64,000 bases of DNA from Nocardia sp. BMG51109 (GTDB lineage: Bacteria; Actinomycetota; Actinomycetes; Mycobacteriales; Mycobacteriaceae), in assembly GCF_000526215.1 (NCBI RefSeq), contig NZ_JAFQ01000004.1:4092001-4156000 (forward strand). The letters run 5' to 3'. The notes under the pieces were generated by a model. That model ran no database searches and was not told the origin of the DNA. It saw nothing but the letters and a program-made list of their open reading frames with translations. Positions 1-64,000 of the stretch are shown here, one piece after another; position 1 is the first letter of the stretch; every line of letters begins with the position of its first letter. The translations under genes were made by a program, and so were the position numbers.

Positions 1-2955
1 AGTGCCGCAGGCGAATCCGCGGTACGCGTCGATATCGTCGATGCCACCGGGGCTCCGGTGCTGGCGGTCGATGCCCTCACCCTTCGCGCGACGCACGCCG
101 ATCAGCTCGGCCGCGCGGCGAACGGTGAGCAGGACTCCTTGTTCCAGCTCGACTGGGTCACGGTGACCGCACCGGCATCGCCGCCGGCGGAGATCGTGGT
201 ATTGGGCGAATGTGCGTGCGCGGGTGCGCGGTTCACCGATCCGGACAGTCTGGAGCGGAGCATCGCGGAGGGGGCGGCAACGCCGGACGCGGTCCTCGTG
301 TCGGTACCGGCGAACGACGACGGTTCCGCGGTGGTCCGCGCGCACACCGGCACCACGCATATGCTCGAGCTGACGCAGCGTCTGCTGGCGAGCGAACGGC
401 TCGCCGGCATCAGACTCGTCGTGGTGACACGCAACGCGGTCGCGGCCGGCGCACGGATGCCGGACATCACCCAGTCCGCGATCTGGGGACTGGTACACAG
501 TGCGCAATCCGAGCACCCGGACCGGTTGTTGCTCGTGGACCTCGACGACGGCGACGAACCGGACTGGAGTGCCCTTCTCGAACTGGACGAACCGCAGCTC
601 GCTGTCCGTGACGGCGCGTTACTCGCGCCCCGGCTCGCCAGAGCCGGCCTGGCGGAAACCGAGGCGCCGTGGCGGTTGTCGACCACGGGCAAGGGGTCGC
701 TGGAGAATCTGGCGATCGTGCCCGCCGACGGCGGACGGCCCCTGGGCGCCGACGAGGTTCGGATCGGTATCCGTGCGGCGGGACTGAACTTTCGTGACGT
801 TCTCATCGCACTCGGCATGTACCCCGGTGATGCGCCGCTCGGCAGCGAGGCCGCGGGTGTGGTGCTCGAAGTCGGTTCCGGTGTCGGCGATCTCGCCCCG
901 GGTGACCGCGTATTCGGCTTGATCCCCGACGCATTCGCCCCGATCGCGGTGGCCGACCGGCGCACGATCGTGCCGGTGCCGCGGTGCTTTTCCTTCACCG
1001 AGGCGGCGGCGGTTCCCGTGGTGTATCTGACCGCTTACTACGGTCTCGTCGATCTCGCCGGTCTGCGGGCGGGCGAGCGACTGCTGGTGCACGCCGCCGC
1101 CGGTGGCGTCGGCATGGCGGCGGTGCAACTGGCCCAGCACTTCGGCGCCGAGGTGTTCGCCACGGCGAGCACGCCCAAGCGGGATGCGGTGCGCGCCTTG
1201 GGGATTGCCGATGAGCGGATCTTCTCGTCGCGAGACCTGGACTTTCGTGATGCCGTGCTGCGGGCGACCGACGGCGCCGGTGTCGACGTGATACTCAACT
1301 CGCTGGCAGGCCGATTCGTCGATGCCACCCTGGAACTGCTGCCCCGGGGCGGCCGGTTCATCGAGATGGGCAAGACCGATATCCGCGATCCGGAGGTGGT
1401 CGCCCGCGACCATGCCGACGTGCGGTACCGGTCCTACGACCTGATCGAGGCGGGTCCGGAGCGGATCCAGCGGATGCTGACCGAGATAGTCGGGTTGTTC
1501 GAACAGGGCGTGCTCACGCCGTCGCCGATCCAGGCCTGGGACGTGCGACGCGGCCACGAGGCGTTCCGCTACCTGCGTGAGGGCCGCAACGTCGGCAAGG
1601 TGGTGCTGACCGTTCCCGCGCCACCGGATCCGGCCGGAACCGTCCTGATCACCGGCGGCACCGGAGGTTTGGGCGCACTGTTCGCCAAGCATCTGGTCGC
1701 CCGTCACGGTGCTCGGGAGTTGCTGCTGGTCAGTCGTCGCGGTGCGGCGGCCGAGGGGGTCGACGAGTTGGTCACCGAACTCGCGGAACTCGGCGCGAGG
1801 GTGCGGGTGGAAGCCTGCGACGTCTCCGATCGAGATCAGCTCGCCGCACTGCTGCGATCGGTGACGCGGCCGCTGACCGCGGTGATCCACACCGCGGGCG
1901 TGCTCGACGACAGCCTGGTCGAGTCGATGACCCCCGCCCAGCTCGAACGAGTGCTGCGCCCGAAACTCGATGCGGCACTGCACTTGCACGAGCTCACCGC
2001 GGAGCTGGACCTCTCGGCGTTCGTGCTGTTCTCCTCGGCCGCCGCGCTGCTCGGCAACCCGGGTCAGGCCAACTATGCCGCGGCCAACTCCGCCGTCGAC
2101 GCGCTCGCGGAACGCAGGCAGGCCGCGGGCCTGCCCGCCCTCTCGCTGGCCTGGGGCCTGTGGGCCGACGCCACCGGGATGACGGGCGAGCTCACCGAGG
2201 CGGATCTGGCGCGCATGGAGCGCACCGGTGTCGGTGCGCTGCCGGCCGAACTCGGACTCGAGCTGTTCGACCGATCGGTCGGCACCGAGGCGGCCCTGCT
2301 GGCCCCGGTCCGGCTGGATCCGGCCGCGCTGCGGTCGCAGGCACGGTCCGGGTTGTTACCCGCGCTGCTGCGCGGGTTGGTGCGTGACCGGCCTCGGCGC
2401 ACGCAGTCCGGTGGCGGGTCGCTGGCGCAGCGGCTGGCTGGAGTTGCGGCGGACGATCGCGAGCAGGTCGTGCTCGAGATCGTGCAGACGCAGGTCGCGG
2501 CCGTGCTCGGGCACGCATCCGGATCGGCGATCGATGCCGAGCGCGCGTTCAAGAACCTCGGGTTCGACTCACTGGCCGCGGTCGAACTGCGCAACCGTCT
2601 CACCCAGGCCACGGGTACCCGGTTGCCTGCGACCTTGATCTTCGACTACCCGACTCCGACGGCGGTGGCGCGGCTCTTGCTCGCCGAGCACGGCGGTGGT
2701 GTCGCGGAACCCGTTTCTTCGCCGCTCGACGACGCACTGCGGCACCTGGAGACCGCGCTGGGCGCGGTGGCGAGCGACGAACAGCAGTTGGTCGAGCTCG
2801 AGCCCCGGCTGCGCGTGCTGGGTAATCGGCTGCGCTCGCTGCTGAACGGGACCAACGGTTATGGCATCGACACCGACGACGATGCCGACGATCTCGACGT
2901 GGCGTCGGACAACGAGATGTACGCATTGATCGACAGGGAGCTCGGATCGGCATGA
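1..2955 (+). CDS. Type I modular PKS, 3' part: (DH)-ER-KR-ACP plus C-terminal docking tail
   Basis: The frame is open from base 1, so the gene starts left of the window; 984 codons are visible. Counting from base 1, the first ~40 residues look like the end of a DH domain. A complete ER follows (about 222-535) with the NADPH loop [15 protein letters not shown]. Its substrate-pocket stretch LGMYPG has Tyr274, the residue that correlates with a 2S methyl branch when the extender is methylmalonyl. KR (about 543-730) has the TGGTGGLG nucleotide loop, the B-type LDD motif and the catalytic Ser/Tyr692/Asn set. ACP (about 820-890) has GFDSL with phosphopantetheine Ser857. The last ~70 residues are acidic and end [12 protein letters not shown], a typical docking tail. 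The stop overlaps the next start by 4 bases (ATGA), so translation is probably coupled. KS and AT of this module are not visible, so its extender is unknown. Confidence 0.96.
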
Positions 2956-5900
2956 CCGAACACACGGACGAGCAGAAACTCCGCACTTACCTGCGGCGGG
3001 TGACCGCCGAGCTGCGCACGGCCAACCGCAGGGTGCGCGAACTGGAGGACAACGCCGCCGAGCCGTTGGCGATCGTCGGGATGAGCTGCCGGTACCCGGG
3101 CGGCGCCGATTCGCCGGAGCAACTGTGGGAGCTGGTAGCGGCGGGACGCGACGCGATGTCGCCGCTGCCGACCGATCGCGGCTGGGATCTCGAACGGCTC
3201 TACGATCCCGATCCCGAGCAACTGGGCACGCTGACCGCGCAACGCGGTGGATTCATCGACGGGGTAGGCGATTTCGACGCGGAGTTCTTCGGGATCAGCC
3301 CGCGTGAGGCGCTGGCCGTCGACCCCGCCCAGCGGTTGCTGCTGGAGACCGCGTGGGAAGCGCTGGAGGACGCGGGGATCGATCCGATCACGTTGCGCGG
3401 CAGCGATACCGGTGCCTTCATCGGGGCGGTGACCTCCGACTACGGCGGGGCGATGCCGCCGGAGTTGGAGGGATACCGCTTGACCGGCACCCAGGGCAGC
3501 GTGGTGTCGGGCCGGATCGCCTACAGCCTCGGACTGGAGGGGCCGGCCGTCACCGTGGACACCGCGTGCTCCTCGTCGCTGACGGCGCTGCACCTGGCAT
3601 CGCAGGCGCTGCGCTCGGGGGAGTGCTCGCTGGCACTGGTCGGCGGCGTCACCGTGCTCGCCGGGCCGTTTCTGTTCGTCGAGTTCAGTAGGCAGCGTGG
3701 TCTCGCGCCCGACGGCCGGTGCAAGGCGTACGCGGCGGCCGCGGATGGGACCGGGTTCTCCGATGGTGTGGGTCTTGTTGTGTTGGAGCGTCTTTCGGAT
3801 GCTCGGCGTAATGGTCATCAGGTGCTTGCGGTGGTGCGTGGGAGTGCGGTGAATCAGGATGGTGCGAGTAATGGTCTTACCGCGCCGAATGGTCCGTCGC
3901 AGGAGCGGGTGATCCGTGCCGCGCTGGCCAACGCGGGACTGAGTGCCGCCGAGGTCGACGCGGTGGAGGGGCATGGCACGGGCACCCAGCTCGGTGATCC
4001 GATCGAGGCGCGTGCGTTGCTGGCGACGTACGGGCGTGAGCGTACCGCCGGGCCGTTGCGGTTGGGGTCGATCAAGTCCAATATCGGCCACACCTCCGCG
4101 GCTGCGGGTATAGCCGGGGTGATCAAGATGGTGCAGGCGTTGCGGCACGAGGTGTTGCCCGCGACGCTGCACGCGAATGTGCCGTCGCCGCACGTGGATT
4201 GGGATTCCGGGCAGGTCGAGTTGTTGACCGAGCCGCAGGTGTGGCCGTCGAACGGGCGGCCGCGGCGGGCGGCGGTGTCGTCGTTCGGGATCAGTGGCAC
4301 GAATGCGCATGTGATCTTGGAGGAGGCTCCGGTGACGGGGTCTCTGGAGGGATCTGGGCCGACCGAAGCGGCTGCGTTGGTGAATGCTCCGGTCGAGGAG
4401 GTCGGCCTGCCGGTGTCGCGGTCGGTGGTGCCGGTGGAGGGGACTGTGCCGGTGCAGGCGGCTCCGGTGGTTGAGGGGTCTGTGCCGGTGGTGGTGTCGG
4501 GTCGGTCGGTGGCGGGGTTGCGGGGACAGGCGGCGCGGTTGCGGTCGTTTCTGGTTGGGCGGCCGGAGGTTTCGGTGCTGGATGTGGGGTGGTCGGCGGT
4601 ATCCACGCGGGCTCAGTTGGAGTATCGCGCCGTGGTGGTGGCGTCCGGTCGTGCGGAGTTGCTGGCGGGGCTGGCCGCGCTCGCGGAGGGTGAGCCGGTT
4701 TCGGGTGTGTCCGAGGGCGGCCCGGTGCCGGGGAAGACAGCGTTTCTGTTCACCGGTCAAGGAGCCCAGCGGGCCGGGATGGGTGTCGAACTGGCGCAGG
4801 CATTTCCGGTGTTTGCGTCCGCGTTGGATGAGGTGTGTGAGCACCTGGATCCGCGGGTGGGTCGTTCGGTGCGGGAATTGATGTCGGCGGAACCGGATTC
4901 GGTCGAAGCGGGTCTGCTGGACAAGACGGGATACACGCAGGTGGTGTTGTTCGCGGTCGAGGTGGCGTTGTTCCGGTTGCTGGAGTCGGTGGGTGTGCGG
5001 CCGGATTACATGATGGGTCATTCGGTGGGAGAGATCGCCGCCGCGCATGTGGCGGGTGTTTTGTCGTTGTCTGATGCGTGTGAGTTGGTGGTGGCGCGTG
5101 GCCGGTTGATGGGTGCGTTGCCGGTGGGGGGTGCGATGGTGGCGGTGGAGGCGACCGAGGGTGAGGTTGTGGAGTCGCTGGCGAGGTTTGCGGGCCGGTT
5201 GGATGTGGCGGCGGTGAACGGTCCCCGCGCGGTGGTGGTGTCGGGTGATGCGAACGCGATCGAGGAGTGGCTGCCCTTGTGGGAGGGCCGGAGGACGTCG
5301 CGGTTGCGGGTGAGTCATGCGTTTCATTCGTATTTGATGGAGCCGATGCTCGAGGAGTTCGAGCGGGTGGTGCGGGGTGTGGAGTTCGGTGTGGCGCGGG
5401 TTGCGGTGGTGTCGAACGTGTCTGGTGGGTTGGCGGGTGAGGAGATGGCTGATCCGGGGTATTGGGTGGGGCATGTGCGGCGGGCGGTGCGGTTCGGTGA
5501 CGGTGTGGACACGCTGTATGGGTTGGGTGTGCGCCGGTTTGTGGAGGTGGGTCCGGATGCGGTGTTGACGGCGATGGCGGGGCAGTCGCTGGAGGGTCGT
5601 GAGGATGTGTTGGTGGTGCCGGTGTTGCGGGCGCGGCAGTCCGAGCAGGAGGCGTTCGCGGGTGTTCTGGGTCGGTTGCATGTGGCTGGTGTGGGTGTGG
5701 ATTGGCCCGGGTTTTATGCGGGTTCGGGTGCGCAGCGGATCTCGTTGCCCACCTACGCATTCCAACGACAACGGTACTGGCTCGCGCCGAACAGTGGCTC
5801 CGGCGACGCCACGGCCGCGGGTATCGGCCGATTCGAGCATCCGCTGCTGGCCGCCGCGATCACCATCGGGGATCGTGACGAATGGGTGTTCACCGGCCGC

Positions 5901-8900
5901 CTGTCCACCGAAACGCAACCGTGGATCGCCGAACATCTGCTCCTGGGCACGATCGTTATGCCTGGCACGGGTCTGGTGGAGCTGGCATTGGCTGCGGGCC
6001 GGCAGGTCGGATGCCCGGTACTGGACGAATTGATCCTCGAGGCACCACTCCTGCTGGACGACAGTTCGGTACGGCAGGTACAGGTCACCGTCGGCGCGGC
6101 CGGCGAGGACGGCCGCCGCGAGGTAGCCGTCTACTCACGCCCGGGGGAAGGTGACGAGCACGACGTGACCTGTCATGCGCGTGGCATCCTCGGCGTCGAC
6201 CCGGACCCGGCCCTGGCCTGGCCGACGGAATGGCCACCCGCCGAGGCGGAACCGCTCGCCGTCGACGCGCTCTACGAGCGCCTCGGCGAGATCGGCTACG
6301 ACTACGGCCCCCTCTTCCAAGGGGTGCGGGCCGCGTGGCGTGACGGTGACCAGACCTATGCCGAGGTGGCCCTTCCCGACGACACCGGCGGTGGATTCGG
6401 TATCCACCCCGCGCTTTTCGATGCCGCGCTGCAGAGCGGCGTCATCCTCCTCACCGATCGCGGCGACGAACACCGAATGCCCTTCAGCTGGACCGGTGTA
6501 CAGCTCGACCGCCGGGGTGTGTCCCGGCTACGCGTGCGCGCCGTGGCGACCGGCGATTCCGCGCTCCGACTCGATGCTGTCGATGAGGCCGGGCAACCGG
6601 TGGTCTCGCTGCGGTCGATCGCGGTCCGGCCCGTCGAACAGGCAAAAATTGAAGGGGCGCAGCGTAATCTGCGCCCCCTGTATGTCGTCGGGTGGTCCGA
6701 GGTCGTTGCCGGGGGCGATCCGAAACGGATCGCGGTGCTCGGGGCGCAGATCGCTACCGGTGACCGCTACGCCGATCTCGATGCGCTCGAACGTGCGATG
6801 GCGGACGGGGCCGCGGCGCCCGAGGCCGTCGTCGCCGTCGTCGAGACGCCGGCGGCCGCCGGTACCGCCGACCGGACTCGGACGGTCACGGCCGGTGTCC
6901 TGGAGCTGCTACAGCGCTGGCTGGCCGGTTCGTGGCCCGCCGATACTCCGCTCGTGGTGGCAACTCGGCGAGCGGTCGCCCTCGACGGTGAGATCCCGGA
7001 TATCGCCCAGGCCGCGGTGTCGGGACTGGTGCGTAGTGCCCAGTCCGAACACCCGGGCAGGTTCCTGCTCGTCGACGTGGACGAGCAGGAACCCGGCTGG
7101 GCCGCGCTGATCGGTGCTGACGAGCCACAACTTGCGGTGCGGGCGGGACGGGTGCTGGCACCCCGCCTCGAGCGGGCCGACTCGACGGTGACCGCGCCGT
7201 TCCCGCTCGACCCCGACGGCACCGTGCTGATCACCGGTGGCGCCGGAGGTTTGGCTGCGGTGTTCGCCCGGCATCTCGTGCAGGCCCACGGGGCGCGGCG
7301 GCTCCTGCTGGTCAGCCGTCGCGGTACCGAAGCCGAGGGTGTCGACCAGTTGATCGCCGAGTTGACGACGCTGGGTGCCCGGATCCGTGTCGCCGCCTGC
7401 GATGTCGCCGATCGAGACCAGCTGGCGGCGCTGCTCGGCTCGCTGGACCGGCCGCTCACCGCGATCGTGCACGCGGCGGGGCTGCTCGACGACGGCCTCG
7501 TCGAATCGCTGACCCCCGCCCAGCTCGACCGGGTACTGCGCCCGAAACTCGATGCGGCGCTGCACCTACACGAGCTCACCGCCGACCTGGAGCTGTCGGC
7601 ATTCGTGCTGTTCTCCTCCGTCGCGGCGCTGCTCGGCGGCCCCGGGCAGGGCAACTACGCCGCTGCCAATGCCGCCCTGGATGCCCTTGCCGCACAACGC
7701 CATAGCGCCGGGCTGCCGGCAACCTCGCTGGCGTGGGGGCGGTGGGCCGAGACGGGCGGCATGACGGGCGCCCTCGACGAGGCCGATCTGGCACGGCTCG
7801 AACGCGCCGGCGTCGGTGCCCTGTCGACCGAGCTGGGGCTCGCGCTGTTCGACCAGGCACTGCGCTCGGGGTCGGCAGCGCTGGTGCCGGTGCACCTGGA
7901 GGCGGCCGCACTGCGTACCCAGGCGCGGAGCGGTCTGCTGCCGGCCCCGCTGCGTGGGCTCGTCCGGGTACCCGCCCGCCGCGCCGATGCGAGCGGGTCA
8001 CTGGCGCAGCGGCTTTCGGAGGTTCCGGAGGCCGATCGGGAACGTGTCGTCCTCGATCTGGTGCGGGCACAGGTTGCCGTCGTGCTCGGATATGCCGTCG
8101 CGAGTACCGTCGATACCGCTCGCGCGTTCAAGGATCTCGGCTTCGATTCCCTCGGTGCCGTCGAGCTGCGCAATCGGCTGGCCCAGTCCACCGGTGTGCG
8201 GCTGCCCGCCACGCTGGTCTTCGACCACCCGACGCCGGCGGCGGTCGCACGGCTGATCCTCGCCGAAGTCGGCGGCGCGGTGACCCGGTCGCCGAAGATC
8301 ACTCGGCACGGACGAACAGCGGCGGACGAGCCGTTGGCGATCGTCGGCATGAGCTGCCGCTACCCGGGTGGCGCGGACTCGCCCGAACAGCTGTGGGAAC
8401 TGGTCGCCGCGGGCCGCGACGCGGTGAGCGGACTTCCCGAGGACCGTGGCTGGGATGTGGAGCGGCTCTACGATCCGGATCCGGATCATGCGGGGACGGT
8501 GTACACGCGTGGTGGTGGTTTCCTGGAGCGGCCGGGTGATTTCGATGCCGAGTTCTTCGGGATCAGTCCGCGTGAGGCGCTGGCGATGGATCCGCAGCAG
8601 CGGCTGCTGCTCGAGGCGTCCTGGGAGGCGCTCGAGGATGCCGGCATCGACCCGAACTCGTTGCGCTCCACCGAGACCGGCGTCTTCACCGGCGTCGTGA
8701 CCACGGACTACGGTGGGCCGGGCTCGGCGGAGCTGGAAGGGTACCGGCTGACCGGCACCACGACGAGCGTCGCGTCGGGCCGGATCGCCTACACCTTCGG
8801 GCTGGAGGGGCCCACGTTGTCGGTGGACACGGCCTGCTCCTCGTCACTGGTCGCGCTGCATCTGGCGGCGGGGTCGCTGCGGTCGGGTGAGTGCTCGCTG

Positions 8901-11900
8901 GCCCTGGCCGGCGGCGTGACGTTGATGGCGGGGCCGTATCTGCTGACGGAGTTCAGCCGGCAGCGGGCGGTGTCGCCCGACGGCCGATGCAGGTCATACG
9001 CGGCCGGCGCGGACGGGACCGGATTCTCCGACGGTGTGGGTATGGTTGTGCTGGAGCGTCTTTCGGATGCGCGGCGCAACGGGCATGACGTGCTGGCGGT
9101 CGTGCGCGGGAGCGCGGTGAACCAGGACGGTGCGAGCAACGGTTTGACCGCGCCGAGCGGCCCGTCGCAGGAGCGGGTGATCCGCCAGGCCCTCGCCAAC
9201 GCGGGCCTGGGCGCCGCGGACGTCGATGCCGTCGAGGGACACGGGACGGGAACCAAGCTCGGCGATCCGATCGAGGCGCAGGCGCTGCTGGCCACCTACG
9301 GTCAGGAACGCGACAGCGGCCCGTTGCGGCTCGGCTCGATCAAGTCGAATATCGGGCACACCTCGGCGGCGGCCGGCGTGGCCGGTGTCATCAAGATGGT
9401 GCTCGCACTGCGGCACGGCATGCTGCCGCAGACCCTGCATGTGGATTCGCCGTCGCCGCACGTCGATTGGGATTCCGGAGCGGTGGCGCTGCTTACCGAG
9501 CCGCAGAAGTGGTCGCGGAACGAGCGGCCGCGTCGTGCGGGGATCTCGTCGTTCGGGGTCAGCGGCACCAACGCGCATCTGATCCTGGAGGAGGCGCCGG
9601 AACAGGAGCCGACCACGCGGGTCGCGGGTGAGGTCCCTTCGGTCGTACCGGTGTTGGTATCGGCGCGCGGCGAACAGGCGTTGCGGGCGCAGGCGGCGCG
9701 ACTGCGGTCGTATGTGCTTGCCCGGCCCGATATTTCGTTGCCGGATCTCGGTCTCTCCAGCGTGGCGACGCGGGCCCAGCTGGAGCATCGCGCGGCGGTG
9801 GTCGCGGCCGATCGGGACGACCTGCTGGCCGGATTGGCGGCCGTCGCGGCCGGAGAGCCCGCGGCGAACGCGGTCGAGGCCCGAACCCTCGGCAGCCGTG
9901 CGATTTTCGTGTTCCCCGGTCAGGGCGCGCAGTGGACCGGTATGGCGGTGGAGTTGCTCGATTCCGCCCCGGTCTTCGCCGACGAGATCGCGGCGTGCGA
10001 GGAGGCGTTGTCGGAGTTCGTGGAGTGGCGGCTGCGAGACGTGTTGCGCGGCGCCCCCGACGCTCCCTCGCTGGAGCGCGTGGACGTGGTGCAGCCCGCT
10101 CTGTTCGCGGTAATGGTCGCCCTGGCCCGGTTGTGGCGCTCCCTCGGTGTGGAACCGGTTGCGGTGGTCGGCCATTCGCAGGGTGAGATCGCGGCGGCCT
10201 GTGTCTCGGGCGCGCTGTCCCGGGCAGACGCCGCGCGGGTGGTGGCGCTGCGATCGCGCGCGATCGCCCGGCGGCTCGCGGGCTCGGGTGGGATGGCCTC
10301 CCTCGCGCTGCCGGTCGAGCGCGTCGAGGAATTGCTCGGAGCCTATGCCGGCCGGGTGTCGGTCGCCGCGGTGAACGGCCCCGCGGCCGTGGTGGTCTCG
10401 GGTGACCCGGACGCGATGGACGATCTGCTGCGCGGCTGCGAGCAGGCGGAGATCCGGGCTCGGCGGGTCGCGGTGGATTACGCCTCGCATTCGGCCCAGG
10501 TAGAGACCATCGAGCACGAACTGCTCGACGACCTGGGCCCGGTCGCACCGATGTCGAGTCGAATTCCGTTCTACTCGACCGTCGTCGGCGGATTCGTCGA
10601 CACCGCGACGCTGGATGCCGGGTACTGGTACCGCAACCTCCGTGGCCGAGTCGGATTCGAGCCGGCCGTGCGAGCGCTGCTCGACCAGGGCGCGACCTGC
10701 TTCGTGGAAATCTCCCCGCATCCGGTGCTGACCATGGCCGTCGAAGAGACGGCCGACGCCTGTGGCGCCGCCGAACGGACTGCCGTGCTCGCCTCGCTGC
10801 GCCGCGGCGAGGGCGGCCTCGCACGCTTCGCGCTCTCACTGGCCGAGGCGCACACCGTCGGCATACCCGTGGAGTGGCCGGCGTTGTACGCGGGCAGCGG
10901 CGCACGGAAGATCCCGCTGCCGACGTATGCGTTTCAGCGGCAACGGTTCTGGCTCTCCCCGGTCGCCGGGCCCGGCGATGCCACCGCGGCCGGACTCGGC
11001 CGGGTCGAACACCCGATCCTCGCGGCCGCGGTGCAGGTCGGCGATCGCGACGAGTGGCTGTTCACCGGACGGATATCGATCGCCGCGCAGCCGTGGACCC
11101 GCGATCACATGGTGTTCGGGCTCGTGCTCGTACCGGGTGTCGCGCTGGTCGAGCTGGCATCGGCGGCCGGTCGGGAGGCGGGCTGCCCGGTCGTGGACGA
11201 GTTGGTGATCGAAGCACCGCTGGTCCTCGAGGAGGACGCGGTCCGGCAGATCCAGGTCACGCTGGGCGCGGCCGACGCCGACGGACGTCGTGAGGTCGCG
11301 CTCTTCTCGCGTCCCGAGTCCGCCGGCGAGGAGCCGGGGGAGGCGACGTGTCACGGGCGCGGCCGGCTGGCCGCGACGACGGCACCGGCGGAGCCGTTCC
11401 CCGCGCAATGGCCACCGGCCGGGGCCGAAGAGATCACCGTCGACTCGGTCTACGCCAGGCTGGGTGCCTACGCGCACCTGACCGATCCGGATTTCGATTA
11501 CGGGCCCGCGTTCCGAGGCGTGCGCGCGGCCTGGTCGCTCGGCGATACCGTCTTCACCGAACTCGAGCTGCCGGAATCGGCCGGTGCCGCATCAGGGTTC
11601 GGCCTGCATCCGGCACTGTTCGATGCGGCGCTGCATGGTGGTCTCGGCAAGCTCTACCAGGGCGAATCTGGGCCGGGCGGACTGCCGTTCGCGTGGTCCG
11701 GGGTGCACTTGGAGCGCATCGGCCACACCCGGATCCGGGTACGAATCGGGCTGGCCGGCGACACCTCGCTGCGCCTCGACATCGCCACCGAGGACGGTCT
11801 GCCGGTCGCGAGCGTGCAGCGCCTCGATGTTCGTCCCGTGGATCAGGCACAGCTCGAGGCCGCGCGACGCAGCGGACAGCGTGCGCTGTTCCAGGTGGAC

Positions 11901-13709
11901 TGGGTCGCGGTCGCGCCGTCGCAGCGGCAGGCTCCGGTGGCGATCCTGGGCGAACTCACCGGTGTGGGACCGCATTTCGCGGATATCGAAGAGCTGGAGC
12001 GGTCGCTCGGTGACAGAAGGGCCGCCCCGGAAGCGGTCGTCGTCGGCATCGAGACGCCGGTCGGTGCCGATGACGGAGCCGCGGCCGCACGGGCGGTCGC
12101 CACGCGGGCGCTGGCACTGATGCAGCGCTGTATGTCCAGCGAATGGCTCACCGACACAAAGGTGTTCATCGTCACCGAGCGCGCGGCGGCGGTCGGCGCG
12201 GAAGCCCCCGACGTCGCGCAGGCCACGGTGTGGGGTCTGGTGCACAGTGCCCAGTCGGAACATCCGGGCCGCTTCCGGCTCGTCGACGTCGACGGTGCCG
12301 ACACCGCCCCGGACTGGGGCGCGCTGGTCGATCTGGACGAACCCCGGCTGGCGGTGCGGGAGGGGCGGGTGCTGGCTCCGCGGCTCGCCCGCGCGTCGGC
12401 GGAACCCGGTGCGGCCGCGCTGAATCCCGACGGGACGGTGTTGATCACCGGCGGAACGGGCGGTTTGGGCGCGTTGTTCGCCAAGCACCTCGTCGCGCGG
12501 TACGGCGTGCGGGATCTGGTGCTGGTGAGCCGTCGTGGTCCGGACGCGGCGGGTGCCGGCGAGCTGGTCGCCGAGCTGGCCGCGCTCGGCGCCCGAACCA
12601 GGGTCGCCGCCTGCGATGTCGCTGACCGCGATCAGCTCGCGCGGCTGCTGGAAACGCTCGAACACCCACTCACCGCGGTGATCCACGCGGCGGGTGTGCT
12701 CGACGACGGTCTGATCGAATCATTGACCCCCGATCGGCTGGCGGGGGTGCTGCGACCGAAACTCGATGCGGCGCTGCACCTGCACGAGCTCACCGCGGAG
12801 CTGGAGCTGTCGGCATTCGTGCTGTTCTCGTCGGTCGCGGCGCTGCTCGGCAGCCCCGGCCAGGGCAACTACGCGGCCGCCAACGCCGCGCTGGACGCCC
12901 TCGCGGCCCGGCGCCGCGCCACCGGGCTCCCCGCGACGTCGCTGGCCTGGGGACTGTGGGCCGACGCCACGGGGATGACCGGTGAGCTGGACACGCCGGA
13001 GCTCGCCCGGCTCGAACGGAGGGGAGCGAGCGCGCTGCCGACCGAGCTCGGACTCGAGCTGTTCGACCAAGCCCTCCGGCTCGACACGGCGATACAAGCC
13101 CCGGTGCGGCTGGACACGGCCGCATTGCGAGCTCAGGCACGGGCCGGCATGCTGCCCGCCTTGTTGCGCGGTCTGGTGCGAGTCTCGGTGCAGGACACCG
13201 AGTCCGGCGGCGGATCTCTGGCGCGGCACCTGGCCGGCGTCGCCGAGGCGGATCGGCCGAAGGTCGTGCTCGACCTCGTGCGGACGCAGGTGGCGGGTGT
13301 GCTCGGGCACGGCTCCGCCGCGGACATCGATCCGGATCGGGCCTTCCAGGCGATCGGATTCGACTCACTCGGCGCGGTCGAACTGCGCAACCGGCTCGGC
13401 CGCCTGTGTGGGGTGCGGTTGCCCGCGACACTCATTTTCGACCACCCGACACCGGAGGCCGTCGCCCGGCTACTTCTTGCCGAGATCGGCGGCGGCGCCG
13501 CGGAACCACCGATCGACCGGGAATTGACCAAGCTCGAGGACCTGCTGGCCGCGAGCACCGACGTCGAGAAGGAACGCGTGGCCGCCCGCCTGCGCGCGCT
13601 GCTCGCCACGACGACCGCGGGCGGCGAGCACACCAGCGCCCGGATCGAGGCGGCCGGCACGGCGGATGAGGTTTTCCAGCTGATCGATGCTGAGTTCGGC
13701 GAGGCATGA
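2952..13709 (+). CDS. Type I modular PKS, two modules (A: KS-AT-DH-KR-ACP; B: KS-AT-DH-KR-ACP)
   Basis: 3585 residues. An N-terminal coiled-coil docking head (about 1-35, core [13 protein letters not shown]) should bind the tail of the preceding PKS. Module A: KS with Cys206; AT with GHSVGE (Ser691) and HAFH, which predict malonyl-CoA; DH with His995 in HxxxGxxxxP and Asp in LFDAALQ; KR with LDD and Tyr1569; ACP Ser1733. Module B: KS from about 1793 with Cys1962; AT with GHSQGE (Ser2409) and YASH, which predict methylmalonyl-CoA; DH His2719; KR with LDD and Tyr3307; ACP Ser3472. No ER is present, because the KR structural half leads straight into the Rossmann half. Both modules should leave a trans double bond. 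The nucleotide loop of KR-A reads TGGAGGLAA, with Ala replacing the third Gly. The tail ends [11 protein letters not shown]. The start ATG sits in the upstream stop (ATGA), behind a gggag Shine-Dalgarno. Confidence 0.97.
8445..8616 (+). repeat. 172-bp identical block, module B copy (partner 25620-25791)
   Basis: Early KS-B, from cgtggctggg through ctgctcgagg, is identical by eye to early KS-E. B and E differ outside the block, and their AT types differ. Confidence 0.9.
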
Positions 13710-16700
13710 CGAGGAACGAGAGCATGAGCGAAGACAGCACGGATCCCCAGCACGAGAAGCTCGTTCGGTACCTGAAGAAGGTCGCCGTCGATCTCAGCGA
13801 CGCCAGAGCGAGACTGCGCGAGTACGAGGATCGTGCGAGCGAACCGCTGGCGATCGTCGGCATGAGCTGCCGGTACCCGGGCGGGGTCGACTCGCCGCAG
13901 GAGCTGTGGGAGCTGGTTGCGGACGGCCGGGACGGCATGTCGGCACTGCCGACCGACCGGGGCTGGGACCTGGAGCGGCTCTACGATCCGGATCCCGACC
14001 GGGCGGGAACCGCCTACACGCGAGTGGGCGGATTCGTCGACGGCGTCAGCGATTTCGACGCCGAGTTCTTCGGCATCAGCCCCCGCGAAGCGCTGGCGAT
14101 GGACCCGCAGCAACGATTGCTGCTGGAGTCGGCGTGGGAGGCGTTCGAGGACGCGGGTATCGACCCGATGTCATTGCGCGGCACCGATACCGGAGTGTTC
14201 TGCGGTGTGGGCGCCTCCGACTACGCGTCGGTACCCGCGGGCGCGCTGCCACATCTGGAGGGCTTCCGGCTGACCGGGTCGACGACCAGCGTCGTGTCGG
14301 GGCGCATCTCCTACACCCTCGGGCTGGAAGGCCCCTCGGTATCGGTGGACACCGCCTGCTCCTCCTCGCTGGTGGCGCTGCACCTGGCCTCGCAAGCACT
14401 GCGGGCACGGGAGTGTGCACTGGCGTTGGTCGGCGGCGTGACCGTGCTGTCGGGGCCGTTCTTGTTCCTGGAGTTCAGCAGGCAGCGGGCACTCGCACCG
14501 GATGGCCGGTGCAAGCCGTACGCGGCCGCCGCGGATGGGACCGGATTCTCCGACGGCCTGGGCCTGGTTGTGCTGGAACGGCTCTCGGATGCCCAGCGCA
14601 AGGGTCATCAGGTGTTGGCGGTGGTGCGCGGCAGCGCGGTGAATCAGGACGGCGCGAGCAACGGGCTGACCGCGCCGAACGGTCCCTCGCAGGAGCGGGT
14701 GATCCGCCAGGCGCTGACGAATGCCGCCCTGAACGCCGCGGATGTCGACGTCGTGGAGGGGCACGGCACCGGGACCAAGCTCGGCGATCCGATCGAGGCG
14801 CAGGCGTTGCTCGCGACGTACGGCAAGGACCGGCCGAACGGCCCGCTGTGGCTCGGCTCGATCAAATCGAATATCGGGCACAGCTCCACCGCGGCCGGGG
14901 TGGCCGGCGTGATCAAGATGGTCCAGGCGCTGCGTCACGAGGTGCTGCCGCCGACCCTGCACGTGGATTCGCCGTCACCACATGTGGATTGGGGTTCCGG
15001 GCGGGTCGAACTGCTGACCGAGGCGCGGGATTGGCCGAGGAACGAGCGCCCGCGACGGGCAGGTATTTCGTCGTTCGGGGTGGGCGGCACGAACGCGCAC
15101 TTGATCGTGGAGGAGGCACCCGCCACGGAGCGGACGACCGAGAGCGCCGGCGAACCGTTGTCGGTGGTGCCCGTGCCGGTGTCGGCACGGACCGAGGCCG
15201 CGCTGCGTGCGCAGGCGGCACGTTTGCGGGCGTCTCTGCTCGAGCGGCCCGAGGTTTCGCTGCTCGATGTCGGGTTCTCGGAGGTTTCGACGCGGGCACA
15301 GCTGGAGTGCCGCGGCGTGGTGGTGGCCTCGGACCGTGCCGAGTTGCTCGCGGGACTCGAGGCATTGAGTTCATCCGAGCCGGCGGCGAATGTCGTTGCG
15401 GGGCAGGTGGTCGGCGGCAAGGCGGTCTTCGTGTTCCCCGGCCAGGGCGCGCAGTGGGCGGGAATGGCGGTGGAGCTGTTGGCATCCGCACCCGTGTTCG
15501 CCGACGAGATCGCCGCCTGTGCAGAGGCGTTGTCGGAGTTCGTGGATTGGCCGCTGCGGGACGTGTTGCGAGGCGAACCGGATGCTCCGTCGCTGGAGCG
15601 GGTCGACGTCGTACAGCCGGTGCTGTTCGCGGTGATGGCCGGGCTGGCTCGGCTCTGGAGCTCCTACGGTGTGGAACCGATTGCGGTGGTAGGGCATTCG
15701 CAGGGAGAGATCGCCGCGGCCTACATTGCCGGTGGGCTTTCGCTGCGGGACGCCGCCAGGATCGTCGCCTTGCGGTCGCGGTTGATCGGGTCGCGGCTGG
15801 CCGGTGGCGGTGGCATGGTGTCGATCGCGCTGCCGGTAGAGCGGGTCGAGAAACTGCTCGAACCGTATGCCGGCCGGGCGGCTGTGGCAGCGGTGAACGG
15901 TCCGGCGGCCGTGGTGGTTTCCGGGGAACCGGCGGCGCTGGACGAACTGGTGGCCGCGTGCGAGGGCGCGGACATCCGGGCGCGGCGGATCGCGGTGGAC
16001 TACGCCTCGCATTCGGCCCAGGTCGCGACCATCGAGGACGAGTTGCGCGGACTACTGGACACGGTTGCTCCGGTATCCGGTCGAATCCCGTTCTACTCCA
16101 CCGTGGTCGGCGACTTCGTCGACACCGCGACGCTGGATGCCGGGTACTGGTACCGCAACCTGCGCGGCCGCGTGGGTTTCGAACCGGCGGTTCGAGCGTT
16201 GGTGGACCACGGCGCGAGCTGTTTCGTGGAGATCTCCCCACACCCGGTGCTGGCGATGGCCGTCGACGCGACGATTGAGGCGCACGCCGGACCGGGCCGG
16301 GCGGCGGTGGTCGGTTCGCTCCGCCGCGACGAAGGCGGTCTCCGGCGCTTCGTGCTGTCGGTGGCCGAGGCGCACGCCGGTGGAGTCGCGGTGGACTGGT
16401 CTGCGTACTTCGCGAACCGCGGGGCCGAGCGGGTCGCCCTGCCGACGTATGCGTTTCAGCGGCAACGGTTCTGGCTCGCGCCGAGTGCGGGCTTCGGGGA
16501 GGTGAGCGCCCCGGGGCTGAGCCCGGTCGAGCATCCGATGCTCACGGCCGTGATGCGGGTCGGTGACCGGGACGAGTGGGTGTACACCGGTCGGATTTCG
16601 CAGGACGCACAGCCCTGGACCCGGGATCACGTGGTGCTCGGCACTGTCGTCGTGCCCGGGGTGGCCTTCGTCGAGGCGATCCTGGCGGCCGGTCGCGCGA

Positions 16701-19700
16701 CGGGCTGTGCGGTGCTCGACGAACTGGTGCTGGAGGCGCCGCTGGTATTGGACGATGACGCCGTCCGGCAACTGCAGATCACCGTGGGGAGGCCCGGGGC
16801 CGACGGCCGACGGGAATTCGCGGTCTACTCGTGGCCCGAAGGCGGTGGCGTCGAGGAAGGCGGTGGCGTCGAGGACGCCGAGCCGACCAGGCACGGTAGT
16901 GGCTGGCTCGGCATCGAATCCGAGCCGGTCGCCCCGTGGCCGCAGGCATGGCCGCCGGAGGGCGCCGAGCCGCAATCGGTGGACGCGCTGTACACGGGCA
17001 TGTCCGACCTGGGGTACGACTACGGCCCGACGTTCCGGGGCGTGCGTGCGGTGTGGCGGCGCGGCAGCGAGGTCTACGCCGATATCGCGCTGCCGGACGG
17101 CACCGACGACGCCGGCTTCGCCCTCCACCCGGGTCTGTTCGATGCCGCGCTGCACGGGGGACTGCTCGAGAAGGTACCGGGCAATGCGGTGGTGCTGCCG
17201 TTCTCGTGGTCGGGCGTTCGGCTCGGCGCGACCGGGCCGACCGGGGCGCGCGTGCGGATCACCCCGGCGGGCGACGCCGCGCTGCACGTGGACATCGTCG
17301 GGGAGCACGGTGAGCCGGTGGGCAGCATCGCCAAGCTCGTCTTCCGTGAGGTGGAACCGGGACAGCTCGACCGTGCCGACGGCGATCGGGGAAATTCGCT
17401 CTGGCGGGTCGACTGGACCACGGTGACCGCCGGAACCTCGACGGCGCGGGTGTCGGCCCTCGGTGACTTCACCGGCGCGGGTGCGCGATTCGCGGATCTC
17501 GATGCGCTCGAGCAGGCACTCGCGGACGGTGCCGCGGTGCCCGACGCGGTTCTCGCCGCGGTGCAGAATCCGGTGGGCTCCGCGGACGCGCAGGCGGTCG
17601 CCACCGCGACCCTCGCCCTGGTGCAGCGGTGGTTGTCCAGCGAATGGCTCACCGACGCACAGCTTCTCGTCGTCACGCACGGCGCGGTCCCGGTCGGCGG
17701 CGATGTTCCGGACACCGCGCAGGCCGCGGCGTGGGGTCTGGTGCACAGCGCCCAGTCCGAGCATCCGGGGCGGTTCGTGCTGGTCGATCTCGACGACGGC
17801 GACGAGCCGGAGTGGGGCGCGCTTCTCTCTCTCGACGAACCCCAGCTCGCGATGCGCGGCGGCGCCGTGCTCGCACCCCGGCTCGGCCGGGTGCCCACCG
17901 GGCCACAGGGCCTGGCATGGCGGTTGTCGATCGGGCAGCACGGGTCGCTGGAGAATCTGGCGATCGTGCCGTCGGACGGTGACAGGGCGCTGACTCCGGG
18001 GGAGGTCCGGATCGGGGTGCGGGCCGCGGGCGTGAACTTCCGTGACGTGCTGATCGCGCTCGGCACCTATCCGGATGACGCGCCGCTGGGCAGTGAGGCC
18101 GCGGGGGTCGTGCTCGAAGTCGGTTCCGAGGTAAGCGATCTCGCGCCGGGAGACCGGGTATTCGGCCTGGCGCTGGAATCGTTCGGTCCGCTGGCGGTCA
18201 CCGATCGGCGCCTGCTCCGGCCGATCCCGGCGGGCTGGACCTTCGCCCAGGCCGCCGCGGTGCCCGTGGCATATCTGACCGCATACATCGGGCTCGTCGA
18301 ACTGGCGGAAGTACGGGCCGGGGAACGGGTGCTGGTGCACGCCGGCGCGGGCGGCGTCGGATCGGCGGCGGTGCAGATCGCTCGCCACCTGGGTGCGGAC
18401 GTATTCGCGACGGCGAGCCCGGAGAAATGGGATACGTTGCGCGCCTTCGGTATTCCCGATGACCATCTCGGCTCGTCGCGGGACCACGGCTTCCGTGACG
18501 CCTTCCTGGAGCAGACCGGTGGCGCGGGAGTCGACGTGGTACTCAACGCGCTCGCCGGTCCGTTCATCGACGCGACGCTGGATCTGCTCTCGCGCGGTGG
18601 GCGGTTCATCGACATGGGTAAGGCCGACGTCCGCGATCCCGGGGTTGTCGCCGAGACACATCCGGGCGTGCGGTACCGGGCGTTCGACACCTTCGACGCG
18701 GCCGGTGTAGAGCGTGTGCAGCGGTTGCTCGGCGAGATTGTCGAGTTGTTCGAGCGCGGTGTGCTCAGGCATCCGGCGATTCGGGCCTGGGACGTGCGCG
18801 ACGGTGCCGCGGCACTGCGGTTCCTGCGGGAGGGCGCCAATGTCGGCAAACTCGTTCTGACCGTGCCCGCACCGCTCGATCCGCACGGCGCCGTGCTGAT
18901 CACGGGCGGGACCGGCGGCTTGGGCGCGCTGGTCGCCAGGCACCTGGCCGAGCGCCATGAGGTGGGGGAGCTCGTGCTGGCGAGCCGTCGCGGTCCCGCG
19001 GCGGCGGGTGCGACCGAGTTGATCGCCGAACTGGAGTCGGCGGGGACCGCGGCGCGGGTCGTGGCATGTGACGTGTCGGACCGGAAACAGCTTGCCGCGC
19101 TGTTGGATTCGATCGATCGCCCGTTGACGGCTGTCGTGCACGCCGCCGGTGTGCTCGACGACGGGGTGATCGAGTCGCTGACCCCCGAACGATTGCACCG
19201 CGTGCTGGAGCCGAAGCTCCGGGCGGCACTGCACCTCGACGAGTTGACCGCGGATCTGGATCTGTCGGCGTTCGTGCTGTTCTCCTCGGTCGCCGCGTTG
19301 ATCGGCAGTGCCGGCCAGGGTGGCTACGCGGCGGCGAACGCGGGCCTGGATGCGCTGGCGGCCCAGCGACGGGCCCAAGGGCGGGCGGGCCTCTCACTGG
19401 CCTGGGGCCTGTGGGCCGACGCGACCGGCATGACCGGTGCGCTCGACGCCGCGGAGATGACCCGGCTGGAGCGAACGGGCGTGCGGCCGCTGTCCGCCGA
19501 ATCAGGGCTCGAACTCTTCGACCGGACACTGGATTCGGCGGACGCGCTGCTGGCCCCGGTGCACCTCGATCTCCTCTCGCTGCGCACCCAGGCGCGGGCA
19601 GGCATGCTCCCGGCGCTGCTGCGCGGTCTGGTCCGTGCCCCCGCGCGACGCGGCGAAGCCGCGGGCGGCTCGCTGACGGCGCGCCTGGCCGGAGTGAGCG

Positions 19701-22700
19701 AGGCCGACCGGGTGCGGGTCGCGCTGGAACTCGTCCGGACGCAGGTGGCCTCGGTACTCGGATACGCATCGGCCGACGCGATCGCCGCGGACCGGGCCTT
19801 CAAGGAGATCGGCTTCGACTCGCTGAGCGCGGTCGAGTTGCGCAACAGGCTGACCCAGCTCACCGGTCTGCGACTGCCCGCGACGCTGGTCTTCGACCAC
19901 CCCACCCCGAATGCGGTGGCGCGGTTGCTGCTCAGCGAGATCGGCGGTGTCGCCGAGGCCCCGCGGCCGGCCGCGCCACGGCGCACGGAGACCGGTGACC
20001 CGGTGGTGATCGTCGGTATGGGCTGCCGCTATCCCGGTGGAGTCGGCTCCCCGGACGAGCTGTGGGACCTGGTCGCCGAGGGACGTGACGCGGTATCGCC
20101 GCTGCCGACAGATCGCGGCTGGGATCTCGAACGTCTCTACGACCCGGACCCGGATCACCAGGGCACCTACTACACCGAGGGCGGCGGGTTCGTCGACGGC
20201 GTCGCCGACTTCGACGCGGCGTTCTTCGGCATCAGCCCGCGCGAGGCGCTGGGCATGGATCCGCAGCAACGGCTGCTGCTCGAGTCGGCGTGGGAGGCGC
20301 TCGAGAACGCCGGGATCGATCCGATCTCGTTGCGCGGCACCGACACCGGAATCTTTGCCGGTGTGGCCCCCGCGGGCTACGGCGGGTCGATGCCGCCGGA
20401 GCTGGAGGGCTATTACCTGACCGGCGCGACCACCAGCGTCGTCGCCGGCCGGATCGCCTACAGCCTCGGACTGGAGGGCCCGGCACTGTCGATCGACACC
20501 GCCTGCTCGTCGTCGCTGGTGGCGTTGCACCTGGCCGCGCAGTCGTTACGCGCCGGTGAGTGCTCGCTGGCGTTGGTCGGTGGTGTGTCGCTGCTGACCG
20601 AGCCCTCGCTGCTGATCGACTTCAGTAGGCAGCGTGGTCTGTCGCCGGACGGCCGGTGTAAGTCGTATGCGGCGGCCGCGGATGGGACCGGGTTCTCCGA
20701 TGGTGTGGGTCTTGTTGTGTTGGAGCGTCTTTCGGATGCTCGGCGTAATGGTCATCAGGTGCTTGCGGTGGTGCGTGGGAGTGCGGTGAATCAGGATGGT
20801 GCGAGTAATGGGTTGACGGCGCCGAATGGTCCGTCGCAGGAGCGGGTGATCCGTGCCGCGCTGGCGAATGCGGGGCTGGGTCCGGGTGATGTGGATGCGG
20901 TGGAGGGTCACGGGACGGGGACGAGGCTGGGTGACCCGATCGAGGCGAAGGCGTTGCTGGCGACGTATGGGCGTGAGCGTACTGCGGGGCCGCTGTGGTT
21001 GGGGTCGATCAAGTCGAATATCGGGCATACGTCGACGGCGGCCGGTGTGGCGGGTGTGATCAAGATGGTGCAGGCGTTGCGGCATGGGGTGTTGCCGGCG
21101 ACGTTGCATGTGGATTCGCCGTCGCCGCATGTGGATTGGGGTTCGGGGGAGGTCGAGTTGTTGACCGAGGCGCGGGAGTGGTCGTCGAACGGCCATCCGC
21201 GCCGCGCCGGTATTTCGTCGTTCGGGGTGAGTGGCACGAATGCGCACGTGATTGTGGAGGAGGCGCCGGTAGCGGGACCCGTGGTAGCGGGAGCCCTGGC
21301 CGAGGGGCCGGTGCAGGTGGCGTCGGATGGGCGGGACGAGCTGATGGTGCCGGTGGTGGTGTCGGGTCGGTCGGTGGCGGGGTTGCGGGGTCAGGCGGCG
21401 CGGTTGCGGTCGTATCTTGTTGCGAGGCCGGAGGTTTCGCTGTTGGATGTGGGCTGGTCGGAGGTGTCGACGCGGGCGCAGTTGGAGTATCGCGCTGCGG
21501 TGGTGGCGTCCGGGCGTGCGGAGTTGCTGGCGGGGTTGGCCGCGCTTGCGGAGGGTGAGCCTGGGGCGGGTGTGTTCGAGGGGGCTCCTGTTCCGGGGAA
21601 GACGGCGTTTCTGTTTACCGGTCAGGGTGCGCAGCGGGCCGGGATGGGTGTGGAGCTGGCTGGGGCGTTCCCGGTGTTTGCTTCGGCGTTGGATGAGGTG
21701 TGCGAGCACTTGGATGCCCGTGTGGGTCGTTCGGTGCGGGAATTGATGTCGGCGGCACCGGACTCCGCGGAAGCGGGTCTGCTGGACGAGACGGAATACA
21801 CGCAGGTGGTGTTGTTCGCGGTCGAGGTGGCGTTGTTCCGGTTGCTGGAGTCGGTGGGTGTGCGGCCGGATTGTGTGGTGGGTCATTCGGTGGGGGAGAT
21901 TGTGGCGGCGTATGTGGCGGGGGTGTTGTCACTCTCGGATGCGTGTGAGTTGGTGGTGGCGCGGGGCCGGTTGATGGGGGCGTTGCCCGCGACGGGTGCG
22001 ATGGTGGCGGTGGAGGCCGGTGAGGGTGAGGTTGTGGAGTCTCTTGCTGGGTTTGTGGGCCGGTTGGATGTGGCGGCGGTGAATGGTCCTCGGGCGGTGG
22101 TCGTCTCGGGTGATGCGGAAGCCATCGAGGAGTGGCTGCCGGTGTGGGAGGGCCGCAGGACGTCGCGGTTGCGGGTGAGTCATGCGTTTCATTCGTATTT
22201 GATGGAGCCGATGCTCGCCGAGTTCGAGCGGGTGGTACAGCGTTTGCGGTTGGGTGTGCCGCGTATTCCGGTGGTGTCGAACGTGTCGGGTGAGCCGGTG
22301 GGTGAGGAGATGAGCGACCCGGGGTATTGGGTGGAGCATGTGCGCCGGGCGGTGCGGTTCGGCGACGGTGTGGCCACCCTGTATGAGCTCGGTGTGCGCC
22401 GGTTTGTGGAGGTGGGTCCGGATGCGGTGTTGACGGCGATGGCGGGGCAGTCGCTGGAGGAGCGGACGGATGTTGTGGTGGTGCCTGTACTGCGGTCACG
22501 CCAGTCGGAGCAGGAAGCGTTCGCAAGCGTTCTGGGCCGGTTGCATGTGGCTGGTGTGGGGGTGGATTGGCCGGCGTTTTATGCGGGTTCGGGTGCTCAG
22601 CGGATCTCGTTGCCCACCTACGCATTCCAGCGCGAACGTTTCTGGCTGGCTCCGGGCGTAGGCACGAGTGACGTCGGCGCGGCCGGGCTCGGCCGGATCG

Positions 22701-25375
22701 AACACCCGATGCTGACAGGCATTGTTCCGGTGGGTGATCGTGACGAGTGGTTGTTCACCGGCAGCCTGTCTACCGAAACCCAGTCGTGGACACAGGATCA
22801 CGTGGTGCTGGGTGTGACCATCGTGCCGGGTACCGCGCTGGTCGAGCTGGCGTTGGCCGCCGGACGCGAGGTCGCAAGTCCGGTCGTCGAGGAACTGGTG
22901 CTCGAGGCACCGCTGCTGCTCGATGCCGGAGCCACCCGCCAGGTGCAGGTCACCGTCGGCCAGGCCGATGGCGACGATCGCCGTGAGGTCGCGATCTATA
23001 CCCGACCCGAGGCCGGGGCGGATACCGAACCTGCGGAGATGACCTGCCATGCGCGCGGCGTACTGGCACCGGATCACGAACCGCTACGTGCCCGAGACAC
23101 CGAATGGCCGCCCGCCGGAGCCGAGCCCGCGTCGCCGGATGTGCTCTACGCGGGGATGGCCGATCTCGGATACGACTACGGCCCGATGTTCCAGGGCGTG
23201 CACGCGGTGTGGCGCGCCGGCGACGACGTCTATGCCGAAGTAGCGCTGCCCGACGACGCCGGCGGAGCCGGATGGGGTATCCATCCGGCACTGTTCGATG
23301 CCGCCATGCACGGCGGACTGTTGCAGCAGGGCTCCGAAGTCGCGGCGGTGCTGCCGTTCTCGTGGTCGGGCGTACGCCTGGGCACACCCGGGCTTTCCCG
23401 GGTCCGCGCGCGGATCAGCCCGGCGGACGGCACCGCGCTGCGCGTCGACATCACGAGCGAGCAGGGCGAGCCGGTATTGCGGATGGATCGACTCGACATG
23501 CGTCCGGTGGAACCGTCGCAGCTCACGAACGGTCGTCGCGCGACCCGGAATTCGCTGTTCGGGCTCGATTGGAGTCCTGTGACGGGCGCCGCCGCGCCGG
23601 TACGGATCGTGGTCCTCGGCGAACTCGCAGCCGAAGGCGAGCGGTTCGCCGATCTGGATGCGCTGGAGCGGGCGCTGGCCGAGGGCGGGCAGGCACCGGA
23701 CGCGGTGCTCCTCGCGTTCGACGACGTGCTTCAGGGCACCGATCTCGCCGCGGCCGTGCGGTTGACCACCGGCCGGGCACTCGAGCTGGTACAGCGCTGG
23801 CTGACCAGCGAATGGCTCACCGACACAAGGCTTGTCGTGGTCACGCGGCGTGCGATGGCCGTGGGTGGCGAGGCGCCGAGCGTGGCGATGGCGCCGGTTC
23901 CCGGATTGCTGCGCAGCGTCCAATCGGAACATCCGGGCCGGTTCCTGCTGGTCGACGCCGATGTCGACACGGCCGTCGACTGGGCCGCGATCCTCGGCGC
24001 CGACGAACCGCAGCTGGCGGTGCGAGCGGGACGGGTGCTGGCACCGCGGCTGGCCCGAGTAACGGCCGAACCTGTTGCGGCCCCGATGGATCCGAGTGGC
24101 ACGGTGTTGATCACCGGTGGTACCGGCGGTCTCGGTGCGCTGTTCGCCAGGCATCTGGCGCAGCGATACGGCGCCAAGAATCTGTTGTTGGTGAGCCGGC
24201 GGGGCCCGGCGGCAGACGGCGCCGACGCGCTGGTCGCCGACCTGGCGCTGCTGGGCGCCGAGGCGCGGGTCGCGGCGTGCGATGTCGCGGACCGCGACCA
24301 GCTCGAGCGACTGCTCGGCACACTGGAGCAACCACTGACGGCGGTCGTCCACGCGGCTGGCGTCCTCGACGACGGCCTTGTCGAATCGCTGACACCCGAA
24401 CGGCTGGACCGCGTGCTGCGCCCGAAAGTCGATGCGGCACTGCATCTACACGAATTGACCGCCGGGCTGGAGTTGTCGGCCTTCGTGTTGTTCTCCTCCA
24501 CGGCCGCGCTCCTGGGCAACCCGGGTCAGGCGAACTACGCCGCCGCCAACGCGACCCTCGACGCCCTTGCGGCCGTGCGCCGCGCCGAAGGGTCGGCTGC
24601 GACCGCGCTGGCCTGGGGTGTCTGGGCTGAAACGGGCGGCATGGCAGGCGAATTCGGTGCGGCCGAACTCGCCCGGCTGAAGCGCACCGGTATCGGCGCG
24701 ATGGACGCCGAACTCGGGCTCGAATTGTTCGACCTGGCCCTCGGGCTGGACGTTCCGTTGCTGGCGCCGGTGCGGCTCGACCAGGCGGCGCTCCAGGCGC
24801 AGGCACGCGCGGGCATGCTGCCCGCCCTGCTGCGCGGATTGGGCCGGGCCCGGCGCGCCGATTCCACGGGATCATTGGCACATCGGCTGGCGGGCGTCGC
24901 CGAGGCCGACCGCGAGCAGGTCGTGCTGGACCTGGTGCGTGGAGAGGTGGCTGCCGTGTTGGGGCATGCGTCGGCAGCCGCGATCGACCCGCAGCGAGCC
25001 TTCCAGGAGATCGGCTTCGACTCGCTCGCCGCGGTCGAACTGCGCAACCGGCTCGGCAAGAACACCGGGGTCCGATTGCCCGCGACGCTGGTCTTCGACC
25101 ATCCGACGCCGGCGGCGATCGTGCGGTTGCTGCTCACCGAGGTGGAGCCGAACGCCGTTCCCGAGATCCGGACGCGGTCGGCGGACGACGAGATTCGCGC
25201 CCTGCTCGCCGCCGTGCCGATCGACCGCCTGCGCCGGGCCGGGCTGCTGGAGACGCTGCGTGACCTCGCGAACGCGGATCCCGACGAGGACTCGTCGGAG
25301 AACGGGGACGCCGAGTCGATCGATGACATGGACGCCGACGCCCTGATCCGAATGGCACAGGAAGACATGGCATGA
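13706..25375 (+). CDS. Type I modular PKS, two modules (C: KS-AT-DH-ER-KR-ACP; D: KS-AT-DH-KR-ACP)
   Basis: 3889 residues. The docking head (about 1-43) contains [14 protein letters not shown]. Module C: KS Cys218; AT with GHSQGE (Ser665) and YASH (methylmalonyl); DH His975; ER about 1403-1717 with Tyr1455 in LGTYPDD, predicting a 2S methyl; KR with LDD and Tyr1874; ACP Ser2039. Module D: KS from about 2097 with Cys2267; AT with GHSVGE (Ser2728) and HAFH (malonyl); DH His3032; KR with LDD and Tyr3611; ACP Ser3773. Module C should add a fully reduced propionate and module D a trans alkene. The acidic tail ends with [13 protein letters not shown], a different docking type from the two upstream tails. 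The start overlaps the upstream stop (ATGA). A second in-frame ATG at 13724, behind a gagg motif, is an alternative start that would drop six residues. Confidence 0.97.
16838..16873 (+). repeat. 18-bp perfect in-frame tandem duplication in DH-C
   Basis: gaaggcggtggcgtcgag occurs twice in a row and encodes [12 protein letters not shown] in a surface loop of the module C dehydratase. None of the other DH domains has the insert. Confidence 0.95.
20621..21265 (+). repeat. 645-bp near-identical block, module D copy (partner 26136-26780)
   Basis: It covers the C-terminal third of KS-D, from ttcagtaggc to the end of the KS at gaggaggcg. Base-by-base reading against 26136-26780 gives one mismatch (20647 G versus 26162 C), although flanking KS sequence differs widely. 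This fits a recent gene conversion. Confidence 0.95.
21853..22014 (+). repeat. 162-bp identical block, AT-D active-site region (partner 27419-27580)
   Basis: Surrounds the GHSVGE active-site motif of the malonyl AT of module D and is identical by eye to module E. Confidence 0.85.
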
Positions 25376-25400
25376 GTACCTGCGACAACGAGGAATAGGC

Positions 25401-28400
25401 ATGGCCACCGAGAAGAACGACCTCGTCGAGGCGCTGCGCAGCTCGCTCAAGGAGACCGATCGGCTCCGGCAGCAGAACCGGCGGTTGCTCGCAGCGGCCA
25501 CCGAGCCGTTGGCGATTGTAGGTATGGGGTGCCGGTACCCGGGCGGGGTTTCCTCGCCGGACGAGTTGTGGAATCTGGTTGCGGGCGGGCGTGATGCGGT
25601 GTCGGGGTTGCCGACCGATCGTGGCTGGGATGTGGAGCGGCTCTACGATCCGGATCCGGATCATGCGGGGACGGTGTACACGCGTGGTGGTGGTTTCCTG
25701 GAGCGGCCGGGTGATTTCGATGCCGAGTTCTTCGGGATCAGTCCGCGTGAGGCGCTGGCGATGGATCCGCAGCAGCGGCTGCTGCTCGAGGTGGCGTGGG
25801 AGGCGCTGGAGGTCGCGGGCATTGATCCGATCTCGTTGCGCGGCAGCGATACCGGAGTCTTCTGTGGTGTCGGAGCCACCGACTACGCGACGGTGACCGG
25901 CGGTAGCCGGCCTCACGTGGAGGGCTTCCGCCTGACGGGAGCCGCGACGGCGGTGGTGTCGGGACGGCTGAGCTACACCTTCGGATTCGAGGGGCCGACG
26001 GTCTCGGTGGACACCGCGTGCTCGTCATCGCTGGTGGCGTTGCACATGGCGGCGCAGGCGCTGCGTTCGGGCGAATGCTCGATGGCGTTGGCCGGCGGTG
26101 TGACAGTGATGTCGAGTCCGTTCCTGCTGACCGAGTTCAGTAGGCAGCGTGGTCTGTCGCCCGACGGCCGGTGTAAGTCGTATGCGGCGGCCGCGGATGG
26201 GACCGGGTTCTCCGATGGTGTGGGTCTTGTTGTGTTGGAGCGTCTTTCGGATGCTCGGCGTAATGGTCATCAGGTGCTTGCGGTGGTGCGTGGGAGTGCG
26301 GTGAATCAGGATGGTGCGAGTAATGGGTTGACGGCGCCGAATGGTCCGTCGCAGGAGCGGGTGATCCGTGCCGCGCTGGCGAATGCGGGGCTGGGTCCGG
26401 GTGATGTGGATGCGGTGGAGGGTCACGGGACGGGGACGAGGCTGGGTGACCCGATCGAGGCGAAGGCGTTGCTGGCGACGTATGGGCGTGAGCGTACTGC
26501 GGGGCCGCTGTGGTTGGGGTCGATCAAGTCGAATATCGGGCATACGTCGACGGCGGCCGGTGTGGCGGGTGTGATCAAGATGGTGCAGGCGTTGCGGCAT
26601 GGGGTGTTGCCGGCGACGTTGCATGTGGATTCGCCGTCGCCGCATGTGGATTGGGGTTCGGGGGAGGTCGAGTTGTTGACCGAGGCGCGGGAGTGGTCGT
26701 CGAACGGCCATCCGCGCCGCGCCGGTATTTCGTCGTTCGGGGTGAGTGGCACGAATGCGCACGTGATTGTGGAGGAGGCGGCTGCTCTGACGGAGGGGAT
26801 CGGCGCGGCCGAGGCGGTTGTGCCCGTCGAAGGTAGTTCAGTGGTGGGGGGCGGTGCGCCGGTGTCGCGGTCGGTGGTGCCGGTGCAGGCGGCTCCGGTG
26901 GTTGAGGGGCCTGTGCCGGTGGTGGTGTCGGGTCGGTCGGCGGCGGGTTTGCGGGGGCAGGCGGCGCGGTTGCGGTCGTTTCTGGTTGGGCGGCCTGAGG
27001 TTTCGGTGTTGGATGTGGGCTGGTCGGGGGTGTCGACGCGGGCGCAGTTGGAGTATCGCGCTGGGGTGGTGGCGCCTGGGCGTGCGGAGTTGCTGGCGGG
27101 GTTGGCCGCGCTTGCGGAGGGTGAGCCTGGGGCGGGTGTGTTCGAGGGGGCTCCTGTTCCGGGGAAGACGGCGTTTCTGTTTACCGGTCAGGGTGCGCAG
27201 CGGGCCGGGATGGGTGTGGAGTTGGCGGGGGCGTTCCCGGTGTTCGCGTCCGCGTTGGATGAGGTGTGCGGGCACCTGGACCCACGGGTGGGTCGTTCGG
27301 TGCGGGAGTTGATGTCGGCGGAGGAAGGTTCGGCGGAGGCTGCCCTGTTGGACGCGACGGAGTTCACGCAGGTGGTGTTGTTCGCTGTTGAGGTGGCGTT
27401 GGTGCGGTTGCTGGAGTGGGTGGGTGTGCGGCCGGATTGTGTGGTGGGTCATTCGGTGGGGGAGATTGTGGCGGCGTATGTGGCGGGGGTGTTGTCACTC
27501 TCGGATGCGTGTGAGTTGGTGGTGGCGCGGGGCCGGTTGATGGGGGCGTTGCCCGCGACGGGTGCGATGGTGGCGGTGGAAGCCGGTGAGGGTGAGGTTG
27601 TGGAGTCTCTTACCCGGTTCGGTGGCCGGTTGGATATCGCGGCGGTGAATGGTCCTCGGGCGGTGGTCGTGTCGGGTGATGCGGACGCGATCGAGGAGTG
27701 GCTGCCGCGGTGGGAGGGCCGGAAGACGTCGCGGTTGCGGGTGAGTCATGCGTTCCACTCCCATCTGATGGAGCCGATGCTCGAGGAGTTCGAGGCGGTG
27801 GTGCGGGGTGTGGAGTTCGGTACGCCGCGGATGCCGGTGGTGTCGAACGGGTCGGGCCGACCGGCCGGCGAAGAGATGTGTGATCCGGGGTACTGGGTGC
27901 AGCACGCGCGGCGGGCGGTCCGGTTCGGTGACGGTATCGAGGCACTGTATGAGCTGGGTGTGCGGCGGTTTGTGGAGGTGGGTCCGGATGCGGTGTTGAC
28001 GGCGATGGCGGGTCAGTCGCTGGAGGATCGTGACGACGTTGTGGTGGTGCCGGTGTTGCGGTCACGCCAGTCCGAGCAGGAAGCGTTCGCAAGCGTTCTG
28101 GGCCGGTTACATGTTGCGGGTGTGGGGGTGGAGTGGCCGGCGTTCTACGCGGATACGGGTGCGCGGCGGATCTCTTTGCCTACGTATGCATTCCAACGAC
28201 AACGGTATTGGCTGGATGCCGTCGCACCGATGGGTACCGCCGCCGGTGTCGGGCTCGGTCATGTGGAACACCCGATTCTGGCCGCCTCGGCACCGGTCGG
28301 TGATCGTGACGAGTGGTTGTACACCGGCAGTCTGTCTACCGAAACCCAGTCGTGGACACAGGATCATGTGGTGCTGGGTGTGACCATCGTGCCGGGTACC

Positions 28401-31400
28401 GCGCTGGTCGAGCTGGCGTTGGCCGCCGGACGCGAGGTGGACACCCCGGTGCTGGACGAGTTGGTGCTCGAGGCGCCGCTCATCCTCGATGCGGGCGCGA
28501 CCCGCCACGTGCAGATCACGGTCGGCCAGGCCGAGGCCGACGGCCGTCGGGAGATTGCCGTGTACACCCGCCCGGAGGCGCGCGATGCCGATTCCCCCTC
28601 GGAATCCATTTGCCACGGGCGCGGTTGGCTTGCTCCCGAGGTGGATTCGACCGTGACCTGGTGGGAGCCCACCGAATGGCCGCCCGCCGATGCGGAATCG
28701 GTCGCCGTGGACGATTTCTATTCGCGCACTGCCGATCTCGGCTACGACTACGGTCCGACATTCCAGGGTATTCGAGCGGCGTGGCGAGCAGGCGATGAGC
28801 TCTACGCCGAGGTCGCGCTGCCCGATGACACCGGCGGTGAACCCTTCGGTCTGCACCCGGCCCTCTTCGACGCCGCCATCCACGGCGGTCTGCTCGGACA
28901 GGACACCGAAACGTCCGCACTGCTGCCGTTCTCGTGGTCCGGTGTGCGACTCGTGAATCCGGGCCGATCCCGGGTACGCGTGCGGATCGTCGCCGCCGGG
29001 GACTCGGCCGTGCGCGCCGATATCGTGACCGAACTCGGCGAGCCGGTTGCCGCGGTGACCAGGCTCGATATGCGCCCGATCGATTCGGCGCAACTCGGGG
29101 CCGCGCAACGAGCCGGCGGGCAGCATGCGCTGTTCCGGGTCGAGTGGACCGAGGTGACCGCCGCCGAGCAGCGGCAGATGCGCGTCACGCACCTGGACGC
29201 GGCCACGGCGGCCGGCCTCGACGCGCTGCGACAGGGGCTCGCCGACGACGGGGAAACTCCGGATATCGTTGTTGCCGAGGTTGTTTCACCCGAGGACGCC
29301 GACACCGTCGCGATGTCCCACACCGTGACCGAGCAGACGCTCGAACTGCTCCAGAGCTGGTTGACCGGTGAATGGCCCGCCGAGACGAGGCTTGTCGTCG
29401 CGACTCGTGCCGCGGTGGCCGTGCACGACGAACGGCCGGATCTCGTCCAGGCACCGATCTGGGGATTGGTGCGCAGCGCGCAATCCGAACATCCCGGCCG
29501 AGTCCTGCTCGCCGATGTCGACAGTGACAGCACGCCGGACTGGGGCGCACTGCTCGAGCTCGACGAGCCGCAGCTGGCGGTGCGAGAGGGCCGGGTGCTC
29601 GCACCACGGCTCGTCCGCGCACCGGCCCAGCCTGCCGCGACACCGTTGGACCCGGAAGGAACCGTCCTGATCACCGGCGGGACAGGTGGTTTGGGCGCGC
29701 TGTTCGCCGAACACCTGGCCGAACACCACGGCGCACGACATCTGCTCCTCGTGAGTCGTCGCGGTCCGGAAGCGGAAGGGGTGGACGAGCTGGTCGCGGC
29801 GCTCGAATCGTCGGGCGCGACGGCGCAAGTCGTGGCCTGTGACGTGTCGGACCGGGAACAGCTTGCGACGCTGCTGAACTCGATGGACCGGCCGCTGACG
29901 GCCGTGGTGCACGCGGCGGGCGTACTCGAGGACGGTGTGATCGAATCACTGACCGCGCGGCAACTGCAGCGGGTGGCCGGCCCGAAACTTGATGCGGCAC
30001 TGCACCTGCACGAACTCACCGCCGATCTCGAGCTGTCGGCATTCGTGTTGTTTTCCTCGGTGGCGGCGTTGATCGGCAGTGCGGGACAAGGGGCTTATGC
30101 GGCCGCCAATGCCGGATTGGACGCGTTGGCGGCGAAGCGGCGTGCCGAGGGCCGGGTGGCCGGTTCGCTGGCCTGGGGCCTGTGGGACCACACCCGCGGC
30201 ATCGCGGGCCGCCTCGGCGAGACGGAGCTGGCACGGCTCGAGCGGATGGGCGTCCGGGCGCTCTCGACCGAGTCCGGGCGCGAACTGTTCGACCGGGCCG
30301 TCGGTGCCGAGCCGGCGCTGCTGGCCCCGGTGGATCTCGACCTCGCCGTCCTGCGGACCCATTCCCGAACGGGCATGCTGCCGCCCTTGCTTCGCGGCCT
30401 GGTCCGGACGCCCACCCGGCGCGGGCGGACCGGCGGTTCGCTGGCACGGCGGTTGGCCGACGTGCCGGAGTCCGATCGTGAGCAGGTGGTTGTCGAACTG
30501 GTGCGGGAGCAGGTCGCGGCCGTGCTCGGGCATGCGTCGGCGGCGTCGGTCGACCCGGAACGCGCCTTCCAGGACCTGGGACTGGACTCGTTGAGCGCGG
30601 TCGAATTGCGAAACCGGCTCACCAACCTCGCCGGGCTCAGACTGCCCGCGACCTTGGTCTTCGACCATCCGACGCCGACGGCGCTCGCTCGTCTGCTACT
30701 CACCGAAATCACCGGCGCCGTGGACGTGTCGCGCCCGGAACCGCGGCAGCGGCGGGCCGCGGCCACCGAGCCGTTGGCGATCGTCGGGATGGGGTGCCGA
30801 TATCCGGGTGGGATCACGTCGCCGGACGAGTTGTGGGATCTGGTCGCCGGCGGGCGTGATGCGGTGTCGGGGTTGCCTACCGATCGCGGCTGGGATATCG
30901 AGCGACTCTACGACCCGGACCCGGCTAGGACCGGTACCTTCTACACGCGCGGTGCCGGGTTCGTCGAGGGCGTCGCCGATTTCGATGCCGAGTTCTTCGG
31001 GATCAGCCCGCGTGAGGCATTGGGCATGGATCCGCAGCAACGGTTACTGCTGGAGACGGCGTGGGAGGCGTTCGAAGACGCCGGGATCGATCCGACCTCG
31101 TTGCGCGGCACCGACACAGGAGTTTTCTGCGGTGTCGGCGCGTCGGACTACGGAACCACGGCCACCAGTGATCTGGCCCAGGTGGAGGGTTTCCGCCTCA
31201 CCGGCGTCAGCACCAGCGTCGCCTCCGGCCGCCTTGCCTACAGTTTCGGGTTGGAAGGTCCGGCGGTCTCGGTGGATACCGCGTGCTCGTCGTCGGCGGT
31301 GGCGTTGCACCTGGCCGTGCAGGCGCTGCGGTCCGGCGAGTGCTCGATGGCACTGGCGGGCGGCGCGACCCTGATGACCGGACCGTTCGTGCTGACGGAG

Positions 31401-34400
31401 TTCAGTAGGCAGCGTGGTCTGTCACCGGACGGCCGGTGTAAGGCGTACGCGGAGGCCGCGGACGGCACCGGGTTTTCGGATGGTGTGGGTCTTGTTGTGT
31501 TGGAGCGTCTTTCGGATGCTCGGCGTCATGGTCATCGGGTGCTTGCGGTGGTGCGTGGGAGTGCGGTGAATCAGGATGGTGCGAGTAATGGTTTGACGGC
31601 GCCGAATGGTCCGTCGCAGGAGCGGGTGATCCGGGGGGCGCTGGCGAATGCGGGACTGAGCGCCGCCGATGTGGATGCGGTCGAGGGGCACGGGACCGGG
31701 ACGAAGCTCGGTGATCCGATCGAGGCGCAGGCGTTGCTGGCGACGTATGGCCGGGACCGGGTCGATGGTCCGTTGTGGTTGGGGTCGATCAAGTCGAACA
31801 TCGGACATTCACAGGCAGCGTCGGGGATCGCCGGTGTGATCAAGATGGTGCAGGCGTTGCGGCATGGGGTGTTGCCGGCGACATTGCATGTGGATTCGCC
31901 GTCGCCGCATGTGGATTGGGGTTCGGGGGAGGTCGAGTTGTTGACCGAGCCGCGGGAGTGGGTGCGTAATGGTCGGCCGCGGCGGGCGGCGGTGTCGTCG
32001 TTCGGCGTGAGTGGGACGAATGCGCATGTCGTCCTGGAGGAGGCTTCGGCCGAGGCGGCGGTGTCGGCGGCGGGCTCTGCGCCGGTGGAAATGTCCGTCC
32101 TGCGCGACCAACAGGACGAGCAGGTGATGCCGGTGGTGGTGTCGGGTCGGTCGGTGGCGGGTTTGCGGGGGCAGGCGGCGCGGTTGCGGTCCTATCTGGT
32201 GGCACGGCCGGAGGTTTCGCCGCTGGATGTGGGCTGGTCGGAAGTGTCCACACGAGCACAGCTGGAATACCGCGCCGCGGTGGTGGCGTCCGGACGTGCG
32301 GAACTGCTGGCGGGGCTGGCCGCGGTGGCGGGCGGCGAACCGGCGCCGAGCGTGTTCGAGGGCGCCCCGGTGGCAGGGAAGACGGCGTTGTTGTTCACCG
32401 GTCAGGGCGCCCAACGTGCCGGGATGGGTGCCGAACTGGCGCAAGCGTTCCCGGTCTTTTCATCCTCGCTGGATGAGGTGTGTCAACACCTGGACATCCG
32501 GATGGGTCGTTCGGTGCGGGAGTTGCTGTCGGCGGAGCCGAATTCGGCAGCGGCTGCGTTGCTGGACAAGACCGAGTTCACGCAGGTGGTGGTGTTCGCG
32601 GTCGAGGTGGCGTTGTCCCGGTTATTGGAATCGGTGGGTATCCGGCCGGACTATGTCATGGGGCATTCGGTGGGCGAGATCGTGGCGGCACATGTCGCCG
32701 GTGTTCTGTCGCTGTCGGATGCGTGTGAGTTGGTGGTGGCGCGGGGCCGGTTGATGGGGGCGTTGCCGGCGACGGGCGCGATGGTGGCTGTGGAGGCCGG
32801 TGAGAGTGAGGTGGTGGAATCGCTGGCACGGTTCGGCGGCCGGTTGGATGTGGCGGCGGTGAATGGCCCTCGGGCGGTGGTCGTCTCGGGCGACGGGGAA
32901 GCGATGGAGGAGTGGCTGCCGTTGTGGCAGGGCCGGAAGACGTCGCGGTTGCGGGTCAGTCATGCGTTTCATTCGTATTTGATGGAGCCGATGCTCGCCG
33001 AGTTCGAGCGGGTGGTACAGCGTTTGCGGCTGAACGCGCCGCAGATACCCGTGGTGTCGAACGTGTCCGGCCGGCCGGCGGGACAACAGCTGACCGATCC
33101 CGGGTATTGGGTGCAGCACGCGCGGCGGGCGGTCCGGTTCGGTGACGGTATCGAGGCACTGTATGAGCTGGGTGTGCGGCGGTTTGTGGAGGTGGGTCCG
33201 GATGCGGTGTTGACGGCGATGGCGGGTCAGTCGCTGGAGGATCGTGACGACGTTGTGGTGGTGCCGGTGTTGCGGTCACGCCAGTCCGAGCAGGAAGCGT
33301 TCGCAAGCGTTCTGGGCCGGTTGCATGTGGCTGGTGTGGGGGTGGATTGGCCGGCGTTTTATGCGGGTTCGGGTGCGCAGCGGATTTCCTTGCCCACCTA
33401 CGCGTTCCAACGACAGCGGTACTGGCTGACCCCTGGCACCTCAGGTGACGTCGGCGCGGCCGGGCTCGGCCGGATCGAACACCCGATGCTGACAGGCATT
33501 GTTCCGGTGGGTGATCGTGACGAGTGGCTGTTCACGGGCAGTGTGTCCACCGAAACCCATTCGTGGACACAGGATCACGTGGTGCTGGGTGTGACCATCG
33601 TGCCGGGCACCGCGCTGGTCGAACTGGCGCTGTCCGCCGGTGAGCGAGTCGACTGCCCGGTGCTGGAGGAGCTGGTGCTGGCGGCGCCGCTCATCCTGGA
33701 AGAGGGTGTGGCCAGGCAGATTCAGGTCACGATCGGTCAGCCGAGTGACGACCGCCGCGAGATCGCGATCTACACGCGGCAGGAGACCGCCGCGGATCGA
33801 CTCCCGGAGTCGATCTGTCACGCGCGCGGATGGCTTGTGCAGAAGGCGAATTCGGCCGAGTCACCATGGCTGCCGACCGAATGGCCGCCGGCGGGCGCGG
33901 AACCAGTCGCCCTGGACGACTTCTACGCCGACGCCGCCGATCTCGGCTATGACTACGGCCCGGCGTTCCAGGCGGTGCGCGGGGCGTGGCGGGTCGGCAG
34001 CGAGCTCTACGCCGAGGTGGCGCTGCCCGGTGGCACCGGCGGCGAAGCCTTCGGACTGCACCCGGCGGTATTCGACGCCGCGCTACACCGTGGCCTGCTG
34101 GAACGAGTGCCGGGTGCGCCGGTGACCCTGCCGTTCTCGTGGTCGGGTGTCCAGCTGCACGCGCCGGGGTTCTCCGGGGTGCGTTCGCGCGTCGTTCCAC
34201 TCGGCGAATCCGCCTTCCGGGTCGATATCGCCGGCGCGGACGGCTCTCCCGTACTCACCATGGAGCGGCTCGGGTTCCGTCCGGTGGAGCAGGCCCAACT
34301 GGAACGGGGGCGGCAGAGGGCGTCGCAATCCCTGTTCCAGATCGACTGGGTGCCGGTGGCGACTGGTGCCGGTGCGCGGGCAAGTGTCGCGGTTCTGGGT

Positions 34401-36812
34401 GAATTCGACTGTTTTACAAGATATTTCGAGGAAATAGACGCGCTGGAGCAGACGCTGACCGAGGGCGTCGAGCCGCCGGACACGGTAATCGTGGCGGTAG
34501 CGGGTGCCGTCGGCGATGATGTCGCCGCGGCGACGCGAGCCGCGGGGACGGACGCGCTGCAACTGGTCCAGCGGTGGCTGGCGAGCGAGCGACTCGCCGA
34601 CACACGGCTGATCGTGGTGACCCGCAACGCCGTTGCGGTGGGTGACGAGGCCCCGGATCTCGCCCGGTCCGCGGTGTGGGGGGTGCTGCGCAGTGCACAG
34701 TCCGAGCATCCGGGCCGATTCGCCCTGGTCGATATCGGCGACGACGATCCAGATGGCGTCGAGCCGGACTTGGGCACCCTGGCCGAGCTGGACGAACCGC
34801 AGCTGGCGGTGCGCGGAAGCCGGGTGCTCGCGCCGCGGCTGGCCCGCGCCGAGCCGGGGCTCTCGGACAGCACGGCGCTGCGGCCGGAGGAAGCGGTTCT
34901 GATCACCGGCGGCACCGGCGGTTTGGGCGCACTGTTCGCGCGGCATCTGGTGCGCGAGCACGGCGTCGAACATCTGATCCTGGTCAGTCGGCGCGGCCCG
35001 GACGCAGACGGGGCCGCGGCGTTGGCGGCCGATCTCGCCGGGCTGGGCGCGTCGGTGCGGATCGAGGCGTGTGATGTCGCCGACCGCGAGCAGTTGGCCG
35101 CGCTGGTGGCTTCGCTGGATCGTCCGCTGACCGCGGTCATCCACGCGGCCGGTGTGCTCGACGACGGTCTCGTCGAATCGCTGACTCCGGAACGCATGGA
35201 GCGGGTGCTGCGGCCGAAGGTCGACGCCGCCTGGCAACTGCACGAATCGACCGCGGGCATGAATCTTTCGGCATTCGTCGTGTTCTCGTCGGTGGCCGCC
35301 TTGATCGGTAGCCCCGGTCAGGCGAACTACGCGGCGGCGAACTCCTTCCTCGACGCGCTCGCGCAGTACCGCCGGGCCGCCGGGTTGCCCGCGACCTCGC
35401 TCGCCTGGGGCCTGTGGGATGTGGCGGACGGTATGTCGGGCGGGCTCGCGGCGGCCGACGTGGAGCGGTTGTCGCGCACGGGCGTCACGCCGGTGTCCGC
35501 CGAACTGGGACTCGGACTGTTCGACCGTGCACTGGAATCGTCTGCCGCACTGCGAGTTCCGGTCCACCTGGACCTGGCCGCGTTGCGTGCCCAGGCGCGC
35601 GGGGGGCTGTTGCCCGCGTTGTTCCGTGGGCTGGTGCGGACACCGGTGCGCCGCGAGTCCGGCGCCGGATCGCTGGCGCAGCGGTTGGCGGGGGTTGATC
35701 CGGCCGAGCGCGAGCAGATCGTCCTGGAGGCGGTGCGAACACAGGTCGCGGCCGTGCTGGGATATACCTCCACCGAGGCCATCGATCCGGAACGACCGTT
35801 CAAGGATGTCGGGATCGATTCGCTCGGTGCGGTCGAGTTGCGCAACCGGCTCGGCCAGGCGACCGGGATGCGGTTGCCCGCAACGCTGGTCTTCGATCAC
35901 CCGACGGCAGCGGACATGGCGCGGTCCTTGCTCGAGGATCTCGACGGTGCGGTACCGGCACCGGCCGGCGACGTGCCCGTCCAGCCGAATGGCCAGGGGA
36001 CAGTGGGCACGCTGCTACAGCACGCCTATACCTCGGGATCGATCGGCGAGACCTTGCCGTGGCTGGTCTCCGCATCGAAATTCCGTCCCACGTTCGCGTC
36101 GGCCGCCGAATTGGGCGAAACAGACGGATTCGTCGTACAACTCGCGTCGGGGACGCGGCGACCGAAGCTGGTCTGCGTGCCGTCCTTCGTGGTCGGCTCG
36201 GGCGCACACCAGTTCATGCGTTTCGCCGACCATTTCGACGGCGAACACGATGTGCTGGTCTGCTCCCTACCGGGATATCGCGGAACCGAGCCGACGCCGG
36301 GGTCGTGGAACACCGCGATCGAGGTGCTCGAGCAATCGGTCCGCCGCGCCGTCGGTGCCGCGCCGTTCGTACTGATCGGCCATTCGATCGGTGGTGTCAT
36401 CGCGCATTCGCTGGCCGCGCGCTTCGAGCAGGCGGGTGACGCACCGGTGGGTCTCGTCATGATCGACACCCCCACGCCCGAGGGCGGAGTGGAAACGACC
36501 AACCAGGTCTTCGCCACGGTGATGGCGGAAATCCTGGGGCGCGGTGGCCTCGGCACGGCCGTCGACGACTCCAGCTGGCTGACCATGGGTGCGTATCTGG
36601 GCCTGATCGCCGAGCGGCCGTCGACCCGAATCGGGGCGCCCGCGCTCCTGATCCGGGCGACCGTCGCGCTCGACGGCGGTGAATCGCCACCGGACTGGCC
36701 GGTGTGGGGCGTCCACGACGATCAGGTCGAGATCGCCGCCGATCATTTCGCCCTGATCGATACGGCGGTCACGGCGACGGCCGAGGCGGTCGAGAGGTGG
36801 ATACGGCCGTGA
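25401..36812 (+). CDS. Type I modular PKS, two modules plus thioesterase (E and F: KS-AT-DH-KR-ACP; TE)
   Basis: 3803 residues. The docking head (1-33; [20 protein letters not shown]) matches the LIRMA-type tail upstream. Module E: KS Cys207; AT with GHSVGE (Ser685) and HAFH (malonyl); DH His989; KR with LED in place of LDD and Tyr1566 in a GAYAAAN context; ACP Ser1730. Module F: KS from about 1789 with Cys1962; AT Ser2423, HAFH (malonyl); DH His2726; KR with LDD and Tyr3310; ACP Ser3474 in GIDSL. The last ~270 residues are an alpha/beta-hydrolase thioesterase with GHSIGG (Ser3662) and a C-terminal His3782 in DHFAL, so this protein ends the assembly line and releases the chain by cyclisation or hydrolysis. 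It lies 25 bases after the preceding stop with gagga about 8 bases before the ATG. Its stop overlaps the start of the MFS gene. Confidence 0.97.
25620..25791 (+). repeat. 172-bp identical block, module E copy (partner 8445-8616)
   Basis: KS-E thus carries one block shared with module B and, further on, a second block shared with module D; it is a mosaic of two donors. Confidence 0.9.
26136..26780 (+). repeat. 645-bp near-identical block, module E copy (partner 20621-21265)
   Basis: Same block in KS-E of the next PKS gene, offset 5515 bases. Similarity falls sharply on both sides: before ttcagtaggc in the KS and after gaggaggcg in the KS-AT linker. Confidence 0.95.
27419..27580 (+). repeat. 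162-bp identical block, AT-E active-site region (partner 21853-22014)
   Basis: Partner of the module D AT block, offset 5566. Confidence 0.85.
27894..28108 (+). repeat. 215-bp identical block, module E AT end (partner 33108-33322)
   Basis: C-terminal part of AT-E, from tgggtgcagc to ggccggtt, identical to the same part of AT-F in the same gene (offset 5214). Confidence 0.9.
33108..33322 (+). repeat. 215-bp identical block, module F AT end (partner 27894-28108)
   Basis: Partner of the module E block; sequence before it in AT-F differs from AT-E at many sites, so the block boundary is sharp. Confidence 0.9.
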
Positions 36813-38209
36813 ACCCCACCGGAATTCGTCGCATTGCCGCCTTGACGATCGTGCTCGTCGGCGTATTCGTCGCGGCGCTGGACGTCCTCATCGTGAACAT
36901 CGCCTTTCCCGGCTTCGAGCGGTCCTTCTCGTCCGCGCGACTGAGTGAGCTGTCCTGGGTGCTGAGCGCCTACGCGATCACCTTCGCCGCGCTGCTGATG
37001 CCCGCCGGCCGATGGGCCGATCGGTTCGGACGCAAGCGCGCGTTCCTGTCGGGTGTCGCCGTATTCACCGTCGCCTCGGCGGGCTGTGCCGTGGCGTCCT
37101 CGCTCGGCATGCTCATCGGGGCCAGGGCATTGCAGGGCGTCGGCGGGGCCTTGCTGACGCCCAGCTCGCTCGGCCTGTTGCTCGGCCTGTTTCCACCAAG
37201 TCGGCGGGGCGCGGCGATCGGACTGTGGACGGCGATCGGCGGCGCGGGCGCCGGGGTGGCGCTGCCACTCGGCGGATTACTCGTTCAGGCCGATTGGCGA
37301 TGGGTCTTCTTCGTCAACATCCCCACCGGCATCGTGGCGGTGGCGGCCGGGTGGCGACTCCTGCCCGAATTCCGCGAAAAGGCCCGTGCCGCCACGGATG
37401 TGCTCGGTATCGTCGTGTTCGCCGCGACTGTCGCCGCAGTGGTCGCCGCGATCGTGCAGGGCCATGTCTGGGGCTGGGGCAGCCCGCGGATTCTCGGATT
37501 GATCCTCCTCGGTGTTCTGGGCGTCGCCTTCACCGCGCGACGTGCGGTGCGCCATCCCGCGCCGGTCATCGAGCCGGCCATTCTGCGCATTCCGGCCGTC
37601 GCGTTCGGCAATCTCGCGACACTGCTGTTCTTCGGCGGTGTCGGTGCGCTCCTGATCGGCTCGACCCTGTTCCTGACCAAGGTGTGGCATCACTCGGTCC
37701 TGCGGTCCGCGCTGGAGGTCCTCCCGGGGCCGGTGATGGCCATGGCGGTCGCCGTGCCGAGCGGTGTGCTCGCGGCCCGGCACGGCGTGCGGATGGTCGG
37801 GTTGGTGGGCGGTGTGCTGTTCGCGGCGGGCGGCGTCTGGTGGGCCGTCGTGCCGGGCGCAACCCCGGACTACGCCGCATTCCTACCCGGATCTTTCATC
37901 GGCGGAACAGGATTCGGCCTGATTCTGCCGTGCCTGTCGGCGGCGGCGACCCTGTCCCTGCCACCCGAGCGTTTCGCCACCGGCGCGGCCATGACGTCGA
38001 TGTGCCGTCAGGTCGGGATCGCGCTCGGGGTCGCGATGGTGACGGCGGTGCTCGACGGTGATCCGGGCGTCGACGCCTATCGCTCCGCGTTTCTGATCAT
38101 GGCGGCTTTCGGGCTGGCCAGCGGATTCGCGTTGTGCGCGATCGTGCGCGTGCCCCGTGGGAACACGGCCGCGGTGCGATCGCCGGCAGCAACACAACAA
38201 GCCGCATGA
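36809..38209 (+). CDS. MFS drug:H+ antiporter (DHA2 / EmrB-QacA type)
   Basis: I place the start at GTG 36809, which overlaps the PKS stop (GTGA). This gives 466 residues beginning [17 protein letters not shown], so the first membrane helix starts almost at once; a gagagg motif lies upstream. Longer in-frame starts inside the thioesterase coding sequence would add a charged, non-membrane leader. The protein is very hydrophobic, with about 14 segments by eye. MFS motif A appears as [12 protein letters not shown] after helix 2, and LDVLIVNIA in helix 1 fits the 14-helix DHA2 group. Role by family and context: proton-driven export of the polyketide, giving self-resistance. The overlap with the terminal PKS gene indicates co-expression. 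The substrate is inferred, not shown. Confidence 0.9.
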
Positions 38210-38241
38210 GATTGCGGACCCTTCAGAAAAGGACATCGAAG

Positions 38242-39738
38242 ATGGATTCTTCCGAGACAACCACCGGCAAGACCGACAAGTGCCCGGTCGACGCCGCCGC
38301 ACCGGACAACGGATGCCCGGTCGATCATGGTGGCTCGCCGCGAAACTCCAGCGCCGCAACCGAACAGCCGGCGCCGAGCACGGCGGTACCCGCAACGTCG
38401 CTGCCGGTATCGCGGATGCCCATGACACTGCAGTTGCTTCTGCTCTTCCAGCGCCCGGGACTGTTCGTGACACGGTGTCGCAGGCTGTACGGCAGCCGGG
38501 TCAGGGTGAAGTTCCGCCCGGGACCGCCGGTCTTCCTGCTTTCCGATCCCGAGGACATCAAGGCGATATTCCTCGCCCCGCGCGACGTGCTGCACACCGG
38601 CCGCAGCAATCAGCCGATCGAGAAGTTCACCGGCCAGAGTGGACTGGCCTGGCTCGATGAGGACGAGCACAAGGCCCGCCGCAAGCTGCTCATGCGGAGT
38701 TTCAAGGGCGACGCGCTCGAGCGCATCGGAGAGTCGGTGCGCACCATGGCCGAGGACCACGTAGCGACCTGGCCGCGGAACAAACCCGCCGCGCTGCATC
38801 CGTACGTGCATCGGTTCACGATGGAGGTGATCCGTGAGGTGATCTTCGGTCGGGTCGTCCCGTCGCGGTGGAACGAAATGTCGAAGGTGCTGCTGGAATG
38901 CCTGAACTACAATCAGCGCACCGCATCGGTGATCATGATTCACAGGTTGTCGCCCCGCACACTGCGGATCCTGCGGGCGATCCGCCCGCTCGGCCTCGAC
39001 AAGTTCCTGAAGGATCGCGAGCGCGCCGAGGCACTGATCGCCGAAGCGGTCGAGGAACGCATGAACCGGGGCGACCTGGGCGACGACATGCTTTCCGTGC
39101 TGCTCGGTATCACCCACGACGACGGCTCGCCGCTGAGCGCGAAGGAATTCCGGGACGAGATGATGACCGTCTTCCTCGCGGGCACCGAGACGACCGCGGC
39201 GGCGGTGTGCTGGGCGCTCGAGCACCTCAGCCGCTCACCTGCCGACTTGGCACGGCTCGTCGCCGAGATCGAAGAGGGTTCCGACGACACGTTCCTGACC
39301 GCCGTCGTGCACGAGGTGCTGCGGCTGCGCCCGCCGACGCCGCAGATCGTCCCGCGCGAGGTGGTGAAACCGATCGAGATCGGCGGGGTGCGCTACGAGC
39401 CGGGAACGCTGTTGTGGGCCAGTGGTTATCTGCTCAATCGTGATCCGGTCCGCTACCCCGAGCCGGACGAGTTCCGTCCCGAGCGCTTCGTGAACGTCAA
39501 ACCCGGTGCGCACACCTGGATTCCGTTCGGCGGCGGGCATACCCGCTGCCTCGGTGACCGCATCGCGATCACCGAGATGAAGGCGGTGCTGCGGGCGGTC
39601 CTGTCGACCTATGAGCTGTCGGCGGCCGATACGAAGTCGGCGCGGCCGCGCAGCCGCACGGTCGTCATCATCCCGGATCAGGCCGCGCGGTTGATGTTGC
39701 GGCCGAAGCGGAAGATGCCGGTCGGTTCGAGTAGCTGA
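38242..39738 (+). CDS. Cytochrome P450 with twin CPVD motifs at the N-terminus
   Basis: The ATG at 38242 follows an aaaagga ribosome-binding site, giving 498 residues; a longer frame from 38134 overlaps the MFS gene and is unlikely. P450 signatures: AGTETT in the I helix (proton delivery), ExxR as EVLR in the K helix, and the heme loop FGGGHTRCLG with Cys436 as iron ligand. There is no membrane anchor, so it is probably a soluble bacterial P450 using separate redox partners; no ferredoxin or reductase gene adjoins it. It lies 32 bases after the MFS gene and 8 bases before the SGNH gene in the PKS operon, so a post-PKS hydroxylation or epoxidation is the likely role. The ~60-residue leader is low-complexity and contains KCPVD (Cys14) and CPVDH (Cys25), which resemble heme-regulatory Cys-Pro motifs. 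Confidence 0.94.
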   Translation: MDSSETTTGKTDKCPVDAAAPDNGCPVDHGGSPRNSSAATEQPAPSTAVPATSLPVSRMPMTLQLLLLFQRPGLFVTRCRRLYGSRVRVKFRPGPPVFLLSDPEDIKAIFLAPRDVLHTGRSNQPIEKFTGQSGLAWLDEDEHKARRKLLMRSFKGDALERIGESVRTMAEDHVATWPRNKPAALHPYVHRFTMEVIREVIFGRVVPSRWNEMSKVLLECLNYNQRTASVIMIHRLSPRTLRILRAIRPLGLDKFLKDRERAEALIAEAVEERMNRGDLGDDMLSVLLGITHDDGSPLSAKEFRDEMMTVFLAGTETTAAAVCWALEHLSRSPADLARLVAEIEEGSDDTFLTAVVHEVLRLRPPTPQIVPREVVKPIEIGGVRYEPGTLLWASGYLLNRDPVRYPEPDEFRPERFVNVKPGAHTWIPFGGGHTRCLGDRIAITEMKAVLRAVLSTYELSAADTKSARPRSRTVVIIPDQAARLMLRPKRKMPVGSSS

Positions 39739-39746
39739 GCGATCCC

Positions 39747-40445
39747 GTGAACTTCCTGCGCATGCCGCTCGTCGCCGTGCAAGGGCGCCGGGTGCGCGCC
39801 ACACTCGACCCGGCGCCGCCGGCCGCAGGCCCGACCACCGGAGTGGTGGGGGACGAGGCTGTCGAGCCGCTGCGGCTCTGCGTCGTGGGCGACTCGACGG
39901 CGGCCGGGCACGGTGTGGATACGCATGCCGACGGGTTCGCAGGATGCCTGGCGCGCACACTCGTCGAACAAACCGGTCGGTCAGTTCATTGGACGGCGGT
40001 CGGCCGCCTGGGAGCGACATCCCGCCGAATCCGCTACCGGTTGCTGCCACGACTCGACGCCCGCCTGGACCTCGCCGTCCTCCTCGCGGGCGTGAACGAC
40101 GTCCTGGGGGGCCGCAGCCCGAAACAGTGGGGCGAGGATCTCGCGGCCATCGTCGACGACCTGACCGAGCGCGCCGCGCACGTGGCGGTCAGCGGACTAC
40201 CGCCGTTCGCCGAATTCCCGGTGCTCCCGAAGACATTGGCACGCTATCTCGGTGAGCGCGCACAGGCCTTCGACGAGGTGTCCGCGCGCGTGTGCGCCGA
40301 CCGGAACGCGACGTTGCTCGATTCGCGCTGGGTCGGTCCGGGCACGGTGACCGCGGACTTCTTCGCGAGCGACCGCTTCCACCCATCGGCCCTCGGCTAC
40401 CGCCGCTGGGGCGAGTTCGCCGCGGCTCAGCTACCACCGTTCTGA
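39747..40445 (+). CDS. SGNH/GDSL-family hydrolase
   Basis: 232 residues from GTG 39747, eight bases after the P450 stop. The SGNH blocks are clear: block I CVVGDSTAAGHG with nucleophile Ser50, block III LLAGVNDVLGG with the oxyanion Asn, and block V DRFHPSALG with Asp209/His212. No signal peptide is seen (the start is MNFLRMPLVAVQGRR), so it is probably cytoplasmic. The family hydrolyses or transfers acyl esters. Placed last in a PKS-exporter-P450 operon, it could remove or add an acyl group on the product, open a lactone, or edit stalled chains; the sequence does not decide. Its 3' end overlaps the convergent AraC gene by 19 bases. Confidence 0.88.
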   Translation: MNFLRMPLVAVQGRRVRATLDPAPPAAGPTTGVVGDEAVEPLRLCVVGDSTAAGHGVDTHADGFAGCLARTLVEQTGRSVHWTAVGRLGATSRRIRYRLLPRLDARLDLAVLLAGVNDVLGGRSPKQWGEDLAAIVDDLTERAAHVAVSGLPPFAEFPVLPKTLARYLGERAQAFDEVSARVCADRNATLLDSRWVGPGTVTADFFASDRFHPSALGYRRWGEFAAAQLPPF

Positions 40446-41182
40446 CCCGCCTGCGGCGGCGGCGCGGCGGGCGTCGATCCGGGCGTCCGGCCGCACAGGG
40501 CGACGGACGTGCGGATCAGGTGCGCCTGATCGGCGAACCCGGTCCGGGTCGCCACCTCGGCGGCCGTGTGGAACGGTAGCTGCAGGCCGGCCTCGCGCAG
40601 TCGGTGCCAGCGCCGCAGCATCACCAGCGAGCCGCCGATGGCCTCCGTGGACAGCTGGCGCAGCCGACGCGGTGACAGGCCGGCGAGATCGGCCAGTTCA
40701 TCGATGCTGTCGACCTCGTCGAGAGCCTCGAGCGCGCGTTCCAGCCGGGGATCCATCGATGGGGTTTCGCCGAGTATCCGGTGTGCCGTCGCGCGTATCC
40801 GTTCGGGATCGGGATCCGGATCGCGCTTCGCGCCGGCCAGGAGGCGGCGGACTTGGTCCCGGTCGAGTGCGTGGATTCGCGGCGGTCCAGGAATGTCGAG
40901 GCAATGCGGGTCGATCCACAACGAGGTGTAGCCGCCCGGCCGCTGGATGGTACGGAAGATGCGGGGCGGGACCAGCACCCCCGGTCCCGTGGTGACCGAG
41001 CCCTGCTCATCGGTGGCCACCACCGGACCCGCCCAGGAGAGAACCAATTGCCAAGCCGGGCTGCGATGCCGGGTCGAACTCGGTCCGGCATCCTCGGCGT
41101 AGCAGGCGATATCGGCGCACACCGCGGCGAACGCGACGTTGCCGTTTTGTTCAAGACGCCAGGCCCGAGGCTGCTCGATCAT
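40427..41182 (-). CDS. AraC-family transcriptional regulator (paralogue 1)
   Basis: 251 residues beginning MIEQPRAWRLEQNGN. The N-terminal ~140 residues form a cupin-like sensor half (LVPPRIFRTIQRPGGYTSLWIDP). The C-terminal ~100 residues hold the two helix-turn-helix units of AraC proteins (SIDELADLAGLSPRRLRQLSTEAIGG and TAAEVATRTGFADQAHLIRT). It is divergent from the second MFS gene across 107 bases, so it probably controls that gene, and perhaps the cluster, from the shared gap. Its start and overall layout match the regulator at 43330-44067, so the two arose by duplication. Its 3' end overlaps the convergent SGNH gene. Confidence 0.9.
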   Translation of the reverse strand: MIEQPRAWRLEQNGNVAFAAVCADIACYAEDAGPSSTRHRSPAWQLVLSWAGPVVATDEQGSVTTGPGVLVPPRIFRTIQRPGGYTSLWIDPHCLDIPGPPRIHALDRDQVRRLLAGAKRDPDPDPERIRATAHRILGETPSMDPRLERALEALDEVDSIDELADLAGLSPRRLRQLSTEAIGGSLVMLRRWHRLREAGLQLPFHTAAEVATRTGFADQAHLIRTSVALCGRTPGSTPAAPPPQAGQNGGS

Positions 41183-41289
41183 TTGTTCATGTTCGCTTTC
41201 ACCGCGATCACCGCCGATCTTCTGCTCTCCGCTGTGGAGGGCCGCTCGGTCGCCGGTAGGGATCCGCAGGCAAGAAAGGTCTACCCGAT
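41183..41289. promoter_or_regulatory. Divergent promoter gap, araC-like gene / MFS 2
   Basis: These 107 bases separate two divergent starts and must hold both promoters and probably the AraC binding site. A gaaagg Shine-Dalgarno lies about 11 bases before the MFS ATG, and a short inverted repeat (ctctcc / ggaggg) lies near 41225-41240. No convincing -35/-10 pair could be assigned by eye. Confidence 0.5.
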
Positions 41290-42702
41290 ATGACTGTAGC
41301 TCAGCGATGGGTGCTGGCGCTGTCCTCGATGACCACCTTCATGATCATGCTGGACGCATTGGTCGTGACCACGGCGCTGCAATCAATCAGGCTCGATCTC
41401 GGCGCGACCGTCGAGCAGCTGGAGTGGACGGTCAATGCCTACACGCTGAGCTTCGCGGTGCTGCTGATGGCCGGCGCGGCGCTCGGCGACCGATTCGGCC
41501 GCAGGCGGATGCTGGCGATCGGCATCGTCATCTTCGTCGCGGCGTCGGTGGCGTGCGCACTGGCGCCGACCATCGGCTGGCTGGTCGCGGCCCGCGTGCT
41601 GCAGGGCGTCGGCGCCGCGGCGGCGGCGCCGGTCGGGCAGGCGCTGCTGGGCGTCGCGTTCAACGCGAAGGAGCGCCCGAAGGCGCTCGGCCTGTTCTGG
41701 TCGGTGACCGGTCTGGCGACACTCGGTGGGCCGATCGTCGGTGGCGTCATCGTCGACGGCGCCACCTGGCCGTGGATCTTCTGGCTGAACGTGCCGATCG
41801 GGCTGGTGCTCGTTCCGCTGGTCCTCACCAAGATCGATGAGAGCGTCGGCGCCAAGCAGCGCTTCGACTACGGCGGTGTTCTGCTGGCCACGGTCGCCGC
41901 GTTCGGGTTGGTGTGGGCGCTGGTGCGCGGCAACGAAGTCGGCTGGACCAACCCGGAAATCATCGGTGCCTTCGTCCTCGCCGTACTGAGTGCGATCGGG
42001 TTCGTCTGGTGGGAGTTGCGGAACTCCGCCCCGCTGGTGCCGATCCACTTCTTCAAGGCGCGGGGGTTCTCGGCAGGCAACTCCGCGATCTTCCTGCTGT
42101 TCGCCTCGTCCTTCGCGGGCCTGTTCTTCTTCGCCCAGCTGCTGCAGACCGTGCTGCACTACGGCCCGCTGGGCGCTGGTCTCCGGCTGGCGCCATGGAC
42201 GGTGACCGTGTTGCTGTTCGCGCCGGTCACCGGGATGCTGATGGGCCGATTCGGTGAGCGGCCGCTGGTGGCCGGCGGGCTGCTGTTCCAGTCGATCGCC
42301 GCGGGCTGGTTCGCCGTGATCGCGGATCCGGCCATGTCCTACGGCGAGATGGTCCTGCCGTTCATCATCGCGGGCATCGGCACCTCGATGACCGTTCCCG
42401 CATCCACCAACGCGGTGTTCGGAGCGGTCCCGGACGCGGCCTTCGGCCCGGCGTCGGGGACCAGCAGCACCATGCGGCAGCTCGGCGGCGCCTTCGGCAT
42501 TGCGCTCGCCGTGGCGATCTTCTCCGCCGCCGGTGGCGGTTATGCGACGGCGCAGGAGTTCACCGACGGATTCGGCGCGGCGATGACCGTGGCGGCACTG
42601 GTCGCGCTGGCCGGGGTGGCGGCCGGGCTGGCGGTTCCGGCGCGGCGTCCGATGCCCGTACCCGAAGATGTTGCGGTGGCCAAGGTTTCGCGGATCGTGT
42701 GA
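41290..42702 (+). CDS. MFS drug:H+ antiporter (DHA2 type), second exporter
   Basis: 470 residues, very hydrophobic, with about 14 membrane segments by eye. Motif A is present as GAALGDRFGRRRM. The first helix (LDALVVTTALQSI) and the antiporter-type stretch ARVLQGVGAAAAAPVGQALLG fit the EmrB/QacA group. The sequence differs clearly from the MFS protein at 36809, so the cluster has two independent exporters. The gene is divergent from one AraC-type regulator, and its partner 28 bases downstream is a DUF2867-type gene. A locally induced efflux unit for the product or an intermediate is likely, but the substrate is unknown. Confidence 0.92.
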   Translation: MTVAQRWVLALSSMTTFMIMLDALVVTTALQSIRLDLGATVEQLEWTVNAYTLSFAVLLMAGAALGDRFGRRRMLAIGIVIFVAASVACALAPTIGWLVAARVLQGVGAAAAAPVGQALLGVAFNAKERPKALGLFWSVTGLATLGGPIVGGVIVDGATWPWIFWLNVPIGLVLVPLVLTKIDESVGAKQRFDYGGVLLATVAAFGLVWALVRGNEVGWTNPEIIGAFVLAVLSAIGFVWWELRNSAPLVPIHFFKARGFSAGNSAIFLLFASSFAGLFFFAQLLQTVLHYGPLGAGLRLAPWTVTVLLFAPVTGMLMGRFGERPLVAGGLLFQSIAAGWFAVIADPAMSYGEMVLPFIIAGIGTSMTVPASTNAVFGAVPDAAFGPASGTSSTMRQLGGAFGIALAVAIFSAAGGGYATAQEFTDGFGAAMTVAALVALAGVAAGLAVPARRPMPVPEDVAVAKVSRIV

Positions 42703-42730
42703 CGAGTTCGATGACGGATGGAGGCCCGAG

Positions 42731-43312
42731 ATGAAGCTCCCGAACACCGCGCATACGTCGCGACCGTGGCGGATCCACGAGATCGCCCACGACTTCCTGC
42801 TCGAGGACGTGTGGGCGCTACCCACCCCCGGCGGCCCGGACGACTTCCCGCGGCTGGTGCGCCAGATGACGTCCGGCTCCAACACCAACGACTCACGTGC
42901 CTACACGGCCCTTTTCGAGATCCGCTGGCGGCTCGGGAAGCTGTTCGGCTGGGACCGGCCGGACGCCGGTATCGTCGCGCGGGTGCCGTCGTTGCGCGAC
43001 CGGTTGCCGGCGGATCTGTTGGCCGGGCCGCGGGGACCCGTTTTCTCGTCGGTGCCGTTCACCTCGGTGTATCAGACCGACGACGAGTGGGTGGCCGAGA
43101 TGGCGAACCGCACCGTGCACGCGCTCATGCACATGAGCTGGGTCGCGGACGAGGGCGGCGGATATCACGGTCAGATGGCCGTCCTGGTGAAGCCGAACGG
43201 CTGGTTCGGGCGTGGGTATATGGCAGCGATCAAGCCGATCCGTTATCTGGTCGTCTACCCCGCCCTGCTGCGAATGATCGGGCGCACCTGGGAATTGCAG
43301 GCCGCGGGCTGA
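42731..43312 (+). CDS. DUF2867-family protein
   Basis: 193 residues from ATG 42731, chosen because a ggagg ribosome-binding site lies just upstream. A longer in-frame start at 42668 would overlap the MFS gene. Recognisable family stretches include FEIRWRLGKLFGWDRP, a mid-protein VYQTDDEWVAEMANRTVHA, and the C-terminal QMAVLVKPNGWFGRGYMAAI. The family has no established reaction and is often found beside NAD(P)-binding or transport genes. There is no signal peptide and no obvious catalytic motif. It is co-directional with the MFS gene (28-base gap) and convergent with the AraC gene that ends 17 bases after it, so it probably shares that regulation. Confidence 0.8.
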   Translation: MKLPNTAHTSRPWRIHEIAHDFLLEDVWALPTPGGPDDFPRLVRQMTSGSNTNDSRAYTALFEIRWRLGKLFGWDRPDAGIVARVPSLRDRLPADLLAGPRGPVFSSVPFTSVYQTDDEWVAEMANRTVHALMHMSWVADEGGGYHGQMAVLVKPNGWFGRGYMAAIKPIRYLVVYPALLRMIGRTWELQAAG

Positions 43313-43329
43313 TCGGGCCCGGCCGATGC

Positions 43330-44067
43330 TCACACAACGAGCGACAGGGACGAGCCGGGGGTGCGTCCGCACAACGCGACCATGGTGCGGATCAGGTGAG
43401 CCTGGTCGGCGAAGCCCGCGCTGGCGGCGACCTCGGCGGTGGGTCGGAAGGGCAACTGCAGCCCGGCTTCGCGCAGCCGGTGCCAGCGCCGCAGATTCCG
43501 CAGCGGTCCGCCGATGGCCTGCGCTGATAGTTGCCGCAGTCGCCGCGGCGACAGGCCGATCTGGTCGGCCAGTTCCTCGATGTCGGTGTTGGTGTCGAGC
43601 AGGCTCAACACGCGCAGCAGCCGCGAATCCACCTGCGGGGTGTCGCCGAAGACCCGGTTCAGGCTGCGGCGGATCCGCTCGGGGTCGAGGTCGCCGGCGA
43701 TGCTGGTCAGTACCCGACTCGCCTGGACACGGTCGAGCGAATGGATCGCCGGCCGTCCGGGTATCGCGAGACAGTACGGGTCGATCCACAGCGAGCTGTA
43801 TCCGGACGGCTGCTGAATCGTCTGCGGGAGGCCGGGTGGGACCAGCATGCCGAAACCGGTGCTGACCCTGCCCTCGCCGTCGGTGGCGACCATCGGAGCG
43901 TCCCAGGTGAGCACCAGTTGCCACGCTGGATTGCGGCGTTGGCCGCTGGTCGGGGGCGGTTGCGCTGCCCGGTATTCCTCACCGTACGTGGCGAACTCGG
44001 CACATACAGAAGCGAAAACAACGTTGCCGCTGCGCTCGAGGCGCCATGATCGCGGCTGCTCGATCAT
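43330..44067 (-). CDS. AraC-family transcriptional regulator (paralogue 2)
   Basis: I start it at ATG 44067 (245 residues, MIEQPRSWRLERSGN) because this aligns exactly with the start of the paralogue at 41182; an open extension to 44199 lies in the intergenic gap. The sensor half contains LVPPGLPQTIQQPSGYSSLWIDP. The DNA-binding half has DIEELADQIGLSPRRLRQLS and TAEVAASAGFADQAHLIRT. It is divergent from the loading-module PKS gene at 44337 across 269 bases, so it is the best candidate for a pathway-specific regulator of polyketide initiation. Its product is alike enough to the other AraC protein in both halves that cross-recognition of sites is plausible. Confidence 0.9.
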   Translation of the reverse strand: MIEQPRSWRLERSGNVVFASVCAEFATYGEEYRAAQPPPTSGQRRNPAWQLVLTWDAPMVATDGEGRVSTGFGMLVPPGLPQTIQQPSGYSSLWIDPYCLAIPGRPAIHSLDRVQASRVLTSIAGDLDPERIRRSLNRVFGDTPQVDSRLLRVLSLLDTNTDIEELADQIGLSPRRLRQLSAQAIGGPLRNLRRWHRLREAGLQLPFRPTAEVAASAGFADQAHLIRTMVALCGRTPGSSLSLVV

Positions 44068-44336
44068 GGTTCCATAGTCGCACGACCTAGATCGGGGCGC
44101 TCGTCGGCGAAACCCGCCCGTAACGGCTGCTCTCGCGGGCGCCGAACGCTCCGGCGTTGCCGTTGCGTTCAATACCCGGCCTATCGGCCGGTCGATCATG
44201 CCTGTATGCGCGTGTTCTCGGTAACGGCTGCCACACCCGGCCGATGCGGTGTCACCGTATCTGGTCGTGTGCCCGGCAGATCTTGCCTACAGAGCCTTTT
44301 CTTTGTAGGCGGAGATGTCTGGGAGGTCTGGAGCTG
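44068..44336. promoter_or_regulatory. Divergent control region, AraC paralogue 2 / loading PKS
   Basis: 269 non-coding bases hold the promoters for the regulator (leftward) and the PKS gene (rightward). An 11-base direct repeat, gtaacggctgc, occurs at 44120-44130 and 44221-44231, about ten helical turns apart, which suits paired AraC-type sites. The right end has a hairpin (listed separately) and a gggagg Shine-Dalgarno at 44321-44326, 10 bases before the ATG at 44337. Confidence 0.5.
44285..44310 (+). promoter_or_regulatory. Leader stem-loop upstream of loading PKS gene
   Basis: The arms gcctacagag and ctttgtaggc pair over 10 positions (one G-T pair) around a 6-base loop, cctttt. The element ends about 10 bases before the Shine-Dalgarno of the PKS gene at 44337. 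It could be an RNA leader hairpin or a DNA palindrome for a regulator. No long T tract follows, so it is not a standard terminator. Confidence 0.45.
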
Positions 44337-47300
44337 ATGAACGGGAATGAGCCGAATGAACGTGCGATCGCGGTCGTCGGAATGGCCTGCCGGGTACCGG
44401 GGGCCGACAACATCCAGGACTTCTGGAAGCTACTGCGCGGCGGCGAGGAGGCGATCACGGATGCACCCGCGGATCGGTGGCCGGAGATACCCGAGCTGAC
44501 CCGGCTCGGCCGGGGTGGCTATCTGGAGCGGGTCGCCGATTTCGACGCCGGATTCTTCGGCATCTCGCCGCGCGAGGCCGCGGCGATGGACCCACGTCAG
44601 CGCCTTGCGCTCGAATTGAGCTGGACGGCACTCGAGGACGCCCGAATCGGACCGGAAAGCCTGCGGGGCGCCGCCGCCGGGGTCTTTCTCGGTGCTACCG
44701 GCGACGACTACGCCGCACTCGTGTCGGGGTACGGCCCCGACGCCATCTCGCATCATTCGCTGGCCGGTCTGAGTCGAGGCGTGATCGCCAACCGGGTCTC
44801 GCACCAGCTCGGTCTGCACGGGCCGAGCATGACGGTCGACACCGCGCAGTCGTCTTCGCTCGTCGCGGTGCATCTGGCCTGCGAGAGCGTGCGCTCGGGC
44901 GCCGCCTCTGTGGCGTTGGCGGGCGGTGTGCATCTGAACCTGGTACCCGAGAGCACCCTGGCGCTGGCCCGCGCGGGGGCGCTGTCCCCGGACGGCCGCT
45001 GTTACACCTTCGATGCCCGGGCCGACGGCTTCGTCCGCGGCGAGGGCGCCGGTGTCGTTGTGCTCGAGCGATTGTCGGATGCGATCGCCGCCGGTGATCC
45101 GATCTACTGTGTACTGCTCGGTGGCGCCACGAACCACGACGGCGACGGCGCGGGTCTCACCGTCCCGGACCGCGCGGCGCAGCAGGCGTTGTTGCGCGCG
45201 GCCTACGCCGATGCTCGTGTCTCGCCCGCGGATTCGCAGTACGTCGAATTGCACGGCACCGGGACCAAAGCGGGCGACCCGGTCGAGGCCGGTGCGCTCG
45301 CGGCGGCATTGGCAGCGGATCGCACCGAGCAGGACCCGTTGCTCGTCGGTTCGGTGAAAACGAACATAGGGCACCTCGACGCCGCGGCAGGAGTAGTCGG
45401 GCTGATCAAGGTCGCACTGTCGATGCGGCAGGGCCTGCTGCCCGCCAGCCGCAATTTCCGGACGCCGCATCCGTCGATCCCGTTGCGAGAGTGGCATCTT
45501 CGGGTGAACGCCGAAACGACCTCGTGGCCGGGTGACGGCGCGCGCCTGGCCGGGGTGAGCTCGTTCGGCGTGGGCGGTGCGAACTGCCACGTCGTCGTCG
45601 CCGCCCCGCCGGCTGCCTCGGAGTCGTCGCCGGAGGCCGAGAGCGCCGGGCCGGTTCCGGTGGTGGTGTCCGCGAGGCACCCGACAGCGCTGCGTGCGCA
45701 AGCCGCTCGGCTGCGCGACCGGGTGGCCGCCGATCCGGAATTGCGGCTGGCGGATATCGGTTACTCCACCGTGACCACGCGGTCGGCGCTGAAGTACCGC
45801 GGTGTGGTCGTCGCCGCCGATCGCGGTGAATTGCTGGACGGTCTCGCGGATGTGGCGTCCGGTGTGCCGTCGGCGACCGTGGTCACCGGTACCGCGGCCG
45901 CGGAATCCGGTGTGGTGTGGGTGTTTCCGGGCCAGGGCTCGCAGTGGACCGGCATGGCGCACGGGCTGTGGGCGAGTTCGGAGGTTTTCGCCACTCGGAT
46001 GGCCGAATGTGCGCGGTTGCTGGACGGTCTCGTCGACTGGTCGCTGCGTGAGGTGCTCGCCGACGAGGCCGCGCTGACGCGGGTGGACGTGGTTCAGCCC
46101 GCGCTGTTCGCTGTGATGGTCTCGCTGGCCGAGGTGTGGCGGGCGGCGGGCGTGGTGCCCACCGCCGTGGTCGGTCACTCACAGGGCGAGATCGCGGCCG
46201 CGTGTGCGGCGGGCGTCCTCTCCCTGGCCGACGGCATGCGGCTGGTGGTCGCGCGTAGCCGGGCCATCGCGACCGGGCTCGCCGGCGGCGGTGCGATGGC
46301 CTCGCTCGCGCTGCCCGTCGACGAGGTGGATCGGGAACGTGTCTCGGTCGCGGCGGTCAACGGCCCGAACTCGGTGGTCGTCTCCGGCGACGTGGACGCG
46401 GTGCACGCGGTCGTCGCCGAGTGTGGCGCACGGGGCGTTCGTGCCAGGATCATCCCGGTCGACTACGCGTCGCACTCCACGCACGTCGAGTCGATCCGGG
46501 ACGAGGTGCTGCGGGCGGCCGCCGATATCGAGACCACCGACACCGGCATCGCCTTCTACTCCACCGTCACGGGCGGCCGGGTCGATGCCGGCGAGCTGGA
46601 TGCGGAGTACTGGTACCGGAATCTTCGCGAGCCGGTCCGGCTCGCGGAAACCGTTGCGGTACTGGCCGAAGCGGGGAGCAGGGTGTTCGTGGAGGTCAGT
46701 CCGCATCCGGTACTGACGATGGCTATCGAGGACACGGTCGGCACCGCCGTGGTCTGCGGCACGTTACGCAGGCAGGAGGACGAGCCGCGCCGCGTGCTGC
46801 TGGCCATGGCCGAGTTGTACAGCAAGGGCGTGGCGGTGGACTGGCGACCGCTGTTCCCGGGCGCCCGGCGCATCGAGTTGCCCACCTATGCTTTCCAGCG
46901 GCAGCCCTACTGGGTGACGGGGGAACGTTCCGCGCGGCCCGTACCGCGGGAGGCGGACTCGGCGCAGCCGGTGGAACCCGTCGCCACCGGATTCCCCGAG
47001 CAGGATCTGTCCGCCCTGGTCCGATCCCACGCGGCCGTGGTGCTCGGGCACGCCGACCCGGCGCTGATCGAATCCGATATCAGCTTCAAGGAACTCGGTT
47101 TCGATTCGGTGACCGCCGTGGAACTGCGCAACCGGCTCAACGCCGAGTCCGAGCTGCGGATGCCGACCTCGGTGCTGTTCGACTACCCGACACCGACCCA
47201 ACTGGTTCGGCACATGCGTGCGCAGCTGTCGGGGAGCGATGCGGCCCGCCGACCCGACGAAATCCCGGACGTGGCGGCCGACGATCCGATCGCGATCATC

Positions 47301-50300
47301 GGCATGAGCTGTCGGCTGCCCGGCGGCATAGCGTCACCGGAGGATCTGTGGCAACTCGTCGCCGACGGCGTCGACGCGATCACGCCGTTTCCGGAGGATC
47401 GCGGCTGGCCGGAGGACTCGGGCGAGAAATATGCGCCGGTGGGTGGATTTCTTTCCGGCGCAGCGGAGTTCGATGCCGGATTCTTCCGCATCAGCCCGCG
47501 CGAGGCGCTGACGATGGATCCGCAGCAGCGGCTGGTTCTCGAGGTCGCCTGGGAAGCCCTCGAGCGGGCCGGTCAGGTTCCCGCCGCGCTGCGTGGCAGC
47601 CGGACGGGCATCTATCTGGGCGTGATGAATCAGGACTACCTGCCGCGGCTGTCCGACGTGCCCGACGATCTCGGTGGCCACGCGTTGACCGGCAGTGTGT
47701 CCAGTGTGGTATCCGGCCGGGTGGCCTACGCGCTCGGTCTGGAGGGCCCCGCGGTCAGCGTCGATACGGCCTGCTCGTCGTCGCTGGTGGCGATGCACCT
47801 GGCGGCCCAGTCGCTGCGGTCGGGCGACTGCTCGCTGGCGCTGACCGGCGGCGTGACGGTGTTGTCCACGCCGGGCATCTTCGTCGAATTCGCGAGACAG
47901 AACGGACTCGCCGTCGACGGGCGCTGCAAGGCATTCTCGGATGCGGCCGACGGCACCGGCTGGTCCGAGGGCGTGGGAATGCTTGTGCTGGAACGCTTGT
48001 CGGATGCGCGGCGCAACGGACACCGGGTGCTCGCCGTGCTGCGCGGCTCGGCGGTCAACCAGGACGGCGCGAGCAACGGGCTGACCGCGCCGAACGGACC
48101 CGCACAGGAGCGGGTGATCCGCCGGGCACTGGCCGGCGCCGGACTGGACACGAAGGACATCGATGCGGTCGAAGCGCACGGTACCGGTACCACGCTGGGC
48201 GATCCGATCGAGGCGCAGGCACTGCTGGCGACCTACGGACAGGACCGGGAACAGCCGCTGTGGCTGGGCTCGGTGAAGTCGAATATCGGGCACACGCAGG
48301 CCGCGGCGGGCGCGGCGGGCGTGATCAAGATGGTGATGGCGATGCGGCACGGCGTGCTGCCGAAGACGTTGCACGCCGACGAGCCGTCGCGGCACGTCGA
48401 TTGGTCCTCTGGCTCGGTCGAATTGCTGACAGCACAACAAGATTGGCCGGAGGTCGCGCGGCCGCGCAGAGCCGCGGTCTCATCGTTCGGGATCAGCGGC
48501 ACCAATGCGCACGTCATCCTCGAGCAGGATGATTCCGCCTTGCCCCTCGTGGAGGGTTCCGGCGAACCCGACGGTGTCGTGGCGTGGACGGTTTCGGCGC
48601 GCAGTGCGCGATCGTTGCCGGGTCAGGCACGGCGACTGTCGGCGGCGGTCGCCGACCGGCCGGTGGCCGACGTGGCGTGGTCACTGGTCACCGAGCGGTC
48701 GGACTTCGAGCACCGCGCGGTGGTGCTCGGCACCGAACGCGAAGAGTTGCTGTCCGGGCTGGCGGCGCTGGCGCATGGTGACCGGGCGGCGGGCGTCGTC
48801 ACCGGTGTCGCCTCGGGGGTGCCGAATGTCGGCATGCTGTTCTCCGGGCAGGGCAGCCAGCGACTCGGCATGAGCCGGGAGCTGATCCGCGCGTTCCCGG
48901 TGTTCGCCGAGGCGTGGCGAGCGGTGTGTGCGGAATTCGCGCCGCTGCTGGACCATTCGATCGATGATGCGGTCTCGGCCGAGCCCGGGTCCGACTCCGC
49001 CGCCCTGCTCGACCGGACGGGGATGACGCAGCCCGCGCTCTTCGCATTCGAGGTGGCCGCGTTCCGGCTGCTCGCCTCGTTCGCGGTGGCGCCCGCCGTG
49101 CTGGTGGGGCATTCGATCGGCGAACTGGCGGCCGCCCACGTGGCAGGCGTCTTCTCGCTGCCCGATGCGGCGCGTCTGGTCGCGGCCCGTGCGCAGTTGA
49201 TGCAGGCGCTGCCCGACGGCGGCGCCATGGTGGCCGTGCAGGCCGGCGAGTCGGAAGTCCGTGCGGCACTGGGAGATCATCAGGACGCTGTCGCGGTCGC
49301 GGCGGTGAACGGGCCGGATGCCACGGTGCTTTCCGGAGCGGACGATGTCGTGACGGAGATCGCGTCGGAGCTGTCGGCCGTGGGACACAAGATCCGGCGG
49401 TTGCGGGTGTCGCACGCGTTCCACTCGCCGTTGATGGAGCCGATGCTGGAGGAGTTCCGGCATGTGGCGAGCACGGTGTCGTACTCGGCGCCCCGTATCC
49501 CGATCGTCTCCAACGTCACCGGGGAACTCGCCGCGGACGGTGCGCTGGAACAGCCGGAGTACTGGGTGCGGCACGTGCGCGAAGCAGTGCGATTCGGTGA
49601 CGGTGTGCGCGCCGCGACGACGGCGGGAGCCGAGATCTTCGTGGAGGTCGGGCCCGATGGAGTTCTCGCCGCGATGGCGGAAGAGATTCTGGGTGCGACC
49701 TCGCCGCGGGTGACAGCGGTGCCGCTGGTCCGGCGAGACCGGTCCGAATCGCGTTCCGCCGCCGATGCCCTGGCGCGACTGCACGTCTCGGGTGTGCCGG
49801 TCGACTGGCAGGCATATCTGGCCGCGATCGGTGCCCACGGCCGGCACGTCGAGTTGCCCACCTACGCCTTCGATCGCCAGCGGTACTGGGCGTCGCCTGG
49901 CCCGTCGCGGGGCGATGCCGGCGCGGACGGACTCACCGGGCTCACGCACCCCTTCCTCGCGGTCGCCGCGGATCTCGCGGCCGACGATCGGTTGGTGTTG
50001 AGCGGTCGGATCGGGCCCGAGGACTCCTGGCTGGCCGACCACGCCATCTTCGGCAGCACCGTGTTTCCCGGCGCGGCAATCGTCGAACTGGCGCTGCAGG
50101 CAATGGAATTCGCCGACTGCCGGGGCGTCGAAGAGCTGACCCTGCAGGCGCCGCTGCTCCGCCCCGACGACACCGTCCAGGTGCAGCTCATCGTCGATGC
50201 GCCGGAGGGCGGCCGACGCGGAATCGGTGTCTACTCGCGCCCGGCGGGGGAGCGGTCGTGGACGAAGCATGCGACGGGGCAGCTGTCCGTCGCTCCGATT

Positions 50301-52421
50301 GCCGAGGTTTCCGCGACCGCCGAGGCGTGGCCTCCGCCGGGCGCGACACCGATCGAGCCGGTCGATTTCTACAGGGAGCTGACCGACCGGGGTTACCACT
50401 ACGGCCATGCGTTCCGGGGGTTGCGTGCCATGTGGCGCTCGGACGAGGAGATGTTCGGCGAGGTTCGGCTTCCGGACGAAGTACCCCACGCCAGAGCGGG
50501 ATTCGCGGTGCACCCGGCGCTGTTCGATGCGGCGCTGCATCCCATGCTCGCGCTGCTCGGCGGCGACGCCGATCCCGGCCGGGTGCTGCTGCCCTACTCC
50601 TGGGCCGGTATCGCCGCGCGCGCGGTCGGCGGCACGGAACTGCGCGTGCGGATCGTCCGCAAGTCCGAACGGGAAGTGTCGCTGCGGATTACGGATCCGA
50701 AAGAGACGCTCGTGCTCTCGGTCGAGTCGCTCGCGATGATGCCCGCCGATGCCGACCGGCTGTCCGGGGAGCCCACCGGAGCCTTGCTCGCGCTGGAGTG
50801 GCAGCCGCTGCCGGCGGACCGGCAGAGTTCCGGCGGGCTCGAGCGTGAGTTCGTGCATGTGTCACCGGATGACGATACGGCTGTCTCCGTGGCGGCCAGC
50901 AAGACGGCGCACGAATCACTGCACCAGGTGCGGAAGTGGTTGCGGGACGAGCGATTCGACCGCACGCGGTTGGCCGTGGTAACTCGCGGCGCGGTAGCGG
51001 TTACCGCGGCGGAGACACCGAATCCCGCGGCCGCGCCCGCCTGGGGGCTGGTGCGTTCGGTCCAGGCGGAACATCCCGATCACTTCGTGCTGATCGACAC
51101 CGATGACGACGAGGCTTCATCGCGTGCGCTGGCGACGGTGGATCTGTCGGAGCCGCAGCTGGCCATCCGGCGCGGCGTCGTCTACGTCCCGCGCCTCGTC
51201 GCCGCGCCGAGCACGAAACCGAAACGTCCGGTGTGGAATACCGCGGGCACCGTGCTGCTGACCGGTGCGTCCGGTGCGCTCGGCGCCCTGCTGGCCAGGC
51301 ATGTGGTGACCGAATACGGCGTTCGTAACCTCCTGCTGCTCAGCAGGCGAGGTTCCGCGGCCCCCGGTGCCTCCGAACTTGCCGGGGAGCTTGCCGCACT
51401 CGGTGCCGAGGTCACGCAGGCGGCGTGCGATGTCGCCGATCCGGTCGCGCTGGCCGGACAGCTGGCCGCGATTCCACCGGACCGACCGCTCAGCGCGGTG
51501 ATTCATGCCGCGGGCGTACTCGAAGACGGTGCGGCGGAGTCGCTGACGCCGCCGCAGCTCGACCGTGTGCTTCGCCCGAAGGTCGACGCGGCGTGGCATC
51601 TGCATGAGCTGACCGAGGGCCTCGAACTCGACGCGTTCGTGCTGTTCTCGTCGATCGCGGGCGTCGTCGGCACTGCGGGTCAGGCAAACTACGCCGCGGC
51701 CAACGCCTTCCTGGACGCGGTGGCCGCCCAGCGCCGTGCGGCTGCCCTGCCCGCGATGTCGCTGGCATGGGGGCCCTGGGAGCTCGGCATGGCGGGCGCG
51801 CTCGGCCAGGCGGAGCTGGCGCGCCTGCGGCGCACCGGATTCGGGCCGCTGACAAGCGCACGGGGCCTCGCGCTGTTCGATGCCGCCGTGGCGCTCGACG
51901 CGGCGCTGCTCGTACCGGCGGCAATCGATGAAGCCGCACTGCGGCAGCGGGATTCGATGCCCGCCCTCTTCCGCGACCTGGTCGCGATGCCGCGCCCGGA
52001 CAGCCGGCGGGTCGAGGAGCCGACCACACCGCCGCTGCTGCTGCGGTTGGCGGATCTGCCACGCGAAGAGCAGGTGAATCAGCTGCTCGAGCTGCTGCTC
52101 GACACCGCGGCCTCGGTGCTCGACTATCCGTCGACCGACGATATCGACGCCGATCTGTCGTTCCAGGAAATCGGTTTCGATTCGCTCAGCGGCGTGGAGT
52201 TCCGCAACCAGGTGAAACAGGACACCGGAGTACAGATTCCGGCAACGGTGATCTTCAACTACCCGACTCCGGCGGCGCTGGCGGAACGGCTGTGGGAGTT
52301 GATCTTCGGCGCGGAAACTCCCGACGGGGAGGACGACGTGGACCCGACGGTGGACGAAGTGGCGGACGAGCTCGACGACATGGACGTCGCGGGGCTCATC
52401 GAGCGAGCGTTCGTGGAGTGA
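44337..52421 (+). CDS. Type I modular PKS: loading module KSQ-AT-ACP and module KS-AT-DH-KR-ACP
   Basis: The start ATG 44337 is chosen for its gggagg site and because the KS begins nine residues later; an upstream open stretch from 44157 is non-coding leader. 2694 residues. Loading module: KS in which the active Cys is Gln171 (VDTAQSSSL), the decarboxylating KSQ form; AT with GHSQGE (Ser615) and YASH (methylmalonyl, giving a propionyl starter); ACP Ser924. Extension module: KS Cys1146; AT with GHSIGE (Ser1593) and HAFH (malonyl); DH His1902 in HxxxGxxxxP, although the usual YGPxF reads YGHAF; KR with LED and Tyr2452; ACP Ser2616. The tail ends [14 protein letters not shown], an LIxxA-type docking tail. 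There is no N-terminal docking head, as expected for the first enzyme. Predicted output: trans-2-pentenoyl-ACP, passed to a PKS encoded outside this gene. Confidence 0.96.
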
Positions 52422-52431
52422 TCGGAAGAAT

Positions 52432-53589
52432 ATGAAAGCAGAAGACCTGAAGATCTTGCGCCGGTTCGTCAAGGAGGAGCTGGCGGGCGATCGGGCGCAA
52501 CTCGATGCCCTGACCGACGAGCCGTTGCGGCTGTACGAGCGCTTCGTCGATACCGGACTCGCGAACTGGTGGTTGCCCGAAGAATTGGGTGGTCGCGGGC
52601 TGGGGCTGGAGGACAGCGTCGAGATCGTCAACGAGCTTTCCTACGGCGACGCGGGCGTGGCCTTCACGTTGTTCATCTCCATCCTGGGCACCAGCATCGT
52701 GCAGTTGTACGGATCCGAGGAGCTGAAGGCGCGATACCTCGCGCCCATGGCTGCCCGCGGTTCGTTCTGTGCCACACTCGGCAGCGAGCGCGCCGCCGGA
52801 AGTGAGCTCGGCAAGATCGAAACCACGGTCCAGCGCGCGGACGGCGAACTCGTGATCACCGGCGAGAAATTCTTCTCCACCAACAGCGGTTTCGCGGACT
52901 TCCTGATCGTGATCGCCCGGGCCGCCGACGATCCGGAGTCGTATCTCGCGGTGCTGGTACCGCGCGACACCCCCGGTGTCCGGATTGTCAAGCGCTGGGA
53001 TGTCGTCGGATTGCGCGCGTCCCACACCTATCAGGTGAGCTTGGACCACTGCCGGGTGCCCGCGGGTTACCAGCTGGCAGGCTCCGGGCTGCGGTTGCTC
53101 GAGATCGGGCTGAACGCCAGCCGAATCCTGATCGCTACCACGGCGATCGGCGTAGCCAGGCGGATTCGTGACCACTGTATGGACTACGCGAAGAAGAAAC
53201 CGTTCCGCGACGGCGTGTTGCTGGACAGCCCGGTATTCGCCCAGCGGCTCGGTCAGATGGAGATGCAGATCGATGTCATGAAAAGTCATTGCCTGCGAGC
53301 CGCCCACGACTACGACCGGATCATGGGCGATCCGGACGCGGCAGCCGTTTTCGTGAAGCACGGTACAGTGAAATCGGCGCTGACCGCGAAAATGTTCTGC
53401 GGCCAGGCAGGTTGGGACATCGCCGGCGTCGGTTCCGAAATGTTCGGAGGACTCGGTTACACCAATGAGATGCCCATCGGAAAACTCGTCCGCGACATTC
53501 GATATGTATCGATTGTCGAGGGCGGCGACGATGTGCTGCGTGAACTGGTATTCAGCCGCTATGTGATACCGGTGCCTCGGCGGTCGTAG
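52432..53589 (+). CDS. Acyl-CoA dehydrogenase family flavoenzyme
   Basis: 385 residues, ten bases after the loading PKS stop, with a ggaag site before the ATG. All three dehydrogenase parts are visible: an N-terminal helical domain ([18 protein letters not shown]), a middle beta domain ([38 protein letters not shown]) and a C-terminal helical domain. The position of the catalytic base is kept as Glu363 in [12 protein letters not shown], so it is probably active. FAD-dependent alpha,beta-oxidation of an acyl thioester is the family reaction. The tight coupling to the loading PKS suggests it desaturates a CoA- or ACP-bound starter or an early intermediate, or helps supply a precursor. No electron-transfer flavoprotein gene is adjacent. 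It is the last gene of the cluster by context. Confidence 0.88.
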
Positions 53590-53772
53590 TCAGCAGACCT
53601 GCGACAGTTGTGGCAGAAACTTCTCAGCCTCTCAGTCCACAGTCCGTACCGAGAGATCTACCTACATGTGTTATTATCGCGGCGTGCGCTCGGGCGTGCC
53701 GGGGAAGGAATGGGGGGATATGTTGGTCCGTTCTGTTCGAGATGAAGTATCGAGACCCTGTCATCGATTCGG

Positions 53773-54528
53773 GTGGGCGAGATGATGGAGCATATGAAGG
53801 CCGACCGTGCGGCAGTCGTGGAATTTCGTGGCTCCGGAACATCCCCGATAGCGGTAAGGACGCTCCCGCTCGGTGGAGTGCGGCCGGCTTCCAATGCCCA
53901 TATTTCTAATGCCCATATTTCTGTGGTCGTCATCGACGATCACACCATGCTCCGGGTCGCGCTCTGCGACATGTTGCGGATGGAAGGCGACATCGAGGTC
54001 GTCGCGGATGTGGCCGACGGGCGGGCCGGTGTCGAGAAAGCGGGATCGGCCCAGCCGGATGTAGTCGTGCTCGACGTCGAGATACCCGGCGAGGATGTGA
54101 CCGTCACCGTGCGGCGCCTGCGGGAAATGAGCCCGCGCTCACGCATCCTGATCGTGTCCATGCATCAGGATATCGGGCTCATCCGGGAACTCGCCGACGC
54201 CGGGATATCCGGCTACCTGCACAAGAGTGCCAGTCGGGAATCGTTGCTGTCGGCGATTCGCGGGGCGAACAGCACCGTCATCGTCATGTCGGCTCAGGAA
54301 TTCAATTCAGCGGCGATGCAGTCGGGCTATGCTCTGACCGATCGTGAGGTCGAAGTTATCGGACATGTGGCCGATGCACTCAGCAACCGTCAGATCGCAT
54401 CGCGGCTGGGTATTTCGGAAGGGACCGTCAAACGGCATCTTCGCAATATCTTCGAGAAATTGGACGCGGTTTCCCGGTTGGACGCCGCGAACAGGGCCAT
54501 CGCAGCAAAATTGATCAAGCCTCGTTGA
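53773..54528 (+). CDS. NarL/FixJ-type response regulator (orphan)
   Basis: 251 residues from GTG 53773; ATG codons at 53782 and 53785 are equally possible starts. After a ~48-residue leader comes a receiver domain: VVVIDDH acidic pair, phosphoacceptor Asp in VVLDVEIPG, and the conserved Lys in YLHKSAS. The C-terminal ~65 residues are a LuxR-type helix-turn-helix (ALTDREVEVIGHVADALSNRQI and SRLGISEGTVKRHLRNI). No histidine kinase gene is in reach, so it is an orphan regulator. The leader is unusually long for this family and ends in a tandem NAHIS-NAHIS repeat coded by a perfect 15-base duplication. It is the first gene after the PKS cluster; a role in cluster control is possible but unsupported. 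Confidence 0.88.
   Translation: MGEMMEHMKADRAAVVEFRGSGTSPIAVRTLPLGGVRPASNAHISNAHISVVVIDDHTMLRVALCDMLRMEGDIEVVADVADGRAGVEKAGSAQPDVVVLDVEIPGEDVTVTVRRLREMSPRSRILIVSMHQDIGLIRELADAGISGYLHKSASRESLLSAIRGANSTVIVMSAQEFNSAAMQSGYALTDREVEVIGHVADALSNRQIASRLGISEGTVKRHLRNIFEKLDAVSRLDAANRAIAAKLIKPR
53893..53922 (+). repeat. 15-bp perfect in-frame tandem duplication before receiver domain
   Basis: aatgcccatatttct occurs twice, encoding NAHIS-NAHIS just before the receiver domain of the response regulator. Confidence 0.95.
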
Positions 54529-54539
54529 TCCGCTGCCAC

Positions 54540-54558
54540 CGGCCGGCCAAACCGGCCG
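54540..54558 (+). terminator. Possible hairpin terminator after response regulator
   Basis: A 7-base GC stem (cggccgg / ccggccg) with loop ccaaa starts 12 bases after the response-regulator stop, and a gtttt tract lies some 13 bases further on. This is compatible with termination before the 300-base gap to the sigma gene. Confidence 0.45.
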
Positions 54559-54867
54559 ACGGCGGATTCCGTTTTGTCAAAGGTAGATGAATTTCTCGTT
54601 TCCACACGGTCGGCTGGTGCGTGTCCCAGCCGACCATGGGTCGTTTCGCTGCGTCCGGGATGATCGGGATGATACTATCCGAGTGGATATCGGCCGCGTG
54701 CCGTTCGTCCCGGTAAATCATTCCGATTGACGATACCCGAAGCGACGGACTCGTTCACTGCACCTTTCGATACATGGGTAGTACTCCTTTTGTGAGATTA
54801 CGTGGCGCGTATCTCGAGCAATAGCCTGAAGCTCGGTAACACATTCGCGGACAGCAAAGGTCGTGCC

Positions 54868-55509
54868 ATGGTCGCTGCCGGTATCTCTCGTATCCCCCCA
54901 GCCGGTTCTTCGAGTCGCCCGCCGCGTGCCCCACAGGCGATCGATGACGCTGAGCGCACCAAGCAGTTGGTCGCGGACTGCTTGCGCGGTAGTCCGTCGG
55001 CCTGGCGATCACTGATCGAGGAGTACTCACCGCTGGTGTGGGCGATCACTCGCTCGTTTCGGTTGGCCAATTACGACTGCGAGGACGTGTATCAGTCGAC
55101 CTGGGCTAATGTTGTTGCGCACCTGGGTGATCTGCACTCGCCCGAGCGCTTGACGGCCTGGCTCGGCACCACGGCCCGGCGGGAATGCCTCAAGCATATC
55201 GAGCGAAGTGCCCGGCATGTGCCGGTCGGCGACGACGCGGCGCTCGAGCCGGCCGACGAGTGGGCCGAGGCGACCGTGCTCCAGGTCTTTCGGCTCGTCG
55301 CCGGTGAGCAGGTCCGGGGCGCGTTCCGTCAGCTTCCGGAACGGGACCAGAAGCTGCTCGGTTTGTTGATGTCCGACGGCGCACCGAACTACGACGCCAT
55401 CAGCGGTCAGCTCGGGCTGCCGCGCGGTTCCATCGGCCCGTTGCGTGGGCGGGCCCTGACGAGACTGCGTGGGCTGCTGCCGGTCGAGGCCGAGAGTTGG
55501 GTGGCGTGA
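54868..55509 (+). CDS. ECF-like sigma-70 family factor
   Basis: Start ATG 54868 is preferred (aaagg seven bases upstream; 213 residues). A GTG at 54802 would add 22 residues but has no clear ribosome-binding site. Region 2 is visible as CEDVYQSTWANVVAHLGDL followed by LTAWLGTTARRECLKHI, and region 4 as FRQLPERDQKLLGLLMSDG then YDAISGQLGLPRGSIGPLRG, which holds the -35 recognition helix. Regions 1 and 3 are absent, as in extracytoplasmic-function factors. There is no anti-sigma gene; instead a small Rieske gene starts two bases after the stop. This suggests a two-gene unit, possibly redox-linked. A gap of about 340 bases separates it from the response regulator, so it has its own promoter. Confidence 0.88.
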   Translation: MVAAGISRIPPAGSSSRPPRAPQAIDDAERTKQLVADCLRGSPSAWRSLIEEYSPLVWAITRSFRLANYDCEDVYQSTWANVVAHLGDLHSPERLTAWLGTTARRECLKHIERSARHVPVGDDAALEPADEWAEATVLQVFRLVAGEQVRGAFRQLPERDQKLLGLLMSDGAPNYDAISGQLGLPRGSIGPLRGRALTRLRGLLPVEAESWVA

Positions 55510-55511
55510 CC

Positions 55512-55823
55512 ATGGCCGAATCATCTACCGAAGCCGTCGCCAGGGTGGACGAACTGGCGCCGGGTACTCTTCTCGAGGTGGCCGTCGGCGGCCGGCCTGT
55601 GCTGCTGGCCAATGTCGGCGGCCGGATCTTCGCGGTGGACGGTGTGTGTACCCATGAGGACGCGCAGCTGGTCGACGGCTACCTGGAAGACGAAACCGTG
55701 GTGTGCCCTTGGCATCTCAGCCGCTTCTGCTTGCGCACCGGCGAGGTCCTGAACGACCCGGCGGAAGCCCCCATCGGGACCAGATCGATCCGAGTGGTCG
55801 ACGGCGCGATCTTCGTGGACTGA
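55512..55823 (+). CDS. Small Rieske [2Fe-2S] ferredoxin-like protein
   Basis: 103 residues, almost entirely one Rieske domain. The two cluster-binding boxes are C-T-H (Cys46, His48) and C-P-W-H (Cys65, His68), the two-Cys/two-His set. The second box continues LSRFCLRTGEV, where the usual residues are a Gly after the His and an Asp after the Phe. The family carries electrons to ring-hydroxylating oxygenases or acts as the small subunit of nitrite reductase, but no such partner lies nearby. ATG 55512 follows the sigma stop by two bases, so translation is probably coupled. A GTG at 55497 inside the sigma gene is a less likely start. A redox sensor or partner for the sigma factor is conceivable. 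Confidence 0.88.
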   Translation: MAESSTEAVARVDELAPGTLLEVAVGGRPVLLANVGGRIFAVDGVCTHEDAQLVDGYLEDETVVCPWHLSRFCLRTGEVLNDPAEAPIGTRSIRVVDGAIFVD

Positions 55824-56594
55824 CACCCACGCCGTGCACGAACTGGGACGAGGCTTCATGGGAACCATTGCCGCCCGGGAGATTTGGGGCCTACCCTATG
55901 GACTCGGCACAGTCGATGCGGCTTGGCACGGGAGCACGTTCCATTGCGCCGTCTTCGGCCACTCGGGAGCGAGGAACGCCGAAGTCCTTCTGCAGACCAC
56001 GTCACGGCAGATCCGGGCGCGACCGGGGTGGCGGCCTGCTACACGGCCGAATTCCGGGACCACTGCGGGAACTTGATGACGACGCAGCTGCTGAAGGCGC
56101 AGAATGCCTACGACCTCGGTGGTGCCGACGCCGGGGAACTCGGACCAACGCCTCCCACTGCTCGAACGACCACTTGTGTCACGACACTGACCAGCCGTGT
56201 CTGATCGGCCCAACTGGTCATCAGCGTGGCACGGCGGGTCGCTGCGCTGCCATGCCGGACGCCGCAGAGTGGAGACGTGTCCGATGTGAGCAAGGTCGGT
56301 ATCCGCGAAACAAGGCGGCGCACAGGGTGGTGATCTCGATGATGCGAATGTCGGGCCGTTCGGTCGGCCGCAGTAATGGCACAACGACGTGCTGGATACG
56401 GCAACGACGCCGTGACTGCGGTGATCGGCAACAAGTGGTGATCGGCAACAAGTCGAGGAGTCGGCGGCCGACTTCGCAACGGGCCAGGAGCACGCGCGTG
56501 CATCCAGTCGCCGACGCGCCGCCGACACCGATCACCGATCTCGCTGGTGCGCGCTGACGACGGCCGTACCCCGACCCGCCATCGCAGTTTTCTG
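55824..56594. other. 771-bp stretch without a recognisable intact gene
   Basis: Only fragments are seen. A plus-strand frame from ATG 55858 (about 72 codons, beginning MGTIAAREIWGLPYG) reads like coding sequence, then seems to continue in another frame with ACYTAEFRDHCGNLMTTQLL and KAQNAYDLGGADAGELG up to about 56150. Together they could be one small frameshifted gene of unknown family. The rest, to 56594, has no family I recognise and includes a 17-base imperfect tandem repeat at 56421-56454. Confidence 0.35.
56421..56454 (+). repeat. 17-bp imperfect tandem repeat
   Basis: gtgatcggcaacaagtg is followed directly by the same unit with one change (final g to c), in the gene-poor stretch before the broken nitroreductase. 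Confidence 0.9.
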
Positions 56595-57120
56595 CTAGCG
56601 GCCTGCCAGGCGGTTTTTCGCCCAGTCGGCCGGGAGTTCCTGGTCTCGGTAGTAGGTGTTGATGCGGTCGAGGTAGTCGCGGGTGTCGTCGTCGGTGGGC
56701 GGGGTGTAGGTGTTGCGGTGCACCACCACGTTCTGGCTGTAGCGGGGCTTGATGTCGGCGGGGTCGGCGGGGTCGGGGACGCCGATGGCCAGGCCGTAGA
56801 CGGGGAAGGTCCATTCCGGCAGCCGGAGCAGGTCGATGACCGCGTCGATGTTGTTGCGCAGCGCGCCGACGAAGGTGATGCCGTAGCCGAGCGATTCGGC
56901 CGCGACGGCCGCGTTCTGCGCCGAGAGGGTGACGTCGATGATGCCCGACAGCGCGCTGTCGAGGTAGGAGGTCGCCTCGACGGTGTGCCCGTGCTGCCGG
57001 GCGATGGCGATGTTGCGGGACCAGTCGGCGATCCACACCAGGAACCCGCGGCGTCGGTGATCAGCTGCTGCCCGCCGGCCAGCTCCGACAGGCGGGCGAT
57101 GTCGAGCAGGCCGCCGCTGC
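56595..57120 (-). pseudogene. Nitroreductase (NfsA/FRP type), N-truncated and frameshifted
   Basis: On the minus strand, 56595-57044 encodes a clean nitroreductase C-terminal part: FLVWIADWSRNIAIARQHGH, SAQNAAVAAESLGYGITFVG, and a basic tail ending WAKNRLAGR. Upstream of this the frame changes. The expected preceding stretch, IARLSELAGGQQLITDA, is present at about 57051-57107 but in another frame, consistent with loss of one base near 57045-57050. Beyond about 57120 the match stops, so the FMN-binding N-terminal ~90 residues are missing. An intact homologue would be an FMN-dependent NAD(P)H oxidoreductase. This copy cannot make a full enzyme unless the assembly is wrong. Confidence 0.75.
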
Positions 57121-57360
57121 CGCCGCGGCGGTCCTGGCCGCCCGGGTGCGCCCGGCGATGCTCGAGCTGCTGGACGAGGCCTCGCTGCGGGAGGCACAGG
57201 ATCTGCTCGGGGTGCGCGCGGACGCGGCCGGCTCGTTCGTGGTGGCGCAGACCGACGGTTTCGGTGCCCCGCGCCGAAGCCGATGTCGTCGCGCGGGCGT
57301 TCCGTGAATTCACCTCCCGGGTCCGGGTCGGCGACGATCCCGAGGCCGCCGAGGACCTGC
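57114..57360 (+). pseudogene. FAD-linked oxidase C-terminal fragment, frameshifted
   Basis: The plus strand encodes AAVLAARVRPAMLELLDEA, then SLREAQDLLGVRADAAGSF and VVAQTDG, which resembles the C-terminal cap of glycolate-oxidase/D-lactate-dehydrogenase-type FAD enzymes. Near 57268-57275 the frame slips, and the likely continuation is RAEADVVARAFREFTSRVRV and DDPEAAEDLREG. Both ends are cut: the left edge abuts the inverted nitroreductase remnant and the right edge runs into an ABC ATPase tail. Only ~80 codons of a ~450-residue enzyme remain. The family call rests on a short match. Confidence 0.55.
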
Positions 57361-57361
57361 G

Positions 57362-57493
57362 GGAAGGGTGGTCGAAACCGGCTCCACCGCAAAACTTTTC
57401 CGCGATCCGTCCAGCGACTACACCCGGCGCCTGCTGGCCGCCGTTCCCGGCCGCCGATCCCGCTCCGGCCGCATCGAGAGGGTGCGCCCGTGA
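57362..57493 (+). pseudogene. Peptide-type ABC transporter ATPase, C-terminal remnant
   Basis: This frame reads GRVVETGSTAKLFRDPSSDY then TRRLLAAVPG and a short basic tail to the TGA at 57491. That is the characteristic end of oligopeptide/dipeptide-transporter ATPases (G-x-V-V-E-x-G ... P-x-x-x-Y-T-R-x-L-L-x-A-V-P). All nucleotide-binding motifs are gone. Its stop overlaps the GTG of the next gene (GTGA), so an ancestral operon joint survives although the gene body was lost. Confidence 0.7.
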
Positions 57494-58267
57494 CCACGGC
57501 CACCGCATCCTGGCAGGCCGACTGGCAGCGCTGGCACGACGAACGCGACGCCCACGCCACCGGCACCCACGGCCCCGCCGCACTCACCGGCACGTACCGG
57601 CTCGACGGCGAGCCGGTACGGATCGACGGGCTCCCCGGCACCTGGACCGAATCCGGGGGCCGGGCCGTCGGCACCGGCCCCGGATTCCGGGTGGATCTCG
57701 CACCCGGCGACCGGCATCACATCGGGGGATCTATTGCTGCAGGCTCTCGTTCGCGCGGAACAGGTGGCGCTGCGGGTGTTCGACCCCCAGGCGCCCACCC
57801 GGACCGGGCTGCTCGGCATCGACACCTTCGACCCGGATCCGGCATGGGTGATCGCGGGCACGGCCGGACCCGCCGCGGAGGCCCTGCGGCTCGAGCACAT
57901 CGACGGCTTCGTCAGCGACAACGCCGCGAGCACCGTCCGGGTGCCGATCAACGGCCGGGACGCCGTGCTCCAGGGCACCACGACGCCGCACGGAGGTCTC
58001 CGGATCACCTTCGCCGACACCACCAACGGTCATGAGACGCAACGATTCCGGTTTCTCACCGTCGCCGCCCCGGACGCGCGGGGGCGGGTCGAGGTGGATT
58101 TCAACCGAGCCTATCTGCCGCCGTGCACGGTCTCCGACCACTTCCTGTGTCCGTTGCCCCCGCCCGGAAACCGGCTGGACTTCCCGGTCCGCGCGGGTGA
58201 ATCGCGCCTACGTAGGGCCGCGGCGCCCCGGTCCGCGGACAGGTCCTCCTTCGCAGGCGGCTCGTAG
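57490..58267 (+). pseudogene. DUF1684-family gene broken by one frameshift
   Basis: From GTG 57490 one frame encodes a typical DUF1684 start: ASWQADWQRWHDERDAHATG, LTGTYRLDGEPVRIDGLPGT, ending DLAPGDRHHI. The rest lies in the next frame: DLLLQALVRAEQVALRVFDP, LGIDTFDPDPAWVIAG, and an end with FLCPLPPPGNRLDFPVRAGE. The switch falls on a run of five G (57724-57728); a sixth G would give HHIGGDLLLQA and restore one ~258-residue protein. It is therefore either a recent inactivation or a homopolymer error. The family has no established reaction. Confidence 0.8.
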
Positions 58268-58545
58268 ATATTCATTCGATCGGTCCTCGTGGCCGGTCCG
58301 GCTGCACGATTGATAAAGATTTTCTTACCTATCGCCGAGGGGCGGGTGTGGCCGGTCGTGGCTTTATGGAGCGGCGGTCGGGGTTGGTGCACTCGGCGGG
58401 TTCTTCGTCGATCTGCACCGTCCCGAAACATATTTAAGAATCATATTGGGCGAAACCCTGTCGACTGCGGGGGCTGCGGAACATTCTTTCTAGGATAATT
58501 ATTCGATCCTCGTTACCGCAAAACGAACGAGAAGAAAGAAACAAG

Positions 58546-59247
58546 ATGAGGAAAATCGCTGCGGCATCGACATTGCTGATCGCCGCATTGGGCGTCCCGG
58601 CGGCCACCGCCGGTGCGGCGCCCGCCGACAAGGGCGTCGTGAACTACACGGCGACCACCACCGACCGGGCCACTGTCATCGCCACGGATGCCGGTTCGAT
58701 GGCGGTGGAGGACGGTGTTTTCAAGATCAAGGCGAACGACGGGACCGTTCTCGCGGGCACCGAATTGTCGTTCCGCGTAGACGATTTCGTGTTCCCGATC
58801 GCCGCGGAACTGGACGACCGCACCGCGACGCTGACTCCGCGGTTCGATCTGGCGCACGCGGCGTACCGTCCGGTGGCGCTGCCGTTCGAGGATCAGGCGC
58901 CGTTCAAGACGCCCTACGATCGCGAGGTGGCCGCCTGGACCCGGATGACCAGCACCATCGCCGCCGGCGCCACCATCGGCACCCTCGTCGGCGGCATCGC
59001 CGGCGGTGCGGTCGGCTGCGTGCTGGGCGGCATCGCCGGTGCCACGGTGGCCGCCGCGGCCATCGTGGGCCTGTTCGGCGCATTCCTGCCGGCGGCGGTG
59101 ATCGGCTGCTTCGGCGGCATCATCGCGGTGGGCGCGCTCGGCACCCTGGCCGGTCAGTTGCTGGTCACCGCGCCGGTGGCGATTCTGGCGGCGGCGCAGT
59201 ACTTCACCACCATCAACCAGCCGTTCACTGCGCCTCCGGCGAAGTAG
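58546..59247 (+). CDS. Secreted/cell-envelope protein, DUF8020-like
   Basis: 233 residues. It begins with a signal peptide (MRKIAAASTLLIAALGVPAA, then an AGAAPAD cleavage region). The middle ~100 residues form a beta-rich domain with DFVFPIAAELDDRTATLTPR. The C-terminal ~100 residues are glycine/alanine-rich and strongly hydrophobic (GTLVGGIAGGAVGCVLGGIA, with further segments), like a glycine-zipper membrane region. The layout matches small secreted proteins frequent in Nocardia, Rhodococcus and relatives, which I recall as DUF8020; the function is unknown. A purine-rich gaagaaag site precedes the ATG. A strong hairpin follows the stop, so it is probably transcribed alone from the AT-richer gap before it. 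Confidence 0.8.
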   Translation: MRKIAAASTLLIAALGVPAATAGAAPADKGVVNYTATTTDRATVIATDAGSMAVEDGVFKIKANDGTVLAGTELSFRVDDFVFPIAAELDDRTATLTPRFDLAHAAYRPVALPFEDQAPFKTPYDREVAAWTRMTSTIAAGATIGTLVGGIAGGAVGCVLGGIAGATVAAAAIVGLFGAFLPAAVIGCFGGIIAVGALGTLAGQLLVTAPVAILAAAQYFTTINQPFTAPPAK

Positions 59248-59283
59248 CGGGCGGGAAGAGCTCGGCGGGATCGCCGGGGGACA

Positions 59284-59316
59284 GGGGCCCCGTCCGGACC
59301 GTCCGGGCGGGGTCCT
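59284..59316 (+). terminator. Strong GC hairpin terminator
   Basis: A stem of about 14 pairs (three G-T) lies 37 bases after the stop of the secreted-protein gene, with arms ggggccccgtccgg and ccgggcggggtcct and a five-base loop. No T tract follows, as is usual for intrinsic terminators in high-GC actinomycetes. Confidence 0.65.
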
Positions 59317-59450
59317 CACCTGTACACGGAAAGATTGCGCGTGTGCAGGGGAGATGCGGTACTCAATTCGATGACACACCAATTTGGCCGATTGAACCCG
59401 GATGCACCGGTGGAATATCAAGAGAGCCTGTGAAATAGGGGTCAGGGGTT

Positions 59451-59801
59451 TCATTGCCGGTTGGCGAGGAGTTCGGCGAGATGGTGCCGGCTCCATTCGC
59501 GCATGGTGTCGATGACGGTCAGGAGGCTTCGGCCGAGGTCGGTCAGTTCGTACTCGACGTGGGGCGGGTTGGTGTCGTGGTCGATGCGTGTGACGAGTCC
59601 GTCGCGTTCCATGTCGCGCAGGGTCTGGGTCAGTACCTTCGCGGTCACCGTCCCGAGAGCCTGTCGTAGATGGCTGAATCGCAGCGGCCCGTCCAGCAGT
59701 GATACGACGACCATGCCGGTCCACTTACCGCCGACCCGGAACGGGAATTCGGCCATCGGGCAGGCCGGGTCCATCCGCGCGCTCGAGTGGTCTTCGGCCA
59801 T
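59451..59801 (-). CDS. HxlR-family transcriptional regulator
   Basis: The ATG at 59801 gives 116 residues, the normal length for the family; an open extension to 59975 runs through the divergent gene and is not real. The winged-helix HxlR pattern is plain: DPACPMAEFPFRVGGKW near the N-terminus, then LRFSHLRQALGTVTAKVLTQ and LRDMERDGLVTRIDH. The Cys in the N-terminal CPMAEF position is conserved in the family and in some members senses electrophiles or oxidants. It is divergent from an NAD(P)-binding oxidoreductase across 53 bases, a standard arrangement for HxlR regulators and their target. Confidence 0.9.
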   Translation of the reverse strand: MAEDHSSARMDPACPMAEFPFRVGGKWTGMVVVSLLDGPLRFSHLRQALGTVTAKVLTQTLRDMERDGLVTRIDHDTNPPHVEYELTDLGRSLLTVIDTMREWSRHHLAELLANRQ

Positions 59802-59854
59802 GCACCGCTCCGGTTTCGTTGAAGTAACCAGTTTCTCGAAGATACCGTTCACGT
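59802..59854. promoter_or_regulatory. Divergent HxlR/oxidoreductase promoter gap
   Basis: 53 bases lie between the two divergent starts. The two promoters and the HxlR operator must overlap here. Two related words, gtttcgttgaag and gtttctcgaag, lie in direct orientation about 20 bases apart and could be the operator halves. Confidence 0.4.
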
Positions 59855-60553
59855 ATGTCGAGACAGCAACGCGGGCATATCGTGGTCTTCGGTGCGGGCG
59901 GACGGGCCGGGCGCACGGTCGTGGGTCAGGCCCTGCGACGGGGGCGCCGCGTGGTCGGCGTCGTCCGCGACCCACGCGGCCACCCGGACCTGGCCGACGA
60001 CACGGACGCCGGATTGCGCATCGTCGCAGGCGATCTCACCGACCCGGCGTCCGCCGCGGCTGTCGTGACCGACGAGACCGCGGCCCTGGTGAACGCGGTG
60101 ACGCCGTTCACGGCGCCGCCGGACTCGTTCGACGACTTCGACACCGCCTACTACGCACACCTCGTCGGCAACCTCGTCCGAGCGGCCGGGACATCGGGAG
60201 CGCGGGTCGTCGAGATCGGTCTCGCCGCCACACTGAAATCCGGTGACGGCCGGCTCTACGACGACGCCGACGCGTTCCCGGCATTCCTGCGTCCGTTCGC
60301 CGAGGCACGGATGCGCGGTCTCGCCGCCTGGCGCGAGGCATCCGACCAGATCGACTGGCTGGTCGTCACGCCCCCACCACTGCTGTCCCCGCAGGCCCCG
60401 CCGACCGGCCGCTACCGGCTCGCGGGAGACATCCTCGACTCCACCCTCGCCGCCGTGCCGCTGTCCTACACCGACCTCGCCACCGCAATCGTCGACCAGA
60501 TCGACTCACCCACCCACCACCGCAGCCAAATAGCCGTCTACGCAGCCCCGTAG
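59855..60553 (+). CDS. NAD(P)-binding oxidoreductase, NmrA/atypical SDR type
   Basis: 232 residues. A Rossmann fold opens the protein (IVVFGAGGRAGRTVVGQALR). It is followed by VVRDPRG at the adenosine-phosphate site, and the acidic GDLTDPASAAA loop follows. There is no classical YxxxK pair, which places it with the atypical short-chain group that covers NmrA-like sensors and quinone- or flavin-handling reductases. No signal peptide is present. Divergent pairing with an HxlR regulator suggests induction by a reactive or toxic compound. The gene is followed by a 229-base gap and the truncated AraC gene. Confidence 0.85.
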   Translation: MSRQQRGHIVVFGAGGRAGRTVVGQALRRGRRVVGVVRDPRGHPDLADDTDAGLRIVAGDLTDPASAAAVVTDETAALVNAVTPFTAPPDSFDDFDTAYYAHLVGNLVRAAGTSGARVVEIGLAATLKSGDGRLYDDADAFPAFLRPFAEARMRGLAAWREASDQIDWLVVTPPPLLSPQAPPTGRYRLAGDILDSTLAAVPLSYTDLATAIVDQIDSPTHHRSQIAVYAAP

Positions 60554-60782
60554 CCGATCCCGGCCGTGCGTGCGGTCAGGTGTCTCAGAACCAGGTGCCG
60601 CTGAACGGCCGGGCGACGGTGACGAAGAGGTTGTCGGCGGCGTCGATCGCGCCGGGCCGGTGCCCGGTGACGCGGCCGGCCGGGGCCAGCTGCCGCCAGG
60701 CATGGCATCCTCCGAACGGCCGCGGACTTCCGGGCGCGAATGTTACCGCGCGAGAACGAATCACGGTGTGGAGCGGACCGGG

Positions 60783-61316
60783 GTGTCGATCGGTCGGCTG
60801 CCGATCAATGTCCGGATACCCACCAGCGGCGCGGTCGGTGTGATCGAGCGGTTCTTCCGGGATCTGCTGGAGGTGCAGCAGAGCGATCCGGCGGCCGCGG
60901 CGGTGCTGGGCGAGCACGCGGTCGACTTGATGGCTTCGGCGGTTGTGCTGGCGTGCGGGGCCCGGCTCACCGAGCGGTCGGCGCAGGCGCTGGTCCGGCA
61001 GCAGGTGCTGGCGTTCGTGCGGAGTCATTACACCGAACCGGATCTCACCACGGATCGGATCGCGCGGGCGTGTGCGGTGTCGCGGCGCACCCTGTATCGG
61101 TTGTTCGAGGATGTCGAGGGTGGTGTCGGCGCGATGGTGCGGCGGCGGCGCATCGGTACCGCCCAGGAGTGGCTCTGCGCGGACGGTGTCCGGTCGCTCG
61201 AATCGATCGCCGCGGCATGCGGTTTCGCCTCGGATCGGCATTTCTATCGTGTCTTCAAGCAGGAGACGGGAATGACGCCGGGCGAGTATCGGGCGCAGCA
61301 ACATCCGGCGCGGTGA
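60783..61316 (+). pseudogene. AraC-family regulator lacking its N-terminal sensor domain
   Basis: From GTG 60783 there are 177 residues. A linker (LPINVRIPTSGAVGVIERFF) is followed by the complete AraC DNA-binding domain with DLTTDRIARACAVSRRTLYR and SLESIAAACGFASDRHFYRV. Family members with this linker are about 320 residues, with a ~140-residue cupin-like domain in front. Here the frame can be extended to 60570, but the added sequence (MRSGVSEPGAAERPGDGDEE...) has no such domain. So the 5' part looks lost, and the DNA-binding half may still be expressed. Intact but atypical short regulator is the alternative. Confidence 0.6.
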
Positions 61317-61670
61317 CCGCCTGTATACTCCAATTCGCCTGTGCTGCAGCATAATTCAGCAGCGGGGCTCCTATCGTGTGCGGTCGTGGTCGGGATCCTG
61401 AGTCGGCCCGCCGGTGGCAGCCCTGCCACTGTTGGGCACGGTCGTATATCGGTGGTGGCGACACCAGGGGGCGGATCGTCTACGCCCGTTGCGCGCTGTT
61501 CACGGTGCACCTGGTCGATCATGTCGTGCACTCGGTGGCGCCGGTACCGTTCACCGACAAATCACCCCGGGGGACCGCACGAGCGAAGATTCCCCGATGA
61601 AGAAATAAAATCGCGATGATTCGAACGAATTCATCGGACCTCGGAATTCTCGTACGGGGAGAGGGCCTAT
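61317..61670. other. 354-bp convergent gap
   Basis: This lies between the AraC remnant (rightward) and the LysR gene (leftward). Base composition is lower in GC near both ends. Only short open frames without recognisable similarity are present. I see no RNA gene and no strong terminator hairpin. Confidence 0.5.
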
Positions 61671-62588
61671 TCAAATCATCGTGATTTCATCGGTGGCCGG
61701 TGCGCCGGATTTCACACTCCAGCGGCCGGCCGCAGGTGAGGTGAGCAGCGGGCGCAGTGCGTCCGCCGCGATTTTCGCCGTCGCCGTCGGCAGACCCGGT
61801 CGAACGCCCACGGACAGCTGCAGCGGCTGCGCGGCGGGGAGGTCGGGGCGCGGAACGAGCCCCTCCGGCGTCTGCCCGAGCGTGGCGAGCAGTGCTACTC
61901 CCACGCCTGTCGCGACCGCCGCGTGCACGCCGCCCAGCTGCGGCGCCTCGGCGCGGATCGATGCTGGGAGAGCGGCCCCGGACAGGGTTTCCAGCGCGCG
62001 GCTGCGCAGTGCGCAGGGACTGTCGAAGGCGACGATCGGCACGGGATCCGGCCGGGGCGGTGGCTGCCAGCCGGGAGCGGAGTACCAGGTCAGCTCGAGG
62101 TCTCCGACGTGGATTGCGCTGGGATCGTCGCTGTTGAGCAGTAATGCGAGGTCGATCCGGCGGCTTGCGAGGCCGTCACGGAGGGCGGCGCCGCGGTCGA
62201 TCCGGAACCGGACCGAGCGTCGTGGGGCCGCACCCTCGAGCGCGGTCGCGAGGGCCGGCAAGAGCTGCGCGGCGGCGTGCTCGGTCGACCCGATCGTGAG
62301 GGTGCCCGCGGTCTCCGCGCCGAAGCTGCGCAGCGCTCGGTCGTGCAGGTCGAGGATCCGCCGAGCCACGGCGAGGAGTTCGTCGCCGTCGGTCGTGAAT
62401 TGCGAGCCGCGGCCGTGGCGCTGCACCAGCTGCCGGCCGACCGCATCCTCCAGTCGGCGCACATGCTGGCTGACCGCCCCTTGGCTCAAATGCAGATGTG
62501 TCGCCGCTCGCTGGAAGCCGCCGCAATCCGCGATGGCGACGAAGCTCCGTAACGGAGCAATGTCGAGGTTCTTTTGCATGATGCTCAA
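61671..62588 (-). CDS. LysR-family transcriptional regulator
   Basis: 305 residues from ATG 62588, with a second ATG three codons in at 62579. The N-terminal helix-turn-helix is canonical (LRSFVAIADCGGFQRAATHL and LSQGAVSQHVRRLEDAVGRQ). A C-terminal periplasmic-binding-protein-like effector domain follows with TLTIGSTEHAAAQLLPAL at its start. The gene is divergent from a flavin monooxygenase gene across 95 bases, the normal layout for a LysR protein and its target. The effector is unknown; sulfur- or aromatic-compound utilisation would fit the neighbour's family. Confidence 0.93.
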   Translation of the reverse strand: MSIMQKNLDIAPLRSFVAIADCGGFQRAATHLHLSQGAVSQHVRRLEDAVGRQLVQRHGRGSQFTTDGDELLAVARRILDLHDRALRSFGAETAGTLTIGSTEHAAAQLLPALATALEGAAPRRSVRFRIDRGAALRDGLASRRIDLALLLNSDDPSAIHVGDLELTWYSAPGWQPPPRPDPVPIVAFDSPCALRSRALETLSGAALPASIRAEAPQLGGVHAAVATGVGVALLATLGQTPEGLVPRPDLPAAQPLQLSVGVRPGLPTATAKIAADALRPLLTSPAAGRWSVKSGAPATDEITMI

Positions 62589-62683
62589 TTATGCACTCAC
62601 ATTACGAATCATGATGGTTCTCATCACGGATGCTCGTTGGATAGGTCGTTCGAATTCCCGTAATTTCGATGACGCGGAAAACA
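62589..62683. promoter_or_regulatory. Divergent LysR/monooxygenase promoter gap
   Basis: 95 bases of comparatively AT-rich sequence lie between divergent starts. LysR sites of the T-N11-A type are expected. The stretch near 62605-62625, with attacgaatcatgatggttc, contains a short near-palindrome around atcatgat. No promoter boxes were assigned with confidence. Confidence 0.45.
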
Positions 62684-64000
62684 ATGGGAGTGAGCGGCGT
62701 GCGAAGCAGACGGCAGATTCATCTGGGTGCCGTTCCCTATGGAACGGGCGGTCCGGGCAGTCACACTCTCTGGCTGGATCCGGACATCCCCGGCGACGCG
62801 AGCGTGAACATCGACTGGTTCACCGATGTCGCGCGGCTGGCGGAGAGCGGCCTGTTCGACCTGGTGTTCATCGTCGACAGCCAGTTCATCACGCCGTACT
62901 CGCCGCCGCACTACCTCAACCGTCTGGAACCGTTGACACTCCTGAGTGCGCTGGCGGTGCAGACCGGCCGGATCGGCCTGGTCGGCACGGCGACGACGAG
63001 CTTCAACAGTCCGTTCAACCTGACGCGCAGGTTCGGGTCACTCGACCTCATATCGCGTGGTCGCGCGGGGTGGAACGTCGTCACGACCGGTGATGCGGGT
63101 ACCGCCCGCAACTACGGGCTCGACGAGCACTACGACTACGACACGCGGTACGGACGAGCGCAAGAGTTCGTCGAACTCGCTCGGGCACTGTGGGATTCGT
63201 ACGAGGACGACGCCTTCGTGCGGGACCGGGAAACCGGGCGATTCCTGAACCGTGGCAAACAGCATCGGCTGGACCACGACGGCGCCTTCTTCCGGGTGCA
63301 GGGTCCGCTCAACCTGGTCCGCTCGCAGCAGGGGCACCCCGTGATCTTTCAGGCGGGCGACTCCGACCAGGGGCGAGACCTCGGTGCTCGCGTCGGCGAG
63401 GGCATCTTCACCCACGCCGCCGACATCCCCGCCGCCCAGGCGTTCTACAACGACATCAAGGACAGGGCGACACGGCAATTCGGCCGCGATCCCGACCATG
63501 TGCTGATCCTGCCCGGCGTACAGATCGTGCTAGGTGACACCGACGCGGAGGCGCGGGAGATCGAGGCCGCGAACCACGCGGCCGACCACACGTTCACCGC
63601 GGCGCTCGAGGAGTTCGGGCGGCCCTTCGGATGGCACGACTTCACCGGCTACGACCTCGACGCACCGTTCCCCGCCGAAGCGCTGGCATACGGTGAGCGC
63701 TCCTTCTATACCCAGGCCAAGGCGATCACCGAGCGCGCCCAGCGCAACGGATGGACGCTGCGGCAGGCCGTGGAGGCCACGCGCGAGCGGCGTAAGAGCG
63801 AGTTCGTCGGCTCCCCGGTGACGGTCGCGGACAAGCTCGTCGAATGGTGGCAGGCGCGCGCGTGCGACGGCTTCAACATCGCCGTCGACCACCCCGCCAA
63901 CTTCCGCCGGATCGTCGAGGAAGTCGTCCCGATCCTGCAGGAGCGCGGTGTGTTCCGCACCGAGTACACCTCGGAGACCCTGCGCGGCCACCTCGGCCTG
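62684..64000 (+). CDS. FMN-dependent monooxygenase of the NtaA/SnaA/DszA family (3' end outside)
   Basis: The frame is open from ATG 62684 to the last base (439 codons, no stop), so the gene continues to the right, probably by only a few residues given the family length of ~440-460. GTG 62699 behind gggag is an alternative start. Family features: AVPYGTGGPGSHTLWLDPD near the N-terminus, SRGRAGWNVVTTGDAGTARN in the flavin pocket, YDTRYGRAQEFVELARALWD, and QGHPVIFQAGDSDQGRDLGA with GEGIFTHAAD. These two-component enzymes take FMNH2 from a separate reductase and oxidise sulfur, nitrilotriacetate-like or heteroaromatic substrates. It is divergent from the LysR gene. The substrate cannot be told. 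Confidence 0.92.
   Translation, partial: MGVSGVRSRRQIHLGAVPYGTGGPGSHTLWLDPDIPGDASVNIDWFTDVARLAESGLFDLVFIVDSQFITPYSPPHYLNRLEPLTLLSALAVQTGRIGLVGTATTSFNSPFNLTRRFGSLDLISRGRAGWNVVTTGDAGTARNYGLDEHYDYDTRYGRAQEFVELARALWDSYEDDAFVRDRETGRFLNRGKQHRLDHDGAFFRVQGPLNLVRSQQGHPVIFQAGDSDQGRDLGARVGEGIFTHAADIPAAQAFYNDIKDRATRQFGRDPDHVLILPGVQIVLGDTDAEAREIEAANHAADHTFTAALEEFGRPFGWHDFTGYDLDAPFPAEALAYGERSFYTQAKAITERAQRNGWTLRQAVEATRERRKSEFVGSPVTVADKLVEWWQARACDGFNIAVDHPANFRRIVEEVVPILQERGVFRTEYTSETLRGHLGL

Follow-up and report, generated by a model that had tools for sequence, protein, structure and literature searches.

The closest described counterparts of the locus reported here are GRINS, a kind of repeat described in 2021 whose criteria we take from the cited parts of PMC9899208, PMC10394414 and PMC11907408. 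Published GRINS lie within a single actinobacterial cis-AT PKS, around AT domains, as repeats roughly 1-2 kb long and more than 80% identical, with strong GC and TA skew and signs of gene conversion. They also occur, at lower frequency, in cyanobacteria and firmicutes, and a stricter wording calls for GC and TA skew above 25% (both in the cited part of PMC10394414). Two further phenomena are related: natural AT exchange between PKS modules by recombination in the KS-AT and post-AT linkers, and the directional base biases tied to conversion or replication, namely GC-biased gene conversion and leading-strand skew.

We analysed a window of 64,000 nucleotides from Nocardia sp. BMG51109 and found that the islands of unusual codon style in PKS modules A, D, E and F are GRINS (Table 1). 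As objects they do not differ from the published ones; the islands themselves are already described, and what is added here are two regularities, a bias of keto over amino bases only and a polarity set by replication. The islands and their borders, conflicting trees within module A, the native character of the ATs, the keto form of the bias, which extends from silent to replacement sites, and the fork polarity together indicate that a native KS-C/AT block was probably homogenised across these four modules through gene conversion, in part through module duplication, and recoded in place to a keto-rich, amino-poor strand; the keto-rich strand runs with the fork.

Table 1. PKS genes, islands and control stretches in the window
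Feature	Position	Strand	Evidence
PKS gene, modules A (KS-AT-DH-KR-ACP) and B	2952..13709	+	Pfam, domain map
Keto-rich island (GRINS), module A, KS C-half to post-AT linker	3723..5744	+	Segment scan z 16.5; GRINS criteria at 3541-4320, 4441-5820
Duplicated KS stretch, module B, control; skew too low for GRINS	8911..9540	+	Mean GC skew 0.13, TA -0.01
PKS gene, modules C (with ER) and D	13706..25375	+	Pfam, domain map
Duplicated KS stretch, module C, control; skew too low for GRINS	14371..15090	+	Mean GC skew 0.11, TA -0.01
Keto-rich island (GRINS), module D	20579..22609	+	Segment scan z 17.6; GRINS criteria at 20491-22680, two stretches
PKS gene, modules E and F, thioesterase	25401..36812	+	Pfam, domain map
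Keto-rich island (GRINS), module E, extends into KS N-half	25563..28187	+	Segment scan z 18.5; GRINS criteria at 25981-26820, 26851-28230
Keto-rich island (GRINS), module F, weakest of four	31383..33383	+	Segment scan z 12.9; GRINS criteria at 31231-32040, 32101-33450
PKS gene, loading module and module 1; without strong island	44157..52421	+	Pfam, skew table

Island borders were placed by a maximum-scoring-segment scan of synonymous sites, with the expectation taken from the other parts of the cluster. An earlier note on this DNA had described a switch from C-ending to G- or T-ending codons in A, D, E and F, and the scan confirmed it (z 12.9-18.5 at synonymous sites): keto-ending codons occupied 509 of 609 synonymous sites in island A (314 expected), 522 of 611 in D (314 expected), 648 of 794 in E (400 expected) and 465 of 605 in F (315 expected). 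Modules B and C were island-free, as had been claimed, with best-segment log-likelihood ratios of 14.6 and 6.8 versus 88-187 in the other four. The switch back at the post-AT motif was likewise evident, since LPTYAFQR.R starts at 5745 (A), 22610 (D), 28176 (E) and 33390 (F), island E ending inside the motif and island F 6 bases ahead of it. The onset had been placed near TTCAGTAGGCAGCG, of which there are exactly four copies, at 3684, 20621, 26136 and 31401. This holds for A, where the segment starts 39 bp downstream of it, and for D and F, where it starts 42 bp and 18 bp upstream, but not for E, in which the onset lies 573 bp upstream. Near-copies are present in the unskewed modules at 8952 (B, 2 mismatches) and 14474 (C, 1 mismatch), and TTCAGTAGGCAGCG is ordinary KS coding DNA.

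GRINS are required to match a second region of their own PKS over at least 500 bp with more than 80% identity. Modules A, D, E and F contain eight stretches of 780-1380 bp with a mean identity of 0.87-0.96, calculated here without gaps instead of by the pairwise alignment of the original paper. All eight are skewed to the extent characteristic of GRINS (GC 0.20-0.41, TA 0.21-0.41), and the B and C stretches fall below this. Measured against the 25% wording, the main stretches of A, D and E reach 0.40-0.41, whereas the GC/TA values are 0.20/0.21 for the first stretch of A and 0.30/0.21 for the first stretch of F, and TA skew is 0.25 in the first stretch of E and the second of F.

Gene conversion among copies, another GRINS trait, was apparent from the history of module A. 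Its KS-N and DH group with the modules that occupy its position in three related clusters (bootstrap/SH-aLRT 95/96 and 100/100), yet its KS-C/linker and AT group with those of D, E and F (98/94 and 99/98), and this conflict points to gene conversion. In AU tests, for which clades were named after inspection of the trees, grouping A with its counterparts was rejected for AT (p 6e-60), and both DH (p 9e-6) and KS-N (p 8e-4) rejected an A-D-E-F grouping; taken by itself, KS-C/linker did not reject A with its counterparts (p 0.097). The separate-domain phylogenies suggested by the earlier note thus gave different topologies for AT and KS-N/DH, and they support its proposal that the KS-C/AT block spread between modules by homologous recombination. 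As in natural AT exchange, the block ends at the post-AT motif and KS-N and DH have another history; however, in module A a malonyl-type AT was replaced by a malonyl-type AT, so specificity was kept. A first scan of genome contigs with the ACP-TE end as query found no relative.

The bias within islands favours keto (G, T) over amino (C, A) bases and is almost GC-neutral, and both signs occur across clusters. This distinguishes it from GC-biased gene conversion and leading-strand skew: GC content is nearly untouched here, and the preference for keto over amino is strong and confined to repeats. Among the sliding intervals listed, GC3 was 0.73-0.82 in the core of island A (4302-5801), 0.74-0.83 in island F (31551-33500) and 0.74-0.94 elsewhere; the shift is small, as C is exchanged for G and A for T. 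A sliding GC3 plot, which had been proposed as a check, was run and is almost blind to the islands, which strand skew reveals. Log odds relative to background in the window's islands were 1.56 for G/C, 1.74 for T/A, 1.95 for T/C and 1.35 for G/A, with -0.39 for G/T and -0.21 for C/A; the corresponding values for the islands of genome G209 were 1.98, 2.05, 2.04, 1.98, -0.07 and 0.01, and locus L043 showed the mirror image. Some islands departed from a pure keto law, with within-class shifts of 0.4-0.9: those of L055 and L047 and the negative one of L012. Among 179 islands chosen on GC skew alone, TA skew had the same sign as GC skew in 175 (1 opposite, 3 zero). Most of the change was at silent sites, and the protein was also recoded in the biased direction, as is typical of GRINS (26 of 39 replacement sites keto-up, 5 down, 8 neutral). 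Purine or pyrimidine skew was seen in none of 32 extreme intervals, a survey with loosely chosen frames in which the sign coupling is independent of the strand read and the sign counts are not. At four-fold sites, pyrimidines decreased from 0.46 to 0.28, C being mostly replaced by G; on this composition, coding-strand deamination (C to T, A to G) is rejected as the only cause.

The sign of the bias depended on replication. PKS genes on leading strands had 129 keto versus 3 amino islands, and those on lagging strands had 0 keto versus 9 amino islands, the strict lagging-strand islands coming from two clusters of one genome. On an unplaced contig (C2), the ratio of keto to amino islands was 35:0 in plus-strand genes and 0:3 in minus-strand genes. 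Exceptions were L012, with one island of each sign, and two leading-strand clusters of G500, at 4.52 and 4.59 Mb, with one amino island each. Homologous domains carry the opposite codon set if encoded on the lagging strand, a comparison in which one L106 row (3913-4263) comes from a second, overlapping frame. A coding-strand or R-loop origin of the sign is contradicted by the negative islands in lagging-strand genes. The fork-dependent sign had been largely predicted ahead of the count, one of the nine lagging-strand islands (L041) being already known at that time. A plasmid search found many Streptomyces PKS plasmids and did not provide their replication direction.

These two regularities contradict readings based on foreign codons or simple codon selection, are hard to square with deamination as the only cause and suggest one particular enzyme, NucS, offering a lead on how such repeats arise. 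The polarity with which conversion tracts enter at the fork may be fixed, and a filter treating keto-keto mismatches unlike all others would allow the bias to build up. The best candidate for this filter is NucS, the mismatch endonuclease of actinobacteria. A single-stranded copy of one module would pair with a sister module on its lagging-strand template, and NucS would destroy G-G, G-T and T-T and ignore C-C, A-A and A-C; in each round, an amino base of the template strand could become keto, and the reverse could not happen. That GRINS are the footprint of such a NucS-dependent ratchet at the replication fork is a tentative proposal with a modest chance of being correct. Both the keto form and the fork polarity would fit lagging-strand conversion filtered in this way. 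The ratchet would predict four substitution classes that behave alike, a small GC change and keto excess on the fork-wise strand whatever the gene direction, all of which were observed here, as well as confinement to modules that are repeated and a higher frequency in actinobacteria, the latter in agreement with the cited part of PMC10394414. The rejection of only G-G, G-T and T-T, with lagging-strand oligonucleotides, is taken from the cited part of PMC11551767; the same source counts against the NucS step in that mutation-accumulation studies found little NucS effect on transversions. NucS was present in all six genomes checked and MutS_V in one of them; the host of the window (G000) has NucS_C and lacks MutS_V. 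Cyanobacteria and firmicutes use MutSL, which mainly misses C-C mismatches, and are not known to use NucS; that GRINS occur there also counts against the NucS step. A strong AT match was found in only 4 of 185 gammaproteobacterial genomes. A literature search at the title and abstract level found no link of GRINS to mismatch repair, of NucS to biased gene conversion, or of PKS recombination to the leading strand or GC skew. If the NucS reading is true, mismatch repair shapes the enzyme domains of antibiotic assembly lines, and it should be predictable which modules exchange, in which direction and at which natural cut points.

An explanation that has an appreciable chance, though it would not be our choice, is replication-strand mutation bias, in which the leading strand gains G and T, locally intensified by conversion turnover, with no mismatch filter. 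It accounts for the way island sign tracks the fork and for a mild keto excess on leading strands outside islands in the window's genome (0.530 vs 0.485) and its genus kin (0.546 vs 0.482), a comparison that omits L012 and L007, and L010, L017, L020 and L146 (near the point opposite dnaA). However, no such excess was present in G500 (leading 0.499, lagging 0.520), the genome with the strongest island polarity, and bias of the deamination type would act on transitions, yet pyrimidines are lost at four-fold sites and C is mostly replaced by G. It is unlikely that the islands reflect selection for recombination-prone DNA, with RecA favouring TGG-type, GT-rich single strands so that keto-rich repeats convert more. 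RecA forms its most stable filaments on TGG repeats (cited part of PMC3763553), and the keto-rich strand, serving as the lagging template, would lie open in single-stranded form; but this gives a reason to keep keto-rich DNA and no route to make it, does not require equal treatment of both keto classes, and sits poorly with strong homogenisation without intense skew in G150, in which four methylmalonyl-type ATs are near-identical (branches 0-0.013) at GC skew 0.15-0.18 and TA skew 0.30-0.34. The G150 case also counts against our own explanation. Selection on codon usage or weak RNA/DNA folding would agree with the mostly silent change, but is very improbable: homologous lagging-strand domains use the opposite codon set, replacement sites share the bias, and purine or pyrimidine skew, which would also cut pairing, was absent from the extreme intervals.

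The explanation we find hardest to credit is that of the earlier note, a KS-end/AT cassette with foreign codon habits that entered once, spread by recombination and altered extender choice; it would explain a shared block with sharp borders and the single clade of the A, D, E and F ATs, but this clade is nested, with unskewed GHSVG ATs of G150, G209 and G009, in the native malonyl-type clade of related clusters (98/94), and elsewhere there are islands in other domains and islands of the opposite sign, the sign following the fork. Because the ATs fall in the lineage's own malonyl-type clade, and not outside it, the block is not foreign. In the G209 cluster, the same kind of island is found in two KRs and in no AT. 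The supposed change of extender also fails for module A, whose unskewed counterparts are HAFH-type, as is this position in all four clusters; since these counterparts are malonyl-type, its extender is unchanged. The docking position that corresponds to module E is HAFH-type in two of three relatives, and modules D and F had no clear counterpart in the relatives compared. Within this cluster, the observation that only malonyl modules carry islands stands: A, D, E and F have GHSVG and HAFH, which we take to denote malonyl specificity, and B and C have GHSQG and YASH, presumably methylmalonyl. It does not hold in general. In a survey of 61 islands, which required PKS homology (antisense frames in L089 and L093 otherwise give false negative-sign islands), KS, ER, KR and DH were also affected, and the islands covering an AT comprised 11 with HAFH, 4 with YASH and 15 with neither motif inside.

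Most of a cis-AT type I PKS was located inside the window by the Pfam/domain map. In modules A, D, E and F, codon third positions exchanged C for G and A for T, from the KS up to the LPTYAFQR motif; this codon-style switch, described in the earlier note, was confirmed by a segment scan (z 12.9-18.5). The GC3 plot proposed there changed only slightly across the islands, so strand skew, which did reveal them, is the proper measure. Among 40 ATs examined genome-wide (the strongest of 54 genome matches, minus 2383494-2384420 and weaker or partial matches), third-position GC skew exceeded 0.5 only in A, D, E and F. The next-highest values, 0.29-0.35, belonged to four GHSQG ATs in a minus-strand cluster near 8.15-8.18 Mb of the same genome. 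In addition, GC dropped to approximately 0.60-0.63 at 52000-56000, past the loading-module gene, in a stretch that surrounds and extends past an acyl-CoA dehydrogenase gene (52432-53589).

PKS genes and keto-rich islands in the window
Feature	Position	Remark
Module 2, end portion	1-2955	
PKS gene, modules A and B	2952-13709	
Island, module A	3723-5744	segment scan
PKS gene, modules C and D	13706-25375	
Island, module D	20579-22609	segment scan
PKS gene, modules E and F, thioesterase	25401-36812	
Island, module E	25563-28187	segment scan
Island, module F	31383-33383	segment scan
PKS gene, loading module and module 1	44157-52421	downstream of transporter and P450 genes

The window islands are GRINS, a class of skewed PKS repeats already known. 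By the scoring criteria in the methods text of PMC9899208, eight stretches spanning the four islands qualified, and the duplicated KS stretches of B and C did not. With the 25% skew threshold given in PMC10394414, A, D and E passed in their main stretches, and the outer stretches of A and F fell below. PMC11907408 ties GRINS to AT diversification.

Four-fold sites contained G 0.69, C 0.12, T 0.16 and A 0.03 in the window islands versus 0.46, 0.39, 0.07 and 0.07 outside. The T share at two-fold pyrimidine sites rose from 28% outside to 64%, and the leucine TTG:CTN ratio was 113:742 outside and 124:116 inside. In log odds, the four keto-versus-amino contrasts were alike, with little shift in the two contrasts within a class; G209, a genome of another genus in the same family, showed this pattern most cleanly, and one fetched locus, L043, gave the mirror image. 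Within-class shifts were 0.4-0.9 at loci L055 and L047 and at L012's negative island, which were less pure cases, and the G/T within-class log odds in the window itself was -0.39. Four-fold GC skew lay beyond 0.5 in 32 of 1037 windows from 69 loci (25 keto, 7 amino, none purine/pyrimidine). When PKS homology was demanded, 61 islands were detected in 24 of 64 sources. TA sign matched GC sign in 59 of these islands (one opposite, one zero) and in 175 of 179 in a larger set (one opposite, three zero). The sources of these surveys were non-random, found by similarity to the window's AT or TE or selected by strand. Replacement sites (n=39) moved in the same direction as silent sites: 26 keto-up, 5 down and 8 neutral. 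This keto law and the fork polarity of the islands deserve specialist attention.

Three kindred assembly lines were identified, in G009 (same genus), G150 (Streptomyces sp. NBC_01214, reached through locus L040) and G209. The loading module, M1, M2 with ER, malonyl-type M3 and M4 are common to all, and module A corresponds to M3. Separate trees of 31 modules (25 for DH), as the earlier note had suggested, gave conflicting topologies for A: its KS-N and DH clustered with M3 modules, but its KS-C/linker and AT fell with D, E and F. AU tests, for clades picked after the trees were viewed, concurred for AT, DH and KS-N; KS-C/linker gave no such agreement (p 0.097). DNA identity between A and D was 77% in KS-N, 87% in KS-C, 88% in AT and 65% in DH. 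Identity between the KS-Cs of D and E (20647-20946 and 26162-26461) rounded to 100%, pointing to very recent conversion. Ancestry is shared in DH by D, E and F (100/99) and in KS-N by E and F (99/94); part of the set was therefore made by module duplication. As judged by eye, E carries the N-terminal docking sequence of M6 modules; the M6 of G150 is methylmalonyl-type, and those of G209 and G009 are malonyl-type. The malonyl-type extender of A predates the exchange, so the extender change proposed for this module is not supported; neither is a foreign KS-end/AT cassette.

Positions of dnaA were scattered across the 12 genomes asked, as in circular chromosomes. Of 43 islands in 10 genomes of this genus, the window's own among them, 42 had the keto-rich strand moving with the fork and one, in L012, did not; however, this test is confounded, because all island-bearing genes were also leading-strand. 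The dnaA of S. violaceusniger (G500) maps to 6.00 Mb of contig C1, and L041, which bears negative islands, is therefore a lagging-strand gene. Twenty PKS stretches fetched after polarity was predicted gave keto:amino counts of 68:2 (leading) and 0:9 (lagging); of the nine, one in L041 was known beforehand, six more were in the same cluster and two in a cluster at 8.36 Mb. On contig C2, whose orientation was not placed, counts were 35:0 for plus and 0:3 for minus genes, as predicted. Where the origin was known, totals were 129:3 leading and 0:9 lagging (p 5e-12 per island; islands sharing a cluster are non-independent, and some were split at fetch borders or read in overlapping frames). By cluster, a hand count leaving out three mixed leading clusters gave 20:0 versus 0:2 (p 0.004), or 26:0 versus 0:3 with the C2 plus strand taken as leading (p 0.0003). 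No strict island was seen in PKS genes encoded on the lagging strand, which covered 78,006 bp in the window's genome and 87,555 bp, chiefly of single-module genes, in its kin. Looser islands, with L012 left out, numbered 198:10 leading and 2:21 lagging, the lagging count taking in 0:6 from the window's own genome and 0:2 from kin; some weak ones rested on very few A/T sites, with TA sign mixed. Multi-module PKS genes appeared mainly leading-strand in the complete genomes surveyed, by a non-systematic count. In L012 (own genome, 7.00 Mb), a keto and an amino island occur in one gene region (4243-5673 and 9106-10296), approximately 0.48 Mb from the point opposite dnaA.

Conversion, keto-over-amino bias and fork polarity are evident in these data, and NucS-filtered conversion is put forward, with low confidence, as the cause of the bias and polarity. 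Each keto/amino difference between copies gives mismatches of opposite kinds in the two strand pairings, keto-keto in one and amino-amino in the other. If conversion strands entered with lagging-nascent polarity, amino-amino pairings would persist, and the template strand, running with the fork, would then acquire G and T, the direction observed. NucS_C was detected in all six genomes asked and MutS_V only in G009. PMC8228993 reports a 10-fold increase in recombination at 90% identity without NucS; PMC11551767 covers, in an M. species, lagging-strand oligos and the mismatch specificity of NucS, with rejection limited to G-G, G-T and T-T. Alternatively, replication-strand mutation bias could make the keto excess. 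Outside islands, a mild leading-strand keto excess was present in the window's genome and kin, and none in G500 (0.499 vs 0.520). The excess could also reflect the preference of RecA for TGG-type DNA described in PMC3763553. Since GRINS also occur in cyanobacteria and firmicutes, according to PMC10394414, NucS is disfavored as the sole route.

The island scan detected no strict islands in the G150 or G009 lines. Four G150 ATs had mild skew (GC 0.15-0.18, TA 0.30-0.34). The four methylmalonyl-type ATs of G150 (loci L060-L062; 2325627, 2337335, 2342867 and 2349351) are near-identical proteins with only mild skew, and represent homogenization without intense skew. The G209 ATs contained no islands; the KRs of the final two modules of this line held two islands (third-position GC 0.90, TA 1.00), at 45355-46392 and 51495-52457 of L075-L078, joined and reverse-complemented. 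These KRs have identical third positions, almost pure G/T; both modules contain an ER, and that of the last module may have been gained by ER-KR conversion.
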